Shown here: positions 1-64,000 of the stretch, one piece after another
Layout: each line of letters begins with the position of its first letter
Position numbering within the stretch: position 1 is the stretch's first letter
Origin: Azonexus sp. R2A61
GTDB lineage: Bacteria; Pseudomonadota; Gammaproteobacteria; Burkholderiales; Rhodocyclaceae
Assembly (NCBI RefSeq): GCF_021401135.1
Contig: NZ_JACBFO010000001.1
Coordinates: 948,717 to 1,012,716, forward strand
DNA length: 64,000 nucleotides
Direction of reading: 5' to 3'
Translations under genes and position numbers: made by a program
Notes under the pieces: model-generated
Seen by the model: the letters and a program-made list of their open reading frames with translations, nothing else
Databases searched by the model: none
What the model was told of the DNA's origin: nothing

Positions 1-1806
1 GATCTGGAAAAGACACCGGATGATCGAGGCCTGCTGAACGATATCTTCCGCGGTTTTCATACCGTCAAGGGAGGGGCGGGGTTTCTCAATGCGACCGAGT
101 TGGTGACGCTCTGTCACCTGACCGAAAATCTGTTCGATCGCCTGCGCAACGGCGAAATGGAACTGACCCCCGAATTGATGGACGTCATCATGGCGGCGAC
201 CAAGGGGGTGCGCGACATGTTTGGCGAGCTGGGCCAGATGGTCCAGCCGCAGGCAGCCGATCCGCATGTGATTGGTGCGCTCCAGGGGGCTTTGCGCGGC
301 GAATTGCCAGGTGCCGTTGCCGGTGTGGCAAATGAATCGCCTGCAGCGGCTCCTGCTGCAGCGAATGCGGTGCCTGGCGAGCCCGATTGGGCGGCCATGC
401 ATGCCGCCGTTTCCGGGCAGGCTGCCGAGGGTGAGTTGATGCCAAAGGCGGCACCTGTTGCCAAGGCTGAAAGTGCAGCGCATGCGGTGGTCGCGCCGGT
501 GCCAGCCAAGGAGGCTCCGTCGCCCTTCGGACGGCGGGCAACCGACCGGCCGGCCGGTCAGCCGACGGCAACGCGTCGGGCCGATGAAAGGGCCAGGGAA
601 AACACCATCCGCGTGGATACCTCCCGCCTTGACCAGGTGCTCAACCTTTCCGGCGAAATCGGGCTGACCAAGAATCGTCTGACCAGCTTGCGTGCCGATA
701 TCCTGGCCGGCAAGAACGATGCGGAAACCCTGCATGCGCTTGACCAGGCGGTCAGTCAGCTGGATTTGCTGGTGTCGGATCTGCAGAACTCGGTGATGAA
801 AACGCGGATGCAGCCGATTGGCCGGCTGTTCCAGAAGTATCCCCGGATTGCCCGGGATCTGGCGCGTCAGCTTGGCAAGGATGTCGAGTTGGTGCTCGCC
901 GGTGAGGAAACCGAAGTCGATAAGACGATGATCGAGGATCTGGCGGATCCGTTGATCCACCTGATCCGCAATGCCGTCGACCACGGGGTGGAAATGCCCG
1001 AGGAGCGGGCTGCCTCGGGCAAGTCGGCGAAGAGTCTGGTGCGCCTCGAGGCTCGCCAGGAAGGTGATCACATCGTGCTGATCATCGCCGACGACGGGCG
1101 CGGCATGAGTGCCGAGCGGATTCGCGCGAAAGCCGTGGACAAGGGATTGATCAGTGAAGAAGAGGCAAACACGCTCGATGAGCGGCAGAGCCTCAACCTG
1201 ATCTTCCTGCCGGGCTTTTCGACCAAGACGCAGATTTCCGACGTATCCGGTCGTGGTGTCGGGATGGACGTGGTCAAGACCAACATCCAGAAACTCAACG
1301 GTTCGGTAGAGATTCGCTCCGAGCCGGGCAAGGGGTCGGTTTTCATCATTTCGCTGCCGTTGACCCTGGCCATCCTGCCAGTCCTGCTGGTGCTGCTTGG
1401 CGATCAGCCCTTTGCATTGCCGTTGTCGCTGGTGCGGGAGATCCTGCCGATCGATCAGCAACGCATCCAGGAAGTGGGCGGCAAGGAAACGCTGGTGGTG
1501 CGTGGCGAGGTCCTGCCGGTGGTCTCGCTGGCACGCTTGCTCGGCTGGCCGCTGGAGCGTCCGCCCGAGTACGGTGTCTTCATGCAGACTGCCGAGCGCA
1601 GTTTCATTCTTGGGGTTGATAGTTTTGCCGGGCGCGACGATGCGGTGATCAAATCCCTTGAGGATTTCCGCCCGAAGGGGGTTGCCGGGGTAACCACGCT
1701 GTCGAACGGTCAGATCGTGCTGATTCTGGACATGAAGGAACTGCTGGCCGACCTCGGTCAGCATGCCGAGGCTGGAAACGCCTTGCGCGCGCTCGATTTC
1801 GTCTGA
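1..1806 (+). CDS. cheA: Chemotaxis histidine kinase CheA, 5'-truncated by the window edge
   Basis: Cytoplasmic kinase of the chemoreceptor array that phosphorylates CheY/CheB. The reading frame is open from base 1, so the N-terminus lies outside the window; 601 residues are visible. The HPt (P1) phospho-acceptor motif FHTVKGGAGF is present, with its His codon at 58-60. An Ala/Pro-rich linker of roughly 130 residues follows where a P2 CheY-binding domain could sit; none is recognisable. Then come the P3 dimerisation helices, the P4 ATPase with its N box (HLIRNAVDHG) and glycine motifs (DDGRGMS, GRGVGMD), and a CheW-like P5 domain. A strong terminator follows, so it ends its own transcription unit. 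No other chemotaxis gene is in view. Confidence 0.95.
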   Translation, partial: DLEKTPDDRGLLNDIFRGFHTVKGGAGFLNATELVTLCHLTENLFDRLRNGEMELTPELMDVIMAATKGVRDMFGELGQMVQPQAADPHVIGALQGALRGELPGAVAGVANESPAAAPAAANAVPGEPDWAAMHAAVSGQAAEGELMPKAAPVAKAESAAHAVVAPVPAKEAPSPFGRRATDRPAGQPTATRRADERARENTIRVDTSRLDQVLNLSGEIGLTKNRLTSLRADILAGKNDAETLHALDQAVSQLDLLVSDLQNSVMKTRMQPIGRLFQKYPRIARDLARQLGKDVELVLAGEETEVDKTMIEDLADPLIHLIRNAVDHGVEMPEERAASGKSAKSLVRLEARQEGDHIVLIIADDGRGMSAERIRAKAVDKGLISEEEANTLDERQSLNLIFLPGFSTKTQISDVSGRGVGMDVVKTNIQKLNGSVEIRSEPGKGSVFIISLPLTLAILPVLLVLLGDQPFALPLSLVREILPIDQQRIQEVGGKETLVVRGEVLPVVSLARLLGWPLERPPEYGVFMQTAERSFILGVDSFAGRDDAVIKSLEDFRPKGVAGVTTLSNGQIVLILDMKELLADLGQHAEAGNALRALDFV

Positions 1807-1840
1807 CGCCAGAATATTTCCTTGCCGGTCAACGGCTTAA

Positions 1841-1866
1841 GAGGGGGCTTTGCCCCCTCTTTGCTT
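1841..1866 (+). terminator. Rho-independent terminator after cheA
   Basis: An 8-bp perfect stem (GAGGGGGC at 1841-1848 pairing with 1852-1859) with a 3-nt loop is followed by a T-rich run. It lies 34 bases after the cheA stop codon. Confidence 0.88.
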
Positions 1867-1909
1867 TTATGCGGTTTACCTGTGTGTCATCGTCTTATGC
1901 GGTCTACCT
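1867..1909 (+). repeat. Direct repeat upstream of flhB
   Basis: Two 15-bp copies of TTATGCGGTYTACCT lie at 1867-1881 and 1895-1909, 28 bp start to start, differing at one base. They sit between the cheA terminator and the putative flhB promoter. The spacing, close to but not exactly three helical turns, would suit a regulator binding one DNA face. Its function is an inference. Confidence 0.5.
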
Positions 1910-1937
1910 AGAAACGATGTAAAAAAAGCACGCTACC

Positions 1938-1967
1938 TATTTAATTTTCTTGGTTTTTTTCTATAAT
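1938..1967 (+). promoter_or_regulatory. Putative sigma70-type promoter of the flhBAFG-fliA-motCD operon
   Basis: A perfect TATAAT lies at 1962-1967, 20 bases before the flhB start. The -35 region is AT-rich (around TTTAAT, 1940-1945) and poor, so an activator, perhaps acting at the upstream direct repeat, may be needed. No GG-N10-GC sigma54 signature was seen in this gap. Confidence 0.45.
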
Positions 1968-1987
1968 AGCCACAACCAACACCGACA

Positions 1988-3127
1988 ATGGCCATGGCGG
2001 AAGAAAGCGACCTCGAGAAAACAGAAGAGCCTACAGGCAGGCGAATCGAGCAAGCCCGCGAAAAGGGTCAGGTCCCCCATTCCCGTGAATTGGGGACTTT
2101 TCTCATTCTGGTGGTGGCGGCGATGACGCTCTGGTTGATGGGTGGCTGGTTCATGGCCCGTACGCTGGATTTGACGCGCCGGGCCTTTACCGTCGAGCCG
2201 CGCTATTTTCTTGAGCCCGGCATGATGCTGCCGCGTCTGGCGGAAATTTCCGGCGATGCATTGCTGCTGTTCTCGCCTTTGCTGGGGCTGCTCATCTTGG
2301 CGGCCTTGATGCCCCCGTTCTTCCTCAATGCCTGGGTGTTCGCGCCCAATGCGCTGGTTCCCGATCTGAAGCGCCTCAATCCGATGACCGGTCTGGGGCG
2401 GATGGTTTCCTGGTCGAGTCTGATGGAGCTTGGCAAGGCGGTGCTCAAAGCCACCCTGGTCGGTGGCGTTGCCGTCTTGCTGATCTGGAAGGAGCGGGAT
2501 GAGATTTTCGGCTTGCTGGCCGAGCCGCTGGAGAGCGGTTTGGCGCACGCCGGCGAAATGATCGTCTTTTCCTTCCTGATGCTGGTATTGACTCTGCTGT
2601 TGGTCGTTGCCGCCGACGTGCCTTTCCAGATTTGGCAGTACTACGACAAGCTGAAGATGACCAAGGAAGAGGTCAAGCAGGAAATGAAGGAAATGATGGG
2701 CGACCCGCACGTCAAGGGGCGGATTCGCAGCCTGCAGATGCAGGCTGCCCGGCGCCGGATGATGCAGGCAGTGCCGCAGGCGGATGTAATCGTCACCAAT
2801 CCGACGCACTATTCCGTTGCCCTGATTTACAAGGCGGGCATGGTTGCGCCGAAAGTCGTGGCCAAGGGCGTCGGCGAAGTGGCGATGAAAATTCGGGAAA
2901 TTGCTGCCGAGCATGCAGTGCCGACGCTCGAAGCACCGCCGCTGGCTCGGGCTTTGTACAAACACGCAGACCTGGATGCCGAGATTCCGGGCGGGCTGTA
3001 TAACGCCGTTGCCGAGGTGCTGGCGTATATCTATCAGTTGGCACGCTGGCGCGAAACCGGCGGTAACTATCCGATGCCGCCGCGTAGCTTGCCGGTGCCG
3101 CCCGAACTTGTGCCGGAGCCTGCCTGA
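1988..3127 (+). CDS. flhB: Flagellar type III export switch protein FlhB
   Basis: Inner-membrane component of the flagellar export gate; its autocleaved cytoplasmic domain switches export from hook to filament substrates. The 379 residues show the typical N-terminus (EKTEEPTGRR), four hydrophobic segments and the autocleavage motif N271-P272-T273-H274 in a VTNPTHY context. A second in-frame ATG at 1994 gives the common MAEES start and is equally plausible, since neither start has a clear ribosome binding site. The stop overlaps the flhA start by one base (TGATG), which implies translational coupling. FhlB at 36804-37100 is a stand-alone relative of its C-terminal domain. Confidence 0.97.
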   Translation: MAMAEESDLEKTEEPTGRRIEQAREKGQVPHSRELGTFLILVVAAMTLWLMGGWFMARTLDLTRRAFTVEPRYFLEPGMMLPRLAEISGDALLLFSPLLGLLILAALMPPFFLNAWVFAPNALVPDLKRLNPMTGLGRMVSWSSLMELGKAVLKATLVGGVAVLLIWKERDEIFGLLAEPLESGLAHAGEMIVFSFLMLVLTLLLVVAADVPFQIWQYYDKLKMTKEEVKQEMKEMMGDPHVKGRIRSLQMQAARRRMMQAVPQADVIVTNPTHYSVALIYKAGMVAPKVVAKGVGEVAMKIREIAAEHAVPTLEAPPLARALYKHADLDAEIPGGLYNAVAEVLAYIYQLARWRETGGNYPMPPRSLPVPPELVPEPA

Positions 3128-5211
3128 TGGCGACCCGGGCCCTTCGCCTGCAAGCCTTGTTCGGCCGCCTGGCGCCCTCGCAACTGGCAGCGCCGGTGCT
3201 GATCATGCTCATCCTCTCGATGATGGTCCTGCCGCTGCCGGCCTTCGTGCTCGATGTGCTGTTCACGTTCAACATCGCGATTTCCGTTCTGGTTCTGCTG
3301 GTTGCGGTCAACACCCAAAAAACACTGGATTTCTCGGTTTTCCCGACGGTCCTGCTGGTGACCACGCTGCTCCGTCTGTCGCTCAACGTGGCGTCGACGC
3401 GAGTCGTGATGATCGACGGTCATACCGGACCGGATGCGGCCGGCAAGGTGATCGAGGCTTTCGGCCATTTCCTGGTCGGCGGCAATTTTGCGGTCGGCAT
3501 CATCGTCTTCATGATTCTGGTGGTCATCAACTTCGTCGTGATCACCAAGGGTGCCGGACGAGTGGCCGAGGTTTCCGCACGTTTCACCCTCGATGCGATG
3601 CCGGGCAAGCAGATGGCTATCGATGCCGACCTGAATGCAGGGTTGATCGGCGAAGAAGAGGCGCGCAAACGGCGTACCGACATCGCACGCGAATCCGAGT
3701 TTTACGGGTCGATGGACGGTGCTTCGAAATTTGTTCGAGGCGATGCGGTGGCCGGCATCGTGATCATGCTGCTGAACGTCGTCGGCGGCCTGATCATCGG
3801 CATGGCGCAGCATGACATGCCGCTGGCTCAGGCCGCCAAGGTCTATACCCTGCTGACCATCGGCGATGGCCTGGTAGCACAGATTCCCGGGCTGATCATT
3901 TCAATTGCCGCCGGTCTGGTGGTTACGCGCGTTTCCGACGAGCGCAATATCGGCCAGCAGTTCATGGTCCAGATTTTCAACAACCCGCGGGCGATTGCGA
4001 TTACCGCGGCGATCATCGGCATCCTTGGCATGATTCCGGGGATGCCGAATCTGGTTTTCCTGCTGCTCGCGGGTTCCCTATCCTGGTTTGCCTGGAGGAT
4101 GTCCAAGCGGCAGCGGCAGATCGTCGATACCCCGGTCAAGGTTGCGCCGCCGCCGGTTCAGGAAGCGGTCGAGGCGAGTTGGAACGATGTTGCGCCGCTC
4201 GATGTACTGGGGCTGGAGGTAGGCTATCGCCTGATTCCGCTGGTCGACAAGTCCCAGGATGGCGAATTGCTGCGCCGTATTCGCGGGATACGGAAAAAAT
4301 TTGCCCAGGAGGTCGGATTCCTGGTTTCCCCGGTGCATATCCGCGACAACCTCGAACTGAAACCCAATGCTTATCGGATTCTGCTCAAGGGGGTCGAGGT
4401 CGGTGCCGGGGATGCCTTTGCCGGGCAGTATCTGGCGATCAACCCAGGGCGGGTGGCCGGTACGCTGAGTGGAACGGCGACCACTGATCCGGCGTTCGGA
4501 TTGCCGGCGATCTGGATCGATGCCTCGCTGCGTGACCAGGCACAGGCCTATGGTTATACGGTGGTCGACTCCTCCACTGTTATTGCGACACACCTGAATC
4601 ACCTGATCCTGACGCATGCCGGCGAATTGCTGGGACGTCAGGAGGTTCAGCAACTGCTGGATCATTTGGCCAAGGAAATGCCGAAGCTGGTCGAGGATCT
4701 GGTCCCCAAGGTACTGCCGCTGGGTATCCTGCAAAAAGTGTTGCAAGGCCTGTTGGACGAAGGGGTGCATATCCGCGACATGCGCACCATCATCGAATGC
4801 GTCGCCGATCACGCGACCCGGACGCAAAATGCCGACGAATTGGTAACCCAGGTGCGGGTCGCGCTCGGTCGGGCCATCGTTCAGCAGTTGTTCCCGGGTA
4901 ATGGGGAGATGCAGGTTGCATCGCTTGATCCCACACTGGAGCGCCTGTTGGCCCAGGCGTTGGCTGGCGGAAGCGAGAATACGAGCTTCGAGCCCGGCCT
5001 CGCCGATACCCTGGTGCGCGAGACTGCCGCCGCAGCTCAGCGCCAGGAATCGCTGGGGTTGCCGGCGGTGCTGCTGGTTCCGGCGAATCTCCGCCTGTTG
5101 TTGTCCCGTTTCCTGCGCCGAACTGTTCCTCAGTTGAAGGTGTTGTCACATAACGAAGTGCCCGAAAGTCGAATCATCAAGGTGACCTCGATCATCGGAG
5201 GTAGAACATGA
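3127..5211 (+). CDS. flhA: Flagellar type III export gate protein FlhA
   Basis: Large ring-forming subunit of the flagellar export gate in the inner membrane, which couples proton flux to export and docks chaperone-substrate complexes. It has 694 residues, the normal family length. The N-terminal half holds about eight hydrophobic segments and the conserved LRLSLNVASTRVV stretch. The C-terminal half is the soluble docking domain. The gene overlaps flhB by one base and flhF by four (ATGA), so the three are probably translated in a coupled way. Confidence 0.97.
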   Translation: MATRALRLQALFGRLAPSQLAAPVLIMLILSMMVLPLPAFVLDVLFTFNIAISVLVLLVAVNTQKTLDFSVFPTVLLVTTLLRLSLNVASTRVVMIDGHTGPDAAGKVIEAFGHFLVGGNFAVGIIVFMILVVINFVVITKGAGRVAEVSARFTLDAMPGKQMAIDADLNAGLIGEEEARKRRTDIARESEFYGSMDGASKFVRGDAVAGIVIMLLNVVGGLIIGMAQHDMPLAQAAKVYTLLTIGDGLVAQIPGLIISIAAGLVVTRVSDERNIGQQFMVQIFNNPRAIAITAAIIGILGMIPGMPNLVFLLLAGSLSWFAWRMSKRQRQIVDTPVKVAPPPVQEAVEASWNDVAPLDVLGLEVGYRLIPLVDKSQDGELLRRIRGIRKKFAQEVGFLVSPVHIRDNLELKPNAYRILLKGVEVGAGDAFAGQYLAINPGRVAGTLSGTATTDPAFGLPAIWIDASLRDQAQAYGYTVVDSSTVIATHLNHLILTHAGELLGRQEVQQLLDHLAKEMPKLVEDLVPKVLPLGILQKVLQGLLDEGVHIRDMRTIIECVADHATRTQNADELVTQVRVALGRAIVQQLFPGNGEMQVASLDPTLERLLAQALAGGSENTSFEPGLADTLVRETAAAAQRQESLGLPAVLLVPANLRLLLSRFLRRTVPQLKVLSHNEVPESRIIKVTSIIGGRT

Positions 5212-6686
5212 ACGTCAGAAAATTCATTGCCGCCAGCGCCCGAGATGCCTTGAAAAAAGTCAAGGAGACGCTTGGTAACGACGCCATCATCCTGTCCAAC
5301 CGGGGCGTACCGGGAGGGGTGGAAATCATGGCCGTCGCCGCTCGCGACATGGCGATGATCGTACCGACGCCAGCTGTGGATGTGTCTCCTCAAGTGGTTG
5401 CGCCGCGACCGGCGGCCGCGGCACCGGATGACGATGATTACCGGGTGCTGCTCAGTTCCGCCCGGGCCAGAGTCAGCGGGGCTGGAACGCCGGTTCAGCG
5501 CGTGCCGGAGTACACCAAACCGGTATTCCCGAAAGTCGGGGGGGGCTCTCCGGCCGGCTCCGCTGTTTCCCCGCAACGTTCCAGCGGTGCGACGGTGAAT
5601 GCCGGGATTCCACGAACCGGCGCGTTGCGCAATCCCGAAATGCAACGCCCGCAACCGTCGACCGCAGCGCCGGCTGGAAACCCCCAGGCTGCGGCTCGCA
5701 GTCAGGCGACCGCACCGAAGCGCTCGGAAGCCGAAGTCGTGCCGCAAGCGGTGATGGATGAAATCCGCTCCTTGCGCCGTATTGTCGAGCAGCATCTGGC
5801 AGGCTTTGCCTGGGGCGAAGCTGCGCGCAGCGAGCCGGCCAAGACCGAAGTGCTGCGTCAGATGCTGGATTCCGGATTTTCCCCTCAGCTGACCCGCGAT
5901 CTGCTGGCCGATCTTCCGTCCGAAATGGATGCCTCGCAGGGACTGGCCTGGGTCAAGGGGGCGGCGGATCGTTGTCTGCTGACGGTGGGTTCGGAAGAGG
6001 ATATCGTCGATCGCGGTGGGGTTTATGCACTGGTCGGGCCGACCGGCGTTGGCAAGACCACGACTACCGCCAAGTTGGCCGCCCGTTGCGTGTTGCGCCA
6101 CGGGCCCAGCAAGGTCGCGCTGGTCACCACCGATGGTTATCGTATCGGTGCGCACGAGCAGTTGCGCATCTATGGTCGGATCCTCGGCGTTGCCGTTTAT
6201 CTGGTCAAGGATGCGCTGGAACTCAGGCAAACGCTGGCCGAGTTGCAGCACAAGCACATGGTGTTGGTCGACACGATGGGGATGAGTCAGAAGGACAAGC
6301 TTGTGCCGGAGTTGAACGATATGCTGGCTGGCTGTGACATCCGACGCCTGTTGCTGCTCTCGTCGACCTCGCGGGGCGATACGCTGGATGACGTGGTTCG
6401 CGCTTATGCAGGCGACAACCTTTCCGGTTGCATCCTGACCAAGATCGATGAAGCGGCCAGCCTGGCAACGGCGCTCGACGTCATCATGCGGCATGGCCTG
6501 CGATTGCATTACGTGTCGAACGGCCAGCGGGTGCCGGAAGACTTGCATCTGCCGAATCGCGGCTACCTGCTGCATCGCGCCTTCAAGGATGTGCCGGAAA
6601 GCTCGCCGCACAAATACGATGGCGTCGAGCCGGCACTGATGATGGCCAATGCCGGCATGCATGGGTTGGGGGGGCGTCGTGGCTGA
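5208..6686 (+). CDS. flhF: SRP-family GTPase FlhF, polar flagellum placement
   Basis: Signal-recognition-particle-type GTPase that places the flagellum at the cell pole and helps recruit the basal body. It has 492 residues: an N-terminal basic B-like region (MNVRKFIAASARDALKKVKE), a long Ala/Pro-rich linker to about residue 175, then the N and G domains. G1 is GPTGVGKTTTTA at residues 277-288, DTMG serves as the G3-like motif and TKID as G4. It overlaps flhA by four bases. The pairing with flhG is typical of bacteria that count and position polar flagella. Confidence 0.95.
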   Translation: MNVRKFIAASARDALKKVKETLGNDAIILSNRGVPGGVEIMAVAARDMAMIVPTPAVDVSPQVVAPRPAAAAPDDDDYRVLLSSARARVSGAGTPVQRVPEYTKPVFPKVGGGSPAGSAVSPQRSSGATVNAGIPRTGALRNPEMQRPQPSTAAPAGNPQAAARSQATAPKRSEAEVVPQAVMDEIRSLRRIVEQHLAGFAWGEAARSEPAKTEVLRQMLDSGFSPQLTRDLLADLPSEMDASQGLAWVKGAADRCLLTVGSEEDIVDRGGVYALVGPTGVGKTTTTAKLAARCVLRHGPSKVALVTTDGYRIGAHEQLRIYGRILGVAVYLVKDALELRQTLAELQHKHMVLVDTMGMSQKDKLVPELNDMLAGCDIRRLLLLSSTSRGDTLDDVVRAYAGDNLSGCILTKIDEAASLATALDVIMRHGLRLHYVSNGQRVPEDLHLPNRGYLLHRAFKDVPESSPHKYDGVEPALMMANAGMHGLGGRRG

Positions 6687-7566
6687 TTTCCGGGTTGACC
6701 AGGCGGCCGGCCTGCGTCGCCTGCTGGGAGGTGGTGGCTTGCAGGTGGTGACCTTCGTTGCCGGCTGCGAAGGCGTGGGCCGTAGCGTATCCGTCGCCAA
6801 TCTGGGCGTCGCATTGGCACGCCTGGGGCGTGAAGTCCTGATCATCGACGAACATGTGCCGGGTGACGACATTGCTTCGGCTTTCGGCTTGCTGACACCA
6901 GGGGATCTGCTGAACGTCGTGCAGCGGGAAAGGACGCTGGCCGATGTGCTGCTTCGGCCGATGCATGGCCTGTCGATCATGCCGGCGGCAAAGGCGGCGA
7001 GGAAACTGGGGCGCCTGTCGCTGGGGCAGCAACAGACCTTGCTCGATGCGATGAGCGGTCTGCCGCGGCCCTTCGATGTGATCCTGGTCGATGCCAGCAT
7101 GACCCATCCCGGCGGGTTTTCACCTTTCGGTCTGGTGTCACAGGAGACAGTGGTCGTGTTGTCAGGTAACAGCGCATCAATTACCGAGGCCTACGCGCTG
7201 ATCAAAAAGGTCAGCCACGCCTTTTCGCGTCGCCATTTCCGGATTCTGGTCAACAAGGTCAGAACCCAGGTGGACGCCCGATCGATATTCGAGAACATTG
7301 CGCAGGTGGCGACGCAACGCGGTGTGGCGACACTGGATTACGCGGGGGCGATCCCTTTTGACGAGGCTCTCCGGGTCTCCAGCCAGCTTTGCCGCCCTGT
7401 CTTGATGCAGGCTCCAGATTCGGCGTCGGCCATCGCCTTCCGCGATCTTGCTGCCGACATGCAGTATTGGCAGCAGTCTCATGGGGATCGTGGAGGCGTC
7501 GAACAATTCCTGCAGCAACTGCTACACTTGAGCCAACGCATAACACCCAATCTGATCAGGGCTTGA
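6679..7566 (+). CDS. flhG: FlhG/FleN-type MinD-like ATPase, degenerate P-loop
   Basis: Relative of the MinD-like ATPase that limits flagellar number together with FlhF. I chose the GTG at 6679 because a G-rich ribosome site (GGGGGG) lies just upstream and the product then begins VADFRVDQAAGLRRLL, as in the family; an ATG at 6649 in the same frame is possible. This gives 295 residues and an 8-bp overlap with flhF. The usual KGGxGK(S/T) P-loop reads GCEGVGRS, so the signature lysine is lost and the P-loop lysine is arginine. ATP binding or hydrolysis may therefore be altered. The stop overlaps the fliA start by one base. Confidence 0.88.
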   Translation: MADFRVDQAAGLRRLLGGGGLQVVTFVAGCEGVGRSVSVANLGVALARLGREVLIIDEHVPGDDIASAFGLLTPGDLLNVVQRERTLADVLLRPMHGLSIMPAAKAARKLGRLSLGQQQTLLDAMSGLPRPFDVILVDASMTHPGGFSPFGLVSQETVVVLSGNSASITEAYALIKKVSHAFSRRHFRILVNKVRTQVDARSIFENIAQVATQRGVATLDYAGAIPFDEALRVSSQLCRPVLMQAPDSASAIAFRDLAADMQYWQQSHGDRGGVEQFLQQLLHLSQRITPNLIRA

Positions 7567-8318
7567 TGTATACCGCTGCAGGGCAGCCGAACCGGGAGGA
7601 GTTGGTCCAGCGCTACGTGCCGCTGGTGAAGCGCATCGCCTATCACCTGATGGCGAGGCTGCCTGCCAATGTCCAATTCGAGGATCTTGTCCAGAACGGC
7701 ATGTTGGGTTTGCTGGATGCGATAGATCGTTTCGAGGAGGGTTTTGGTGCCCAGTTCGAAACCTATGCGACACAACGGGTACGGGGAGCCATGCTGGATG
7801 GCCTGCGCGAGAACGATTGGCTGCCTCGCAGCATGCGGCGGGAACTGCGGCGCATCGAACAGGCGATCAATCAACTTGAGCATGCCCACGGCCGGGCTCC
7901 GTCGGAGCAGGAACTTGCCGACACCCTCGGTATGTCTCTCGGGGATTACCAGAAAATTCTGCAGGAAGCGCGCGGTCACCAACTGGTGTACTACGAGGAT
8001 TTCAATGGTGAAGGGGATGAGGATTTTCTTGAGCGCCATTTCACCGATACGACGGCCGATCCGGCGGGCATTCTCGAAGACAAGGATATTCGTCAGCATC
8101 TAGTCGACGCCATCGGACGTCTGCCGGAGCGCGAAAAACTGATGATGGCCCTGTATTACGAACAGGATCTGAATCTCCGGGAGATCGGTGAGGTGATGGG
8201 CGTGACCGAGTCGCGCGTTTGTCAGCTGCACTCACAGGCAATCGTCCGGTTGCGCAGCCAGATTCTGGGTGACGTGAAGTCCGTCAGCAAGCGCCGCAAG
8301 GAGACCGTCCGTGGATAA
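7566..8318 (+). CDS. fliA: Flagellar sigma factor sigma28 FliA
   Basis: RNA polymerase sigma factor for late flagellar genes (flagellin, FlgM, hook-associated proteins). The ATG at 7566 overlaps the flhG stop and gives 250 residues, near the usual 240. Region 2 is clear (LVKRIAYHLMARLP, then FEDLVQNGMLGLLDAIDRFE) and region 4 carries the C-terminal helix-turn-helix (LREIGEVMGVTESRVCQLHSQA). FlgM, its anti-sigma factor, is at 10337-10621. Three matching promoters in this window (before flgM, flgK and fliC) are its expected targets. Confidence 0.96.
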   Translation: MYTAAGQPNREELVQRYVPLVKRIAYHLMARLPANVQFEDLVQNGMLGLLDAIDRFEEGFGAQFETYATQRVRGAMLDGLRENDWLPRSMRRELRRIEQAINQLEHAHGRAPSEQELADTLGMSLGDYQKILQEARGHQLVYYEDFNGEGDEDFLERHFTDTTADPAGILEDKDIRQHLVDAIGRLPEREKLMMALYYEQDLNLREIGEVMGVTESRVCQLHSQAIVRLRSQILGDVKSVSKRRKETVRG

Positions 8319-9051
8319 GATCAGCATTGCCGGTCTGGCCATCGGGCTCATTGCTATCCTCGGTGGTCAGATGCTGGAGGGCGGTCATATCAGCTCCCTG
8401 GCGCAACCGACAGCGTTCCTGATCGTGGTCGGGGGGACGCTGGGCGCCGTCTTGCTACAGAGCCCCTTACATCTCTTCAAGCGTGGCATCGCGATGGCCA
8501 AGTGGGTCTGGAAGCCCCCGGTCATCGATCAGAAACGGAGTATTGACCAGATTCTCAACTGGAGTCAGTTGTCGCGCCGCGAAGGGCTGCTGGCGCTCGA
8601 GAACTTCATTCCGGGTCTGAAGGATGAATTCACCCGCAAGGGCTTGCAACTGCTGGTCGACGGTGCCGATCCCGAGCGAATCCGGGAACTGCTGGAAGTC
8701 GATATCGATACCTTCGAGGAAGAGGCGAAGCAGTCAGCTCGTGTCTGGGAGGCTGCCGGAGGGTATTCGCCGACGATCGGTATCCTGGGGGCGGTGATGG
8801 GCCTGATCCATGTCATGGAAAATCTGTCGGATCCAACCAAGCTGGGTGCCGGGATCGCCGTTGCTTTCGTGGCGACGATCTATGGCGTCGGACTGGCCAA
8901 TCTCGTCTACCTGCCGATTGCCGGAAAGCTCAAATACTATATTTCTCGAATGGTGTCGGCGCGCGAGATGTTGATCGATGGCCTGGTCGGGATTGCCGTC
9001 GGAGATAATCCGAGGATCATCGAAAGTCGCCTGAAGGGGTATCTGCGCTAA
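8311..9051 (+). CDS. motC: Flagellar motor stator protein MotC (MotA family)
   Basis: Membrane subunit of the proton-driven stator with MotD. The GTG start at 8311 is supported by an AAGGAG site at 8298-8303 and gives 246 residues with four hydrophobic segments and the MotA/TolQ-like core (WEAAGGYSPTIGILGAVMGL). The shorter length and the position after fliA match the MotC type rather than classical MotA. It overlaps fliA by 8 bp and motD by one base. Confidence 0.9.
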   Translation: MDKISIAGLAIGLIAILGGQMLEGGHISSLAQPTAFLIVVGGTLGAVLLQSPLHLFKRGIAMAKWVWKPPVIDQKRSIDQILNWSQLSRREGLLALENFIPGLKDEFTRKGLQLLVDGADPERIRELLEVDIDTFEEEAKQSARVWEAAGGYSPTIGILGAVMGLIHVMENLSDPTKLGAGIAVAFVATIYGVGLANLVYLPIAGKLKYYISRMVSAREMLIDGLVGIAVGDNPRIIESRLKGYLR

Positions 9052-9857
9052 TGGCTCGGCGACGGCGGGCCAAGGTGGAAGAGCACGAGAACCACGAGCG
9101 CTGGCTGGTCTCGTACGCCGATTTCATTACCCTGCTGTTCGCCTTCTTTGTCGTGATGTATGCGATTTCTTCGGTCAACGAAGGAAAATACAAGGTTTTG
9201 TCGAACTCGCTGGTCAATGCGTTCAAAAACGTGACCGGAGAGGTGGGCGGCCAACCCATCGCGATCCTGCAGGGGGCGCCCCTCCTGCCGCCGAAACCGG
9301 TAGCCAAGCCCGACCGGCTGCCTGAACAGCAAAAACCGGATACCTTGCGTGCGGAGCAACGTCAGAAAATGCGCAATGTCGCCGACGAGATCATGCAGGC
9401 ACTGCAGCCGCTGGTCGCGCAGGGCAAGGTTCGGCTGCTGGAAACGAGCCGGGGGGTCACGATCGAGATCAACGACAGCATTCTGTTTGCCCTTGGTCAG
9501 GCAAATCTTCAACCGCAATCGGCGAGTGCCCTGCAGGCCGTGGCTTCGGTACTGGCAGGGTCCGATTTTCCGATCACCATTGAAGGTCATACCGACAATG
9601 TGCCGATTTCAACCCCGCAATTTCCCTCCAATTGGGAGCTGTCGGCGTTGCGTGCGACTACCGTGCTGCGTCTATTCAATGATGCCGGCGTGGATGCAGC
9701 CAGGCTGACAGCGATCGGCTATGGCGATACGCGACCGGTGGAAACGAATACGACGACGGAGGGACGGGCACGAAATCGCCGGGTCAGCATCCTGATCGAT
9801 TCGAACCGGCCCGAAGAGCCGACCGAGCTGAAACCACAGACCGCCACCGGCAACTGA
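9051..9857 (+). CDS. motD: Flagellar motor stator protein MotD (MotB family)
   Basis: Peptidoglycan-anchored stator subunit. It has 268 residues: a basic cytoplasmic tail, one membrane segment (SYADFITLLFAFFVVMYA) with the proton-binding Asp24, and a C-terminal OmpA-like peptidoglycan-binding domain (IEGHTDNVPI, NWELSALRAT, GRARNRRVSI). It is the last gene of the flhB operon and faces flgN, with only 15 bases between the stop codons and no obvious terminator. Confidence 0.93.
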   Translation: MARRRRAKVEEHENHERWLVSYADFITLLFAFFVVMYAISSVNEGKYKVLSNSLVNAFKNVTGEVGGQPIAILQGAPLLPPKPVAKPDRLPEQQKPDTLRAEQRQKMRNVADEIMQALQPLVAQGKVRLLETSRGVTIEINDSILFALGQANLQPQSASALQAVASVLAGSDFPITIEGHTDNVPISTPQFPSNWELSALRATTVLRLFNDAGVDAARLTAIGYGDTRPVETNTTTEGRARNRRVSILIDSNRPEEPTELKPQTATGN

Positions 9858-9872
9858 GCGCACCTCCTGCGG

Positions 9873-10337
9873 TCAGGCAGAGTCCGAAATGCGCTTGCCG
9901 CTGCCGCTGGCCGATTGGCCATCGCTACCGTACAGCGAATCGTCGTTTTGCCGATGGGTCAGTATGTCGAGTGCCTCACGGGTCTTGCCGAGTTGCAGGA
10001 CGATCAGTTGTCCATTGACCTCGTGCAGGTGGCGTGCGGCCAGGGATTTCTCGATGACAGACTGCCAGAGCGTTTCGGCATTCTTGTCAGGTTGACCGCG
10101 AAACCACGCAGCCATCGTTTCGCGTGCGTTCTTGTCCGATGCGCTGGCACCAACGACTTGCCGCCGTTGCTCCTCCAGCGCTTCCAGTGCTTTCATGCAG
10201 GCTATTTTCTGTTCGCTGATTGGCGGCAGGAGTTCCGTACTGCCAGCGGCCAGGGCCTGGTTTTCCTTTTCGAGAACGTGCTGAAGCTGATCGAGTCCGG
10301 CAAGCTCGTGCTGAAGCAGTTGTCGTAGCCGACTCAT
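9873..10337 (-). CDS. flgN: FlgK/FlgL export chaperone FlgN
   Basis: Cytosolic chaperone for the hook-filament junction proteins FlgK and FlgL. It has 154 residues, all helical and rich in Gln, Glu and Leu, with the FlgN-type N-terminus (LRQLLQHELAGLDQLQHVLEKENQAL). It follows flgM with a one-base stop/start overlap, the usual flgM-flgN pair, so it is probably also expressed from the sigma28 promoter ahead of flgM. Confidence 0.88.
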   Translation of the reverse strand: MSRLRQLLQHELAGLDQLQHVLEKENQALAAGSTELLPPISEQKIACMKALEALEEQRRQVVGASASDKNARETMAAWFRGQPDKNAETLWQSVIEKSLAARHLHEVNGQLIVLQLGKTREALDILTHRQNDDSLYGSDGQSASGSGKRISDSA

Positions 10338-10621
10338 CAGGCTTGGCGCTGTTGCTTGTCGGCCAGTGAGCGTGCGGTTTCGATCAGTCCGTCGGCGATG
10401 GCTTCGGGGTTGATCTTGAAGCGCCCTTGGGCAATGGCATCCTTGATTTCCTGAATGCGGGCCGCGTTGACCGGCGGCTTGTCGTTGCCTTGAATGGCGT
10501 TGGCCAGGCTACTCAGGCTGACGGCTTCGGCAGATTTTGCCGGCGTCTCAGCGGATTTTGCCGCCGATTGTCCGGTCGACCGCAGCAGTGGCGCGGAAAA
10601 GGTCGAACTGTCGATTTTCAT
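10337..10621 (-). CDS. flgM: Anti-sigma28 factor FlgM
   Basis: Small protein that binds and inhibits FliA until the hook is finished and FlgM is exported. It has 94 residues: a disordered Ser/Ala-rich N-terminal half and the conserved C-terminal FliA-binding region (VNAARIQEIKDAIAQGRFKI, then GLIETARSL). A sigma28-type promoter lies immediately upstream, giving the usual feedback loop. Confidence 0.93.
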   Translation of the reverse strand: MKIDSSTFSAPLLRSTGQSAAKSAETPAKSAEAVSLSSLANAIQGNDKPPVNAARIQEIKDAIAQGRFKINPEAIADGLIETARSLADKQQRQA

Positions 10622-10655
10622 GATGACTCTCGCAAAGCTTTATGTGTTAGACGGT

Positions 10656-10682
10656 ATTACGGCCGCTCAAGGTCAAACTTTA
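10656..10682 (-). promoter_or_regulatory. Sigma28 (FliA) promoter of flgM-flgN
   Basis: On the minus strand, TAAAGTTT (10682-10675) is followed after 11 nt by GCCGTAAT (10663-10656). The class III flagellar consensus is TAAAGTTT-N11-GCCGATAA. It lies about 35 bases ahead of the flgM ATG. Confidence 0.85.
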
Positions 10683-10684
10683 GC

Positions 10685-11365
10685 CTAATTTGGCAACTCG
10701 ATGGTGCCATCAGCACGCACCGTGCCACGAATGCTTTGCCCGTTTGTCAGGCGTACCTGAACCAGGTCCCCGATTGCGCCATTGCCGATGGCGATTCCTT
10801 CGGCGCTGACCGAAAACCCCGTGCCCTGAGATATCACCTTGACGGTTTGTCCCTGGCGAACCGCGTAAGGCGCCTTGAGCTGATCCTTGCGCAAGGCCTG
10901 GCCGGCGCCCAACGAGTTTTTCAGCAATTTCCCGATGGCTTCGGCGGGTTGCTGGATCGTGCCGGCGGGGAGCGTAGCCAGGTCGCCGCTGGCCAGCGAT
11001 AGATCGGCGCCTTGCAAGGTCTCTCCTGCAACCAGCGCGCGGGCGGTGATCACGTAATCTCCCTGAACCGAGATACGAACCGGGACCAAAATTTTCCAGG
11101 GATGAGGACCAAGGCAGCGTATGCCGATGTGGCTGCGTCCCAACAGCCGGGCGCCGGGCGGCGTGTAGCCTTCCAAGGCCTGGCAGGGGGGGAGGCGGCT
11201 GGCATCCAGCGGTCCTGCCTTCACGCTGACCTGGCCGGTACTTCCGTGGCTGGCCTGTGTCTGTGCGTAGTGTTCGGCCAGCGCAAGAATCGCCTGGCCG
11301 TCATCGGCAGAGGCTGAAAAAACGAGAAAAAACAGGCAGGAAGCAAGGCGGCGCATCGTTGGCAT
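10685..11365 (-). CDS. flgA: P-ring assembly chaperone FlgA
   Basis: Periplasmic chaperone for P-ring (FlgI) assembly. I start it at the ATG at 11365 because the product (226 residues) then begins with a short basic stretch and a hydrophobic signal peptide (RRLASCLFFLVFSASA); the frame stays open further upstream but gives no sensible N-terminus. An ATG nine bases on (11356) is an alternative. The C-terminal SAF-like part ends in VKVISQGTGFSVSAEG and IRGTVRADGTIELPN, typical of FlgA. It is divergent from flgB. Confidence 0.9.
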   Translation of the reverse strand: MPTMRRLASCLFFLVFSASADDGQAILALAEHYAQTQASHGSTGQVSVKAGPLDASRLPPCQALEGYTPPGARLLGRSHIGIRCLGPHPWKILVPVRISVQGDYVITARALVAGETLQGADLSLASGDLATLPAGTIQQPAEAIGKLLKNSLGAGQALRKDQLKAPYAVRQGQTVKVISQGTGFSVSAEGIAIGNGAIGDLVQVRLTNGQSIRGTVRADGTIELPN

Positions 11366-11401
11366 TTTGCCCGAATCGTCCGTAACGAAGAAATGGCTTT
11401 C

Positions 11402-11417
11402 TGGCATGAAGTCTGCT
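11402..11417 (+). promoter_or_regulatory. Putative sigma54 promoter of the flgB operon
   Basis: TGGCATG-N4-CTGCT has the invariant GG-N10-GC spacing (GG 11403-11404, GC 11415-11416), against the consensus TGGCACG-N4-TTGCW. It lies about 25 bases before the flgB ATG. FlrC, encoded in this window, is the likely activator. Confidence 0.65.
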
Positions 11418-11442
11418 TTTGTTTGGGCACAAGGAGCAAACG

Positions 11443-11853
11443 ATGAGTGATATTGCCAGCCACGTATCCGTTTACAGCAAGGCGCTCGATCTGCGGTCGC
11501 AGCGCCAGCAGATTCTGGCATCGAATATCGCGAATGCCGACACGCCGCACTACAAGGCACGCGATTTCGATTTCCGGAACGCCATGGAAAACGCCATGCA
11601 GGGCCGCGCCGAATCCGGCGGGCTGACGCTTGCCAGAACATCGGGTCGCCATCTCGAAGGAAATGGCGGGAATGGCTTTGCCGAGTTGAAGTATCGCACG
11701 GAGACGCAGTCGGCAGTCGACGGGAATACCGTGGATATGGATGTCGAACGCGCGCAGATTGCCGAAAACTCCTTGCAGTACCAAGTGCTTACCCAGTTGA
11801 TCGGCGACAAGTTCAAGGGGCTGCGCACGGCGATGAGCGGCACGCAAGGTTAA
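11443..11853 (+). CDS. flgB: Flagellar proximal rod protein FlgB
   Basis: Subunit of the proximal rod in the basal body. The ATG at 11443 is preceded by AAGGAG (11431-11436) and gives 136 residues, the family length. The rod signature is present near the N-terminus (ILASNIANADTPHYKARDFDF). It is the first gene of flgBCDEFGHIJ, behind a sigma54-type promoter. Confidence 0.95.
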   Translation: MSDIASHVSVYSKALDLRSQRQQILASNIANADTPHYKARDFDFRNAMENAMQGRAESGGLTLARTSGRHLEGNGGNGFAELKYRTETQSAVDGNTVDMDVERAQIAENSLQYQVLTQLIGDKFKGLRTAMSGTQG

Positions 11854-11865
11854 GGAGACGCAACG

Positions 11866-12279
11866 ATGAGTCTGTTCAACGTTTTCAAGGTGTCGTCCAG
11901 TGCGATGACCGCTCAATCGATGCGGCTTAATACCGTGGCCTCCAATCTGGCCAACGCCGACAGTATTGTCTCTTCGGACGGCAAGCCCTACCGAGCCAAA
12001 CAGGTGGTGTTCGAGGCAACGCCGATGGGCAGCGGTGGCGAGATGTCGAAGGGGGTTCGTGTACGTCAGATCGTCGAATCCGCGGCGCCGCCCCGAATGG
12101 TTTATGACCCCAGAAATCCGGCGGCCGACGACAAGGGGTATGTTTCCTATCCCAACGTCGATGTGGTCGAGGAAATGACCAACATGATCTCGGCTTCCCG
12201 GTCTTACCAGACCAACGTGGAAGTGATGAATACCGCCAAATCCCTGATGCTGCGCACCTTGCAGATTGCTCAGGGGTAA
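11866..12279 (+). CDS. flgC: Flagellar proximal rod protein FlgC
   Basis: Rod subunit that polymerises with FlgB, FlgF and FlgG. It has 137 residues with the N-terminal rod/hook motif ([16 protein letters not shown]) and the C-terminal helix ([26 protein letters not shown], read in part). An AAGGAG site lies upstream, 12 bases after the flgB stop. Confidence 0.96.
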
Positions 12280-12304
12280 TGGGAACGATTGACAGGAGAA
12301 TCAA

Positions 12305-12988
12305 ATGACGACGACGAGTTCGGCGACTTCGGGAACGAATGGCACTATTTTCGACAAGGTCGGTGGGCGTACCGATACTTCTTCGGGCAAGAGTACGGCC
12401 AGCGAACTGGAGGATCGCTTCCTGACGCTGCTGATGGCACAGGTCAGAAGCCAGGACCCCTTGAATCCGATGGACAACGCGCAGTTCACATCGCAGTTGG
12501 CGCAATTGAATACGGTCAACGGCATCGAAAAGCTGAATACCACGCTGAGCAGTTTGCTGGCCGGATACAACGAAGCTCAGGGCATGCAGGCGGCAGGCAT
12601 CATCGGCAAGAATGTTATGGTTGCCGGCAATAAATTGCCGCTCGCCAATGCGCAGTCGGTTGGCGGTATCGAATTGGCGAGTGCGGCGGACACGGTAACA
12701 CTGACCATCAAGGATGCTTCCGGCAAGGTCGTGCAGACCGAAAGCCTGGGTGAACGCGCAGCCGGCAGCTTCTATTTTGCCTGGGACGGCAAGGACGCCG
12801 ACGGCAAGCAGCTGGCCGACGGTAACTACACCTTCTCGGTTGAGGCGCAGGCCAACGGCAAGAAGGTGGACGCGAAAGCGATGCAGATTGGCACGGTAAA
12901 TGCTGTTGTTCGTAACGGAACGGGCTTCATGCTCGATCTGGGCAGCATGGGAGAAGTATCGTTCTCCAATGTGGCACGGATTATCTGA
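12305..12988 (+). CDS. flgD: Hook capping/scaffold protein FlgD
   Basis: Scaffold cap needed for hook polymerisation. It has 227 residues: the conserved N-terminal export and cap motif (LEDRFLTLLMAQVRSQDPLNP, spanning two short blocks) and C-terminal FlgD Ig-like and Tudor-like parts (GSFYFAWDGKDADGKQLADG). A ribosome site (AGGAG) lies just upstream. Its place between flgC and flgE is standard. Confidence 0.95.
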   Translation: MTTTSSATSGTNGTIFDKVGGRTDTSSGKSTASELEDRFLTLLMAQVRSQDPLNPMDNAQFTSQLAQLNTVNGIEKLNTTLSSLLAGYNEAQGMQAAGIIGKNVMVAGNKLPLANAQSVGGIELASAADTVTLTIKDASGKVVQTESLGERAAGSFYFAWDGKDADGKQLADGNYTFSVEAQANGKKVDAKAMQIGTVNAVVRNGTGFMLDLGSMGEVSFSNVARII

Positions 12989-13000
12989 ACGGAGTAGATC

Positions 13001-14347
13001 ATGGCATTTCAACAGGCATTGAGCGGTCTGAACACCGCCGGCAAGGCGATCGACATTACCAGCAACAACATCGCCAACTCAAGCACCGTTGGCTACAAGG
13101 CTTCGGTTGCACATTTCTCGGATGTCTATGCGCGTTCCCTGAACGGCGCCGGGGCGAATCAGGTTGGCATCGGTGTCAATCTGTCCGGCGTTGCCCAGCA
13201 ATACACGCAAGGCAACATCACGACGACCAACAATCCGCTCGATATCTCGATCAACGGCAACGGTTTTTTCAGGATGGACTACAACGGGGAAGTGACCTTC
13301 ACCCGCAGTGGTCAGTTCCATCTCGACAAGAACGGTTTCATCGTCAACGATCAGGGCATGAAGCTGACGGGGTATCCCGCACAAGCAGGGATAATCGTCG
13401 CTTCGTCGCCTGCGCCGCTGCAAATCTCGGCTTCCGATCTGGCGCCGGTGGCAACCGGCACCAATACGGCAAGCGCTTTCCGCGGGGTGCGGGCAAACCT
13501 CAATATGGATTCCCGTGAATCGGCACCGACCATGGCCTGGAGCGGTGGTGCGGCAAGCGGCGCCTGGTCGCCGGACCCGGAGAGTTACAACTACTCGACC
13601 GCGCTGGATGTCTATGACACGCTCGGCAACGCCCATAACCTGACCTTTTACTTCAGAAAGGCCGAGGGTTCCGGCGAATGGGCTGTTTTTGCCAATGTCG
13701 ACGGGACGACCAATGCGCGCGTTACCCTGACCGGGGGAACGACGGTGGATATCGAGGCCGGTGCGGGAACGACGAATGTGCCCGGGATTTCCTTCAACGA
13801 AAACGGGGCATTGGTGACAGGAAGCGGTACCTCGATCATGCATGTCAGCATCGATCTCGATGGTGTCGTGCAGGACTTGGGCAGCACCAATAATGCAGCC
13901 TCGCCGCTGGCCTTCGATCTCGATTTCGCCGGGTCCACGCAGTTTGGCAAGAATTTTGGCAACAACCGTCTTGAACAGGATGGTTACGAAGCCGGCAATC
14001 TGGTCAGCCTGTCGGTCGGTACCGATGGAACGGTGCTTGGCAACTATAGCAATGGGCAAACCTTTGCTCAGGGGCAGGTGGTGCTGGCCAATTTCACGAA
14101 CCCGAACGGCTTGCGTTCGCAAGGGAACAACCAGTGGGTAGCCACTTCCGATTCCGGTCCACCACTGGTTGGCGCACCGAACAGTTCCAATCTCGGGGTG
14201 CTCGCTTCGTCCTCCATCGAAGAATCGAACGTGGATCTGACGGCCGAACTGGTCAACCTGATCACCAACCAACGTAATTATCAGGCCAATGCGCAGTCGG
14301 TGAAGACCCAGGATCAGATCATGCAGACCCTGGTCAACCTGCGCTGA
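13001..14347 (+). CDS. flgE: Flagellar hook protein FlgE
   Basis: Structural subunit of the flagellar hook. It has 448 residues, with the N-terminal rod/hook motif (ALSGLNTAGKAIDITSNNIAN) and C-terminal motif (NLITNQRNYQANAQSVKTQD), separated by the variable D1-D2 region. It is longer than the 402-residue enteric protein because of the middle domain. Secreted through the FlhA/FlhB gate; length is controlled by FliK. Confidence 0.95.
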   Translation: MAFQQALSGLNTAGKAIDITSNNIANSSTVGYKASVAHFSDVYARSLNGAGANQVGIGVNLSGVAQQYTQGNITTTNNPLDISINGNGFFRMDYNGEVTFTRSGQFHLDKNGFIVNDQGMKLTGYPAQAGIIVASSPAPLQISASDLAPVATGTNTASAFRGVRANLNMDSRESAPTMAWSGGAASGAWSPDPESYNYSTALDVYDTLGNAHNLTFYFRKAEGSGEWAVFANVDGTTNARVTLTGGTTVDIEAGAGTTNVPGISFNENGALVTGSGTSIMHVSIDLDGVVQDLGSTNNAASPLAFDLDFAGSTQFGKNFGNNRLEQDGYEAGNLVSLSVGTDGTVLGNYSNGQTFAQGQVVLANFTNPNGLRSQGNNQWVATSDSGPPLVGAPNSSNLGVLASSSIEESNVDLTAELVNLITNQRNYQANAQSVKTQDQIMQTLVNLR

Positions 14348-14366
14348 TCGAGACTGAGTCCCCGTC

Positions 14367-15110
14367 ATGGATCGCCTGATCTACACCGCAATGACCGGCG
14401 CCAAGCATGTTTTCATGCAGCAGGCCGGAACGGCGAACAATCTGGCCAACGCCAGCACCATTGGTTTCAAGGCCCAGGAGCATCGCTTCCGGGCCGTGCC
14501 GGTGCAGAGCGAGGCGATGCCGACGCGCGCCTTTGTGGTCGATGCGTCGGTCAGCGACGTCTTCGACGAGGGACCGTCGATGTTCACCGGGCGGAATCTT
14601 GATGTCGCCGTTCAGGGGCGGGGCTGGATCGCGGTGCAGTTGCCGGATGGCAGCGAAGCTTACACCCGGGCCGGGAGTCTGGATGTCGACGAAACCGGAC
14701 AGCTGAAGACCAAGGACGGTTACACCGTTCTGGGCGATGGCGGGCCGCTGAACATCCCGCCCGACAATCGGGTCGAGATTGCGCCGGATGGCACGGTATC
14801 GATTGTTCCGACCTTCGGGACGCCGAACAACGCCAATGCGATCGGACGGATCAAGCTGGTCAATCCGCCGGAAAATACCTTGGTGCGCGGTGGCGATGGT
14901 TTGTTCCGCCAGGCCGACGGTCAACCGGCTCCGGCAGACGAGCAAGTCCGTCTGGCCTCCGGCGTGCTCGAGGGCAGCAATGTGAACGTGACCGAATCGA
15001 TGGTAAATCTGATAAGTCTGGCCCGCCAATTCGAAATGCAGATCAAGATGCTGCAGACGGCGGATCAGAATGCACAGCGCGCGGATCAGCTGCTGTCGCT
15101 GAATGCCTGA
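14367..15110 (+). CDS. flgF: Flagellar proximal rod protein FlgF
   Basis: Rod subunit between the FlgBC and FlgG segments. It has 247 residues, with an N-terminal motif (FMQQAGTANNLANASTIGFK) and C-terminal motif (ESMVNLISLARQFEMQIKML), both typical of the family. Confidence 0.95.
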   Translation: MDRLIYTAMTGAKHVFMQQAGTANNLANASTIGFKAQEHRFRAVPVQSEAMPTRAFVVDASVSDVFDEGPSMFTGRNLDVAVQGRGWIAVQLPDGSEAYTRAGSLDVDETGQLKTKDGYTVLGDGGPLNIPPDNRVEIAPDGTVSIVPTFGTPNNANAIGRIKLVNPPENTLVRGGDGLFRQADGQPAPADEQVRLASGVLEGSNVNVTESMVNLISLARQFEMQIKMLQTADQNAQRADQLLSLNA

Positions 15111-15125
15111 TAGGAGTTTGCCGCA

Positions 15126-15908
15126 ATGATACGTTCCCTGTGGGTCGCCCGAACCGGACTGGATGCGCAGCAGACGCAGCTCGATGTCATCTCCAACAAT
15201 CTGGCGAACGTCAGCACCAACGGTTTCAAGCGTTCCCGTGCCGTATTCGCCGACCTGCTTTATCAGACGATGCGTCAGCCGGGGGCCCAGTCCTCCCAGC
15301 AAACGCAGATTCCTGCCGGCTTGCAACTGGGTACCGGGGTTCGCCCCGTATCGACCGCCCGGGTCTTTACCCAGGGTAATCTGCAGAAGACCGACAACGC
15401 GCTGGATCTGGGCATCAACGGTAACGGTTTTTTTCAGATTCTGCTGCCGGACGGGACCACCGGCTATACCCGCGACGGTTCTTTCCTGAAGGATAACCAG
15501 GGGCAGATCGTCACTTCCGATGGCTATCCCCTGCAGCCCAACATCACGATTCCGGCCGACGCGCTCACCGTGACGGTCGGTACCGATGGAACGGTCAGCA
15601 TCACCCAGCCAGGGTCGGCTGCAACGACGCAGATCGGCAACATTCAGCTGGCGACCTTCATCAACCCGACGGGCTTGCAGAGCATCGGCCAGAACCTCTT
15701 CCTGGAAACCGCCGCCAGTGGCACGCCGACGCCGAATACCCCGGGCAGCAACGGTGCGGGCGTGGTTAATCAGGGGTATGTCGAAACTTCCAACGTCAAT
15801 GTGGCGGAAGAACTGGTCACGATGATCCAGACCCAGCGTGCCTACGAACTGAATTCCAAGGTGATCTCGACGTCCGATGCGATGCTCGGCCGTCTGACGC
15901 AGTTGTGA
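15126..15908 (+). CDS. flgG: Flagellar distal rod protein FlgG
   Basis: Main subunit of the distal rod that crosses the periplasm. It has exactly 260 residues, the classical FlgG length, with the N-terminal [19 protein letters not shown], the [13 protein letters not shown] motif and the C-terminal [19 protein letters not shown]. It is 15 bases after flgF. Confidence 0.97.
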
Positions 15909-15917
15909 GGTGAGATC

Positions 15918-16574
15918 ATGAAGCGCCTGACAGTGATTGCAGCTTTGCTGAGTGCGGCCTGTACGACCGTGCCGCCAACCAATGTGCATCAACCGATGAG
16001 CGCCAGGCCGATGCCGCGCTACGAAGCGGCTGCCAACAACGGCTCGATCTATCAGGTTGCCAGCGCCCGTCCCTTGTTCGAGGATCGCCGGGCGCGCTTC
16101 GTCGGCGATACGTTGACGATCCGGATCACCGAGAACACTTCCGCTTCCAAGAAGGGGAACAACCAGATCAATCGCACCGGGTCGAATACGGCGTCCGTTA
16201 CCGGCCTGAGCGGTCTGCCCGGCAAGGGGTTGCTCGGACTCGATCTGGGGGCGTCGAATACCTCGACCTTCAATGGCAAGGGCGAAGCTGCGAACTCGGC
16301 GGTCTTCAGCGGCAGCATGACGGTGACCGTGATCGACGTGATGCCGAACGGCAATCTTCTGGTTTCCGGCGAGAAGCAGATATCGGTGGGCAATGAGCAG
16401 GAGTTCGTCCGTGTCTCCGGTGTGGTCAACCCGGCTTTTGTCGACTTTTCCAATTCGATCGATTCGTCCAAGGTTGCCGACGCCCGTATCGAGTACAAAT
16501 CCTCCGGTCAGATCGCCGACGGTCAATCAATGGGCTGGCTGGCACGTTTCTTCCTTAATGTCATGCCGTTCTAG
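15918..16574 (+). CDS. flgH: L-ring lipoprotein FlgH
   Basis: Outer-membrane lipoprotein that forms the L-ring bushing of the basal body. It has 218 residues with a lipoprotein signal (LLSAAC, lipid-bearing Cys15) and the FlgH core (DTLTIRITENTSASKKG, then PNGNLLVSGEKQI). It lies nine bases after flgG. Confidence 0.95.
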   Translation: MKRLTVIAALLSAACTTVPPTNVHQPMSARPMPRYEAAANNGSIYQVASARPLFEDRRARFVGDTLTIRITENTSASKKGNNQINRTGSNTASVTGLSGLPGKGLLGLDLGASNTSTFNGKGEAANSAVFSGSMTVTVIDVMPNGNLLVSGEKQISVGNEQEFVRVSGVVNPAFVDFSNSIDSSKVADARIEYKSSGQIADGQSMGWLARFFLNVMPF

Positions 16575-16597
16575 TTAGATACGGCAGGGGAAGCAAC

Positions 16598-17692
16598 ATG
16601 AAGCACGTGACCGGCAAATGCTACCGTTGGGCGGCAATGCTTGCCGTCTGTTTGCCTGCGCTGGTGGTTCAGCCGGCGATGGCCGAGCGGATCAAGGATC
16701 TGGCTAACCTGCAGGGGGTCCGTACCAACCAGCTGATTGGTTACGGCATCGTTGTTGGTCTCGACAACACCGGCGACCAGACGACTCAGACGCCTTTCAC
16801 CACCCAGGCGATGGGCAACATGCTGTCGCAGATGGGTATCAACCTGACCAGCGATCAGGCCACCAAACTGCAGTTGAAGAATGTCGCGGCGGTGATGGTC
16901 ACCACCAGCCTGCCGGCGTTCGCCCAGCCGGGCCAGCCGATTGACGTGACGGTCTCCTCGATCGGCAATGCCAAGAGCCTGCGCGGCGGGACCTTGCTGC
17001 TGACGCAGTTGAAAGGTGCCGACGGCCAGGTTTATGCGATGGCACAGGGAACGGTGATGGTCGGCGGCGCCGGGGCTTCGTCCGGCAATGCCAAAGTTAC
17101 GGTCAACCATCTTTCGGCAGGAAGAATTCCGGGCGGGGCGACGGTTGAGCGGGGTGTGCCGACTGCCATCGGACAGGATGGCTACGTGTATTACGAACTG
17201 GCTGTCACCGATTTTGCAACGGCCAGGAATGTCGTTGATGCAATCAATCAGGCAACTTCACCGGGTACGGCCCAGGCTCTCGATGGGCGGCGAATCGCGG
17301 TGCGCGTGCCGGACAGCCCGGACCGTCGGGTCGCCTTTCTCGGGCGCGTCGAGAATCTGGATGTCCGGCCGGCGGTCGGCCTGGCCAAGGTTGTGGTCAA
17401 TCCGCGTACCGGTTCGGTGGTCATGAATCAGCGCGTGGCACTTGAGCCGTGCGCTGTGGCGCACGGTAACCTGTCGGTGGTGGTCGACGGCGGGCAGCCG
17501 CAGTTCGGCCAGGGCGCCGACATCCAGGTCAAGCAGGACAACGGCAGCATGATGAACGTCAAGGCCGGCGCCAATCTGGCGGATGTGGTCAAGGCGCTCA
17601 ACGCTTTGGGCGCCAACCCGATGGACCTGCTGGCCATCCTGCAGGCCATGAAGGCGGCAGGCGCTCTGCGGGCCGAACTCGAAGTCATCTGA
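16598..17692 (+). CDS. flgI: P-ring protein FlgI
   Basis: Periplasmic P-ring subunit. It has 364 residues including a cleavable signal peptide ending in QPAMA; the mature part opens with ERIKDLANLQGVRTNQLIGY, a family hallmark. Its assembly needs FlgA (10685-11365). Confidence 0.97.
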   Translation: MKHVTGKCYRWAAMLAVCLPALVVQPAMAERIKDLANLQGVRTNQLIGYGIVVGLDNTGDQTTQTPFTTQAMGNMLSQMGINLTSDQATKLQLKNVAAVMVTTSLPAFAQPGQPIDVTVSSIGNAKSLRGGTLLLTQLKGADGQVYAMAQGTVMVGGAGASSGNAKVTVNHLSAGRIPGGATVERGVPTAIGQDGYVYYELAVTDFATARNVVDAINQATSPGTAQALDGRRIAVRVPDSPDRRVAFLGRVENLDVRPAVGLAKVVVNPRTGSVVMNQRVALEPCAVAHGNLSVVVDGGQPQFGQGADIQVKQDNGSMMNVKAGANLADVVKALNALGANPMDLLAILQAMKAAGALRAELEVI

Positions 17693-17701
17693 CCAGCGCC
17701 G

Positions 17702-18691
17702 ATGAAAATCCAGAATCAGCCCAACCGCGCAGCCTTCGATACCCAGGGCGCGCAGGATGTGCGCAGCCAGTTCCAGAAAGACCCGCAGTCCGGTCTCAAG
17801 GCCGCCGCCCAGCAATTCGAGACCATGTTCCTGCAGATGGTCCTCAAGAGCATGCGCGATACGGTGCCGTCGGATGGCCTGCTGTCCAACGATCAGACAC
17901 GCTTCTACAACTCGCTGCTCGATCAGCAGATGGCCCAGAACCTGTCGACCTCCGGCCGTGGTGTCGGTTTCGCGCAGTTGATCGAACGTCAGCTTGGCGG
18001 GCAGTTTTCCGCTCAGGCAGCCAGTGGGCTTGAGCAAGTTTCTGATGCTGCTGGCAATGCGCTAGCCGATATGGCGGCAAGCCTTGCCGGCAAATCCTTG
18101 CCGGTGCCGGCCGAGAGCTTGCGTTACCGCCAGGTCGGTAGCGCCTTGCCGACATCGGCCGATTACGCTTCGGTGTCCCGGATCAGCAGCGGTGAAACTG
18201 TGCAACCGGCCGATATTCCGGCCAATGCCAAGGCGTTCGTCGATCGTGTCTGGCCCGATGCCGTGGCGGCGTCGCGGTCGACCGGCATTCCGCCGCAATT
18301 TCTGGTGGCGCATGCAGCGCTCGAAAGCGGCTGGGGCAAGAGCGAGATCCGTCGCCCGGATGGTAGCAGCAGCCACAACCTGTTCGGGGTCAAAGCCGGT
18401 CAGCGCTGGAGTGGCGACAGCGTCAACAGCAGAACGACTGAATACGTCGATGGTGCACCTCTGCAGACCACCGAGCGCTTTCGGGCTTACGGCTCCTATT
18501 CCGAAGCTTTCCAGGATTACGCCAATCTGCTGCGCAGCAGCCCCCGCTACAGCGGCGTCATCGGTTCGCAGAATGGCACGGAGTTTGCACAGAGATTGCA
18601 GCAAGCAGGCTATGCGACCGATCCGAAATACGCCGAAAAACTGGCGCGGATCATCGATGGCCCGACCTTGCGTCAGGCCCTGATCGGTTAG
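17702..18691 (+). CDS. flgJ: Rod-cap protein and peptidoglycan hydrolase FlgJ
   Basis: Bifunctional protein: the N-terminal half caps the growing rod and the C-terminal half is a glucosaminidase that opens the cell wall. It has 329 residues. The N-terminus contains AAQQFETMFLQMVLKSMRD. The hydrolase domain contains AALESGWGKSEIR, with the presumed catalytic Glu, followed by HNLFGVKAG and YSEAFQDYANLL. It is the last gene of the flgB run; flgK has its own promoter. Confidence 0.95.
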   Translation: MKIQNQPNRAAFDTQGAQDVRSQFQKDPQSGLKAAAQQFETMFLQMVLKSMRDTVPSDGLLSNDQTRFYNSLLDQQMAQNLSTSGRGVGFAQLIERQLGGQFSAQAASGLEQVSDAAGNALADMAASLAGKSLPVPAESLRYRQVGSALPTSADYASVSRISSGETVQPADIPANAKAFVDRVWPDAVAASRSTGIPPQFLVAHAALESGWGKSEIRRPDGSSSHNLFGVKAGQRWSGDSVNSRTTEYVDGAPLQTTERFRAYGSYSEAFQDYANLLRSSPRYSGVIGSQNGTEFAQRLQQAGYATDPKYAEKLARIIDGPTLRQALIG

Positions 18692-18696
18692 GGCGC

Positions 18697-18723
18697 TAAA
18701 TATTCCGGCCGTCAGGCCGTAGA
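18697..18723 (+). promoter_or_regulatory. Sigma28 (FliA) promoter of flgK-flgL
   Basis: TAAATATT (18697-18704), an 11-nt spacer, then GCCGTAGA (18716-18723), against TAAAGTTT-N11-GCCGATAA. It sits in the flgJ-flgK gap, 17 bases before the flgK ATG, so the transcript leader would be very short. Confidence 0.75.
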
Positions 18724-18740
18724 CCTCATAGAGGTGAGAA

Positions 18741-20741
18741 ATGAGCACAGGGATTATCAGTATCAGCGTTTCCGGCATCCGGGCTGCCCAGCAGGCCCTG
18801 CTGGTGACGTCGCACAACGTCACCAATGCCAGCACCGATGGGTACTCGAGGCAACGTACGATTCAGGCGACCAACATCGCCATCAACACCGGTACCGGCT
18901 CCATCGGCCAGGGTACTCATGTGGTGACGGTCGAGCGGATGTACGACAAGTATCTGTCCGGCCAGGTCAACAGCGCGCAGACGCAAGTCAGCTATCTGGA
19001 CTCCCTGTACACCCAACTGAGCCAGATCGATTCCATGCTGGCCGATGCGGATGCCGGCCTGTCGCCGGCATTGCAGGGTTTCTTTTCCGGCGTGCAGCAA
19101 GTTGCCTCGAATCCTTCCCTGCTGGAAGGCCGGCAGGTGATGATTACCTCGGCACAGACCCTGGTGAGTCGCTTCCAGAATCTCGATACCCGTCTGAGCG
19201 AACTGGCATCGGAGGTTGATGGGCGGATTGTCGATACGGTAGATCAGATCAATACCTATGCGACCCAGATTGCCGACATCAACAAGCGTATCGTCACCGC
19301 GCAAGCCGGTACCGGACAGCCTGCCAATGATCTGCTTGACCAGCGCGACCAGATGATTGCGGAACTGAACAAGTACATCAAGGTAACCACCACCGCGAAT
19401 TCCGATGGCGGTTATAACGTATTCATCGGTAATGGTCAGCAACTGGTCATTGGCGGGCGAGCCATGGAGATGACGGCGACCCCCTCGCGTTCGGACCCGG
19501 GCAAGGTCGCGGTCGGCCTGACGACTCAGGGCGGTGCCATCGAGTTGCCCGAGAAGCTGATTGTTGGCGGTGAACTGGGCGGACTGCTCGAATTCCGTGC
19601 CAAGTCGCTGGACACCGTGACCAATGAACTGGGCCGGATTGCGACCTCTCTGGCCTTGACCTTTAACGCGCAGTACAGCCTTGGGCAGGATTTGCTCGGC
19701 AACATCGAGGGCGATACCGGATTTGTCGGCGACTTTTTTTCGATACCCAATCCCAGGATTCTCAGCAACACGAGCAATACCGGCAGCGGCAGCCTCTCGG
19801 CAAATTTTGCAACGCCGACCGGGCCGTCGGCGCCGGATTACAGCGGAAGCCATTACACCAATCTGACCAACAGCGACTATCAGGTGGCATTTGGTGCGGG
19901 CGGTACTTATACGGTGACCCGACTGACTGACAAGACAGTGGTCGCCAGCGGTACCGGGACGGGGAGCGTGACCTTCGATGGGGTGAATCTGAATATCGCC
20001 GCGGTTGGTGCCGATGGTGACAAATTCACGCTCAAACCGGTGGCCGAGGCGGCCAGAAACATCGACATCGACAACCGGATCGCTAACGATCCCCGATTGA
20101 TCAATGCGGCAGCGCCGATTCGCGCGACTCAGGCTGCGACCAACACCGGTTCGATGAAGATCTCTCAAGGGATCGTTGGCAGCGGCTATTCGGTGGCCGG
20201 CCTGCCTGCCACGCTGACAGCCAGCGCCACGAATCTCAGTGGCGTTCCCGGGACGTGGACGGCGGTCTATTCCGATGGCAGCACCGCCAGTGGGACCGGC
20301 AACGTCGCATTGACCAGCGGTAGCGCGACGCTGTCCACCATTGCCTTTGCCGGGATGTCATTTTCTGTCAGCGGCACGCCAAGTGCCGGGGATTCGTTCA
20401 CCATCGAGCGTAATGGCAGCGGCGTTCAGGATGGTCGGAACGCTGTTCTGCTCGGTAAATTGCAGACAAACAATACGATGGCTGGCGGAACTGCGACTTT
20501 TCAGTCCGTCTACGCGCGGCTGGTTTCCGAAAACGGTATCCGGACGCGCTCGGCCCAGGTGCAGCTCGATGCCCAGGAAGCAATGCTCGCGCAGGCTCAG
20601 TCGACCCGGGATGCCTATTCTGCGGTTAACCTCGACGAGGAGGCCGCGAATCTCCTGAAGTTCCAGCAAGCCTATCAGGCCTCGGCCAAGGCGCTGGAAA
20701 TCGGTAACAAGTTGTTCGATGCCATTCTGGGCATCTTCTAA
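18741..20741 (+). CDS. flgK: Hook-filament junction protein FlgK (HAP1)
   Basis: First hook-associated protein, joining hook and filament. It has 666 residues, longer than enteric FlgK (about 550) because of an enlarged Gly/Ser/Thr-rich middle region (roughly residues 340-590). The conserved N-terminus (ISVSGIRAAQQALLVTSHNV) and C-terminus (EEAANLLKFQQAYQASAKAL) are present. FlgN is its expected chaperone. A GAGGTGAG ribosome site lies just upstream. Confidence 0.95.
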   Translation: MSTGIISISVSGIRAAQQALLVTSHNVTNASTDGYSRQRTIQATNIAINTGTGSIGQGTHVVTVERMYDKYLSGQVNSAQTQVSYLDSLYTQLSQIDSMLADADAGLSPALQGFFSGVQQVASNPSLLEGRQVMITSAQTLVSRFQNLDTRLSELASEVDGRIVDTVDQINTYATQIADINKRIVTAQAGTGQPANDLLDQRDQMIAELNKYIKVTTTANSDGGYNVFIGNGQQLVIGGRAMEMTATPSRSDPGKVAVGLTTQGGAIELPEKLIVGGELGGLLEFRAKSLDTVTNELGRIATSLALTFNAQYSLGQDLLGNIEGDTGFVGDFFSIPNPRILSNTSNTGSGSLSANFATPTGPSAPDYSGSHYTNLTNSDYQVAFGAGGTYTVTRLTDKTVVASGTGTGSVTFDGVNLNIAAVGADGDKFTLKPVAEAARNIDIDNRIANDPRLINAAAPIRATQAATNTGSMKISQGIVGSGYSVAGLPATLTASATNLSGVPGTWTAVYSDGSTASGTGNVALTSGSATLSTIAFAGMSFSVSGTPSAGDSFTIERNGSGVQDGRNAVLLGKLQTNNTMAGGTATFQSVYARLVSENGIRTRSAQVQLDAQEAMLAQAQSTRDAYSAVNLDEEAANLLKFQQAYQASAKALEIGNKLFDAILGIF

Positions 20742-20752
20742 GGAGCCGGATC

Positions 20753-21709
20753 ATGCGTGTCAGCACTTCGATGATCTTCAATACCGGAACCAACGGTATC
20801 CGGAATCTGCAGGGCGAGCTCTACAAGACACAGAATCAGTTGTCGACCGGCAGGCGCATCCTGACGCCGGCCGATGATCCGGTAGGGGCCTCCGAAGCAC
20901 TGCGGGTGACGCAGTCCAAGAACGTCAACGAGCGTTTCATCGAGAACCAGGCACAAGCCCAAACCAAGCTGAATTTTCTCGACACCACGCTGGATAGTCT
21001 CAACAACGAACTGCAAGCGATTTACGAGAATACGGTGGCCGCAGGCAATGCCTCGTACAGCCCCGAGCAGCGCGGAATGATTGCCGAGGAGTTGAAGCGT
21101 CGGCTGGAAAACCTGGTCGGCCTGGCCAATACCCGCGACGGTACCGGGCAATACATCTTTGCCGGCTACAAGACGACGACCGAGCCGTTCACGCAGAATA
21201 CGGCGGCAACCCAGCCTTACTCGCTGGGGAGTTCCCTGATGACGTACAACGGCGATTCGGGAAACCCGACGCTTTCGGTAACGGCTTCCAAGGATATGGC
21301 GGTCGCCGACAACGGTATGTCCGTTTTCATGCAGGTCAAGGATGCTCAGGGCAATGTGGTCGGGCGAAGCATGTTTGACAGCGTTCAGAATCTGATCGAC
21401 ATCCTCGATCCGAGCAGTGGCGTGCCCTACAACGCAACCGATTACGCCCAGGCACTTGGCGACATGAAGTCGGCGATCGACCACGTGGCAATGAGTCGGG
21501 CTTCGGTCGGGGCGCGCATGCAGGCGCTGGAAGGCATGACGTCGGCGGGCAAGGATATCTCGGTGAATTACGACTTGCGCCTCTCCGCGTTGCAGGATCT
21601 GGACTGGACGGATGCCATTTCCAAGTTTTCGCAGTACAAGACCCAGCTCGAAGCGGCACAATTGACCTTCCAGCAGACCAGTCAGTTGAGCCTGTTCAAT
21701 CTCCTATGA
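20753..21709 (+). CDS. flgL: Hook-filament junction protein FlgL (HAP3)
   Basis: Second junction protein, related to flagellin. It has 318 residues with the N-terminal flagellin-like coiled segment (TQNQLSTGRRILTPADDPVG) and the C-terminal helix (QYKTQLEAAQLTFQQTSQL). It is 11 bases after flgK and overlaps the next gene by four bases. Confidence 0.95.
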   Translation: MRVSTSMIFNTGTNGIRNLQGELYKTQNQLSTGRRILTPADDPVGASEALRVTQSKNVNERFIENQAQAQTKLNFLDTTLDSLNNELQAIYENTVAAGNASYSPEQRGMIAEELKRRLENLVGLANTRDGTGQYIFAGYKTTTEPFTQNTAATQPYSLGSSLMTYNGDSGNPTLSVTASKDMAVADNGMSVFMQVKDAQGNVVGRSMFDSVQNLIDILDPSSGVPYNATDYAQALGDMKSAIDHVAMSRASVGARMQALEGMTSAGKDISVNYDLRLSALQDLDWTDAISKFSQYKTQLEAAQLTFQQTSQLSLFNLL

Positions 21710-22221
21710 GGCAACTGGCTGCGCTAGTGCTGGCGGGTAGCGTCCTGGCCGGCTGTTCGGCGGCGGGTTCGGCCAAGCCGCTGATTCCGGACAAAGTCAT
21801 CCAGCTGACGGCGAATAGCGCGCTTTCGCTGTCCAATATTGCGACCGGGCTGGCGGTGATCGGGGCGATCTACCTAGTATACGACCCGCTGGCGCCGAAC
21901 TGGGAAATCAACGAGTCCCGACTCAACGAGGACACCTACCGCTTCGACATGAAGTTGAAGCGTTATCACACCGGCGGTGGCGGGGAGTCGTTCCAGATCA
22001 TGAAGCGACGGGCCAGTCAGTTGCAGTATGAACGGGGTTACAGCGGTTACCAGATTCTTGAATATACCGAGGGAATCGATTCGGAAACCTTGGGTGCCCG
22101 GCGGGTTGCCGGCGGTGTGATCCGCATGCTGGGGCAGCCGCAAACCGTCGTTCAGGCGCAGCGCATGCCTTCTCCACAGTTGCCCGTGCCGGAAAACGCC
22201 GATTCCTTCGGCCTGAATTGA
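21706..22221 (+). CDS. Putative lipoprotein coupled to flgL, function unknown
   Basis: 171 residues. A lipoprotein signal (VLAGC, Cys17) is followed by a second hydrophobic stretch (residues about 42-60, ATGLAVIGAIYLVYDPLAPN), then a soluble domain with KRYHTGGGGESFQIMKRRA and YQILEYTEGIDS. I recall similar small lipoproteins in beta- and gammaproteobacteria but know no function. The ATGA overlap with flgL implies co-translation with late flagellar genes; an envelope or flagellum-associated role is inference. Confidence 0.7.
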   Translation: MRQLAALVLAGSVLAGCSAAGSAKPLIPDKVIQLTANSALSLSNIATGLAVIGAIYLVYDPLAPNWEINESRLNEDTYRFDMKLKRYHTGGGGESFQIMKRRASQLQYERGYSGYQILEYTEGIDSETLGARRVAGGVIRMLGQPQTVVQAQRMPSPQLPVPENADSFGLN

Positions 22222-22245
22222 AGCCCTTGCTGGCGTTTTTTGCAG

Positions 22246-23028
22246 TCAGGGGCGGTTGACCGCAAAAGCCAGCATCGCTTCGATCGCGTATTCGTACAGT
22301 CCCTGAAGCGGCACAGCCAGATAGTTCAGGCTGAGGGCGACGGCGACGAAACCGCCGATCAGGGTCAGCGGAAAACCCAGGGCGAAGATGTTCAGCTGTG
22401 GCGCGGCCCGGGTCAGCACGGCCAGCGCCAGATTGGTGATCATCAGCGCGACGACGGCAGGTAATGCGATCAGCAAGCCTGCCGAAAAAATCTTGCCGCC
22501 CAGTTCCCCGAGGTTCTTCCAGCTTTCCGGTGCAAGTGCATCCGGCGAGACCGGGATGGCGTGGAAACTTTTGGCCAGCGTCGAAATGAACAACAGATGG
22601 CCGTCCATGGACATGAACAGCAGCAGCGCCAGCAAGCCGATGAATTCCGACAGTACTGGCGTCTGACCACCGTCCAGCGGGTCGTAGAAGGTGGCGAAGC
22701 CAAGACCCATCTGCAGGCCGATGAAGGTGCCGCCCAGGTCGATCGCGGTGAACACGATGCGGGCAGCAAATCCCATGGCGATACCGATGAGCATCTGTTG
22801 CGCAAGAATCCACAGTCCGGCCAGCGAGCCCGGGGCGACAGCGGGCATCGGCGGGGCGCTCGGGGCAATCGCGATGGCGATGGCGATGCCGAGTACGACG
22901 CGGGTGCGTCGCGGAATGCCGGCGGTACTCCAGAGCGGCGCCGTGGCGATCAGCCCGAGTACGCGAGCGAGCGGGAAGGCATAGAAGGTCACCCAGGCGT
23001 CGATCTGTGCCGTCGTGATGCTGAACAT
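22246..23028 (-). CDS. fliR: Flagellar type III export protein FliR
   Basis: Inner-membrane component of the FliPQR export channel. It has 260 residues with about six hydrophobic segments and the family stretch GLQMGLGFATFYDP. It ends the fliF-to-fliR run and is convergent with the lipoprotein gene, 24 bases away. Confidence 0.95.
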   Translation of the reverse strand: MFSITTAQIDAWVTFYAFPLARVLGLIATAPLWSTAGIPRRTRVVLGIAIAIAIAPSAPPMPAVAPGSLAGLWILAQQMLIGIAMGFAARIVFTAIDLGGTFIGLQMGLGFATFYDPLDGGQTPVLSEFIGLLALLLFMSMDGHLLFISTLAKSFHAIPVSPDALAPESWKNLGELGGKIFSAGLLIALPAVVALMITNLALAVLTRAAPQLNIFALGFPLTLIGGFVAVALSLNYLAVPLQGLYEYAIEAMLAFAVNRP

Positions 23029-23029
23029 G

Positions 23030-23299
23030 TCAGCCGATCAGTTGCGGGATGCTGCCGAACAGGCGCTGGATGTAATCGATCAGGTATTGCAGCATCCAGG
23101 GACCGAAAACCAGGATCACGACGAAGATCGCGACCAGTTTCGGAATGAATTGCAGCGTCGCTTCGTTGATCTGTGTTGCCGCCTGGAAAATGCTGACGAT
23201 CAGGCCGACGACCAGCGCCGCGAGCAGCATCGGGGCGGCCATCAGGATGGTGACCTCGATGGCCTGACGGCCGATTTCCATGACGGTACCCGGCGTCAT
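23030..23299 (-). CDS. fliQ: Flagellar type III export protein FliQ
   Basis: Small export-channel subunit. It has 89 residues and two hydrophobic helices, with the family core GRQAIEVTILMAAPMLLAAL. It overlaps fliP by four bases and ends one base before fliR starts. Confidence 0.95.
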   Translation of the reverse strand: MTPGTVMEIGRQAIEVTILMAAPMLLAALVVGLIVSIFQAATQINEATLQFIPKLVAIFVVILVFGPWMLQYLIDYIQRLFGSIPQLIG

Positions 23300-24045
23300 G
23301 GGTTGAAACTCTGCACCAGGGAGCCGATGACCAGGTGCCAGCCATCGACCAGAACGAACAGCATCAGCTTGAATGGCAGAGCCACCATGATCGGCGACAT
23401 CATCATCATGCCCATCGACATCAGCAGGCTCGCCACCACCATGTCGATGACCAGGAACGGAATGAACAGGATGAAACCGATCTGGAACGCCGTCTTCAGT
23501 TCACTGATCACGAACGAGGGGATCAGGATGCGCAAGGGCACGTCTTCGGGTTTTTCCAGCTTGTCGATGCGGGCGATGCCGGCAAACAGCGCGATGTCGG
23601 CTTCCCGCGTCTGCTTCAGCATGAAAGCGCGCATCGGCTCGGCAGCTTTTTCGCCGGCCTGCATGATGTTCAGGCGGTTCTCCGAGAGCGGGACATAGGC
23701 TTCGTTGTACACGCGATCCAAGGTCGGCGCCATCACGAACAAGGTCAGGAACAAGGACAGGCCGATGACGATCTGGTTGGGGGGAGCCGTCTGCAGGCCC
23801 ATCGCGTGGCGTAGCAGCGACAGGACGATGACGATGCGGGTGAAGCTGGTCATCATCAGGATCGCGGCCGGCAGGAAGGTCAGCGCCGTCAGCAACAGCA
23901 GTGTCTGGATGGTCAGCGAGTAGGTTGTGCCGCCGCCGGCTGCCGGTGTGCTGGTCATTGCAGGCAATCCGGCCGACTGGGCCAGCGCTTCGCCGGCCAA
24001 TCCTGCGGTCAACAGCGAAATCAGCGCAAAATGCCTAGCGTTCAT
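23296..24045 (-). CDS. fliP: Flagellar type III export protein FliP
   Basis: Core of the export channel (five copies with FliQ and FliR). It has 249 residues with a cleavable signal peptide (LTAGLAGEALA) and the conserved TSFTRIVIVLSLLRHAMGLQ and TPPNQ-like motif (here TAPPNQIVIGLSL). It overlaps fliO by 11 bp. Confidence 0.96.
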   Translation of the reverse strand: MNARHFALISLLTAGLAGEALAQSAGLPAMTSTPAAGGGTTYSLTIQTLLLLTALTFLPAAILMMTSFTRIVIVLSLLRHAMGLQTAPPNQIVIGLSLFLTLFVMAPTLDRVYNEAYVPLSENRLNIMQAGEKAAEPMRAFMLKQTREADIALFAGIARIDKLEKPEDVPLRILIPSFVISELKTAFQIGFILFIPFLVIDMVVASLLMSMGMMMMSPIMVALPFKLMLFVLVDGWHLVIGSLVQSFNP

Positions 24046-24466
24046 CTTCTCGTTGCCTGCGTATCTGGCTCAACCAGTCGACAAAGGGGCGTTGGGCCTC
24101 CGTCGCCGTGCTGGCCGATTCTCCCTTGGGCATGCGGTGCAGGGTGCGAATCTGGCCGGGGACGATACCAACCACCAGCCAGGTATCTTCCACTTCAACC
24201 AGGACGATCCGTTCCCGCGGACCCAGTGCAACGCCCCCAATCACGCGCATGCCGCCCTGGCCGAACAGCTTGCCCCCCGAAACCTTGCGTGCCAGCCAGG
24301 CGGCACCGAACAGCAGGCCGACGATCAGCAGCAAGGCCAATGTGGCTTGAAGGTAAGTGCCATTGCCGACCGCCGGGACGGCCGTATCGGCAGCGCCGGC
24401 AATACCGGGCAGGAGGGCAAGGAAAAAGGGCTGGCGGCGCAAGGCTGGCGGGCGGGAGTCGGTCAA
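24035..24466 (-). CDS. fliO: Flagellar biosynthesis protein FliO
   Basis: Scaffold that helps the FliP ring assemble. It has 143 residues: a signal-like N-terminus, one membrane helix (ATLALLLIVGLLFGAAWLAR) and a small cytoplasmic domain with GPRERIVLVEVEDTWLVVGI, the usual FliO signature. Confidence 0.9.
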   Translation of the reverse strand: MTDSRPPALRRQPFFLALLPGIAGAADTAVPAVGNGTYLQATLALLLIVGLLFGAAWLARKVSGGKLFGQGGMRVIGGVALGPRERIVLVEVEDTWLVVGIVPGQIRTLHRMPKGESASTATEAQRPFVDWLSQIRRQREDER

Positions 24467-24531
24467 GGGCGCTATCTTAAACCGAAAGGCCGGGCCGGTT
24501 GCGGTCGACCCGTCGAGCCGGGCGGAAAGTG

Positions 24532-24975
24532 TCAGCGATTGATTTTCCGCATCCGCTCTGATGGCGTGATGATGTCGGTCAGGCGGATGCCGAATTTGTC
24601 ATTGACGACCACGACCTCGCCTTGGGCGATCAGTGTGCCGTTAACCAGAACATCCATGGGTTCGCCGGCCATCGCATCGAGTTCGACGACCGAGCCGTGG
24701 GCGAGTTGAAGCAGGTTCTTGATGGTGATCTTGGTACGTCCCAGCTCAACCGTGATCTGGACGGGAATGTCCAGAATCATGTCGAGTTCGTTCATCACGC
24801 CGCCTGCCGCCGACGGGCCGCCGAATGACGGGAAAATGTCGGCCGGCTGGGCGGCCGGCTGAGCAACTTCGGCATCCGTGGTCGCCTGTTCGGCCATTGC
24901 GGCCGCCCAGTCGTCCTCGCTGATTTGCTCTTCCGCGCCGGCGGCGTTTTCGATGTTTTCCATTTCGTCAGCCAT
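24532..24975 (-). CDS. fliN: Flagellar C-ring switch protein FliN
   Basis: Switch-complex subunit at the base of the C-ring. It has 147 residues: an acidic, Ala-rich N-terminal tail and the C-terminal SpoA domain (DIPVQITVELGRTKITIKNL, then GEVVVVNDKFGIRLTDI). It overlaps fliM by 8 bp. Confidence 0.95.
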   Translation of the reverse strand: MADEMENIENAAGAEEQISEDDWAAAMAEQATTDAEVAQPAAQPADIFPSFGGPSAAGGVMNELDMILDIPVQITVELGRTKITIKNLLQLAHGSVVELDAMAGEPMDVLVNGTLIAQGEVVVVNDKFGIRLTDIITPSERMRKINR

Positions 24976-25984
24976 GCTTGTCCCCCATCACCGGTTCGGT
25001 CGAGCCGAGTTCGTTCGGCGATGCAATGAATTTTTCCACACGTAGTGCATACTGACCATTCTGCTGGCCGTAGGTGCATTCCATCAGCGGTACGTTATCC
25101 ACCTGTGCCTCGATACGCGGCGGGATGTTGATTGGAATCACATCGCCGGCCTTCAATTGCAGGATTTCGCGCAAGGACACCTTGCCCGAGCCCAGTTGGG
25201 CGACGATTTCCACCTCGGCGCCCTGCAGCTGTCGCCGAAGCGTACCGATCCAGCGCTTGTCCGTGGAGAGCTGGTCGCTCTGCATGGTGCTGTAGAGCAG
25301 GTCGCGAATCGGTTCGAGCATCGAATAAGGGAAGCAGATGTGCATGTCCGCCGTTGCGCCCCCGAATTCCAGGGTGAACGACGTTGAAACGACAATTTCC
25401 GATGGCGTGGCGATGTTGGCGAACTGGGAGTTCATTTCCGAGCGGATGTACTCGAAACTGATGTCGTACACCGGCTTCCAGGATTTCGAATACTCGGTGA
25501 AAACCACACCGAGCAAGCCCTGAATGATGCGCTGCTCGGTTGCCGTGAAATCGCGACCTTCGACTCGCGTATGGAAACGGCCGTCGCCGCCGAACATGTT
25601 GTCTACGACCAGGAAGACCAGGTTCGGGTCGAAGACGAACAGCGAAGTCCCGCGCAGCGGCTTGGCCGCAACCAGATTCAGATTGGTCGGGACGACCAGG
25701 TTGCGGATGAATTCGCTGTACTTCTGTACGCGGATCGGGCCGACCGAAATCTCGGCATTCCGGTGCATGTAGTTGAACAGGCCGATGCGCAGATAGCGGG
25801 CGAAGCGCTCATTGACCAGTTCGAGCGTAGGCATCCGGCCCCGGACGATACGCTCCTGGGTGCCCAGATTGTAAGAACGGATGCCGGCGTCTTCAGCGCC
25901 GCCTTCGTCGGGTTCGTCACTTTCCCCGGTGACGCCCTTGAGCAGGGCGTCAACTTCTTCCTGTGAGAGAAAGTCCCCGGCCAT
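24968..25984 (-). CDS. fliM: Flagellar C-ring switch protein FliM
   Basis: Switch-complex subunit that binds CheY-P and sets rotation direction. It has 338 residues: the N-terminal CheY-binding peptide (LSQEEVDALLKGV), the CheC-like middle domain and the C-terminal SpoA-like domain. Length and motifs are normal. Confidence 0.96.
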   Translation of the reverse strand: MAGDFLSQEEVDALLKGVTGESDEPDEGGAEDAGIRSYNLGTQERIVRGRMPTLELVNERFARYLRIGLFNYMHRNAEISVGPIRVQKYSEFIRNLVVPTNLNLVAAKPLRGTSLFVFDPNLVFLVVDNMFGGDGRFHTRVEGRDFTATEQRIIQGLLGVVFTEYSKSWKPVYDISFEYIRSEMNSQFANIATPSEIVVSTSFTLEFGGATADMHICFPYSMLEPIRDLLYSTMQSDQLSTDKRWIGTLRRQLQGAEVEIVAQLGSGKVSLREILQLKAGDVIPINIPPRIEAQVDNVPLMECTYGQQNGQYALRVEKFIASPNELGSTEPVMGDKHG

Positions 25985-25994
25985 GACCCGGTGC

Positions 25995-26570
25995 TTACTG
26001 GATGATGAAGGAGGTGAACAATACCGACGTGACCGGGCCGTCGGGCGCGATCTGTTCGCCCTTCTTGTTCTTGACGGGCGGATTGATGGCCGAGTTGATC
26101 TCGTCCATGATTTCGGCCGCCAGCTTTTCCTTGCCCTCCTTGGGCAACAATTCCGAGGCTTTCTGGCTGGACAGGAGCAGTGTCACGTTGTTGCGGATCT
26201 TGGGCATCATCGCCGTGAGCTCGGCCTGCGATTCCGGGCCTTCCAGCTCGAGCGACAGGGCTACCTGAAGGTATTGATCACCGGTTTCCGGGACCAGATT
26301 GACCGTGAACGGGTCAAGGTTCACGAAAACCGGGGGGGCTCCGTGTTCCTTCTTCTTGTCCTTTTTCTTGGCCGGCTTCGCCGGCTCTTCGGCGACTTCG
26401 TCGTCGTCGGCGTGCTCTTCGTCATGGCTGCCCTTCATCAGAAGGAAGGCTGCCGCCCCACCACCGACCACCAGCAACAGCACGACGGCCAGAATGATGA
26501 TCAGAAGCTTCTTGCTTTTCTTCGGTGCTGCTTCGTCCCCGTTCTCGGCAGGCTTGTTGTCCTTGGCCAT
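25995..26570 (-). CDS. fliL: Basal body-associated protein FliL
   Basis: Single-pass membrane protein associated with the stator around the MS ring. It has 191 residues: a Lys-rich cytoplasmic tail, one helix (LLIIILAVVLLLVVGGGAAA), a very charged Asp/Glu/Lys linker and the FliL periplasmic domain (VFVNLDPFTVNL, then LLPKEGKEKLAAEIMDEIN). It lies 10 bases ahead of fliM. Confidence 0.93.
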   Translation of the reverse strand: MAKDNKPAENGDEAAPKKSKKLLIIILAVVLLLVVGGGAAAFLLMKGSHDEEHADDDEVAEEPAKPAKKKDKKKEHGAPPVFVNLDPFTVNLVPETGDQYLQVALSLELEGPESQAELTAMMPKIRNNVTLLLSSQKASELLPKEGKEKLAAEIMDEINSAINPPVKNKKGEQIAPDGPVTSVLFTSFIIQ

Positions 26571-26592
26571 ATTCCTCCCTCGCTAGCTTTTG

Positions 26593-27591
26593 TCAGGCAA
26601 ACAGGTCGACCATGCCTCTGCCACGCTGAATCGGCTGATTCGGCAGGGGTGTTGCGGCGACGCCGTCGGTGGGGAGTATAGCAGTGTCTTCTCCCCCGGA
26701 ACGGGCGCTGCTGCTGAATCCCGCATCGTTATTGCGCTGCTGCTGCGGTGTCTGGGCACCAACGTTGGCCTGGCCCAGTTGAATGCCCGCACCGGAGAGC
26801 ATTTCACGCAGGCGCGGCAAGGCTTCTTCAAGTGCCTGGCGGACTTCGGCCTGAGATGCAACGAAATTTGCCGTCATCTGGTCGCCGTTCATCGAGATGT
26901 TGACCTGAATGGGGCCCAGTTGCGCCGGCGAGATGTTGATCTGGGCATTCTGGATGTCGCCTCTAGCCATCCAGACGACCTTGTCACCCAGCTGCTGCCC
27001 CCATTGCGCATCATGCAGCGGTGCCTGGACGGTGACCTGCCTGCTTGCTTCATGCCTGAGTTGCGAGGGATGGGTCTGGGACAGGATGCTGGAGAACGCG
27101 TTTTCGCTTTTCTGTTCGCCGGCAAGATTTGCCGCCCCTGCTTCGCTGTTTGCCGCGTCGGCACTGAGCAGCGGATTCTGCGTGGCGCGTTTGCCGGCTT
27201 GTCCGGCGAGCAGCATCTCTTCCGTATCGCCGGCCGAATTGCCCGCGCCTTTACCGAGCGCGTCGCCGATGGGGGCCGAATCGGCGTCGATCGAAGCTTC
27301 GGCGAGTGATGCGCGCTGTTCCACAGGCACTTGTGATGCGGCAATCTGGCCGATTTCCGGTAGCCAGATGGCAAGATCGTCCTTGTCCCCCTTTTGCTTG
27401 CCGTCGCTTTTCTCTTTGCCGAGTCCCAGGGCAGCGGATAGTTGTTCGGCGACATCGGTCACGGGTAACTGACCGAAAAGCAGGCTGGCGAAGTCGAGGC
27501 CGGGGGCGGATTCACCCGCTGCACCGGCGTTTGCTGCCTCGCCGCCAGAGGGGCTCGTTCGGGGAAGTGTCGGGGTGACCGAAATGCTCAT
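26593..27591 (-). CDS. fliK: Flagellar hook-length control protein FliK
   Basis: Secreted molecular ruler that triggers the FlhB specificity switch. It has 332 residues: a low-complexity N-terminal ruler and the conserved C-terminal Flg_hook domain (QLGPIQVNISMNGDQMTANF, then LREMLSGAGIQLGQANVG). A second FliK-like gene is at 37078-38181; this copy, beside fliJ and fliL, is in the canonical position. Confidence 0.92.
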   Translation of the reverse strand: MSISVTPTLPRTSPSGGEAANAGAAGESAPGLDFASLLFGQLPVTDVAEQLSAALGLGKEKSDGKQKGDKDDLAIWLPEIGQIAASQVPVEQRASLAEASIDADSAPIGDALGKGAGNSAGDTEEMLLAGQAGKRATQNPLLSADAANSEAGAANLAGEQKSENAFSSILSQTHPSQLRHEASRQVTVQAPLHDAQWGQQLGDKVVWMARGDIQNAQINISPAQLGPIQVNISMNGDQMTANFVASQAEVRQALEEALPRLREMLSGAGIQLGQANVGAQTPQQQRNNDAGFSSSARSGGEDTAILPTDGVAATPLPNQPIQRGRGMVDLFA

Positions 27592-27645
27592 GAAGAAATC
27601 CTTGCCTGCTGAGTACGGGCGGATTCAAGCAATGAGCGTGCCTGT

Positions 27646-28098
27646 CTATTCGAGCTCCCGGTTCCCTCTACCGAATTTCCGGGTCGAGAACTCGTCCTGG
27701 AGTTTTTGCGCCTGCTTTTCTTCAGCCCGGCGCTCACGCGCGTCATGGCGCAGTGACAGCGTGTCGATGGCTTTGAGTCGAGTGTTCTGATCCCGCCAGT
27801 GTTGCTGCCCGGCCGCGGTGTTCGCTTCGGACTGGCGGACGGCCTGGGCCTGCTGCTGCAGGGCTTCGTCGATCCGGCCAAGGAAATCCTGATAGTTGGC
27901 CAATGCTTGACGGGTAATTCCTTGAGCCGTGGCTTCGCGCAACTTGTCGGCGTATTCCTGGCGGTACTGTTCGAGCATTTCCAGCCGACTGCGGGCATTT
28001 TGTTCGGCTGCAATCAGTTGGCCGAGGCGGCGCGTTGCCTCGTCGGTCCTGCTTTGCATCAGTTCGAGCAGTGGTTGGAGTGTGAAGGGCTTGGCCAT
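27646..28098 (-). CDS. fliJ: Flagellar export chaperone/stalk protein FliJ
   Basis: Coiled-coil stalk in the FliI ATPase hexamer. It has 150 residues, nearly all predicted helix and rich in Gln, Arg, Ala and Glu, with the FliJ-type start (KPFTLQPLLELMQSRTDEAT). It lies eight bases after fliI. Confidence 0.9.
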   Translation of the reverse strand: MAKPFTLQPLLELMQSRTDEATRRLGQLIAAEQNARSRLEMLEQYRQEYADKLREATAQGITRQALANYQDFLGRIDEALQQQAQAVRQSEANTAAGQQHWRDQNTRLKAIDTLSLRHDARERRAEEKQAQKLQDEFSTRKFGRGNRELE

Positions 28099-28106
28099 GC
28101 CTCAGT

Positions 28107-29525
28107 CTAGTTGAATAGCGCGGCGAGTTTTTCGATGCTTGCCGGGAAATCGGATTTTTCGATCAACTGCTGTTGAAGGAAGGCTTCGATCCTGGGATAG
28201 AGTGCGACCGCCTGGTCAAGCACCGGATCCGAGCCCTGGACATAGGCACCGACCGCGATCAGGTCGCGGGAGCGCTGGTAGCGAGAGAACAGCACCTTGA
28301 AACGCCGAATCTGCTCCAGTTGCTTCTGGTCGATCAGGTTGACCATGGCCCGGCTGATCGACTGCTCGATATCGATTGCCGGGTAATGGCCGGCGTCGGC
28401 CAGGGCGCGGGTCAGTACGATATGGCCGTCGAGGATGGCGCGCGCCGAATCGGCGATCGGATCCTGCTGATCGTCGCCTTCGGCCAGCACGGTGTAGAAG
28501 GCGGTGATCGAACCGCCGCCTTCCGGCCCGTTCCCCGCGCGCTCCACCAGTTGCGGCAGTTTCGCGAATACCGATGGCGGATAGCCGCGGGTCGCCGGAG
28601 GTTCTCCGATCGCCAGCGCAATCTCGCGTTGGGCCATGGCATAACGGGTCAGCGAATCCATGATCAGCAGGACTTGCCGGCCCTGGTCGCGGAAATATTC
28701 GGCGATCGTCGTGGCATAGGCAGCCCCCTGCAGACGCATCAGCGGGCCGGTGTCGGCCGGTGCCGCGACGACGACCGCGCGCCGCATGCCTTCCTCGCCG
28801 AGAATCTGCTCGATGAATTCCTTGACCTCGCGGCCGCGTTCGCCGATCAGCCCGACGACGATCACCTCGGCTTCGGTGTAGCGCGCCATCATGCCCAGCA
28901 GTACGGACTTGCCGACGCCGGAGCCGGCGAACAGGCCCATCCGCTGTCCACGTCCGACCGTGAGCAGGGCATTGATTGCGCGGATGCCGACATCCAGCGG
29001 CTGCTCGATCGCGGCGCGGCTCATCGGATTGATCGGACGGCTTTGCAACGGTCTGGCGTGACCGGCCAGCAGTGGTCCCTTGCCGTCCAGCGGCCGGCCG
29101 ACGCCATCGAGCACCCGGCCGAGCAATTCGTCGCCGACCGGAACCTGCTTTGCTCGGTCGATCGCTCGCCGCTTGCGATGGGCCGGCTGGCCGACCGTCG
29201 GCGGCGGGTTGGGGGCGTCGAATGGCAGGACGCGGGCGCCAGGTGCGAGGCCGAAGACTTCGTCGGAAGGCATCAGATATAGCTTCTCGCCGGCAAAGCC
29301 GACGACTTCCGCTTCGACCGGAGCGCCGGTGCCGGGGTAGATGTGGCAGGTGCTGCCCAGGGGAAGTTTCAGTCCCGAGGCTTCCATGACCAGCCCGTTG
29401 ATTCGGGTCAGGCGTCCGCTGGGGGTCAGCGGCAGGGCATTGCCGGCGGCATGCTGGCAGCCGGCCAGGAATTCGCGCCAGCGTTCCCGGTGGCCGTCGC
29501 CGCCCGGTGTCAGCGTGTCATCCAT
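28107..29525 (-). CDS. fliI: Flagellar export ATPase FliI
   Basis: F1-beta-like ATPase that helps release chaperones and substrates at the export gate. It has 472 residues, with Walker A ([15 protein letters not shown]), Walker B ([20 protein letters not shown]) and the family motif [20 protein letters not shown]. It overlaps fliH by 16 bp. Confidence 0.97.
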
Positions 29526-30232
29526 TTGTCGGATTCGATGCCGATTGCCTCGAGCACGCGTTGCCAGCGCGTTTCCAGGCGAGCATCCACTTCGCTGTGG
29601 CCGGCCTTGATGCTGCAGCCGCCCGGCTCGATACTGTGGTCGGGAACGAGGTGCAGGTTTTGCTGGCTGGCCATCTCGCTCAGCGGCGCCTGCAATTGCT
29701 CCAGATCCGTCGGATTCAGATGCAGGGCGACGCCGCCATGATGCAGTGGCAGGCTGTCGATCGCTTCGCGGACGATCGGCAGCAGGATTTCGCGGCGAAT
29801 TTCCAGCGCGCTGCGCAGAACCTGGTGGGCGACTTCCAGCGAGAGGTCGAGTAACTGATCGGCGATTTCCTGGTCGAGATGGTCGAGTGCCTGATGCAGG
29901 TTTGCGGTCAACTGCCGGATTTGCGCAATTTCCGTTTCTTGCTGCTGACGGGCTTCGTCGGCCGCTGCCGCCCGTCCTTCCTCAAGGCCTGCCTGGTAGC
30001 CTTCCGCCCGGGCTTGTTCATGCAGGCGCTCGATGTCCTCGGCTGTCGGCAGCGGAAAGCTGTCGACGCTGTCCGCGATCTGCGCTTCCGGGGCGACGTC
30101 GGGCGGTGCCGGCGGCACCGTGATCTCTTCCGGAGGGGGGCTACTTGCCGCTTCTGTGGGTGGCGCGTCGAAGGCATCGAACTGCCACCGCTTGAAACCG
30201 GCGGACTGTTCCTTGGGAATGATCGATGACAT
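29510..30232 (-). CDS. fliH: Flagellar export protein FliH
   Basis: Negative regulator and tether of FliI. It has 240 residues: a Pro-rich N-terminus, a helical region with the glycine repeat [20 protein letters not shown] and the C-terminal FliI-binding domain. It follows fliG by three bases. Confidence 0.93.
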
Positions 30233-30235
30233 GCG

Positions 30236-31240
30236 TCAGACCATCTGCTCGCCGCCGGCGCCGCCCAGGACGATTTGTCCTTCGTCGGCCAGGCGGCGGA
30301 CGATCTTGAGGATTTCCTTCTGCTCGGCCTCGACTTCGGAAAGCCGGACCGGGCCTTTCGATTCGAGATCCTCGCGCAGCATTTCGGCGGCGCGCTGCGA
30401 CATGTTCTTGAAGATTTTCTCGCGCAGTTCCGGCGAAGCCCCCTTGAGGGCGAGTACCAGCGAGTCCGACTGGACTTCGCGCATGATGAGCTGGATCGAA
30501 CGGTCGTCGATGTCGAGCAGGTTCTCGAAAACGAACATTTCGTCGAGGATCTTTTGTGCCAGGTCCGGATCGTATTCGCGGATCGCGTCGATGACCGACG
30601 TCTCGTTGGCGGTGCCGATGAAGTTGAGGATTTCGGCAACCGTCCGCACGCCGCCTAGCGCGGTCCGCTTGACGCTGGCCGAGCCGGACAGGATGCGCAG
30701 CATCGCCTCGTTCAGTTCGCGCAGCGCCGCCGGCTGGATGCCTTCCAGCGTGGCGATCCGCAGTACGACGTCGTTGCGCAGGCGCTCGGTGAAGTGGGCC
30801 AGGATTTCGCTGGCATGGTCGTGTTCCAGATGGACAAGGATGGTGGCGATGATCTGCGGGTGCTCGTTCTTGATCAGGTCGGCGACCGTCTGTGCATCCA
30901 TCCACTTCAGGCCTTCGATACCCGAGGTTTCGCCACCCTGGAGAATGCGCGAGATCAGGTTGGATGCCTTGTCGTCGCCGAGCGCCTTGGTCAGTACGGA
31001 ACGGATATAGGCATCGGTATCGACGTGGACCGCAGCATGCTCGTCGGCATCCTTCTGGAACTGGTCAAGGACGGCTTCGACGGTAGCCCGCGGCACGGTC
31101 TTCAGCGCGGCCATCGCGTGCCCGAGCTTCTGCACTTCGCGCGGGCCAAGGTGCTTGAGCACTTCGGCAGCGTGATCCTCGCCGAGCGCGATGAGCAGCG
31201 TTGCGCTTCTTTCCAGGCCGTCATCACCCGCCATTGGCAC
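30236..31240 (-). CDS. fliG: Flagellar rotor/switch protein FliG
   Basis: Rotor protein that links the MS ring to the C-ring and interacts with the stator. It has 334 residues, with the middle-domain EHPQ motif (LIKNEHPQIIATILVHL) and charged C-terminal torque helices (LRDEI-type region read as MREVQSDSLVLALKGAS). It overlaps fliF by 17 bp. Confidence 0.97.
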   Translation of the reverse strand: MPMAGDDGLERSATLLIALGEDHAAEVLKHLGPREVQKLGHAMAALKTVPRATVEAVLDQFQKDADEHAAVHVDTDAYIRSVLTKALGDDKASNLISRILQGGETSGIEGLKWMDAQTVADLIKNEHPQIIATILVHLEHDHASEILAHFTERLRNDVVLRIATLEGIQPAALRELNEAMLRILSGSASVKRTALGGVRTVAEILNFIGTANETSVIDAIREYDPDLAQKILDEMFVFENLLDIDDRSIQLIMREVQSDSLVLALKGASPELREKIFKNMSQRAAEMLREDLESKGPVRLSEVEAEQKEILKIVRRLADEGQIVLGGAGGEQMV

Positions 31241-32984
31241 CCATCCATTCTTTCATGATGTTGGCGACCGCCTTTGGATCGGCCTGCGCGAAGTCGCGGG
31301 CTTTCTGCAGCTTGATCGCGAAATGGTCGATGGTGGCGACATCCTCGATGAGTTCTCCATCCGGTCCGACCATCGCCACGTGGCCGGCTGCGCCGGCCAC
31401 CCCTTCGGGCGTCGTTTCCCCGTCTGCCTCGGGTGGCGGCGGGAACATCGTCTTCAGCGCCGGCTGGATGACCTTCAGATACAGGAAGAACACGACCCCG
31501 GCGATCAGCAGGTATTTCAGGAGGTCCTTGGCGAAGTCGATGTTGTCCGGATCCTTCCACAAGGGAAGACCGGTTTCCAGCGGTTCGGCAGCGGTAAACG
31601 GCGCGTTGGCGACCGAAATCGAGTCGCCTCGGTCTTGGCTGAAGCCCATCGCCTCGCGGACGAGGTCGTTGATCTGCTTCATCTCGGGGTCGCTCAGCGG
31701 CTTGGTGATGTCCTTGCCCGATTTCGGATCGACATCCTTGCGATGGTTGACGACGACGGCGGCGGTCAGTCGGCGGATCGCGCCCATGCCCTGTTTGGTA
31801 TGGCGAATGGTGCGGTCGACCTCGTAATTGATGGTCGAATTCTTCGATGTGCTGATCGGCTGGCCGGCGGCGTTCAACGGGGCCGTGATGCCGGCCGCGT
31901 CGATCTTGCCGGGCGGTTGTTCTCCGGGCTTTGCTGCCGCCTGCGCAGCGCCGGTATTGCCGGTGGGTGGTGTGGTCAGCGGTGCCGTGGCGGGAACTGG
32001 CGGCTGATTGGTCAGCGCCCCGGGAACGCCGCCGGCCGCCTGGTTGACGCTGGCGGTTTCATTGTTCTGCTGACTGCGGATGCTGGTCGACTCCGGTGTG
32101 CCGTTCGGGCGATAGGTTTCCGCAGTCTGCTCGCTTTGCGAGAAATCGACGTCGGCGGCAACCTGCACCTTGTAGTTGTCCTTGCCGAGCACCGGTTTCA
32201 GGATGTCCTCAATGCGCGCAACGATGCCGTTTTCGACTTCGCGCACGTATTTCAGCTGTGTCGCATCCAGGCCGGCTTCGGTCAGTTTGTTCTTGAGCGT
32301 CGACAGCAGGTTGCCGTTCTGGTCGATGATGCTGACGTTGCCGGACTGAAGTTGCGGGACGCTCGACGAGATCAGGTTGGTGATGCCGGCCAGTTGCGTG
32401 GGGTCGAGCGAGCGGCCCGGGTAGAGATCGAGCATGACCGACGCCGTCGGCTTCTGTTCTTCGCGGACGAACACCGAGGGCTTGGGAATCGCCAGATGGA
32501 CGCGGGCCGACTGAACCGCATTGATCGACATGATGGTCTTGGCCAGTTCGCCTTCCAGGCCGCGCTGGTAATTCACTTGTTCGGCGAACTGGCTGATGCC
32601 GAACTTCTGATTCTCCATCAGCTCGAAACCGACCATGCCGCCTCGCGGTAAACCTTGCGATGCGAGTTTCAGGCGGATTTCATGGACCCGGTCGGAAGGG
32701 ACCATGATGGCGCCGGTGCCGGACATCTTGTGCGGAATGTTCTGCTGTTCGAGCGTGGCGATGATGTTGCCGCCATCGCGTTCGTTCAGGTTCGAGAACA
32801 GCACTTTCCAGTCTGGCTGCCGGCTCCACAGAAAGGTGCCGACGATGATCGCAAAAATGGCGGCAAGCGTGACGGCGAGCGCGATCTTTTGCTGATTACT
32901 CAGGCGGTTGAAAGCCTCGCGCAAACGTTCCGCCGGGTTGGCCGGCGGTGCGCTATCCGCGATGTTTTCAGTTGTTGCAGCCAT
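31224..32984 (-). CDS. fliF: MS-ring protein FliF
   Basis: Transmembrane ring on which the basal body is built. It has 586 residues: a first membrane helix (IALAVTLAAIFAIIVGTFLW), periplasmic RBM domains (LPRGGMVGFELMENQKFGIS), a Pro/Ala/Thr linker, a second helix (LLIAGVVFFLYLKVI) and the FliG-binding tail (DFAQADPKAVANIMKEWMG). It is the first gene of the fliF-to-fliR run. Confidence 0.97.
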   Translation of the reverse strand: MAATTENIADSAPPANPAERLREAFNRLSNQQKIALAVTLAAIFAIIVGTFLWSRQPDWKVLFSNLNERDGGNIIATLEQQNIPHKMSGTGAIMVPSDRVHEIRLKLASQGLPRGGMVGFELMENQKFGISQFAEQVNYQRGLEGELAKTIMSINAVQSARVHLAIPKPSVFVREEQKPTASVMLDLYPGRSLDPTQLAGITNLISSSVPQLQSGNVSIIDQNGNLLSTLKNKLTEAGLDATQLKYVREVENGIVARIEDILKPVLGKDNYKVQVAADVDFSQSEQTAETYRPNGTPESTSIRSQQNNETASVNQAAGGVPGALTNQPPVPATAPLTTPPTGNTGAAQAAAKPGEQPPGKIDAAGITAPLNAAGQPISTSKNSTINYEVDRTIRHTKQGMGAIRRLTAAVVVNHRKDVDPKSGKDITKPLSDPEMKQINDLVREAMGFSQDRGDSISVANAPFTAAEPLETGLPLWKDPDNIDFAKDLLKYLLIAGVVFFLYLKVIQPALKTMFPPPPEADGETTPEGVAGAAGHVAMVGPDGELIEDVATIDHFAIKLQKARDFAQADPKAVANIMKEWMGANGG

Positions 32985-33020
32985 CCGTGCTCGGTTCGTT
33001 CAAGGCGAAACAGAAGAAGA

Positions 33021-33037
33021 ATCAATCATGAAGCCAA
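33021..33037 (-). promoter_or_regulatory. Weak candidate sigma54 promoter of the fliF operon
   Basis: On the minus strand TTGGC (33037-33033) and TTGAT (33025-33021) have correct -24/-12 spacing, but the -12 element reads GA where GC is normal. It lies about 38 bases before the fliF ATG in the divergent gap with flrB. Confidence 0.4.
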
Positions 33038-33093
33038 ATTTTCCTAGAAATATTCTACTATTACCCGCGCTCGTTTCACACTGAACCTTTTCA

Positions 33094-34284
33094 ATGACCT
33101 CTGTTCCGCCTTCTGCGGTCGACCCAGCTTCCTCCGACAAAACCGCCGAGTTGCAGCGCGCCTTTGCGATGTTCAACCAGGTTTCGGCCGAGTTGACCCA
33201 GGCTTATGAGGCGCTGCAGGCTCGGGTCGCTTCCCTGACCGACGAGCTTGCCGTGGCCAACGGCGAGCTGCGCCGTCAGTACCGCGAGAAGGAAGCCTTG
33301 TCGGAGCGGTTGTCTTCCTTGCTGGATGCACTGCCGGCCGGTGTCGTGCTGCTCGATGCAACGGCTAGGGTTACTGCGCTGAATCCGGCGGCGATCGCCA
33401 TGTTTGGCGAGCGGGTGATCGACGAGCACTGGGGCGATGTCGTCGCCCGTCATCTCGAGCCGACCCTGACGGTTGGCGAATGGCGGCTCGGCGAAGCGCG
33501 GCTGGCGATTGCCGAGAGTATCCTGCCTTCCGGTGACGGCAGGATACTGCTGTTGCACGATGTCAGCGCAGCACTGCGCATGAAGGAAGAGCTGGAGCGT
33601 AGCCAGCGTCTGGCGGCGATGGGCGAAATGGCGGCGTCGCTGGCGCATCAGTTGCGTACGCCGCTGGCAGCGGCGCTGCTTTATACCGCCAATCTCGGAC
33701 AGCCCGGGGTGGGTGACGAGGCGCGCGTCAAATTTTCGGAGAAGGCCAGCGGCCAGTTGCGTCGTCTCGAAAGACTGATCCAGGATGTCCTGCTGTTCGC
33801 CCGCGGTGAAAGCCTGGGGCGCGACGTGATGGTGGCAGGCGATTTGCTCCAGGAAGTGGCCCAGACGATGGAGCCGCTGATGCGTCAGCACGAAGTGGCG
33901 TTTTCTGCGGTCGACGGTTGCGGCCGATCGATTCTGGTCGGCGGTCGCAAGGCCTTGTTCGGCGCCTTGGTCAATCTGCTCGAGAATGCACTGCAGGCGA
34001 CGCCGGCAGGCGGCAAAATTTGCCTGTCCGGCAAAATTTGCGGGGACTGGCTGCATTTCTCGGTGGCCGATAGCGGGCCGGGGGTTCCGCCGGACAAGCG
34101 GGATCGCATTTTCGAGCCCTTCTATACGACGAAGGGCCAGGGAACCGGGCTTGGGCTGGCCATTGCGCTGGGCGTTGCCCGGGCTCATGGCGGCACGATA
34201 GAACTTGGCTCGCCTGCGACTGGCGCGGAGTTCGTGATGATTCTGCCGGCAGGCCCGGCACAACAGGATATGCGAGATGAGTGA
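33094..34284 (+). CDS. flrB: Flagellar sensor histidine kinase FlrB/FleS
   Basis: Cytoplasmic histidine kinase that phosphorylates FlrC to switch on mid-level flagellar genes. It has 396 residues with no membrane segment: an N-terminal coiled coil, a PAS domain (about 72-160), the H box LAHQLRTPL with His185, and an HATPase domain (N box LLENALQA, G boxes ADSGPGVPP and GTGLGLAIALG). A 13-bp direct repeat at 34011-34023 and 34029-34041 makes an in-frame GKIC duplication in the ATPase domain. It overlaps flrC by 8 bp. Confidence 0.92.
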   Translation: MTSVPPSAVDPASSDKTAELQRAFAMFNQVSAELTQAYEALQARVASLTDELAVANGELRRQYREKEALSERLSSLLDALPAGVVLLDATARVTALNPAAIAMFGERVIDEHWGDVVARHLEPTLTVGEWRLGEARLAIAESILPSGDGRILLLHDVSAALRMKEELERSQRLAAMGEMAASLAHQLRTPLAAALLYTANLGQPGVGDEARVKFSEKASGQLRRLERLIQDVLLFARGESLGRDVMVAGDLLQEVAQTMEPLMRQHEVAFSAVDGCGRSILVGGRKALFGALVNLLENALQATPAGGKICLSGKICGDWLHFSVADSGPGVPPDKRDRIFEPFYTTKGQGTGLGLAIALGVARAHGGTIELGSPATGAEFVMILPAGPAQQDMRDE

Positions 34285-35611
34285 ACACAATCTGCCGGTT
34301 CTTGTGGTCGAGGACGATCCCAGCCTGCGCGAGGCCATTGGCGATACGCTGGAACTGGCCGGCCGCGCCTATGTTGCCGTCGATGGCGGAGAGGCGGCCT
34401 TGCAGGCGCTGGACGAGCAGGCATTCTCGATCGTCGTCAGCGATGTCCGCATGATCCCGATCGACGGAATTACCTTGCTCAAGGAAATTCGTGCGCGCTT
34501 GCCGCATTTGCCGGTAGTGCTCATGACGGCCTATGCAGAAGTGGAGAAGGCGGTCGACGCGATGCGTTCCGGCGCCTGTGATTTTCTGCTCAAGCCTTTC
34601 GAGCCGCAGGCGCTGCTCGGACACATTCGGAAATACGAACTGGCGGCCGAGCGCGACGATGGCGGTGTGATTGCTCACGATCCCGCCAGTCGCGAGATGT
34701 TCGCCGTTGCGCAGCGCGTGGCGCAGACCGATGCGACGGTGTTGCTTACCGGTGAATCGGGGGTCGGAAAGGAAGTGGTCGCTCGCTTCATTCATCGGCA
34801 TTCGTCTCGTGCCCAGGGCCCTTTTGTCGCCATCAACTGTGCGGCGATCCCGGAAAGCCTGCTCGAAGCGACCTTGTTCGGTTACGAAAAAGGCGCCTTC
34901 ACTGGGGCCCAGCAAGCGCAAGCCGGCAAATTCGAGCAGGCGCAGGACGGTACCCTGTTGCTCGACGAAGTCACCGAAATGCCAATGGCGCTGCAGGCAA
35001 AGCTGTTGCGGGTGTTGCAGGAGCGCGAAGTGGAGCGGGTGGGCGGCAAGAAGCCGGTCGAGTTGAATATCCGGGTGGTGGCGACCTCGAACCGCGATAT
35101 GGCCGAAGCAGTGGCCAGCGGGGTTTTTCGTGAGGATCTGTTCTATCGCCTGAATGTGTTTCCGGTGGCGATTCCGGCCTTGCGCCAGCGACCGCAGGAC
35201 ATTGCGCCGATTGCCCGGTATTTTGTACTCGAGCATGGGCAGCGTTTTGGTCGAAACGGGATGAAACTGAGCGAGGCAGCCGAGCAGGCGCTAACTTCGC
35301 ATCCGTGGCCGGGCAATGTCCGCGAGCTGGAAAACGTGATCCAGCGCGCCCTGATCATGGCGTCCGGCAGAACCATCGAAGCGGCGGACCTGAATCTGCC
35401 GCAAGTACCGCTCGATGTGTCGCCGGCTGCGGTCGACGGCAAAAAAACAGATAATCTGAACATCAGGGATCTTGAGCGCGAACACATCCTGCAGACCTTG
35501 GCGGAAGTGGGCGGATCGCGCAAACTGGCGATCGAGCGTTTGGGGATTTCCGAACGGACGCTGCGCTACAAGCTGCAGCAGTATCGCGAGGAAGGGTTTT
35601 ACCGGGATTGA
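34277..35611 (+). CDS. flrC: Sigma54-dependent response regulator FlrC/FleR
   Basis: Enhancer-binding activator of sigma54-dependent flagellar genes. It has 444 residues: a receiver domain with acceptor Asp56 and Lys106, an AAA+ domain with Walker A GESGVGKE (159-166) and the sigma54-contact GAFTGA (206-211), and a C-terminal Fis-type helix-turn-helix (GGSRKLAIERLGISERTLRY). Likely targets here are flgB, fliE and possibly fliF. Confidence 0.95.
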   Translation: MSEHNLPVLVVEDDPSLREAIGDTLELAGRAYVAVDGGEAALQALDEQAFSIVVSDVRMIPIDGITLLKEIRARLPHLPVVLMTAYAEVEKAVDAMRSGACDFLLKPFEPQALLGHIRKYELAAERDDGGVIAHDPASREMFAVAQRVAQTDATVLLTGESGVGKEVVARFIHRHSSRAQGPFVAINCAAIPESLLEATLFGYEKGAFTGAQQAQAGKFEQAQDGTLLLDEVTEMPMALQAKLLRVLQEREVERVGGKKPVELNIRVVATSNRDMAEAVASGVFREDLFYRLNVFPVAIPALRQRPQDIAPIARYFVLEHGQRFGRNGMKLSEAAEQALTSHPWPGNVRELENVIQRALIMASGRTIEAADLNLPQVPLDVSPAAVDGKKTDNLNIRDLEREHILQTLAEVGGSRKLAIERLGISERTLRYKLQQYREEGFYRD

Positions 35612-35614
35612 ATC

Positions 35615-35630
35615 TGGCCCGATAATTGCT
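35615..35630 (+). promoter_or_regulatory. Sigma54 promoter of fliE
   Basis: TGGCCCG-N4-TTGCT, with GG at 35616-35617 and GC at 35628-35629 separated by 10 nt, is one base from the consensus TGGCACG-N4-TTGCW. It starts three bases after the flrC stop. Confidence 0.85.
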
Positions 35631-35659
35631 GGATAACGGCTGTCGTTGGGAGCTGACTT

Positions 35660-35983
35660 ATGGACACCAAAGGTATTGAACAGATGTTGAGCCTGTTGCG
35701 CACGACTGCGGCGCAGGCGTCGGGCAAGACGGCCGAGAGTTCGGCCGCGGAAAGTGGCGCGCCCGACTTTGCCGAAGTGCTTCGTGGTTCCATCGACAAG
35801 GTCAACGAAACCCAGCAGTCGGCCAACCAGATGGCGGAAAAACTTGCCGCCGGCGACACCAGCCAGAATCTGCATGAAGTGATGATCGCCCTGCAGACGG
35901 CCAGCGTTTCGTTTCAGGAAATGGTGCAGGTCCGCAACAAGCTGGTGACCGCGTATCAGGACATGATGAACATGCAGGTCTGA
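35660..35983 (+). CDS. fliE: MS-ring/rod adaptor FliE
   Basis: Small basal-body protein joining the MS ring to the rod and the first exported substrate. It has 107 residues with the conserved C-terminal region (LHEVMIALQTASVSFQEMVQ, then RNKLVTAYQDMMNMQV). It is a single-gene unit behind a good sigma54 promoter, separated from its usual fliF neighbour by flrBC. Confidence 0.95.
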   Translation: MDTKGIEQMLSLLRTTAAQASGKTAESSAAESGAPDFAEVLRGSIDKVNETQQSANQMAEKLAAGDTSQNLHEVMIALQTASVSFQEMVQVRNKLVTAYQDMMNMQV

Positions 35984-35995
35984 CCGGGCCTGGCC

Positions 35996-36790
35996 TTAGC
36001 CCAGACCGCTTTCCCTGGCCTTGCGTTCGCGCTCGAGCCGGGCAATGTAACGCTCGATGAGCGTCAGCCGGGTGCCCGGCAGATTGTAGAACTCGCAACC
36101 GAGTCGTAGCTGGTAATCGCCGTGAAAGGTTTCCAGTTCGGAAATTTCACGAATCCTGAGGTTGACCGAAAGCACGTGCTCGCCCGGAATTTCCAGGCGG
36201 CAGTCGGCAAAGATTTCACCCAGCGAAAAGTGTCCGACGTGTCCTTTTTCGCCGACCAGGCAAATCCCGCCGCCGCTGATGTCGTGCAACGGGTAATCGA
36301 ATGCTTCGGTTCGGCCATCCTGCTGCCGTTTGGCCAGTTTGCAGCGCAGCGGCGAGAGCCTGGGCGTTTCGATACGGAAGAATTCGCGTCGCTGCAGGCG
36401 CAGCATCTGCTCCGGCAGTGGGACGGAAAGTACCTCCCTGCCTTGATGACGAACCGCCTCCTGGTGGCGTAGCCGGGCCTGAATCTTGACCCGGTCGACG
36501 GCCCCGCTCAGCGTGATTTGCGGGCTGGCGACAGCCCGTTGCAGCAGTTTCGGGTCGTTGGGCGGATCCAGCAGAATTCGCTGTTCGTCGTCGTCGACCG
36601 CAAGCACGGAGCTCAGGAAGAAATCGCGATTGTCATCGAGGTAGACGGTGATCAATGCCTTCTGCCGTTCCAGGGTGTGCAGGTGGGCAAGTCGCTCGCG
36701 CTGGCCGGACAGGAAAAACTGTCCGAATTGCTCGGGCTGGTCGATTTCAAAAACGGGAACGGAAATGTCTTCCGGCGTGGTGTTGGTCAT
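35996..36790 (-). CDS. ycgR: c-di-GMP-binding flagellar brake protein YcgR (PilZ)
   Basis: Effector that slows or stops the flagellar motor when cyclic di-GMP is high. It has 264 residues: an N-terminal YcgR domain and a C-terminal PilZ domain with both ligand motifs (RxxxR as REFFR, and D-I-S-G-G-G). It closes the fliC-to-ycgR run. A diguanylate cyclase is encoded in the same window at 60308-62050. Confidence 0.93.
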   Translation of the reverse strand: MTNTTPEDISVPVFEIDQPEQFGQFFLSGQRERLAHLHTLERQKALITVYLDDNRDFFLSSVLAVDDDEQRILLDPPNDPKLLQRAVASPQITLSGAVDRVKIQARLRHQEAVRHQGREVLSVPLPEQMLRLQRREFFRIETPRLSPLRCKLAKRQQDGRTEAFDYPLHDISGGGICLVGEKGHVGHFSLGEIFADCRLEIPGEHVLSVNLRIREISELETFHGDYQLRLGCEFYNLPGTRLTLIERYIARLERERKARESGLG

Positions 36791-36803
36791 GTGATTGCCG
36801 CGG

Positions 36804-37100
36804 TCAGGTGGCCGGCGGCGGGAGTGTCTCTCCTCGTTCCAGGCGATACAGCCAAGCCAGGAGTTCCGCGACAGCCATATAGAGCTGGGGCGGAATATGC
36901 TCGTCGATATCCACCTGTGTCAATAGCGCGACCAGCTCGGGCGACTCGTGCACATAAACGCCGTGTTCCTTGGCCTTGGCGATGATCTGGTCGGCAATCA
37001 GGCCCTTGCCCTTGGCCACGACGCGCGGCGCAGCATCGCTCTGGCGGTAGGCGAGCGCGATGGCTTCGCGGGCGGGGTCAGGCGGTGCTTCCGTCGTCAT
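36804..37100 (-). CDS. fhlB: FlhB C-terminal-domain-like protein FhlB
   Basis: Stand-alone relative of the cytoplasmic FlhB domain. It has 98 residues; the stretch PRVVAKGKGLIADQIIAKA, then HIPPQLYMAVAELLAWLYRL, aligns with the part of FlhB after the cleavage site. The NPTH motif is absent, so it cannot self-cleave and resembles the cleaved fragment. It overlaps fliK2 by 23 bp, which suggests a joint role in export switching. Confidence 0.85.
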   Translation of the reverse strand: MTTEAPPDPAREAIALAYRQSDAAPRVVAKGKGLIADQIIAKAKEHGVYVHESPELVALLTQVDIDEHIPPQLYMAVAELLAWLYRLERGETLPPPAT

Positions 37101-38181
37101 GGCTGATCAGCAGTTGGCGTATTTTTAGTCCGGCCGCTTCGAATTGGTCCAGCAACAGCCTGCCGCCCTCCTGTAGCCGGTTCTCCCCGGCTTCGGAGGC
37201 GCTGACGATCTGCAGCGCGACTTCGCCGCCAGGAAACAGGTGCAAGGTCGCGTCGACCGCGCCAAGACTAGGCAGTTCCAGCTTCAGTCGGGTTTGCCAG
37301 CGCGGTCGCTCGGCGTCGTCGGCGTTGCGGCGCTCGTCCTGGTTTTCGCTGATTTCCCACCACATTTTCTGACCTGGCCAGACTTGTCCCTGCCAGGCGA
37401 AATTCTGGTTGGCCAGACCGTCCAGCTGCTGCTGCACCAGTGGCATCAGCTCCCTGGGAACCACGTTGCCGTCGGCGCGCTGGCCGGTGGGGAGCGGCTG
37501 GTCGGATTTTGCCTGATTTCCCTGGTCGACCGCAGCAGCCCGGTTCTGTGCCAACGCATTCGCCTCGGCGGCCTGTTTCCCCTGGGGTTCCTGGCGCAGA
37601 TGTTCGATCGGCAATTCGCCGGCGACCCAACGCGCCTGATGCGATTCGTAGAACATGCCGCTTTGGCTCAGCGCCTGCTTGAGAAGTGGCGCGATGTCCG
37701 CTCCGGTTTTCGAGCCGGTCTCCAGCAAAGGCTGGTTGCCATTCAGGGCGGCGGGCGGCGCCCGTTTCCCTTCGCCTTCCAGCCCCTTCATCAGGTCGCC
37801 GATCAGTCGTCCGGTGCTGCTGAGCGTCGTTGCCACCGAGTCGCCGGTGGTCTTTTGCGCGGCGGCGTCGCTGCGATTGGCGACGAAGGCGAGCGTCAGT
37901 TTGCCGTCCGATTCGGCGACTTCAAGTTCGAGGCTGTCCCCGGGCTTGGCCGAGAAGGGCAGGGCCAGTGTGACATCGCGTTGAGCGACGGTGGCGCGGT
38001 AAGCGCCATTCGGCAGCAGGGCCTGAATCTCGGCAAAGATGCGCTGGCCGGGGACGAGGTTGCTGAGGACATCGGTGATCCGCTGACTCGGCGCGACCGG
38101 CTGGGTTTGCTGGGCCTGGGTCGCCGACTGATGATCCGGTAGGACGACCTTCAGGCTGCTGGCGACGTCTGGCGGGATCAT
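37078..38181 (-). CDS. Second FliK-like hook-length control protein
   Basis: 367 residues with a Gln/Ala/Gly-rich N-terminus and a C-terminal Flg_hook-type fold (LKLELPSLGAVDATLHLFPG, then EGGRLLLDQFEAAGLKIRQL). It is more divergent than the fliK at 26593-27591. Its four-base overlap with fliT and 23-bp overlap with fhlB place it in a late-gene operon, not the export-apparatus operon. It may be a late switch regulator rather than the hook ruler; that is inference. Confidence 0.75.
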   Translation of the reverse strand: MIPPDVASSLKVVLPDHQSATQAQQTQPVAPSQRITDVLSNLVPGQRIFAEIQALLPNGAYRATVAQRDVTLALPFSAKPGDSLELEVAESDGKLTLAFVANRSDAAAQKTTGDSVATTLSSTGRLIGDLMKGLEGEGKRAPPAALNGNQPLLETGSKTGADIAPLLKQALSQSGMFYESHQARWVAGELPIEHLRQEPQGKQAAEANALAQNRAAAVDQGNQAKSDQPLPTGQRADGNVVPRELMPLVQQQLDGLANQNFAWQGQVWPGQKMWWEISENQDERRNADDAERPRWQTRLKLELPSLGAVDATLHLFPGGEVALQIVSASEAGENRLQEGGRLLLDQFEAAGLKIRQLLISHDDGSTA

Positions 38182-38477
38182 CCTTCAGCGCTGTCGGGCG
38201 GGGTGGCGAGTGCCCGGTTGTCGGCAAACGCACCAAGCAAGGGGGCAATCGTCGATTTTCGTTCGTTCAGGATTTCCGTCAATCGCTGGATGCGTTCGTT
38301 GAGGCGGGCGTAAAGCTGCCGCTGAGGCAAGGCCGGTCGCATCTGTGGCAGGCTGTACGCCAGTTGCTGCAGGGCGGGCAGGTGGGCATCCAGTTCGTCC
38401 CAGGCCTGATTTCCGGCGCAAGTCTCCAACTGGCAGAGTAGCGCTTCAAATTGCTCGAGCAGGTTGTTCGCCGTCAC
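38178..38477 (-). CDS. fliT: FliT-like flagellar chaperone
   Basis: Small helical cytosolic protein of 99 residues in the fliD-fliS-fliT position, where FliT acts as the FliD chaperone. The sequence is weakly conserved (LLEQFEALLCQLE, then ERIQRLTEIL), so the call rests on size, helicity and context. It starts immediately after the fliS stop and overlaps fliK2 by four bases. Confidence 0.7.
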   Translation of the reverse strand: MTANNLLEQFEALLCQLETCAGNQAWDELDAHLPALQQLAYSLPQMRPALPQRQLYARLNERIQRLTEILNERKSTIAPLLGAFADNRALATPPDSAEG

Positions 38478-38885
38478 TTAGCGGCCCGTTTGCTGTTTTC
38501 CCGGCGCGATCGATTTCCAGGCATCGAAAATTTCTCCGATCAGCATTTTGACTTCATCGATGGCCGGGATGTCGTTCTTGAAATTGGCGTGAATCAGACG
38601 CGACACCATGTAGTTGTAGAGCGCCTTCAGGTTGGCCGCAAGTTCGCCGCCTTCCTGCAGGTTCAGGCTGGCGGAAAGTCCATCGTTGATGATCTCCACC
38701 GCCTTGGTCAGCGCTTCCGACTTGTCGCCGAAGCGCTTGTCGATAATCGCCGCTTTCCCCTTGTCCAGTGCTGCAATGGCGCCGTCGAACAGCAATACGA
38801 TGAGATGGTGCGGATCGGATCCACGAACCTCCGATTCAATACCGAGGTTCTGATAAGTCTTGATCGGGTTGGCCGTGAATCCCAT
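38478..38885 (-). CDS. fliS: Flagellin export chaperone FliS
   Basis: Chaperone that binds the flagellin C-terminus before export. It has 135 residues, with the motif YQNLGIESEVRGSDPHHLIV and the C-terminal KMLIGEIFDAWKSI. It lies between fliD and fliT. Confidence 0.94.
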   Translation of the reverse strand: MGFTANPIKTYQNLGIESEVRGSDPHHLIVLLFDGAIAALDKGKAAIIDKRFGDKSEALTKAVEIINDGLSASLNLQEGGELAANLKALYNYMVSRLIHANFKNDIPAIDEVKMLIGEIFDAWKSIAPGKQQTGR

Positions 38886-38917
38886 CGCAAATTTCCGTCA
38901 ACGTACAGATGACAAGT

Positions 38918-40249
38918 TTAGCCGCTTAATTGCGCCAGTTGTTGGGTCAGGTAGCTGCCGATCGTCTGCAAACCGCTGACCGTGGTATCCAGCGAGGTGA
39001 ACTGGGCGCGATAGCGCTTCTCGATCATCGTCAGGCGGTTTTCCAGTGCGGTGCGGTTCTTTTCCAGCAGTTTCTGTGCTGCATCAATGCCGTCCAGACG
39101 ATTCTGGATGACCCCCTTGCTGCTGGTCATCTGCGTGATGGTATCGGAGAAGGCCTTACCGTAAGCGCCAAGCGTCGTGGAGACATCGCTTACGGAACTA
39201 TTCAACGCCTTGGTCAGCTTGGTGTTGTCGAGTAACAGCGTGCCATCGGATTGAATCGAAACCCCGATATCGTTGAGTGTCTTGAACGTCGCCGACGAGA
39301 GTGAGGAAGGCACCGTCGTACGTGAGTTCTGCAGCATGTTCTGGATCGTCCGGATCGATCCCTCGGCATTCAACGGCTGTCCCGTTTTGGTTTTGGAGTC
39401 GTAGGCGCTCTGTGTCTTGATCAGGGAAACGACGGAATTGTAGGCGTTGACGAAGGAATTGATCGCCTCGGTGATCTTGCTGCTGTCCTGGCTGACCGTC
39501 ACTTTCGTGCTGCCGATACTGCCCAGCGTCAGGGTCAGGCCATTGACCGCCGTGCTGACGGTATTGCTGCTGGAGGTGACGCTGATACCTTCAACCGAGA
39601 AAATGGCGTCCTGAGCATTGACTGCCGCTTGCGTCCCGTCGAAGGTGGCCAGTGACTGCAGGTTGCTGTCCGACGACGAAACGGCAACAGAAAAAGCACC
39701 GCTGGCCCCTGTCTGACTACTGGTCAGGATCAGTCGGTCGCCATCCGTTCCCGAAACCACCGCGGCAGTGACGCCTGCGTTGGCGTTATTGATCGCTGCC
39801 CGGATGTCCTGGAGCGAATTCGAGGTGCCGTTCAGGGAAATCGATTTGGTTGTACCGTTGACCGTGAGATCAATCGTCCCCGCGCCAAATTTCGTATTGC
39901 TGGCGTAGGCGTTGGTGAAGCGTTTTTGCGCCGTGGCCAGTTGCGTGACGGAAACGTTGTAGGTGCCCGGAGATGCGTTGAATGCGCTCGTTGCCGAGAC
40001 GATGTCTTTATCGGCGGAACTGGCTGTGTAAGCGGCAAGCTTGCTCTGGTCGCCGAGTGTCGTCGCTGCCGTTTTCAGCGTTGCCAGTGCCGAGTTCAAC
40101 TGACCGTAGGATGAAATCTTCGAGGTGTAGGAGGCTGCCTTCGTATTGAGTGTAGTCAGCGGGGCCCGTTCGATCGCCATCAGCTTCGATACGAGACCTT
40201 CCGTATCTGACAGGCCGGATCCTACTCCCAGCGATGTAATGGTAGCCAT
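38918..40249 (-). CDS. fliD: Filament cap protein FliD (HAP2)
   Basis: Cap at the filament tip that folds incoming flagellin. It has 443 residues: an N-terminal coiled region (GLSDTEGLVSKLMAIERAPL), a Ser/Thr/Ala-rich variable middle and the C-terminal helix (RYRAQFTSLDTTVSGLQTIG). An AGGAGG ribosome site precedes the ATG. It follows flaG by 23 bases. Confidence 0.95.
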   Translation of the reverse strand: MATITSLGVGSGLSDTEGLVSKLMAIERAPLTTLNTKAASYTSKISSYGQLNSALATLKTAATTLGDQSKLAAYTASSADKDIVSATSAFNASPGTYNVSVTQLATAQKRFTNAYASNTKFGAGTIDLTVNGTTKSISLNGTSNSLQDIRAAINNANAGVTAAVVSGTDGDRLILTSSQTGASGAFSVAVSSSDSNLQSLATFDGTQAAVNAQDAIFSVEGISVTSSSNTVSTAVNGLTLTLGSIGSTKVTVSQDSSKITEAINSFVNAYNSVVSLIKTQSAYDSKTKTGQPLNAEGSIRTIQNMLQNSRTTVPSSLSSATFKTLNDIGVSIQSDGTLLLDNTKLTKALNSSVSDVSTTLGAYGKAFSDTITQMTSSKGVIQNRLDGIDAAQKLLEKNRTALENRLTMIEKRYRAQFTSLDTTVSGLQTIGSYLTQQLAQLSG

Positions 40250-40272
40250 GGTGAGCCTCCTGCAACCTAAAG

Positions 40273-40659
40273 CTAGATTTTATCCTGAACGAACAATCCC
40301 TGCAGTTTGTCGAGCGCCTTGGAAATCGCAAGAACCTCTTCCGACGGAATCTGCCGGATGACATCCTTGGAGTTGCGGTCAATGACCTTGACCAGCGTGC
40401 CGCTTTCCTGATCGATCGAGAAAGTGATGTCCCGGGCCGACTGGGCGATGAACTTCTGGATGTTATCGACAGCGCTTTCCAGTTGCTTGTCCTTGTCGTG
40501 CCGGTTTTGTTCGACGTTTTCCGCCGCTTTCTGACCTTGTTGAACGGGTTGGGCGCGCGCGTCCTCGGCGGGAAGCGGCTTGCTTGGTGCCTGGGCTTGG
40601 CCACCGGCCGCGTTGACCTGAGCGTAACCCTGCGTATTGGTGACAGACGAGATTGCCAT
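40273..40659 (-). CDS. flaG: FlaG family flagellar protein
   Basis: Small protein that affects filament length in several bacteria. I chose the ATG at 40659 because an AGGAGGT ribosome site lies five bases upstream; it gives 128 residues. The N-terminal half is disordered and Gln/Ala-rich; the C-terminal half has the FlaG core (ITFSIDQESGTLVKVIDRNS, then DVIRQIPSEEVL). The fliC-flaG-fliD order is typical of polar flagella. Confidence 0.93.
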   Translation of the reverse strand: MAISSVTNTQGYAQVNAAGGQAQAPSKPLPAEDARAQPVQQGQKAAENVEQNRHDKDKQLESAVDNIQKFIAQSARDITFSIDQESGTLVKVIDRNSKDVIRQIPSEEVLAISKALDKLQGLFVQDKI

Positions 40660-40679
40660 TTTGACCTCCTGATGTGACT

Positions 40680-40740
40680 GTGTGCGGAGACCCATGAGTC
40701 ACCGCACACGTTCTGCACCGGCGGGCTCCGGAGGAGCCCG
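40680..40740. other. Two adjacent hairpins between fliC and flaG
   Basis: An inverted repeat at 40680-40691 and 40698-40709 pairs 12 bases with one mismatch. A second stem, CGGGCTCC at 40722-40729 with 40733-40740, pairs perfectly around a 3-nt loop. Neither is followed by a T run on the minus strand. They may act as a partial terminator or stabilise the 3' end of fliC mRNA. Confidence 0.6.
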
Positions 40741-40751
40741 TCCTGCGTCGA

Positions 40752-41546
40752 TTAGCCGCGCAGCAGGGTCAGCACGTTCTGCGGGATCTGATTGGCCTGG
40801 GCGACCATCGCGGTACCGGACTGCTGCAGAATCTGCGTACGGGTCAGGTTCGAGGTTTCGACCGCGAAGTCGGTATCCATGATGCGGCTACGAGCGGAGT
40901 ACTGGTTTTCGCGGGCAGCTTCGATCTGTTGCATGCGGTACTGCAGGGCACCCATCGTGGCACCGATCGTCGAACGGTTGGACGAAACGCTGCTGATCGC
41001 CGTGTCGAGGGCGGTTAGTGCAGACGATGCGCCGCTCGAAGTACCGATGCTGCCGGCCGTCACGGAAACCGACGAGAAGGTGGCAGACAGCGTATCCGAT
41101 GCCGATGCGCCGACCTGGAACGTGAAGCTGGAGAACACCGACATGTTGTTCAGCTTGGCAGCACCTTGCAGATCGGTGATCTGGGTGGAAAGCTGCGAAT
41201 ATTCGTTGTTCAGGTAGCCGCGCTCGGTGTCGCTGATCGTGCCGTTCAAAGACTGGGTGGCCAGTTCGCGCATCCGTTGCAGGATTTCACCGACGGTGCC
41301 CAGCGCGGAGTCGGCGGTCTGGGCGAACGACATGCCGTCCGAAGCGTTGCGCAGGGCCACGGTCAGGCCGCGGGCATCGGCTTCCATCCGGGAGGCAACG
41401 GCCAGACCGGCGGCGTCGTCCTTCGACGAGTTGACGCGCAGACCGGAGGACAGACGCTCGATCGACGTGGACAGGCTGGACGAATTCTTGTTCAGATGCC
41501 GTTGTGCATTGATCGAGAAGGTATTGGTGTTGATGACTTGTGCCAT
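40752..41546 (-). CDS. fliC: Flagellin FliC
   Basis: Filament subunit. At 264 residues it is short: the D0/D1 helices are intact (SINAQRHLNKNSSSLSTSIE and QQSGTAMVAQANQIPQNVL) but the variable region is reduced to about 60 residues. That centre is very rich in Ser and Thr (for example SATFSSVSVTAGSIGTSSGA), giving many possible O-glycosylation sites, and the gene directly follows a 15-gene glycan-biosynthesis run. It has a sigma28 promoter and a GAAGGAG ribosome site. Only one flagellin gene is in view. Confidence 0.96.
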   Translation of the reverse strand: MAQVINTNTFSINAQRHLNKNSSSLSTSIERLSSGLRVNSSKDDAAGLAVASRMEADARGLTVALRNASDGMSFAQTADSALGTVGEILQRMRELATQSLNGTISDTERGYLNNEYSQLSTQITDLQGAAKLNNMSVFSSFTFQVGASASDTLSATFSSVSVTAGSIGTSSGASSALTALDTAISSVSSNRSTIGATMGALQYRMQQIEAARENQYSARSRIMDTDFAVETSNLTRTQILQQSGTAMVAQANQIPQNVLTLLRG

Positions 41547-41621
41547 TTTAGTGCTCCTTCAACAAAATTGATCGTATCTGCCGGCTGGGCGTCTTGCTGA
41601 TTTCGTCCGCCGTTGAGTCTA

Positions 41622-41648
41622 TTAACGACGGCTGCCGCGGAAACTTTA
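41622..41648 (-). promoter_or_regulatory. Sigma28 (FliA) promoter of fliC
   Basis: On the minus strand TAAAGTTT (41648-41641), an 11-nt spacer and GTCGTTAA (41629-41622) match the class III consensus with two mismatches in the -10. It lies in the gap after the large glycosyltransferase gene and leaves a leader of about 65 nt. Confidence 0.85.
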
Positions 41649-41659
41649 GAAAAAAATTC

Positions 41660-44600
41660 CTAATCTGGCAGATGTGCGGTCAACCACTGATCCAGATGGT
41701 TTTCCAGGATGAACTGTTGCATCACCCAGGCCTTCATGGCGGCACCTTCCCGCTCTCTCGCCTCGGCATCATGGATGCGTTCGCGCAGCGCTTCGATCCA
41801 GCGCGCGGTATCGTTGGGCAAGATACAGGCCGGTGAGTTGCGGTAGGGGTCGATGTCGGTCGCCACAACGGGAATGCCGAGCACGCCATATTCGAGCAGG
41901 CGAAGATTGCTCTTGCCCTGATTGAATCGGTTGATTTCTAGCGGCGCAATGGCGATGTCCAGATCCAGTGCGGCCAGCTTTGCCGGGTATTCGGAAAAAG
42001 CTACGCCAGGGTGGAATTCGGTGAGCAGGGGACGAATCTCGTCGGTGTGCATGCCCATGAAAACCCAGTCGGCCTCATCGCGGGTCGCTTCGATGACCGG
42101 TTTGATCAGTTCCAGGTCGCCGCGGTGGGCCGTGCCGCCAGCCCAGCCAATTCGGGGCTTCCGGCCGCGGCGCTTGGCGCTTTGCAGGTTGAGCCACAGG
42201 TCGCTTTCAAGGCGGTTGGGAACCACCCGGATATCGGCGATCAGGTGGCGATAGCTCTCGGCCAGGAATTCTGTGCTGACCACCAGCCGGTCGCAATATT
42301 GCAGGGCGTGCTTGAAGCGGCTGCGGGCATTGGCCGGAACGCCGGAGCGCAGCGAACTCTTGAGCGGCATTTCTGTAAACAGGTCGTCCAGGGCGTAGAC
42401 GATGAACGTGTCGAGCCCGCTTTCCCGCCAGGCTTGAAGACCGGCCAGGCGTGGATCGAGCAGATAGTTCTGGGCGATCAAGACATCGGGGGCCAGCCGG
42501 GCCAGTTCGTAAGGGGTGAATTCCCGCTCGTCGTCCTGCTGCCAGATGCAGTCCAGGGCCAGGCCGGCCCGCCTGAGGGCCTTGAGCGGTCCGCTCACCC
42601 GATAGTCGCCCTGCGCGTTGCCGACCGGACGTGCCGCGATACGTGGCAGGCCGGTCGGCAGGTACTGCCAGGCTGCGTGAAATGCGGTTTCCGCTTGCGG
42701 CGACTTTTGCGCCAGGCTCAGGTTGGGGTTCCAGAAAGGATCGGCGACCCCGTTGGCGAGCCAGCGCTGCGCCAGTTTCCGGTCGGATTCGATGCGCGTC
42801 TCCGGTTGGCGGATGTTGGCGATATCGAAATGCTTGCGCAGGCTTTCGCCGTAATGGACCAGCGTGCTTTGCGGTTGATAGATCAGTCGCTTGCCCGCCG
42901 CCAGCAGTTTCAATGAAAAATCGCGATGCGCCGAGTCCTGCGGGAAAATTTCGTTTTCCATGCCGTTGACCGCAATGTAGTCGCTGCGTCTGAGCAGCAT
43001 GCATCCTTCGGCAAGCAGGGTGACGTCGCGGCTGACCTGAAGACAATCGAGGTAACCGCTTTCGGCGAAGTGGGCATCGTCACGGTGGGGTGACGCATGT
43101 TCTCCGGCCAGTCCGAGAATATCGCCCGAATAGGCGATCTGGCCGTTACCCGGACGAACGAGGCGTGGCGACACACCGGCGACTTCCGGTTGGACGAGCG
43201 TGCCGACCAGGCTTTCAAGCCAGTTCGGATCGAGTATTACCGTGTCTTCCTGCAGCAGGACGACATGCTCGTGGCTGGCCGATATGATCGCTGCGTTGCA
43301 GGCTTCGGCCCAGTTCGCGTCATTGTTCAGGAAAACCTGACGGACTGCGGTCGACCGGAAGCGATAGGCCGAAACCCATTCCTCCAGATCGGGATCGGTG
43401 CTTTCCGCCCTGACCAGCAATAACTCGATGTCGTCCCATGCGGTCTTGTCCGCCAGGCTTTCCAGGCATTGCTGCAGGAATTCGAGCTGTCCGCCGGAGA
43501 TGATCGCGATGCTGACCGGCGGGTATTCGTCGAGCTGGCGACGGATCCGCCAGCTGTCCTGGCTGACCGGGATGATTTCACTGCCGGCTGTTGCTGCCTG
43601 AGGGTTCAGCAGGGCATGCATGCAGGCCTCGGCTGAGCTCGGGAAGGCCTCCGGATAGCTGATCAGGACGTCTGGAATATGGCTCAGGCAATGCCAGCCG
43701 GCGGCAGCTGAAATGCGCAGCAATTGGGCGAACCAGGCGCTCCGCCGGTCGGCTGCCGCGCTACCGCTGATCCGCCAGATGTCCCGGCGAACAAACAAAG
43801 GACCGGCCAGGTCGGCCGATTGCAGCCAGGTCGGGTTGACGCCGGGTTTGAAACGCGGTGCATTGCGGATGCCGTGCGCGTCGTAAATGTCGTCATCCGT
43901 GAAGATCGCTCCGATTGCCGTGCCGCCACTGTTGGCGTGCTCGGCGACCCGCCACAGGCAGAGCGGATCGAGAATCGCGCCGGCGGGCAATTCGACGATC
44001 CAGTCGCGTTGCCCCGCGGCGACCAGGAAATCGATGGTCGGCTTCTCGGTATCGCTTTCGGTTTGCTGCCACCCGACGCTGGGCAGGGCATCGAGGCCGT
44101 CGGGGCAAGGCAGGTTGGTGATGATGTCGATATGCCAGCGGTTGTAGAGCTGGTAATTGAGGCTGTCGAGGGTTTCGGCGAGCGCCGCCCGGTCGTTTTC
44201 ACCTGCCCGTACGACGATGTGGAATTCCGGGGGATTGCGCCAGGCAGCAATGGCATCGGCCAGGATGTTTCCGTCGGATGCTTCGATACGACGCGAAGCC
44301 AGCCAGCGCTGGTAGATGCGGGAGGTTTCGATTGCCGCCGGGGTTCCCGTTGGCAAGCTTAAGGCGCGGGATGCGCTTTGCTTTGCATTTTGCCTGGCGG
44401 CCTTTTGTGTAATACGGATGAAGTCGGAAAGCCCTTTCCTGGCTTCGCGGAGACGCTGTTCGGCCCCGAGGTTGTAGATCGTGGAAACCCGATAGTGCGG
44501 TATCGGCGTATCCGGTAACCGATTTTCGGCAACCATCATCGTCCGTTCGAGCGCCGTCCACTGGAATTGCTCCAGGTAGGGGGTCGCTACGTAAAGTACT

Positions 44601-45274
44601 GGGCAACCGCAGGCTCGGGCTTCGAGCACAATCGCTGAGGGTTCGTAGCAATAGAGTACGGTGCTGCGTCTAAGGATATCTGCCAGGTCTTCGGGGGAGC
44701 GCGGGATATCGTGACAGAGGCTGGTTCCATTCTGATCGAGCCAAGGATCGATCTTGCCTCCAAACCCTAGATACTTGTGCGCGTAAAAGCAAAAACCGCT
44801 TCGTTTGAGATCTTGCGGGTTGTCGTGATTATGGAAGATGCGTTCGTCGATCACCGGGAGGTGAAGGCGACGGGAGTCGACGATATCGGGTGTCAGAACC
44901 CATGCATCCCAATGAAAGACGATGTCGGTCGATGCCGGTTTTTCTTCTCCGCCCAAGTGGCCGGGCTTGTTGAGGAGCCAGCGGACGACGACTTCCTGGC
45001 CGAGCGGATTGCCGCTGACAACCTCAGGGTACACTGCAATGCCAGGGCGGTTCGCTTGCCGATGGCGTTCTCGAACCATGTCATCGAGCACGGGGGTGCG
45101 TAGGAATGGACTGGTTTTTGCGGCAGTGACATAAGCTTCGTAGCCCAGTTCATTCAGGATGTGGCAAAGGTAATGTGTTGCTCTAACACCGGCCGAGGTC
45201 TGGCGATAATCGGGGGCGACGATGTAGTAAGGGTAGTCTCGGCTGAGAAAAAAACTCGGATACTTTTTTGGCAT
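41660..45274 (-). CDS. Four-module glycosyltransferase, probable flagellin glycosyltransferase
   Basis: A 1204-residue cytosolic protein with no signal or membrane segment. I see four transferase-like modules: a GT-B-like part (about 15-290, ending CYEPSAIVLEARACGCPVLY), a GT2-like part (about 350-550, acidic triad D460-D462), a second GT2-like part (about 585-850, LLQEDTVILDPNW) and a GT-B/GT4-like C-terminus (about 880-1204, GWAGGTAHRGD, then NLRLLEYGVLGIPVVATD). One polypeptide could therefore add several sugars. Size and position just upstream of fliC recall the Fgt-type flagellin glycosyltransferases of Pseudomonas. Substrates are not deducible. Confidence 0.85.
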   Translation of the reverse strand: MPKKYPSFFLSRDYPYYIVAPDYRQTSAGVRATHYLCHILNELGYEAYVTAAKTSPFLRTPVLDDMVRERHRQANRPGIAVYPEVVSGNPLGQEVVVRWLLNKPGHLGGEEKPASTDIVFHWDAWVLTPDIVDSRRLHLPVIDERIFHNHDNPQDLKRSGFCFYAHKYLGFGGKIDPWLDQNGTSLCHDIPRSPEDLADILRRSTVLYCYEPSAIVLEARACGCPVLYVATPYLEQFQWTALERTMMVAENRLPDTPIPHYRVSTIYNLGAEQRLREARKGLSDFIRITQKAARQNAKQSASRALSLPTGTPAAIETSRIYQRWLASRRIEASDGNILADAIAAWRNPPEFHIVVRAGENDRAALAETLDSLNYQLYNRWHIDIITNLPCPDGLDALPSVGWQQTESDTEKPTIDFLVAAGQRDWIVELPAGAILDPLCLWRVAEHANSGGTAIGAIFTDDDIYDAHGIRNAPRFKPGVNPTWLQSADLAGPLFVRRDIWRISGSAAADRRSAWFAQLLRISAAAGWHCLSHIPDVLISYPEAFPSSAEACMHALLNPQAATAGSEIIPVSQDSWRIRRQLDEYPPVSIAIISGGQLEFLQQCLESLADKTAWDDIELLLVRAESTDPDLEEWVSAYRFRSTAVRQVFLNNDANWAEACNAAIISASHEHVVLLQEDTVILDPNWLESLVGTLVQPEVAGVSPRLVRPGNGQIAYSGDILGLAGEHASPHRDDAHFAESGYLDCLQVSRDVTLLAEGCMLLRRSDYIAVNGMENEIFPQDSAHRDFSLKLLAAGKRLIYQPQSTLVHYGESLRKHFDIANIRQPETRIESDRKLAQRWLANGVADPFWNPNLSLAQKSPQAETAFHAAWQYLPTGLPRIAARPVGNAQGDYRVSGPLKALRRAGLALDCIWQQDDEREFTPYELARLAPDVLIAQNYLLDPRLAGLQAWRESGLDTFIVYALDDLFTEMPLKSSLRSGVPANARSRFKHALQYCDRLVVSTEFLAESYRHLIADIRVVPNRLESDLWLNLQSAKRRGRKPRIGWAGGTAHRGDLELIKPVIEATRDEADWVFMGMHTDEIRPLLTEFHPGVAFSEYPAKLAALDLDIAIAPLEINRFNQGKSNLRLLEYGVLGIPVVATDIDPYRNSPACILPNDTARWIEALRERIHDAEAREREGAAMKAWVMQQFILENHLDQWLTAHLPD

Positions 45275-45327
45275 GATCGATTGAGGTCCCGGAACGTAGG
45301 ACTGTTTTATCCCATTGGGTCGTTGGC

Positions 45328-46749
45328 TCAGGTCCGGTACGCTTCGCTTGGGGAAGCGTCGAAATCTTCAAACGCGAGTTCTTTCCATGAGCGTATCTGC
45401 ACTGTCTTGTTTAACCCGTGTATGAATTCCCGCAGATAGGCGTCTTGATCACGTTCCGAACTCAAAATCACGTAGTCGATAGGCTTGTCTTCCGTGGCAA
45501 TCCATTCCGGGCAGCGAATGAGGGTGCCGAGCATCGTCTGGTTCTGGCGGGTTACATTGGAGTCGATGCAGCACAGAAGATTTAATCCTCGTTCTCTGGC
45601 TTCATTGATGAGCAGGGCCGAGATGAGGGCGCTGCCCAAAATCACCGCATTGGCTTTGGGGGGGATGGAGGAGAAGAGATTGCCGCCGGACTGGCGCAAT
45701 TTGGCCCAATGGAATAATGCATGTGTCGCAGTTGGGTTTTCAGGTGCTGGTTCTGTAAGCCCCTGGAAAAAATCCCCCCTGTTTGCCAAGGTTTGCGAGA
45801 GGAAAATTCGCAGCGGTAGCAATGGAGGTGCAGCTTCCATATTGTGGGAGAGATCGCTGCAAGCCTTGTCGAACAGCCGCTTCAGTTGGGCTCGTACTTT
45901 GGTATCGGGTTGCGGGGTAACGGTGTGTATGATTTCGTGTTGAGCGGTGAAGCGCGCGATATGGCTGTCCAGCAATGGCACTATCCGTTCTCTATCCGCT
46001 AACTTTCCAGCCAGACGACGCAATATCTTGTAGGTATTTACGATCCCCCGGGATAGATGGGTGCGATTCGAGTCTTGGGCGCCATGCTTGCGGTACTTGA
46101 GCAAGGGGGCATTCAGGAAGGCCACACTCCCGAATGTATTCATCAGGGCTGGGATGAGCACGTCATCGCCGCCATGGTTTTTAGGCAGGCGTTTTCCAAG
46201 CTCCTGATCGTAATATATCGGGTCGATATAACGTCGGGAATATCGTGCTCGCTCAAACATCATGCAACTCGGCAGCGGCCAAAGGTTTTCGGACGGAAAG
46301 CGGGCAATGAATTCTCCCTTTCCGTATATTCGATCGTTTCCTGGCGGCGTGAAATATTCCTGAATGGTGTTGCCATCCTGGTCGATGGTGCTGGTGTTGG
46401 TCCATACCGCGGTCATGTCAGGGTTGGCGTCCATTATGGCCATCTGCTTTTCGAGCATTTGCGGCTGCATTATGTCATCGTCGTGCGTGATGATGAGGCG
46501 TCTGCCGCGAGCAATCTTGAATGCCGAGACACCATTGAACATGATTTCGAGGCCTGGTGGATTTCGCACGTAACGGATGCGTTCATCCTGGATGCCGAGC
46601 ACGACGGAAGGGGTGTCATCGGTGCTGCCATTGTCCAGAATGAGGAATTCGAAGGCGCGGTATGTCTGGGCGCGGATGCCTTCGATGGCTTCCCGCAGAT
46701 AGTGCGAGCGGTTGTAGGTCAGTAGCGCGACGGTTAGTGGAATGTGCAC
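45328..46749 (-). CDS. GT2-family glycosyltransferase with C-terminal Rossmann-like domain
   Basis: 473 residues. The N-terminal 250 are a GT-A transferase (VALLTYNRSHYLREAIEGIR, then LDNGSTDDT and the DxD-type D90-D92 in ITHDDDIM). The last 110 residues form a small nucleotide-binding-like fold (KANAVILGSALISALLINEA, then DYVILSSERDQDAYLREFI) like that fused to the FkbM methyltransferase at 52580-53629. By eye the GC content is lower than that of the flagellar genes. Donor and acceptor are unknown. Confidence 0.82.
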   Translation of the reverse strand: MHIPLTVALLTYNRSHYLREAIEGIRAQTYRAFEFLILDNGSTDDTPSVVLGIQDERIRYVRNPPGLEIMFNGVSAFKIARGRRLIITHDDDIMQPQMLEKQMAIMDANPDMTAVWTNTSTIDQDGNTIQEYFTPPGNDRIYGKGEFIARFPSENLWPLPSCMMFERARYSRRYIDPIYYDQELGKRLPKNHGGDDVLIPALMNTFGSVAFLNAPLLKYRKHGAQDSNRTHLSRGIVNTYKILRRLAGKLADRERIVPLLDSHIARFTAQHEIIHTVTPQPDTKVRAQLKRLFDKACSDLSHNMEAAPPLLPLRIFLSQTLANRGDFFQGLTEPAPENPTATHALFHWAKLRQSGGNLFSSIPPKANAVILGSALISALLINEARERGLNLLCCIDSNVTRQNQTMLGTLIRCPEWIATEDKPIDYVILSSERDQDAYLREFIHGLNKTVQIRSWKELAFEDFDASPSEAYRT

Positions 46750-46872
46750 ATCGTGCCTTTCGAGTCATGTTCAACATCCCGTGCTATTTCTGTCGGCATC
46801 AGAGTGTCCAGAAGGCAGAGGGCGATTTTTATGCCAAAGGAGATTTTCGGGCGTCTGGTCTTGTTGGAAAAG

Positions 46873-47982
46873 CTATACGCCCCGGTCTTCGATGAGTTTG
46901 CGCAGATTCGGATTTTCAGCGTAGGGACCGTCAATGTGGTGAATGGTCAGCGCCTGATCGGGCCCGAGATTGCTTGTCAGGCATTCGCCATTCATGACTT
47001 CACGGCAGGAAAGCTGTCCTTTTTGCAAGGGGATGGCGAGATAGAAGTCGTGCTCGAATGTCTCACTGGAGAGAATGTAACCGGCAGGTAACTCTCGTCT
47101 TGCATAGACGCCGCGGACAAGGGCGTCCAGATAGGTGATTTCCTTTGCCGAGCAGATGCGGCGTCCGGATTCGCTGCCGCCGCACATCTCTCGCGCCTTG
47201 CGATTGGCTTTGAACCAGGCATCGACCTGCTCTGGCAAGGAACAATAGGGCGATACTGGAACGCCTTGGTAGTCGATGTCGATATGTCTTTCCCACGTCC
47301 GTGCGCCCTTGGCGTAGCTGAGATACATCGAGGCGTCCCAGGAGTGATACTCGTGGGTGGAGAAGCCGATTACGTGATCAGCGTAGCGCTGACGGAGGTA
47401 GTCGATCTGGTTCAGCTCCAGATCGTCGTCCTCCGACGGATAGAGCGACACGCAGTGATTGAGGGCCAACGGGATGTCTCGCCGCTCGAAGAAAGCCACG
47501 ATGTCGTCCAGGTTTTTCTCCGAGGCGCCACCAGATGAAACAATGACCGGAAGCTTCTTCGAAGCAATTTTCTCGATCAATGGCCAATCCGCGATGTCGG
47601 AACTGGCGATTTTGATGATTGGCATGCCGAATTCGACACACAGATCGACCGAGTGTTCGTCGAAGGGGGTAGCCATCGGGATGATCGACAGCCGCCGGAT
47701 TTCCTCGACCATGCGGGCAAAATCTGTCTTGGAGAGCTTTGTCTCCTCGGTTTTCTTGATGTATCGGATGTCTTGATTGCCCTTGAAGTCCCGATGCACG
47801 AATTCATTGACGTCGCGGAACTGGAGTTTGATCGCCGCTTTGACGTTGTTGTAGCGGATGACCGTGCCGTGATCGTGGATGATTTTCAAGCCGCGTTCGA
47901 GACTACCCCAATGGTTGTTGGCCAGTTCGAGCACGAACAGGTTTTCAAATATCTCGTTGCGGTTTTTCAGTGAAGAAATCAT
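46873..47982 (-). CDS. NeuB-family sialic/nonulosonic acid synthase-like protein
   Basis: Members condense phosphoenolpyruvate with an N-acetyl-aminosugar to make nine-carbon acids. I chose the ATG at 47982 (369 residues); an upstream TTG at 48000 is possible. NeuB hallmarks are present: ELANNHWGSLERG, KLQFRD, MATPFDEHSVD, IKIASSDIADWPLI, PVIVSSGGAS, LNHCVSLYPSEDDDLELNQI and ERHIDID, plus a C-terminal SAF-like domain (ARRELPAGYIL). No CMP-transferase (NeuA) or hydrolysing epimerase lies in the window, so the product could be an unusual acid. Confidence 0.8.
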   Translation of the reverse strand: MISSLKNRNEIFENLFVLELANNHWGSLERGLKIIHDHGTVIRYNNVKAAIKLQFRDVNEFVHRDFKGNQDIRYIKKTEETKLSKTDFARMVEEIRRLSIIPMATPFDEHSVDLCVEFGMPIIKIASSDIADWPLIEKIASKKLPVIVSSGGASEKNLDDIVAFFERRDIPLALNHCVSLYPSEDDDLELNQIDYLRQRYADHVIGFSTHEYHSWDASMYLSYAKGARTWERHIDIDYQGVPVSPYCSLPEQVDAWFKANRKAREMCGGSESGRRICSAKEITYLDALVRGVYARRELPAGYILSSETFEHDFYLAIPLQKGQLSCREVMNGECLTSNLGPDQALTIHHIDGPYAENPNLRKLIEDRGV

Positions 47983-48059
47983 AAAAGAATGTTCAAGCAA
48001 GCCTAGCGGGGCGGTGAAGTTAACGTTCTGGACAGGCTGGATGGTACACCGGGAGAAAA

Positions 48060-49856
48060 TTATCTCGGCGCAGCTCTGACTTGGGCGGCCTCATGGCGTA
48101 GTGATTCAAGTTCGGTTTGCGGGAGAAAAGGATACATGTCGTCAAGTTCCGGGGTGGCGAACCTGCCATCCGGGAGTACCCGTGATTTGATGCGTGGCTC
48201 GAAACCAATCCCGGGTTCGACGCGGACAGCGATCAGGGCTGGGCCGTCTTTGGCAAGCGTCTCGTCGAGGATGGGCAGATCGGCGTGGGTGGCGATCGTG
48301 ACCGCAGGAATTCCATAAGCGGTGGCGATCTTGGCAAAATCCGGGAATTCAATGCCTGAAGCAGGTGTGGCACCGATGACGCGGTCGAAAAAATTCTCGT
48401 GCGTCTGGCGGATGGAGAGGTATCCCTCGTTGTTTATCAGCACGATGACCAGATTGAGTCCCAGCGTCTTGAGGGTCTGCAATTCCTGAATGTTCATTTG
48501 CAGACTGCCGTCACCAGCGAAGCACACTACCCGGCGGCTACCGGCAGCCAGTGCGGCACCAATGGATGCCGGCAGATCGTGGCCCATCGAGGCTGATCCT
48601 GAATTGCTGAACATGCGTTGCCGCGGACGCAGCTTGCCGATTTGGAAGGGCAGGATGCAGGCCGACGCGTTCCCGCAGACGATCAGATCGTCGTCGCGCA
48701 GTTGCTCGAAAACGCGATCGACCAAAGCATAGGGATGAATTCTTTCGGTCGGAAGAGGGGCAGAAAAGGCTGGATAGCGTGCACGTATGGAGCGACACCA
48801 GTCGGCCCAGGCCGTGTAGTCGGGTAGAGGATTGTTGATGCAATTCTCGTTCAGTGTGCTGAGGAAATCCGCGACATCGGCTGTAATGCGCAATTCTGCC
48901 CGGACCAAGGGTTTGGACAGTTCGGCGGGGTCGATATCGACCTGAACGATCTTGGCATTTCTGGCGAAACTGCCCCAGTTGTAACTTACTTGCCGGATAT
49001 TGAGGCGTGAGCCAAGTACCAATACCAAGTCGGCATTCTGGATGCAGAAATTGCCGGCGCGAGTGCCGATGGTGCCGGGGCGGCCAGCGAAGAGCGGATG
49101 GTCACTGGCGATCAGATCGTGGGTCCATGCCGTCGCCAGCGGAATGCCGTGTCGTTCGACGAAATCGAGCAGCGCGCCTTCCGCTCCGGCCAGTCGTACG
49201 CCCGTGCCGGCAAGGATGAGGGGGCGGTGGGATTGGTTGAGCAGATTCCACAGTTGTTCGCAATCAGCCGGTAGCGTCGACGTTACCGGCGGTCGGCAGG
49301 CAGGCTGTGTCGCTGGCGGGAGCGGCGGACATTCCGCTGCCTGGATGTCGATGGGAATATCCAGCCATACAGGGCCGGGACGTCCGCAGGTGGCTTGAAG
49401 CAGGGCTTCCGGAAGCAGTTGGGCCAGCGCTGCGGGGCTGCCTACGCTGGCTGCGAACTTGGTAATCGGCTTGGCCATCGCGATGATCGGGCCTTCCTGG
49501 TCTCCCAGTTGGCGCAGGCCGGGTACGGGCGTGTAGTCCAGGCAGGTTTCGCGCTTTACTTGGCCACTGATGACGAGCATCGGAATAGAGTCAGTGAAGG
49601 CGCCGAATACGCCATTCAGGGCGTTGATGCCGCCAGGTCCTGTGGTGACCATGACGACAGCCGGTTTGCCGGTGATGCGGGCGTAACCTTCTGCCGCCAT
49701 GGCGCAGGCCTGCTCATGGTGCATGAAGGTGCAGCGCAGTCCGGGATGGCTGCCCAGTGCCTGGTTCAGATACATGGCACCGCCGCCGGTAACGGCGAAG
49801 ACTTGTTCAATGCCATGTTCGGCTAACCAGTCGGCGATGCGTTCGGAAAGTTTCAT
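48060..49856 (-). CDS. Acetolactate-synthase-like TPP enzyme, probable sugar-branching (YerE-like)
   Basis: 598 residues, complete: the N-terminal PYR domain with catalytic Glu48 (HHEQACAMAAEGYARITGKP), a central domain, and the C-terminal TPP motif GDGSLQMN to NNEGYLS. No regulatory ilvN subunit or ilvC is nearby, and the segment after the TPP motif (SIRQTHENFF) differs from housekeeping IlvB. In clusters with RfbF and RfbH, TPP enzymes of this fold (YerE) transfer a two-carbon unit from pyruvate to a CDP-4-keto sugar. That specific function is inference from context. Confidence 0.78.
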   Translation of the reverse strand: MKLSERIADWLAEHGIEQVFAVTGGGAMYLNQALGSHPGLRCTFMHHEQACAMAAEGYARITGKPAVVMVTTGPGGINALNGVFGAFTDSIPMLVISGQVKRETCLDYTPVPGLRQLGDQEGPIIAMAKPITKFAASVGSPAALAQLLPEALLQATCGRPGPVWLDIPIDIQAAECPPLPPATQPACRPPVTSTLPADCEQLWNLLNQSHRPLILAGTGVRLAGAEGALLDFVERHGIPLATAWTHDLIASDHPLFAGRPGTIGTRAGNFCIQNADLVLVLGSRLNIRQVSYNWGSFARNAKIVQVDIDPAELSKPLVRAELRITADVADFLSTLNENCINNPLPDYTAWADWCRSIRARYPAFSAPLPTERIHPYALVDRVFEQLRDDDLIVCGNASACILPFQIGKLRPRQRMFSNSGSASMGHDLPASIGAALAAGSRRVVCFAGDGSLQMNIQELQTLKTLGLNLVIVLINNEGYLSIRQTHENFFDRVIGATPASGIEFPDFAKIATAYGIPAVTIATHADLPILDETLAKDGPALIAVRVEPGIGFEPRIKSRVLPDGRFATPELDDMYPFLPQTELESLRHEAAQVRAAPR

Positions 49857-49989
49857 GTGCTTATCGGGTTCTTGTCTGTGGATTGTGGGCTTTATTGGTT
49901 TTCGGCTGAAAACCGCGCAGGTTTAGTCGTTGACCGCAGATTCCGTTGACTGACTTGGTTTCCTGCCAGTGCTACTTCAGTCGTGCGGC

Positions 49990-50892
49990 TCAATGGCGTC
50001 GCGCGAGGAATCCCATGATTTCTTTGGCGCCAAGGCTCAACACGTGATGATCAACGCAATTCAGTCCGGCACGTTGCAGCAGGCAGCGCAGGGCGTCCGG
50101 GCTGAAAAAATTGATGTGTTCGTGCCAGTGGCGTTTACTCGTTGCGAGTTCTCGGCTGTCCGGCGATTTCCTTACCAGGGATTCGTAAGGGACTTCTATA
50201 TACAGCAGGGTTTCGGTGTCCAGCGCTGGCAGCATGCTCTGGAGGAAGTCGAAAGGATAGGGCACATGTTCGAGCACCTGGCAGCAGGTCACCAGATCGT
50301 AATGCTGCTTTCCAAAAGTCTCGGGGTCAGCGGGGACGGCTCCGGCAACGCAAGGAACGGCGGAAATGTCGTGTATGTGGACCGTGGGACTCGTTCCAAG
50401 AAACGGGGTATTGATCCCGCTGCCGCCACCCCAGTCGAGCACGGCAGGGTGTTGCGGCAGATGGGGGGATAGCCAGCGTTCGATGTCGGCGATGTAGGGG
50501 GCCCGATGTTCAAAGTCTCGGGCTGTCGTCGCAGCATAGCCCGGTTCGAAGCGATCCCGTTCCCGGGTGTAGCGCTCATCCCGGTAACCACTGTACAGCG
50601 AGGCCATCTGTGCATCGGTGAATCGATAGTCGAGAAACAGTACGCCACATTCCCGGCATTGCAACGAATTGCACAGGGTGTAGGCCATCCCCGGACGAAG
50701 ATCCCTGAACCCCCACTCCGGCAAGATATCGAGCGGCTCGTGGCCGAATGCCCGGTAGGCCACGAAGGGCATGAGCACCGCTGGGGATCTGGCCAGATTC
50801 TGGCTATTGCAGCAGATGCAGCGGCGGGCGATGGGGTCACGAGATTCTGGTGTGGCGGTCATGGCGAGTTCCGGCGGATAAATTCCCTGCAT
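49990..50892 (-). CDS. Class I SAM methyltransferase with N-terminal zinc-binding motif
   Basis: 300 residues (an ATG at 50862 would give 290). The N-terminus has a CxxC pair in CICCNSQ and a second CRECG pair, a likely zinc knuckle. Then comes a Methyltransf_23-type domain: motif I VLDWGGGSGINTPFL and post-motifs DLVTCCQVLEHVPYPFDFL and HINFFSPDALRCLLQRAGL. Such proteins methylate nucleotide sugars or sugars in glycan clusters. It begins nine bases after cysC. Confidence 0.82.
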   Translation of the reverse strand: MQGIYPPELAMTATPESRDPIARRCICCNSQNLARSPAVLMPFVAYRAFGHEPLDILPEWGFRDLRPGMAYTLCNSLQCRECGVLFLDYRFTDAQMASLYSGYRDERYTRERDRFEPGYAATTARDFEHRAPYIADIERWLSPHLPQHPAVLDWGGGSGINTPFLGTSPTVHIHDISAVPCVAGAVPADPETFGKQHYDLVTCCQVLEHVPYPFDFLQSMLPALDTETLLYIEVPYESLVRKSPDSRELATSKRHWHEHINFFSPDALRCLLQRAGLNCVDHHVLSLGAKEIMGFLARRH

Positions 50893-50901
50893 GCGAGGCG
50901 T

Positions 50902-51504
50902 TCAGGTTCTCGACAATAGCGGAACGTTCTGTAGAACATGCTCGAACAGTTTCTCAAGGCTCTGGGAGACGGAGTCCCGGCTGGTGTCTAGGATCAGCTC
51001 ACAAGTTTCCGGTGGTTCGTAAGGGGCGGAAAGTCCCGTCATGTTATCGAGTGCCCCTGCGTTTGCCTTCCGATATAGCCCCTTGGGGTCGCGGGCGGCG
51101 CAGGTGGCCAAGTCTGCATTCACGTATACCTCATGAAATGCATGCCGACAGGCCTGCCTGGCCTTCTTGCGATCGGCCCGGTAAGGGGAGATGAAGGCGC
51201 AGATGCAGAGCAGCCCTGCATCGGCGAACAGCGCAGCGACTTCGCCGATTCTCCGGATGTTTTCGCTGCGCTCCTCGGGCGAAAAACCCAGGTCCGAGTT
51301 CAATCCATGTCGGACATTGTCTCCGTCAAGCACATAACAGGAATAGCCTCGTTCGCTGAGCTTTTGCTCCAATGCCATGGCAAGGGTGGACTTGCCGGCT
51401 GCCGAGAGTCCGGTCAGCCAGACGACCGCGCCTTCATGGCCGTAGTGGCGTTGCCGATCAGCCCGGTTCAATCGATGGGAAACAGCGTGAATCAGCGGTT
51501 TCAT
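50902..51504 (-). CDS. cysC: Adenylyl-sulfate (APS) kinase
   Basis: Phosphorylates APS to PAPS, the sulfate donor of sulfotransferases. It has 200 residues with Walker A GLSAAGKST (32-40), LDGDNVRHGLNSDLGFS and the substrate motif FISPYRADR. It is stand-alone, not fused to ATP sulfurylase, so APS must come from CysDN elsewhere. It overlaps the sulfotransferase stop by four bases (ATGA); a dedicated donor supply for that enzyme is the natural reading. Confidence 0.93.
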   Translation of the reverse strand: MKPLIHAVSHRLNRADRQRHYGHEGAVVWLTGLSAAGKSTLAMALEQKLSERGYSCYVLDGDNVRHGLNSDLGFSPEERSENIRRIGEVAALFADAGLLCICAFISPYRADRKKARQACRHAFHEVYVNADLATCAARDPKGLYRKANAGALDNMTGLSAPYEPPETCELILDTSRDSVSQSLEKLFEHVLQNVPLLSRT

Positions 51505-52487
51505 GAGTCTTGTCGTTGCGCGCCAGGTTGGCCGTCATGGGGTGCGCTGTTGCCGGCAGCGGGCGCAAAATACCTGTCGAGCTTCTCTTCGCTCACATAC
51601 TTCAGGGAAACGCCTGCGCTCTGGGCGATGGATCGGAAATCGCTCAGGTCGCGCTTGAAATAATCCCGCAGGGTATCCCAGTCGCTGCTGTGGAAGTCGG
51701 GTTTCGTCTGGTGAGCGGCTAACTCCGTTGTAGCGTTCAGGCTGGGGAGTGGCGGCAAGTTGCTGCCCCGGTCTTTTGTGCCCAGCAGATCCCTGACAAA
51801 TTCGTTGCGAACGTCTTCCGTAGAGAGTCGATCCAGCGTGAGCAAATAGACGTCGCTGGCCTTGAACTTGTTCAAGAGATTTCTCAGTGGGTAGGCAAAG
51901 AACCCACTACCAAGAATGCTGAAGAAGGGAAACGAGCGACGGCTGAGGAAAAATCCCGTTTCGTAGTCGATTCGCTCGCGAAAGCTCTGGACGGAAATGT
52001 TCTCGGCCTGTTCCATGAAGTATCGACGCAGGACCCCCTCGGATTTTGCAGGGTAGTGCAGCTTATAAATCTGGAAGAGAATCTCGAAAAGCTGTTCCGG
52101 GTCGCCTTCCCCGTGCTCGTTGAAATCGGTCGGTGTGGTTTTCAGTAGAGCCACCGATGTACCGTCGCGTCGAGCAATCGTTTGATAGAAACTGTAGGCA
52201 CTGAAACAGCGATCGAAATGATTTCTCAGACACAGGATCACTTTCGTGTTGTGTTCCGGCAGATGTCCGATGGCTTTCGGGTTGAAGGAATAGCCAACGG
52301 AGGCATCAAGCAGTACGCCGGGTGGGGTCAGGCCGCGGTTTGCTGAAACCTCGCCGACAGCGTAGGAATAAGGTTCCTTGATACCGGGAACCCGGTATTC
52401 GGCGAGGCCGTTACTGACCAGCCAATTGGCCAGCGAAGTGGTGCCACATTTTTCAATGCCGGCGATGAACAGGTTTAATCCGAACAT
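51501..52487 (-). CDS. PAPS-dependent sulfotransferase
   Basis: Transfers sulfate from PAPS to an acceptor, here probably a sugar hydroxyl. It has 328 residues. The N-terminal 5'-phosphosulfate loop is intact (FIAGIEKCGTTSLANWL, residues 7-23) and the 3'-phosphate motif follows (ILCLRNHFDRCFSAYSFY). An AAGGAA ribosome site lies seven bases before the ATG. Directly followed by cysC with a four-base overlap. It lies among flagellin-linked glycan genes; no membrane segment is evident, so sulfation would be cytosolic. Confidence 0.88.
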   Translation of the reverse strand: MFGLNLFIAGIEKCGTTSLANWLVSNGLAEYRVPGIKEPYSYAVGEVSANRGLTPPGVLLDASVGYSFNPKAIGHLPEHNTKVILCLRNHFDRCFSAYSFYQTIARRDGTSVALLKTTPTDFNEHGEGDPEQLFEILFQIYKLHYPAKSEGVLRRYFMEQAENISVQSFRERIDYETGFFLSRRSFPFFSILGSGFFAYPLRNLLNKFKASDVYLLTLDRLSTEDVRNEFVRDLLGTKDRGSNLPPLPSLNATTELAAHQTKPDFHSSDWDTLRDYFKRDLSDFRSIAQSAGVSLKYVSEEKLDRYFAPAAGNSAPHDGQPGAQRQDS

Positions 52488-52579
52488 GGTTCATTCCTTC
52501 GGTGACAACGAGGAAGCTGATTCGTCATCCGGTGTTGATGATCGCCCGTCGGGCGGTGCGGTCAGTGTTGAGGTGGCAA

Positions 52580-53629
52580 TCATTCAGGGATGGCGTAAAG
52601 AATCGTATCGAATGAGTTTTTTGCGTGACAGCGAAGATGGAAGCGGTACGCCAGGGACATGGCTTGGATCTGCTCGTATATCTCCCACAGGTGCCCGGGG
52701 GCGTGGTAAACGCTGATGGCCAGATTGGGGCGGTAGTTGTCGATGAGGGTTCGGGCCCCGCACAGCGCGGAAGGTTCCTCTCCTTCAATGTCCATCTTGA
52801 TCAGATTCGGTGCGAAGCCAGGTAGCGCATCGTCCAGCCGAAGACAAACCACCGGTTCTCCTCCTGCGTCAAGCAGATGTCCGCCGGCCCCCAGGCTAGT
52901 GTCGAAGCCTGCCAGACGGTTTGTATCGGAAACACCGCAGGGAAAATGCGTGGCGCCGGCGATGTGTTTGAGGTTGCCGGTCAGTGTCGCGTACTGGCTG
53001 AGGTTGGGTTCGAAGGTGGCCAAGGCTTCGAAGTGATAGCCGGCATCTTGCAGCGCCTGCACGGTATCTCCCGTATAGCCACCGCAGTCGATAAAGCGCA
53101 GCCGGTCAGGCCATCTCGGTAGGTCATCCGGGAAATACTGTTTGGCAGAGGGCGGGGGGAGCTGACTGGCGTCACCATGTGTCCGAAATTCGACGATGCG
53201 GTCGAGCAGTGCTTTGCTCTGGTCGTCGGCCAGTCCAGCGCGCATGGCGGCGATCCGGTCGGCATGGCGCGGGTAGAAGCGAGGGTCCGTCAGCCAATAG
53301 TGGAAGGTTTCGCCGGTCAAATAGTCGCGCATCAACTCGACCATGTTGATGATCCTACGGTAACCCTGCATTCGCAGTTGGCTGATCACCTCTGTCGTGT
53401 CGGCATGGGGATTGAACAAGCCAACGATCACGCTGGCACTGCTTGCGTCATTGTTTCGAGCCCATTCCTCAGCACGCGTTACCGGGATGCCATCTCTTTC
53501 GGATAGTGAGACGTCGCGGTCGAGGAAACCGGTGACCGAATATTGCCGAGCGGCGAGGGCCCGGTGTATGCGTTGTCCGGCGAGTCCAGCGCCATAGATC
53601 AACAGGGGGTTAGATTGCGGCGCGTTCAT
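52580..53629 (-). CDS. FkbM-family methyltransferase with N-terminal Rossmann-like domain
   Basis: 349 residues. The first 110 form a nucleotide-binding-like fold (LLIYGAGLAGQRIHRAL, then VTGFLDRD). The rest is an FkbM-type SAM methyltransferase (RFIDCGGYTGDTVQAL, FEPNLSQYATLTGNL, CLRLDDALPGFAPNLIKMDI, with the KMDIEG motif). FkbM proteins O-methylate sugars or polyketides. It overlaps the TylF gene by 20 bp; a 92-bp gap with a small GCCCG/CGGGC palindrome (52543-52555) separates it from the sulfotransferase gene. Confidence 0.83.
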   Translation of the reverse strand: MNAPQSNPLLIYGAGLAGQRIHRALAARQYSVTGFLDRDVSLSERDGIPVTRAEEWARNNDASSASVIVGLFNPHADTTEVISQLRMQGYRRIINMVELMRDYLTGETFHYWLTDPRFYPRHADRIAAMRAGLADDQSKALLDRIVEFRTHGDASQLPPPSAKQYFPDDLPRWPDRLRFIDCGGYTGDTVQALQDAGYHFEALATFEPNLSQYATLTGNLKHIAGATHFPCGVSDTNRLAGFDTSLGAGGHLLDAGGEPVVCLRLDDALPGFAPNLIKMDIEGEEPSALCGARTLIDNYRPNLAISVYHAPGHLWEIYEQIQAMSLAYRFHLRCHAKNSFDTILYAIPE

Positions 53630-54383
53630 CGCTGTCTTTCAACTTGATCAGGATGGCGTGCCCATTCAGATTGTGTACGAACCGGAAGTCGCTGTTATGG
53701 GCGATAAACTCGTTGACCAGGCGGGTCACGCCTTCGCAACCGAAGAAGCCGTAATCGTCAAAGACAACGACGCCACCGCGTTGCAGGCGATGCAATGTCC
53801 AATTCAGCACGTCTTTGGCCGATTCGTATGCGTCAACATCGATGTGGACCAGCGCCAGTTTTCTCCGCTCGATCTTTTCGGCATTTGTCTCGGGGAAAAT
53901 ACCTTTCAGTATCTCGGCATGATCCTGTACGTCGCAGCGCTTCATGAGGTCGTGAACGACATCTTCTCCGGTATCGGCATGCTCTCCGCCCACATACGAG
54001 GTATCGCGCGCCCCGGTCTTGACTACGCCGGAAAATGTGTCGGCCAGGAATGTTCGCCGGTTTTGCGTTTTTCCGATCAAGGCCAGCAGGCATCCTGAGC
54101 CTCCCCGCCAGACGCCAACTTCAAGAAAATCGCCCCTAACGTCTTCAAGTTGCCGGGCGAGTGTCCAGAGCTCATACAAACGAAAAGCATCGACCAGAGT
54201 ATGTGTTTTCACCTGTTCGTAAGCTGCCTGAAACGCCGGATCGTTGCTCCATGGTGAGTAGCTGGCGTAGGGCAGAACATGGGTATGGACGATCTCGGGG
54301 GCTTGCCGGTGATGCCAAGGGGCTTGTGACCGCAGAAAGTCATAGCTGAATTTGGTCAGGCGTTTTTTGAGCCATTTATTCAT
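53610..54383 (-). CDS. TylF/MycF-family O-methyltransferase
   Basis: 257 residues. SAM and metal-binding features of the macrocin-O-methyltransferase family are visible: DFLEVGVWRGGSGCLLAL, LADTFSGVVKTGARD, LVHIDVDAYESAKDVLNW and VVVFDDYGFFGCEGVTR. These enzymes methylate deoxysugar hydroxyls. Four-base overlap with the SDR gene upstream and 20-bp overlap with the FkbM gene: three methyltransferases in this run point to a heavily methylated sugar. Confidence 0.85.
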   Translation of the reverse strand: MNKWLKKRLTKFSYDFLRSQAPWHHRQAPEIVHTHVLPYASYSPWSNDPAFQAAYEQVKTHTLVDAFRLYELWTLARQLEDVRGDFLEVGVWRGGSGCLLALIGKTQNRRTFLADTFSGVVKTGARDTSYVGGEHADTGEDVVHDLMKRCDVQDHAEILKGIFPETNAEKIERRKLALVHIDVDAYESAKDVLNWTLHRLQRGGVVVFDDYGFFGCEGVTRLVNEFIAHNSDFRFVHNLNGHAILIKLKDSDERAAI

Positions 54384-55447
54384 GATGTAGATGAACTGCT
54401 TTTCCCCTGGAGATGCCAGTCAAGGGTACGTTGAATGGCGTTGCCCAGTGGAATACGGACGGCAAGTCCGAGTTCTTGTCTGGCACGTGAAATGTCCGGT
54501 ACGTAACGTATCGGCCGTTTATCCGGTTCCGGCGTGCGGGCAATGCAAATGTGCGGCTTCCTGCCTGGCAGCGTGTCGGAGACCACATGCGCCAGTTCCG
54601 CAATACTCAGCGCCTGATCCGAGCCGACATTGTAGGGGCGCAGCGCTTCGCCGCGGAGCAGGATGGTCAGCAGCCAGATCATCAGATCGGCGGCGTGCAG
54701 GTAGGAGCGCAGCGGGGTGCCGTCGCCCTGGATGGCGATGTCGCGGCCATGCAGTGCGTCGGCGATGAAGTTGCCGACGGCGAAATGCTTGTCCAGCGCC
54801 AGGTACGGGCCGACGAAGGCGAAGCAGCGGGCGATCTTGACTGGCAGGCCGTGCTGCTCGTGGTAAAGCGCAGCCAGCAGTTCGGCGGTGCGCTTAGCTT
54901 CACCGTACAGTGCAGCGCTGCTGGTGCAGTCAGGGGCGCCACGATGGTCTTCGGGAACGTGGTCGAGCGTTGTCGGTTGCGGGCCGTAAATGGCGCCGGA
55001 ACTGGTCAGTAGAACTTCGCTGGCGCCGCAGCGCAGTGCAAAGTCGAAAACCCTGCGGGTGCCTTCGACAATGCTGTCGAAGCCCGCCAGTGGCGGCGTG
55101 GGCGGGGTTCGGGCATAGGTTTCGGTTGCGGCGTGAATGACACAGTCGAAGTGCCCGGCGGGAAAGGCAAAGTGCCGCACGTCGCCGGACAGCCATTGGA
55201 TCGCAGGTTCTGCCCCGAATTCAGGGAAGCGTTGCAGAAAGCTTTCCGGCGAACGGGAGAGGACGGTCGCCTGCAGATCGATGCCCAGTGAGCGGCGGGC
55301 GTGGCGCAGCGATTCCAGCAGCCAGATGCCGAAAAAACCGGTGCCGCCGGTGATGAACAGGCGTTTTCCGTCCAGGGCCGACCAGAGGTCGGCGGTATGC
55401 GCCAGAATGTGATCGAGATCGGCGGCCGGCAGGCGAGAGGCGGTCAT
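54380..55447 (-). CDS. NAD(P)-dependent SDR sugar epimerase/reductase
   Basis: 355 residues from the ATG at 55447; a TTG at 55474 would add nine and overlap rfbH. Extended SDR fold: GGTGFFG (34-40), SSGAIYG and the catalytic YGEAK. It lacks the acidic residues that 4,6-dehydratases carry after the Ser (it has SSG, not TDE), so it is unlikely to replace the missing CDP-glucose 4,6-dehydratase. Placement after rfbH suggests reduction or epimerisation of the 4-keto deoxysugar, as YerF does after YerE. Confidence 0.8.
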   Translation of the reverse strand: MTASRLPAADLDHILAHTADLWSALDGKRLFITGGTGFFGIWLLESLRHARRSLGIDLQATVLSRSPESFLQRFPEFGAEPAIQWLSGDVRHFAFPAGHFDCVIHAATETYARTPPTPPLAGFDSIVEGTRRVFDFALRCGASEVLLTSSGAIYGPQPTTLDHVPEDHRGAPDCTSSAALYGEAKRTAELLAALYHEQHGLPVKIARCFAFVGPYLALDKHFAVGNFIADALHGRDIAIQGDGTPLRSYLHAADLMIWLLTILLRGEALRPYNVGSDQALSIAELAHVVSDTLPGRKPHICIARTPEPDKRPIRYVPDISRARQELGLAVRIPLGNAIQRTLDWHLQGKSSSSTS

Positions 55448-55463
55448 TGCTGCGGTCAACCAC

Positions 55464-57047
55464 TCAAAATGCAAAAAAAGCTTCGAGTTTGCCGGCGACG
55501 AATTCCAGGGCTTCCCGGCTCAGGGCTGGCTGAACGCCGATGCAGAAGGTGTCGCGCATGATCTTGTCGGTGTTCGGCAACTCACCGATGCAACGGAACT
55601 GGCGACCCTTCATGTAGGGCTGCCGGGTGATGTTGCCGGCAAACAGCAGTCGGGTGCCGATCTTGTACTGATCGAGATAGCGCAGTAGGTCGACGCGGTT
55701 GACGTTGGCCTCGTCGCGCAAGGTCAGCGGAAATCCGAACCAGGCCGGCACGCTGTTTGCGGTTGCTTCCGGCAGCATCAGGAATTCGGCGGTGCTGGCC
55801 AGACGTTCCTTGAGAAAGGCGAAATTGGCTTTGCGCTGTTCGACGAAGTGCGGCAGCTTGGCCAACTGGGCGAGACCGCAGGCGGCCTGCATGTCGGTGA
55901 TCTTCAGGTTGTAGCCGAGGTGGCTGTAGATGTACTTGTGATCGTAGCCATAGGGCAGGTCGCCCAACTGCTGGCAAAAGCGCTTGCCGCAGGTGTTGTC
56001 CCGTCCCGGCTGGCAAAAGCAGTCGCGTCCCCAGTCGCGGAAGCTTTCGGCGATCAGTTTGAGTTCGGGGTTGTTGGTGAACAGTGCGCCGCCTTCGCCC
56101 ATCGTGATGTGATGGGCCGGGTAGAACGAAATGCTCGCCAGATCGCCGAAAGTGCCAACCGAGCGGCCGGCGTAGGTCGAACCGAGCGCGTCGCAGCAAT
56201 CTTCGATCAGCCACAGCCCATGCTTTTTGCAAAGCCGGGAGATGGCTTCCAGATCGAAGGGGTTGCCCAGCGTATGGGCGAGCATGACCGCCTTGGTTTT
56301 GCTGCTGATCGCGGCTTCGATCTGTGCCGGATCGATGTTGTAGGTCTGCGGATCGACATCGACGAAGACCGGTACGGCACCGAATTGCAGGATCGGATTG
56401 ACGGTCGTCGGGAAAGCCGCCGCCACGCCGATGACTTCGTCGCCCGGCCTGATCGCACGTTCGCCCAGGCGCGGCGAGGTCAGCGTCATGAAGGCGAGGA
56501 GATTGGCAGACGAGCCGGAATTGACGGTGAGAACGTGGTTGACCCCAAGAAAGCTGGCCAGACGGCGTTCGAATTCGGCATTGAAGCGACCGGTCGTCAG
56601 CCAGCCGTCCAGGGCTGCGTCCACCATGTGGGTGATTTCGGCGGCGTCGATCAGCTTGCCGGTGGCCGGTGCCGGCGTCTCGCCGGGGATGAAGGCCGTC
56701 GGGGCAAACTTGTGGCCGGCGTAGTCGGCGACCGCGGCGCGAATGCAGGCGCGGGCGATTTCATCGCAGGCCGCCGGGGTCAGCCGGGCGACGCGTTGTC
56801 CGATAGCCGCGCCGGGCAGGCGGCAGGCGCTGTCCGGCAGGACGCAGGCGCCGGCCTCGATGGCCCCGTCGAGCAGTTGGTCGGGGCTCAGCGGCAATCC
56901 GCCGTCTTCTGCACCAGCGGCGGGGGCGATGAAGACGAAGCGGCCGCTGCCGCCGGTCCGGGTGTCGGTCAGTGCGACGGCGAGCGCGTGTATTGCCAGC
57001 GGGCCTTGTACGACATGGATGCCGCCGATTTCAACGGGAAGTTGCAT
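55464..57047 (-). CDS. rfbH: RfbH: CDP-4-keto-6-deoxy-D-glucose 3-dehydrase (E1) with N-terminal extension
   Basis: [2Fe-2S] PMP enzyme that removes the 3-hydroxyl on the way to 3,6-dideoxyhexoses. It has 527 residues; typical RfbH is about 435. From residue about 90 the match is close: [16 protein letters not shown] carries His where aminotransferases have Lys (His312/313), and four Cys at 285, 343, 345 and 353 keep the C-X57-C-X1-C-X7-C cluster spacing. The first 88 residues are an extension I do not recognise; no start codon lies at the normal position. No E3 reductase gene is nearby. Confidence 0.92.
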
Positions 57048-57107
57048 GCGATTGATGTCCGGAAAACTGAGTGAATCTACGGCCGCTGTGCGGAACTCTT
57101 GAGCCTG

Positions 57108-58448
57108 TCAGGTCGACCCGACGGTCAGATAGCGTGCCAGCGCAAAGTCCCCGGGCCTGAGCAAACGCCGGGGATCGGCGATCACCAGGCCGCTCCGGTC
57201 GCAGTCAGCGAGCGATCGGTAGGTTTCCCAGCGTGTAGCGACGATGACGGCATCTGCTGCGGCAACCGCGCAACGCCAGTCTTCGGGATAGCTCAGCCGT
57301 TCGGCCAGATCGGGATTGGCCCGGGTGAATTGGGGCGCGGCGACCGGATCGTGTGCGGAGACGCGGGCGCCGGCGGCCAGCAAGACGCGGATCATTTTCT
57401 CGGAAGCCGATTCCCGCACATCGTCGGTGTCCGGTTTGAAGGCCAGGCCGAGGACGACGACGTGCCGTCCGTCGAGCGTGCCGAGCGCATCCTGCAGTAA
57501 GCGGACGATTTCTGCCGGTTGCTGTTCGTTGACCGCAAGCACGGCTTCCAGGACATGCATCGGCAATCCTTGACTGCGGCCTTGCGAACGCAAGGCCTGA
57601 ACGTCCTTGGGGAAGCATGAGCCGCCGAAGCCGCAACCGGGCACGAGATAGTCCAGAATGCCCGGATGCACGCGCCCGCCGGGCGTCAGCGGACTCCAGC
57701 GCTTGTCCAGCGCAACGCCCTGGACGACTTCCGAAAAATCGATGCCGCCCAGCCGTGAGGCAAGGTTGGCGATTTCATTGATCAGCGAGATCTGGGTTGC
57801 CAGGATGGCGTTGTTTGCGTACTTGATCAGTTCCGCCGTGCGGGTGTTGGTTTCGATCCGCGGAATGTCCGCCCAGGGGGCGTACAGGGCGCGCAAACGT
57901 TGCCGCGTGGCCTCGTCTTCCGCGCCGAGGACGATGCGGTCCGGCTGGTTGAAATCGTCGATCGCTTCGCCTTCCCGGAGAAACTCGGGGTTCATGCCGA
58001 GGCCCCATTGCCCGGGCGGCTTGCCGGCCGCGGTTTCGACTGCCTGACGCACGAGCTCACCGGTCGTCCCGGGAATGACAGTGCTCTTGACGACAATCGA
58101 TAGTGAGTGATCGCTATCTGCCAGGAACTTGCCGATGGCGGTGGCGGCAGCAAGGACCTGGGATGGGTCGATGATGCCGTCGACCGACGGTGTGCCGACG
58201 GCGATCATTGCAATGTCGCTGTCGCCGAGATGGGCATGGAGATCGGTTGCGGCGCTGAAACTGCCGTCCTGTCGTACTTTTTTCAGCAGCGCATCGAGAC
58301 CGCGTTCGAAAATCGTCGGCTGACCTGCATTGAGGGCGTCGACAATCGCCTGCTTGAGGTCGATGCAGACCACCTGATGGCCACGACTGGCAAGACAGAC
58401 GCCGGAGACCAGCCCGACGTAGCCCGAGCCGACGATGGTGATTTTCAT
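57108..58448 (-). CDS. ugd: UDP-glucose 6-dehydrogenase
   Basis: Oxidises UDP-glucose to UDP-glucuronate with two NAD+. It has 446 residues: N-terminal Rossmann GSGYVGL (7-13), central ELIKYANNA (Lys209, Asn213), catalytic Cys278 in GFGGSCFPKDV and a C-terminal NAD-like domain (VLGLAFKPDTDDVRESAS). Its start overlaps the upstream decarboxylase-like SDR by four bases, so the pair likely works in sequence. Confidence 0.92.
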   Translation of the reverse strand: MKITIVGSGYVGLVSGVCLASRGHQVVCIDLKQAIVDALNAGQPTIFERGLDALLKKVRQDGSFSAATDLHAHLGDSDIAMIAVGTPSVDGIIDPSQVLAAATAIGKFLADSDHSLSIVVKSTVIPGTTGELVRQAVETAAGKPPGQWGLGMNPEFLREGEAIDDFNQPDRIVLGAEDEATRQRLRALYAPWADIPRIETNTRTAELIKYANNAILATQISLINEIANLASRLGGIDFSEVVQGVALDKRWSPLTPGGRVHPGILDYLVPGCGFGGSCFPKDVQALRSQGRSQGLPMHVLEAVLAVNEQQPAEIVRLLQDALGTLDGRHVVVLGLAFKPDTDDVRESASEKMIRVLLAAGARVSAHDPVAAPQFTRANPDLAERLSYPEDWRCAVAAADAVIVATRWETYRSLADCDRSGLVIADPRRLLRPGDFALARYLTVGST

Positions 58449-59533
58449 GCGCGAGCCTCGGCCGCCAGAAAGCGCAGGTAGCGGGAGATGCCTTCGGCGA
58501 CCTCCACCGCCGGCGCGTAGCCGAGTAGCCGGCGAGCTTTCGCGATGTCCGGGCAGCGCCGGTTCGGATTGTCGGTCAGGTAGGCCGGGTCGTCGCTGGT
58601 CCGGAACTCGATTTTTCCGCGGTAGCCGAACAGTTGCCGGGCCGCGTCGACATAAAGCTCGGCGACGCGGCGTACGCTGACTTCAGGACGGTCCATGCCG
58701 ATGTTGAAGTAGTCGTAACGGCCGTGCAGCAGGCAGCGCAGGTAGCCGGCAATGGCGTCGGTGATGTAGCAGAAGGTCCGGGTCGGCGAACCGTCCGAGA
58801 GCAGCACGATATCCTCGCCGGCCAGCACGCAGCGGGCCAGGTCGGCCGGCAGGCGGCGGTCGTCGGTACGCATGCCCGGGCCGTAGTTGTTGAACGGCCG
58901 GGCAACGGTGATCGGCATGCCGAACTGGGTGCCGTAAATCCAGCACAGCGTTTCGCCGAAACGTTTGGATTCGTCGTAACAGGCACGTGGACCGTGGCAG
59001 GAGACGTTGCCGCGGTATTCCTCGGGCGTTGGAATCGCGGCAGGGTCAGGGTCGCCGTAAATCTCGCTGGAGGAAAAGAAAAGCAGTCCCTTGAGCGCCG
59101 GGTTGTCGCGGTAATGGTCGAGAATGCGCCGCAGGCCCCAGATGTTGCCGTCAACCGTTTCCAGCGGATACTTCCGGTAGAACACCGGGGAGGCGATCGA
59201 CGCCGCGTGGATCACGTAATTGACCGTTTCCGCCGTCGCCAGTTGTCCGAGGTCGTCGCGCGAAATATCGAAGGTGCGGACCTCGAGGCGATCGCCATGC
59301 GTTTGCGCCAGTGCGGTCAACCAGTCCGGGCTGCCGACAATGAATGTGTCCAGGGCAATGACGCGGCGGATGCCCAGGGTTTCGGCGTAGCGCGTCAGGT
59401 AGTTGACGAAGTAATAGCCGAGAAATCCCCCGGCGCCGGTAATCAGTACCGTCTGGTCAGCGAGTTTCTGGCGGACATCGGTGAGGGTTTCGTGGATGCG
59501 GCCGAGATCTTCATGCAAAACCGGGTTTTCCAT
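58445..59533 (-). CDS. UDP-glucuronate-decarboxylase-like SDR
   Basis: 362 residues from the ATG at 59533, four bases after rfbF. Extended SDR: GAGGFLG (33-39), SSSEIYGDP with Glu157, Tyr186/Lys190 in ACYDESKR and the NNYGPGMR segment. These match UXS-type enzymes (UDP-GlcA to UDP-xylose or UDP-4-keto-pentose) better than RfbG, whose TSDKCYD and WQHVLE motifs are absent. Coupling to ugd supports UDP-glucuronate as substrate. Other SDR activities cannot be ruled out. Confidence 0.78.
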   Translation of the reverse strand: MENPVLHEDLGRIHETLTDVRQKLADQTVLITGAGGFLGYYFVNYLTRYAETLGIRRVIALDTFIVGSPDWLTALAQTHGDRLEVRTFDISRDDLGQLATAETVNYVIHAASIASPVFYRKYPLETVDGNIWGLRRILDHYRDNPALKGLLFFSSSEIYGDPDPAAIPTPEEYRGNVSCHGPRACYDESKRFGETLCWIYGTQFGMPITVARPFNNYGPGMRTDDRRLPADLARCVLAGEDIVLLSDGSPTRTFCYITDAIAGYLRCLLHGRYDYFNIGMDRPEVSVRRVAELYVDAARQLFGYRGKIEFRTSDDPAYLTDNPNRRCPDIAKARRLLGYAPAVEVAEGISRYLRFLAAEARA

Positions 59534-59537
59534 CGTC

Positions 59538-60311
59538 TTATTCCCAAACCTTCCACGGGGCTTTTCCCGATTGCCAGAGTTCTTCGAGGTGGTTCTTGTC
59601 GCGCAGCGTATCCATCGGGTGCCAGAAACCGGTATGGCGCCAGGCGGCCAGTTGTCCGCTGCGGGCCAGCGTTTCCAGCGGACCTTTTTCCCAGACCGTG
59701 TGGTCATTGTCGATGAGGTCGATGACGCTCGGCGACAGGACGAAGAAGCCGCCGTTGATCATGCCGCCGTCGCCGTCGGGCTTTTCCTCGAAAGCGTCGA
59801 CCTGATCGCCGGTCAGGCGCAGGGCGCCGAAACGACCGGGTGGGGTGACGGCCGCGATGGTGGCGGCGACGTTGCGCGAGCGATGAAATGCGATCGTGGC
59901 GCCGATGTCGATGTCGGTGACGCCGTCTCCATAAGTGAAGCAGAAGGGTTCGCCATCATCGATGAAATGCCGTACGCGGCGCAGGCGTCCGCCGGTCTGG
60001 GTCCGTTCGCCGGTATCCACCAGTGTCACCCGCCAGGGTTCCGCATGACGCTCGTGAACTTCCATGCGGTTGTTCCGCATGTCGAAGGTCACGTCCGAGT
60101 TGTGCAGGAAGTAGTTGGCGAAGTATTCCTTGATGACGTAGCCCTTGTAACCCAGGCAGATCACGAAATCGCTGATGCCGTGGGCTGCGTAGATTTTCAT
60201 GATGTGCCAGATGATCGGCTTGCCGCCAACCTCGATCATGGGTTTGGGCTTGAGATGCGATTCCTCGCTGATCCTGGTGCCCAGGCCACCGGCCAGAATG
60301 ACTGCCTTCAT
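59538..60311 (-). CDS. rfbF: Glucose-1-phosphate cytidylyltransferase
   Basis: Makes CDP-glucose from CTP and glucose-1-phosphate, the first step of CDP-dideoxyhexose synthesis. It has 257 residues, exactly the length of Salmonella RfbF, with GGLGTR (8-13), [19 protein letters not shown] and [10 protein letters not shown]. It overlaps the diguanylate cyclase gene by four bases. RfbG, the usual second enzyme, is not in the window. Confidence 0.95.
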
Positions 60312-62050
60312 CGACTGATTACCCGGTTCTTGCCGGTTTGTTTTGCTTCGTACATGGCTTCGTCAGCGCGTTTGACCACGCTGCCCTGATCGTCCCCATC
60401 CGCCATCTGAGTGACGCCGGCACTGAAGGTTATCAGCACTTTCTCGTTCCCGTGAAGGAAAAAACGCTTGGTCAATTCCCGCTGCAGCCGGGTCAGGACG
60501 TGCGCCGCATCGTCGAGCAGGGTTTCCGGGAGCAGAATGATGAACTCCTCGCCGCCGTAACGCGCCACGGTGTCCTGCGGGCGCAGTGTGTCGCGGCAGA
60601 CCTTGGCGAGATGGATCAGCGCCTGATCGCCGGCATCATGTCCCATCGAATCGTTCAGTTTCTTGAAGTTGTCGATGTCGAGCAGGGCAATGCACAGCGC
60701 AGTGTCGTGGCGCGTGGCGCGGGCGACTTCCTTGTTGAACATGTCTTCCAGGCCACGGCGGTTCAGCACGCCGGTCAACTGGTCGTGGCGGACGAGGTCG
60801 CTGGTTTCTTCCAGTTCCTTTTCCAGTTCGCGGATGCGCGCTTCGGCTTTTTGCGCCTTTTCCTGGGTCGACCGCAACTCGTCGTGGGAGCGCTGGGCGT
60901 TGAATTGGATATTGCGGGTTTCGCGCATGACCTCGGCGAGCACTTCTTCCAGTTCACCGATGTCGTTGGCCGCGCTGACCTTGACCGCGCAGGCATCGAT
61001 CTTGTCGTGGTATTCCGATGTCGCATCGGCGAAATCGGCCAACTGGTCGACGAAGCCGGCGAGCATTTGCTTGATGGCGTTACGCGCCTCGAACAAGCTG
61101 GTCTTGAGCTGGCTCTGCTTGAACAGGACTTCCTTGAGATGCCTTTCGGCGTCGTCAAGGCTGCGTTGTGACAGCGGTTTGTCGATGATGTCGCGGACAA
61201 TCTCGATCTGGCCGTGTAGCCAGCGATCGTCCACCACCAGTTCGTGGATGTTGGAAACCAGCAGTTGCAGCAGGCCGAGCAGGCTGTGGCGCAATTCGGC
61301 CTGATCTTCGGCGAGCAGTTCCAGTTTGAAGGCAAAGCGCTTCAAATGGTTGTGGAATTCCCGGAGGTCGCTTTCGGTCGTCACGCGCCGGATATCGCTG
61401 GCCAGGTGCTGTGCATCGCTGGCCAGTGGCGGGTGTTCGGCCAGTTGCGATGCGATGGCGGTGTCGAGTGTGAAAGCCAGTAGTTCGCGAAGCTGCGCTT
61501 GCTGGCCTGCTGCGGTCGACGGCGTGTCCGACTGGATTTCCGTCTGCAAGGTTTCCGTACGATCCTGTCCCTGGCCTTGCCCCCAGGATTTCAACAAATT
61601 CTGCAGTCGACCGTAGAGCAGCTCGGGATTGGCACTGCTGCCGGCAAGCACATGTTCCAGCGCCTCCCGCTTGCGGGCTGCCGTCAGGCCGGGGTGCTTG
61701 GCTTCCCACTGGCGAAGGAGGTCGGTGATGAGATCGGCCCAACCCAGCTTCTGTTGTTCGATCAGCGTGCCGATGAACTCGGCGAGGTGCTTGCGATAGT
61801 CTTCCCAGTTTGACTGCTTGATCGCATCGTCCAGTTGGCGAGCCAGGCGCAGTTGGTCCGGGCTGTTGCGCGGCAATGCGGCGGCAAGGGAGCGCAGGTG
61901 GCGCTCGGGGAAGTCCGCGTCAGCGGGTTTGGTGCCGGCAATTTCATGATAGAGCGTCTGATAGTTGTCGGGCGTCGGTGCAATACGCCGCGCCGCCAGC
62001 TGCTTTAGCGTATCGCGGGCAATCTCGAACGGATTGGCTGTGGCGTTCAT
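60308..62050 (-). CDS. Diguanylate cyclase (GGDEF) heading the glycan operon
   Basis: Makes cyclic di-GMP. I start it at the ATG at 62050 (580 residues); the frame runs on through the tRNA-Thr gene but that part cannot be coding. The N-terminal 400 residues are soluble, helical and coiled-coil-rich with no known sensor; a coiled coil leads into the GGDEF domain ([16 protein letters not shown], active site RYGGEEF) and an RxxD inhibitory site (RPQD) lies five residues before it. The four-base overlap with rfbF makes it the first gene of the run. Confidence 0.9.
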
Positions 62051-62092
62051 GGAGAAGGCTTTTGTTTCGGATATACTTCGGGCCCTAATCCG

Positions 62093-62166
62093 GCCCCCGT
62101 AGCATGAAGGTCGTGCAGTTGATTTGTAATCATCAGGACTTGGTTCGATTCCGAGCGGGGGCACCA
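62093..62166 (+). tRNA. tRNA-Thr (TGT), atypical
   Basis: 74 nt including an encoded CCA. Acceptor GCCCCCG pairs perfectly with CGGGGGC; T arm CTTGG-TTCGATT-CCGAG is good; anticodon loop TTTGTAA gives TGT (reads ACA). Oddities: the anticodon stem GTTGA/TCATC has a T-T mismatch, the D loop is short and lacks the usual A14 and A21, and the variable loop is 4 nt. It may be a diverged second tRNA-Thr or a tRNA relic. Its 3' half is antisense to the end of the IclR gene. Confidence 0.72.
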
Positions 62167-62966
62167 GCGGAATCCCCGGCTGGCAAATGGCCCAGTCGGC
62201 GGGACAATGAATCAGCTGCCGTGCGCATTGCGTTTGCGACCGGCCCATCCCAGTCGGCATTGAATTCCCCGGTTGCGCCCAGCGAAGTGATGGCCGCGAC
62301 CATCTGACCGGTGCTATCGAATACCGGCGCGGAAAAACCATTGATGCCGGGGGTCAGACTGCCCGTTGCCCTGGCGATCCCTCGATTTCGTATTTCCTCA
62401 AGCGTGTTCTCAAGCTGTCGCCGTTGCGTTGTGATGCCGGCTTTCCCCTGGGCAAGTTCCTTCAATTCCTCATCAAGTTTTTGCTTCAGGAAGGGCGATC
62501 GATAGAAAGCCGAGAAGGCCCGTCCGGTTGCCGAGCGTGCCAGCGACAGGACGGTGCCGGGGCGTAGGGTGATCGTGATCGGGCCGCCTGCGTCGACAAT
62601 GCGGACGATGGTCGCTCCATGCGTACCCCAGACGGCCAGCGCCACGGTCTCGTGGATTTCTTCGCACAGATTGTCCAGTATCTGGCCTGCCAGTCGAACG
62701 GGGTCGAGTCGGCCAAGTCCGGCCAGACCGAGTTCCAGTGCGTAGGCACCCAGATCGTAACGGCCTGTGGCTGGGTCCTGCTCGACGATGCCGATGCGCA
62801 TGAAACTCACCATGTAGCGGTGGGCTTTCGCCGAGGCCATGCCTGCACCGGCTGCAATATCGCGCAGCATCATTGGCCGATTGTGGGCGGCCAGAATGCG
62901 CAACAGCCGAAAGCCGATCTCGACTGACTGAATGCCCTGGCGGTCGCTGGAAACCTTGGTGATCAT
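62133..62966 (-). CDS. IclR-family transcriptional regulator
   Basis: 277 residues from the ATG at 62966 (a TTG at 62987 is possible). The N-terminal winged helix (VEIGFRLLRILAAHNRPMML, then IAAGAGMASAKAHRYMVSFM) and the C-terminal effector domain (GTVLSLARSATGRAFSAFY, then GFSAPVFDSTGQMVAAITSL) are typical. The last 11 codons and the stop lie inside the antisense of tRNA-Thr. It is divergent from parA. The target is unknown; IclR members usually control catabolic genes. Confidence 0.9.
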   Translation of the reverse strand: MITKVSSDRQGIQSVEIGFRLLRILAAHNRPMMLRDIAAGAGMASAKAHRYMVSFMRIGIVEQDPATGRYDLGAYALELGLAGLGRLDPVRLAGQILDNLCEEIHETVALAVWGTHGATIVRIVDAGGPITITLRPGTVLSLARSATGRAFSAFYRSPFLKQKLDEELKELAQGKAGITTQRRQLENTLEEIRNRGIARATGSLTPGINGFSAPVFDSTGQMVAAITSLGATGEFNADWDGPVANAMRTAADSLSRRLGHLPAGDSAGAPARNRTKS

Positions 62967-63028
62967 ATTTTTCCGGGTGCGATGCAAACGACTATTTTAT
63001 GCATCTATCAGCCGATTGCGGGGGCGAA

Positions 63029-63034
63029 TATAAT
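63029..63034 (+). promoter_or_regulatory. Putative -10 element of the parA-like gene
   Basis: A perfect TATAAT 27 bases before the ATG, with no good -35 (around TATCAG at 63006-63011). A strong AAAGGAGG ribosome site follows at 63046-63053. Confidence 0.45.
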
Positions 63035-63060
63035 TTCCCGATCACAAAGGAGGAAAACAC

Positions 63061-63681
63061 ATGCGGTCCGTACTGGTGGCAAACCCCAAGGGTGGGGCGG
63101 GAAAAACGACGCTGGCGACCAACCTGTCCGGTTATTTCGCCAATCAGGGTCTGAAGACCACGCTGTGTGATCTGGATCGGCAGCAATCGGCTCTGCGCTG
63201 GATGGCTTTTCGCGATGCATCGCTGGCGCCGGTGACCGGATATTTTGCCGGGAACCAGATCGGACTGAATTTCCCGAAGGAAGCGGACTGGGTTGTTGTC
63301 GATGCGCCAGCAGGGCTGCAGGGCTACAAACTGAGCGACTCCATGCGCTCGGTTGATAAAATCATCGTGCCACTGGTGCCGTCTGTGTTCGATATGGCGG
63401 CAACCGAAGATTTCCTTAATGTAATACGCAGCGAGATTCGCGGGGCCAAGGCCAAGGTCGGTATCGTTGCGATGCGGGTTGATCCCCGGACTCGTGCGGC
63501 GGGTATGCTTGAGGAGTTCCTCACGCATTTCGATTTGCCGATCGTGGCTTATCTCCGCAACACGCAGAACTATGTAAATGTTGCCGCAGCCGGCGCAACG
63601 ATCTTTGATCCCCCGAAGGCTCGGCACAAGAAAGATCTGGAACAATGGGCTTCTCTGGTGGCCTGGGTGGAAAAGAAGTAA
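63061..63681 (+). CDS. Orphan ParA-like ATPase
   Basis: 206 residues, a minimal ParA/MinD-type ATPase: deviant Walker A PKGGAGKTT with Lys10 and Lys15, Walker A' CDLDRQQSALRW and Walker B VVVDAPAG. It has no N-terminal DNA-binding domain, and no parB or parS-like repeat is nearby, so it is not a standard chromosome-partition locus. Small orphan ParAs often position cargo such as chemoreceptor or metabolic complexes; which cargo cannot be told. Confidence 0.85.
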   Translation: MRSVLVANPKGGAGKTTLATNLSGYFANQGLKTTLCDLDRQQSALRWMAFRDASLAPVTGYFAGNQIGLNFPKEADWVVVDAPAGLQGYKLSDSMRSVDKIIVPLVPSVFDMAATEDFLNVIRSEIRGAKAKVGIVAMRVDPRTRAAGMLEEFLTHFDLPIVAYLRNTQNYVNVAAAGATIFDPPKARHKKDLEQWASLVAWVEKK

Positions 63682-63699
63682 GAATTTTCGAGTAGGGGG

Positions 63700-63728
63700 T
63701 TGACGAGTTGCTGGTGTCTCTGCATAAT
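63700..63728 (+). promoter_or_regulatory. Sigma70 promoter of tRNA-fMet
   Basis: TTGACG (63700-63705), a 17-nt spacer and CATAAT (63723-63728), 17 bases before the tRNA. Confidence 0.85.
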
Positions 63729-63745
63729 TCGGCCTCTCTGACGGA

Positions 63746-63822
<77 letters not shown>

Positions 63823-63896
63823 GCAAGTGCGCAAAACTGTTTTAAGGTGCATCTGGTACGTAAGAAAAAGTTCTGAAGCAAATTTTGCTGAGGTGC

Positions 63897-63925
63897 TTGA
63901 CGAAGTTGAGGTTGTGTTTCATAAT
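63897..63925 (+). promoter_or_regulatory. Strong sigma70 promoter, probably of an rRNA operon
   Basis: TTGACG (63897-63902), a 17-nt spacer and CATAAT (63920-63925): the same hexamers and spacing as the tRNA-fMet promoter, followed by the shared CTCTG-containing downstream stretch. Confidence 0.8.
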
Positions 63926-63929
63926 CTCG

Positions 63930-64000
63930 CTTCTCTGCTGCTGACGGAGTGAAAGCGACGGCGCGGTGGAATTGATCTTTAAAAGTTAGGACAACCGATA
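63930..64000 (+). other. Probable rRNA operon leader, truncated at the window edge
   Basis: Non-coding transcript leader with a boxA-like TGATCTTTAA at 63973-63982, in a setting like that seen shortly before bacterial 16S genes. The 16S gene itself is outside the window, so this is an inference from promoter strength and the boxA-like sequence. Confidence 0.55.

Follow-up and report, generated by a model that had tools for sequence, protein, structure and literature searches.

A variable gene cassette upstream of fliC in Azonexus sp. R2A61: a candidate system for a C-branched, methylated and sulfated flagellin sugar

Described systems and layout of the fliC-side locus

Large glycosyltransferases linked to fliC are known from Pseudomonas (FgtA/Fgt1 type), and sulfated flagellins exist in archaea. 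Variable islands of sugar genes for flagellin occur in Enterobacteriaceae, where one type, carried by four strains, makes CDP-4-keto-6-deoxy-D-glucose; the accessible text of that study (PMC4875605) holds no mention of sulfotransferase, 'sulfat', RfbH or thiamine. The locus described here differs in its probable CDP-branched chemistry, its predicted sulfation, and its frame of a GGDEF gene and a tRNA-Thr. With the yersiniose/erwiniose pathway (YerE, ErwE, JanthE), as given in the accessible parts of PMC12247030 and PMC12188165, it shares RfbF, RfbH and a YerE-like ThDP enzyme, but it has no RfbG, carries SDR1 and UGD instead, and has a NeuB-like partner and fliC as a neighbour. UGD and SDR1 represent the same two enzyme families as the UDP-xylose pathway (UGD and UXS), but are here tied to a glucose-1-phosphate cytidylyltransferase gene.

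The window analysed in the current study is a stretch of 64,000 nucleotides, the minus strand of which carries a run of 15 ORFs (nt 41660–62050); all protein-coding features given below lie on this strand. The last ORF of the run stops 113 bp before fliC (nt 40752–41546; 264 aa, Flagellin_N/C), the presumed acceptor, and beyond it lie flaG (nt 40273–40695; PF03646) and fliD (nt 38918–40249; PF02465/PF07195). A predicted sigma28-type promoter of its own precedes fliC (nt 41622–41648, minus strand; TAAAGTTT-N11-GTCGTTAA, consensus GCCGATAA). In this search, for which the -10 half had been widened to fit the fliC site, the window gave one other match at up to three mismatches, with two. At the other end, the first gene of the run encodes a diguanylate cyclase (GGDEF; nt 60308–62050, start at 62050; PF00990, 151.6 bits), which forms the left frame of the locus, and a tRNA-Thr (TGT; nt 62093–62166, plus strand) marks the outer edge of the variable region. 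The first-pass annotation had described a 15-gene glycan island on one strand, ending at the fliC promoter and with many four-base overlaps. Strand and end point hold, but the glycan set comprises 14 genes, because the fifteenth is the diguanylate cyclase of the flank, and 'many' was generous, since exact 4-bp overlaps occur at only four of the 14 junctions (APS kinase/sulfotransferase, TylF/SDR2, UGD/SDR1 and RfbF/GGDEF) and gaps reach 133 bp. Its three methyltransferases and APS kinase were recovered by family, and its sulfotransferase is predicted by a modelled structure.

Site-specific integration at the tRNA-Thr was considered and set aside: the 20 largest direct-repeat families listed for nt 41000–64000 resemble chance matches inside genes, and therefore give no sign of it.

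Probable CDP-sugar genes

Four adjoining genes would supply the sugar nucleotide. RfbF/DdhA (nt 59538–60311; TIGR02623, 479.1 bits, cut-off 300.25) is a glucose-1-phosphate cytidylyltransferase, the product of which is CDP-glucose. SDR1 (nt 58445–59533) resembles UDP-xylose synthase and has human UDP-glucuronate decarboxylase as its best PDB matches; it is closest to UXS by sequence, has the SSE and YxxxK motifs, and its SSSE.YGDP and GPRACYDE segments are invariant across seven sequences. UGD (nt 57108–58448; TIGR03026, 385.5 bits, cut-off 189.8) is an NDP-glucose 6-dehydrogenase matching UDP-glucose dehydrogenases in the PDB. RfbH/DdhC, a 3-dehydrase (E1) of the DegT/RfbH family (nt 55464–57047; NF011936, 716 bits, cut-off 423), has an N-terminal extension of about 95 aa and carries His, as does 3bcx, where 3bb8 has Lys. 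A changed RfbH substrate is not supported, as only one possible specificity column was found in RfbH (none in RfbF, the ThDP enzyme or NeuB).

Thus RfbF and RfbH of the canonical CDP-3,6-dideoxyhexose pathway are present by NCBIfam cut-offs, while the CDP-glucose 4,6-dehydratase (RfbG/DdhB) is missing: nothing in the whole genome exceeds the TIGR02622 cut-off (best 102.2 of 278.45 bits), nor does anything in the genomes of G176, a member of another genus of the same family, and G199. Of 51 loci that have both RfbF and RfbH, 48 also carry RfbG, and two of the three exceptions carry SDR1-UGD. SDR1 was found in eight genomes (R2A61, G176, G199, G200, G322, G401, G1163 and G1343), and in all eight UGD lies directly downstream of it and RfbF is in the cluster (in G401 the RfbF is a fragment of 104 aa that matches no family). 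RfbG was searched for genome-wide in the first four of these, and R2A61, G176 and G199 have none. In G322 and G1163 the stretch read holds the RfbF-SDR1-UGD trio but neither RfbH nor RfbG, so that no other local use for CDP-glucose is visible. Eight of the nine UGD-like ORFs among the fetched stretches stand beside SDR1, or four of five when the four stretches fetched for SDR1 are set aside. RfbG is also missing, from genome or locus, in G038 and L084, yet these have no SDR1. No SDR1 was found in viral contigs, or in plasmids at E 1e-50.

The constant company of RfbF, SDR1 and UGD implies a route from CDP-glucose over CDP-glucuronate to CDP-pentos-4-ulose, and the linkage of SDR1 to a cytidylyltransferase argues for CDP- rather than UDP-glucuronate. 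We infer that UGD acts on CDP-glucose and SDR1 on CDP-glucuronate, and the cassette's 'UDP-glucuronate' enzymes thus more likely use CDP-sugars. Together they look like a replacement for RfbG, a candidate new route to a CDP-activated five-carbon sugar. No published precedent for this route was found, nor, among the papers listed, any mention of CDP-glucuronic acid or CDP-glucuronate, in literature searches that covered few subscription journals; CDP-xylose appears, in the accessible text of three papers, as a crystal ligand of RfbG (PMC8987622, PMC5335844, PMC10918830).

The product might instead be a CDP-3,6-dideoxyhexose of the yersiniose/erwiniose type, with another cellular SDR acting as dehydratase, while UGD and SDR1 separately provide UDP-xylose for a second sugar in the flagellin glycan. 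The closest relatives of the two enzymes fit this, as do the dehydratase-like SDRs of the genome (96–102 bits to TIGR02622), the use of RfbG by other NeuB/ThDP loci (54 of 80), and G200, which has two RfbG genes elsewhere in its genome although SDR1-UGD is in its cluster; in G401 an ORF resembling RfbG lies near another RfbF. Nevertheless, the genome-wide absence of RfbG from three of four SDR1 genomes, the recurrent trio, twice without RfbH and RfbG in the stretch, and the frequent UGD beside SDR1 make this version rather doubtful.

The NeuB-like and ThDP enzymes, and the modifying enzymes

The ThDP enzyme (nt 48060–49856) has 8rph, the YerE-like enzyme JanthE, as its best PDB match (1e-95; 324.8 bits, against 246.8 for the next), and among solved structures is thus closest to a YerE-like enzyme and not to acetolactate synthase. 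It probably couples an acyl unit to a 4-keto sugar by a C-C bond. The neighbouring NeuB-like, PEP-condensing synthase (nt 46873–48000; PF03102, 128.8 bits) scores far below the curated NeuB and PseI cut-offs (108.1 of 399.65 and 107.6 of 340.25 bits). SDR2 (nt 54380–55474) is by family match a reductase/epimerase-like SDR, and may have a YerF-like role.

Among 80 NeuB loci, a ThDP partner was found in 72, always within 6 kb and in 40 of the 72 adjacent on one strand; counting three loci cut by a contig end, the total is 75. A more distant NeuB subfamily shows the same pairing in 12 of 14 loci. SDR2 is present in 46 of the 80. NeuB-family synthases yield 4-hydroxy-2-oxo acids. Acids of this type are used by the YerE-like enzyme ErwE, according to the accessible part of PMC12247030. 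The frequent pairing suggests that the 2-oxo-acid donor for C-branching, presumably a 4-hydroxy-2-oxo acid, comes from the NeuB-like enzyme, and that the two enzymes are likely a linked pair making one C-branched sugar. No publication among those listed mentions NeuB together with yersiniose or caryophyllose, most subscription journals lying outside the search. The first-pass annotation had listed CDP-sugar, UDP-glucuronate, NeuB-like and TPP chemistry as a mixture; these families were confirmed, but the UDP assignment and the separateness of the last two chemistries are not favoured.

Should the NeuB-like enzyme make a separate nonulosonic acid, with the ThDP enzyme using pyruvate as in yersiniose, the linkage would mean no more than that one glycan holds both sugars. 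Flagellins commonly carry nonulosonic acids, and NeuB Pfam family membership is in keeping with this. It is nonetheless unlikely, given the low NeuB and PseI scores, the ThDP partners of both NeuB subfamilies, and the lack of any island protein over the cut-offs for CMP-nonulosonate synthetase, PseB, LegB or NeuD (weak LegB and NeuD matches exist).

The three methyltransferases are of the TylF type (nt 53610–54383; PF05711, 86.7 bits), the FkbM type (nt 52580–53629; PF05050, 37.7 bits; its N-terminus has a weak PglD_N-like match, PF17836, 20.5 bits, below cut-off) and the class I SAM type (nt 49990–50892; PF13489, 71.6 bits). An APS kinase (nt 50902–51504; TIGR00455, 241.8 bits), which makes PAPS, is the only full-length one in the genome, in which CysN is also present. 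It adjoins a gene (nt 51501–52487) with no match to any Pfam or NCBIfam family, the product of which has a PSB-like loop and, in its AF2 model (pLDDT 85.7), a sulfotransferase fold; all 20 Foldseek matches at E<=0.001 are sulfotransferases, though distant ones (TM by query 0.43–0.51, rmsd 6.1–9.6). The fold is that of heparan-sulfate 3-O-/N-sulfotransferases (E 2.4e-5), from which this bacterial protein differs in its 13–18% identity and lack of a Pfam match. Because the only full-length APS kinase adjoins this PAPS-dependent fold, sulfation, probably of a carbohydrate, is predicted. The family is rare, being confined to R2A61 among 369 genomes of the class and found in five of 199 of the family; of the 38 relatives listed, itself included, three carry PF00685, and none was found in viral contigs. 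In a sibling cassette (G645) the ORF adjoining the APS kinase (463 aa) has a PSB-like motif, no Pfam match, no meaningful PDB sequence match and a poor model (pLDDT 58.3), the 50 listed matches of which include helicases and P-loop kinases and no sulfotransferase.

That the two enzymes modify another small molecule or polymer is improbable: relatives of the sulfotransferase are also found away from flagellar genes, as in the stretches read from two genomes (G146 and G061), but here the two genes share a 4-bp overlap within the cassette, their order is kept in G176, and the genome has no second full-length APS kinase. No literature joining a flagellin glycosylation island with a sulfotransferase was found, and sulfated bacterial flagellin was the title subject of none of the matches listed, with most subscription journals again outside the search.

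The acceptor and the proposed pathway

Nearest to fliC are a GT2 glycosyltransferase (nt 45328–46749; PF00535, 75.6 bits) and a 1204-aa modular glycosyltransferase (nt 41660–45274), with PF00535 at residues 589–711, and a weak GT1 match at 1062–1198; its first 340 residues match no Pfam family. The latter is probably the flagellin glycosyltransferase. Like the FgtA/Fgt1-type enzymes it is a multi-domain protein of about 1200 aa, and it has full-length homologs of 29–35% identity in Pseudomonas, Zoogloea and Acidovorax stretches also holding fliC; unlike in the Pseudomonas enzymes, its N-terminal ~300 and C-terminal ~900 residues vary independently between genomes. The central 49 residues of FliC are 41% Ser/Thr.

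Comparison of the region upstream of fliC in related Rhodocyclaceae had been proposed by the first-pass annotation. Among 60 genomes searched, 22 others of the genus had a fliC match, and in 15 of these the upstream stretch was read. GGDEF was seen in nine (three of the other six being short stretches), and the same tRNA-Thr in seven of 12 related stretches scanned. Between this edge and fliC the sugar genes vary, a variable cassette within a fixed frame, and several relatives keep the order GGDEF, variable sugar genes, large glycosyltransferase, fliC; as in flagellin glycosylation islands, sugar-synthesis and glycosyltransferase genes adjoin fliC. In G176 most of the set lies beside fliC: RfbF, SDR1, UGD, RfbH, SDR2, FkbM methyltransferase, sulfotransferase, APS kinase, MT23, ThDP, NeuB and GT2 are 68–88% identical, while its fliC shares only 49–51%, TylF is lacking at its place, and its large glycosyltransferase shares the N-module only. 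A counterpart of residues ~316–1204 is encoded upstream of fliC in seven of eight genomes with type A flagellin (R2A61 included; G638 has none and G601 was not assessable) and in none of eight with type B (Fisher p 0.0014, ignoring relatedness). The N-module is shared by two cassettes that lack the ThDP enzyme (G613 and G635), and is missing from L068, where the ThDP enzyme is present. The variable cassette, together with a C-terminal part that tracks flagellin type, points to flagellin.

An O-antigen, capsule or exopolysaccharide role, with fliC nearby by chance, is very improbable. In its favour, YerE-type chemistry is most familiar from LPS sugars (accessible text of PMC12247030), fliC is in view in 16 of the 80 NeuB loci and not in the other 64, and sulfotransferase relatives occur away from it. 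Against it, variable sugar genes occupy the same fliC-side place in the genus and G176, the glycosyltransferase module tracks flagellin type, each of the 11 named loci with fliC that were compared (of 16) has a homolog of the large glycosyltransferase, and, as first annotated, profile scans of the 15 products gave no wzx/wzy-type polymerase or flippase match. Strongly hydrophobic segments of 19 residues are absent from all products (the highest value is 1.99, in the APS kinase), consistent with cytosolic enzymes.

The earlier reading of the locus, a cytosolic system for a methylated, sulfated flagellin glycan, is thus supported by the genus arrangement, the glycosyltransferase tracking and G176. 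With substrates, product and acceptor read from families and neighbours, the chances somewhat favour cytosolic synthesis by this cassette of a C-branched sugar bearing methyl and sulfate groups, which would be transferred to flagellin by the 1204-aa glycosyltransferase ahead of export. RfbF would make CDP-glucose, UGD would oxidise it to CDP-glucuronate, and SDR1 would decarboxylate this to CDP-pentos-4-ulose, from which RfbH would remove the C3 hydroxyl. The NeuB-like enzyme would condense PEP with some aldehyde to a 4-hydroxy-2-oxo acid, which the YerE-like enzyme would decarboxylate, joining the remainder to the C4 ketone; SDR2 would reduce the new ketone. The three methyltransferases would methylate the sugar, APS kinase and sulfotransferase would sulfate it with APS from CysND, and GT2 and the large glycosyltransferase would assemble the glycan on Ser/Thr of FliC. 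The complete scheme, with the CDP-pentos-4-ulose route, 3-deoxygenation, C4-branching by a NeuB-made acid, and a methylated, sulfated product placed on flagellin by a glycosyltransferase of exchangeable sugar and flagellin modules, is put forward more tentatively, at somewhat less than even odds.

If true, the pathway would be a new use of CDP-glucose (the CDP-pentose branch), a widespread NeuB-like clade would be seen to supply YerE-like carboligases with their donors, and sulfate would be placed on a bacterial flagellin, to our knowledge the first sulfated flagellin glycan in bacteria. The differences between cassettes within the genus would form a natural experiment to tell the region of a flagellin glycosyltransferase that recognises the sugar from the one that recognises the protein.

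The gene block upstream of fliC and its relatives

Fifteen minus-strand ORFs run from nt 62050 down to nt 41660 of the window, and the last of them stops 113 bp short of fliC, in agreement with the first-pass annotation, which had noted 15 same-strand genes ending before the flagellin gene. Its remark that many of them overlap by four bases is true in so far as such overlaps exist, but they occur at only 4 of the 14 junctions. In order of transcription the products are a GGDEF protein, a glucose-1-phosphate cytidylyltransferase (RfbF), a UDP-xylose-synthase-like decarboxylase (SDR1), an NDP-glucose 6-dehydrogenase (UGD), a 3-dehydrase (RfbH), a reductase/epimerase-like protein (SDR2), TylF- and FkbM-type methyltransferases, a sulfotransferase-like protein, an APS kinase, a class I methyltransferase, a YerE-like ThDP enzyme, a NeuB-like synthase, a GT2 glycosyltransferase and a 1204-aa glycosyltransferase (the large GT, nt 41660–45274). 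Downstream follow fliC (264 aa), flaG and fliD, and since a sigma28-type site (nt 41622–41648) precedes fliC, transcription of the latter is possible without the block. Past the GGDEF gene, on the opposite strand, there is a tRNA-Thr gene (TGT; nt 62093–62166, plus strand). A scan of 12 related stretches recovered this tRNA in 7, and no border repeats pointing to integration at this gene were found.

A flagellin search of 60 genomes of the genus gave matches in 23 (own included), and the stretch upstream of fliC was read in the 8 closest of the 22 others and in 7 more, 15 in total. The GGDEF gene was seen in nine of these; the six without it comprise three short stretches (G601, G630, G610) and three genomes with none in the part read (G638, G613, G619). 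Gene content between GGDEF and fliC varies from genome to genome: G624, G645 and G619 carry sets of RfbF, RfbG (CDP-glucose 4,6-dehydratase), RfbH, NeuB and ThDP genes, G062 has RfbF-RfbG-RfbH without ThDP, G623, G625, G613, G635, G112 and G627 have other gene sets, and no set was recognised in the stretches read from G639 and G638. Genome G176 (UBA2592, locus L065), from a different genus of the same family, has counterparts, 68–88% identical, of all but two of the 14 glycan genes (RfbF 82%, SDR1 78%, UGD 72%, RfbH 79%, SDR2 68%, FkbM 74%, sulfotransferase 73%, APS kinase 84%, MT23 methyltransferase 75%, ThDP 80%, NeuB 88%, and GT2 72–85% in two ORFs). The TylF gene is not at its place in that cassette, which has an additional FkbM-type methyltransferase and a large GT of a different kind. 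The N-terminal extension of RfbH (nt 55464–57047; residues 1–95) is 42% identical to that of G176, against 79% for the whole proteins.

The large glycosyltransferase and its probable acceptor

Two types of flagellin were distinguished, A (65–78% identity to that of the window) and B (about 50%). A match to residues ~316–1204 of the large GT lies ahead of fliC in seven of eight genomes with type A flagellin (own, G624, G645, G623, G625, G630 and G610, with G638 lacking it and G601 not assessable) and in none of the eight of type B (G176, G613, G635, G619, G062, G639, G112, G627). Four of the latter (G176, G613, G635, G619) share just the first ~230–300 residues (40–49%), the remainder being different; the large GT of G619, the sole scanned protein sharing the N-terminal part alone, has TPR and GT41 matches. 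This N-terminal part accompanies all five ThDP cassettes (own, G624, G645, G176, G619) and also two cassettes without ThDP (G613, G635), while neither was seen in nine genomes, G630 and G610 being represented by short stretches only. The associations of the C-terminal part with flagellin type (Fisher p 0.0014) and of the N-terminal part with ThDP (p 0.0048) are to be taken as descriptive, given that related genomes are compared and that some stretches are short. Full-length homologues (29–35%) were also present in 10 of the 11 NeuB loci with fliC compared (of 16) from a collection of named loci; L068 has the C-terminal part alone, and in L067 and L071 the large GT lies inside the cassette, not adjoining fliC. 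From these sequence comparisons we infer that the large GT is a flagellin glycosyltransferase, of which the N-terminal part would read the sugar and the C-terminal part the flagellin, and flagellin is probably the target of the glycan.

In five of seven type B stretches from the genus, a 720–818-aa ORF adjoins fliC on the opposite strand (e.g. L187:17023–19401, minus strand); the exceptions are G627, with ORFs of 597 and 866 aa, and G639, with none. The one scanned, from G619, is a TPR and GT41 protein, possibly a second flagellin glycosyltransferase.

Proposed synthesis of the nucleotide sugar

The closest solved structure to the ThDP enzyme is 8rph, that of the YerE-like enzyme JanthE (PMC12188165). 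With CDP-3,6-dideoxy-4-keto-glucose as acceptor, YerE uses pyruvate as its donor, which ErwE does not accept, its preferred donors including 4-hydroxy-2-oxo acids (PMC12247030). The section of that paper describing these enzymes does not state the source of the acids, and no occurrence of 'NeuB' is counted in the paper. NeuB-like proteins were found in 25 of 199 family genomes (E≤1e-60), 11 of them close (at least 57% identity, own included) and 14 distant. Leaving out the window genome, all close genomes but one have a ThDP gene in the vicinity (9 of 10; the exception, G014, is a 4.6-kb contig), as do 12 of the 14 distant ones within 4-kb stretches. Among the best 80 of 347 NeuB-like relatives in the named collection, the locus carries ThDP in 72 cases, RfbH in 59, RfbF in 56, RfbG in 54, SDR2 in 46 and fliC in 16; in three further loci ThDP is cut by a contig end, and the remaining five comprise four 3–8-kb contigs and L091, which has no ThDP within its flank. 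The reaction of NeuB-family synthases, in which PEP and an aldehyde condense, yields 4-hydroxy-2-oxo acids. Most simply, then, this NeuB-like clade would make the donor for the ThDP enzyme, and the sugar is probably a C-branched CDP-sugar.

A second NeuB subfamily (~500 aa; L033–L046), whose C-terminal extension looks cupin-like from its sequence, has ThDP genes as neighbours in 12 of 14 loci. NeuB-ThDP pairing extends to L096, L099, L124, L114 and L138, whose contigs bear the labels Prochlorococcus/Cyanobium, Bacteroidetes or Cyclobacteriaceae, and none of these stretches gave a fliC match.

Scored against the CDP-glucose 4,6-dehydratase model, the window genome has no gene above the cut-off of 278.45, the best reaching 102.2. 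RfbG is present in 8 of 10 family genomes with a close NeuB orthologue, and in the other two the position between RfbF and RfbH is occupied by SDR1 and UGD (G176) or by another SDR (G038). The latter is of a third kind (L051/L052 joined, 8932–10137), in a genome without RfbG over the cut-off. Within the best 80 of 347 NeuB loci, RfbG is found in 48 of the 51 holding both RfbF and RfbH; it is missing from L084, L086 (Competibacteraceae) and L127 (Mailhella), and the last two have SDR1-UGD. The genome of L086 has no RfbG over the cut-off, and that of L127 has two elsewhere.

SDR1 was found in 3 of 398 genomes of the phylum (E≤1e-95; own, G401, G322) and in 3 of 395 from the phylum of L127 (E≤1e-80; G200, which is the genome of L127, G1163 and G1343). 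In all eight SDR1 genomes read (these six, G176 and L086) UGD directly follows SDR1 and RfbF is in the cluster, directly upstream in six. In G401 the RfbF is a fragment of 104 aa that matches no family; the five other full-length RfbF proteins scanned (that of G176 left out) pass the cytidylyltransferase cut-off (303.6–473.5 vs 300.25). RfbH is in the cluster in five (own, G176, L086, L127, G1343), and in G322 and G1163 the stretch read has RfbF-SDR1-UGD and neither RfbH nor RfbG. Eight of nine UGD-like ORFs in fetched stretches adjoin SDR1, or four of five without the four stretches fetched for SDR1. In G1343 a flagellin-like ORF (L196:9632–10000; 44% over 123 aa) lies ~14 kb past the RfbF-SDR1-UGD-RfbH run.

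The closest solved relative of SDR1 is human UDP-glucuronate decarboxylase, and UGD and SDR1 could prefer UDP-sugars. A cytidylyltransferase tied to an NDP-hexuronate-type oxidase and a decarboxylase points to a route from CDP-glucose through CDP-glucuronate to CDP-pentos-4-ulose, for which we consider the chances even. On the CDP route, RfbH would act on the pentosulose; it carries the active-site His, which we take to mark a dehydrase, and its sequence comparison gave no clear signal of a changed substrate.

Predicted sulfation and the nature of the island

Neither Pfam nor NCBIfam gave a match for the candidate sulfotransferase, and PF00685 was found in 3 of 38 relatives listed (itself included). 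Their alignment displays a PSB-like loop with nearly invariant G10, K13, G15, T16 and T17, and invariant R88 and S96. All 20 matches of the predicted structure (pLDDT 85.7) at E≤0.001 are sulfotransferases, of the heparan-sulfate 3-O- and N-types apart from a single bacterial enzyme, the likeness being distant (TM by target 0.21–0.61, rmsd 6.1–9.6). Apart from the APS kinase of the block, the genome has no full-length enzyme of this kind; it has CysN (568.9 bits) and lacks ATP sulfurylase PF01747. Sulfotransferase matches occur in 5 of 199 family genomes and are fliC-linked in two (own, G176); that of G080 is weak, and the genes of G146 and G061 lie in clusters with no adjoining fliC in the stretches read, which counts against an exclusively flagellar role. 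Among 369 class genomes (E≤1e-20) own alone matched. Other fliC cassettes carry APS kinase genes (G645, 231 bits; G613, 98 bits; G619, 54% over 87 aa), and no sulfotransferase was shown in these three. In G645 a 463-aa ORF with a PSB-like motif adjoins the APS kinase (L175:12382–13773, plus strand). Sulfation of the glycan is predicted as likely.

The initial interpretation, a candidate sulfated and methylated flagellin glycan system, remains the best reading, with its chemistry revised to probable CDP-sugars and to NeuB and ThDP as a linked pair. That flagellin is the target of a cassette for a C-branched, methylated and sulfated CDP-sugar is, as a joint statement, slightly favoured; the fuller combination of CDP-pentose route, NeuB-made donor, sulfated flagellin glycan and modular GT is more tentative, at somewhat under even chances. 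The system is a variant within flagellin glycosylation islands, and its CDP-pentose branch and the donor role of NeuB would, if true, represent new enzymology.
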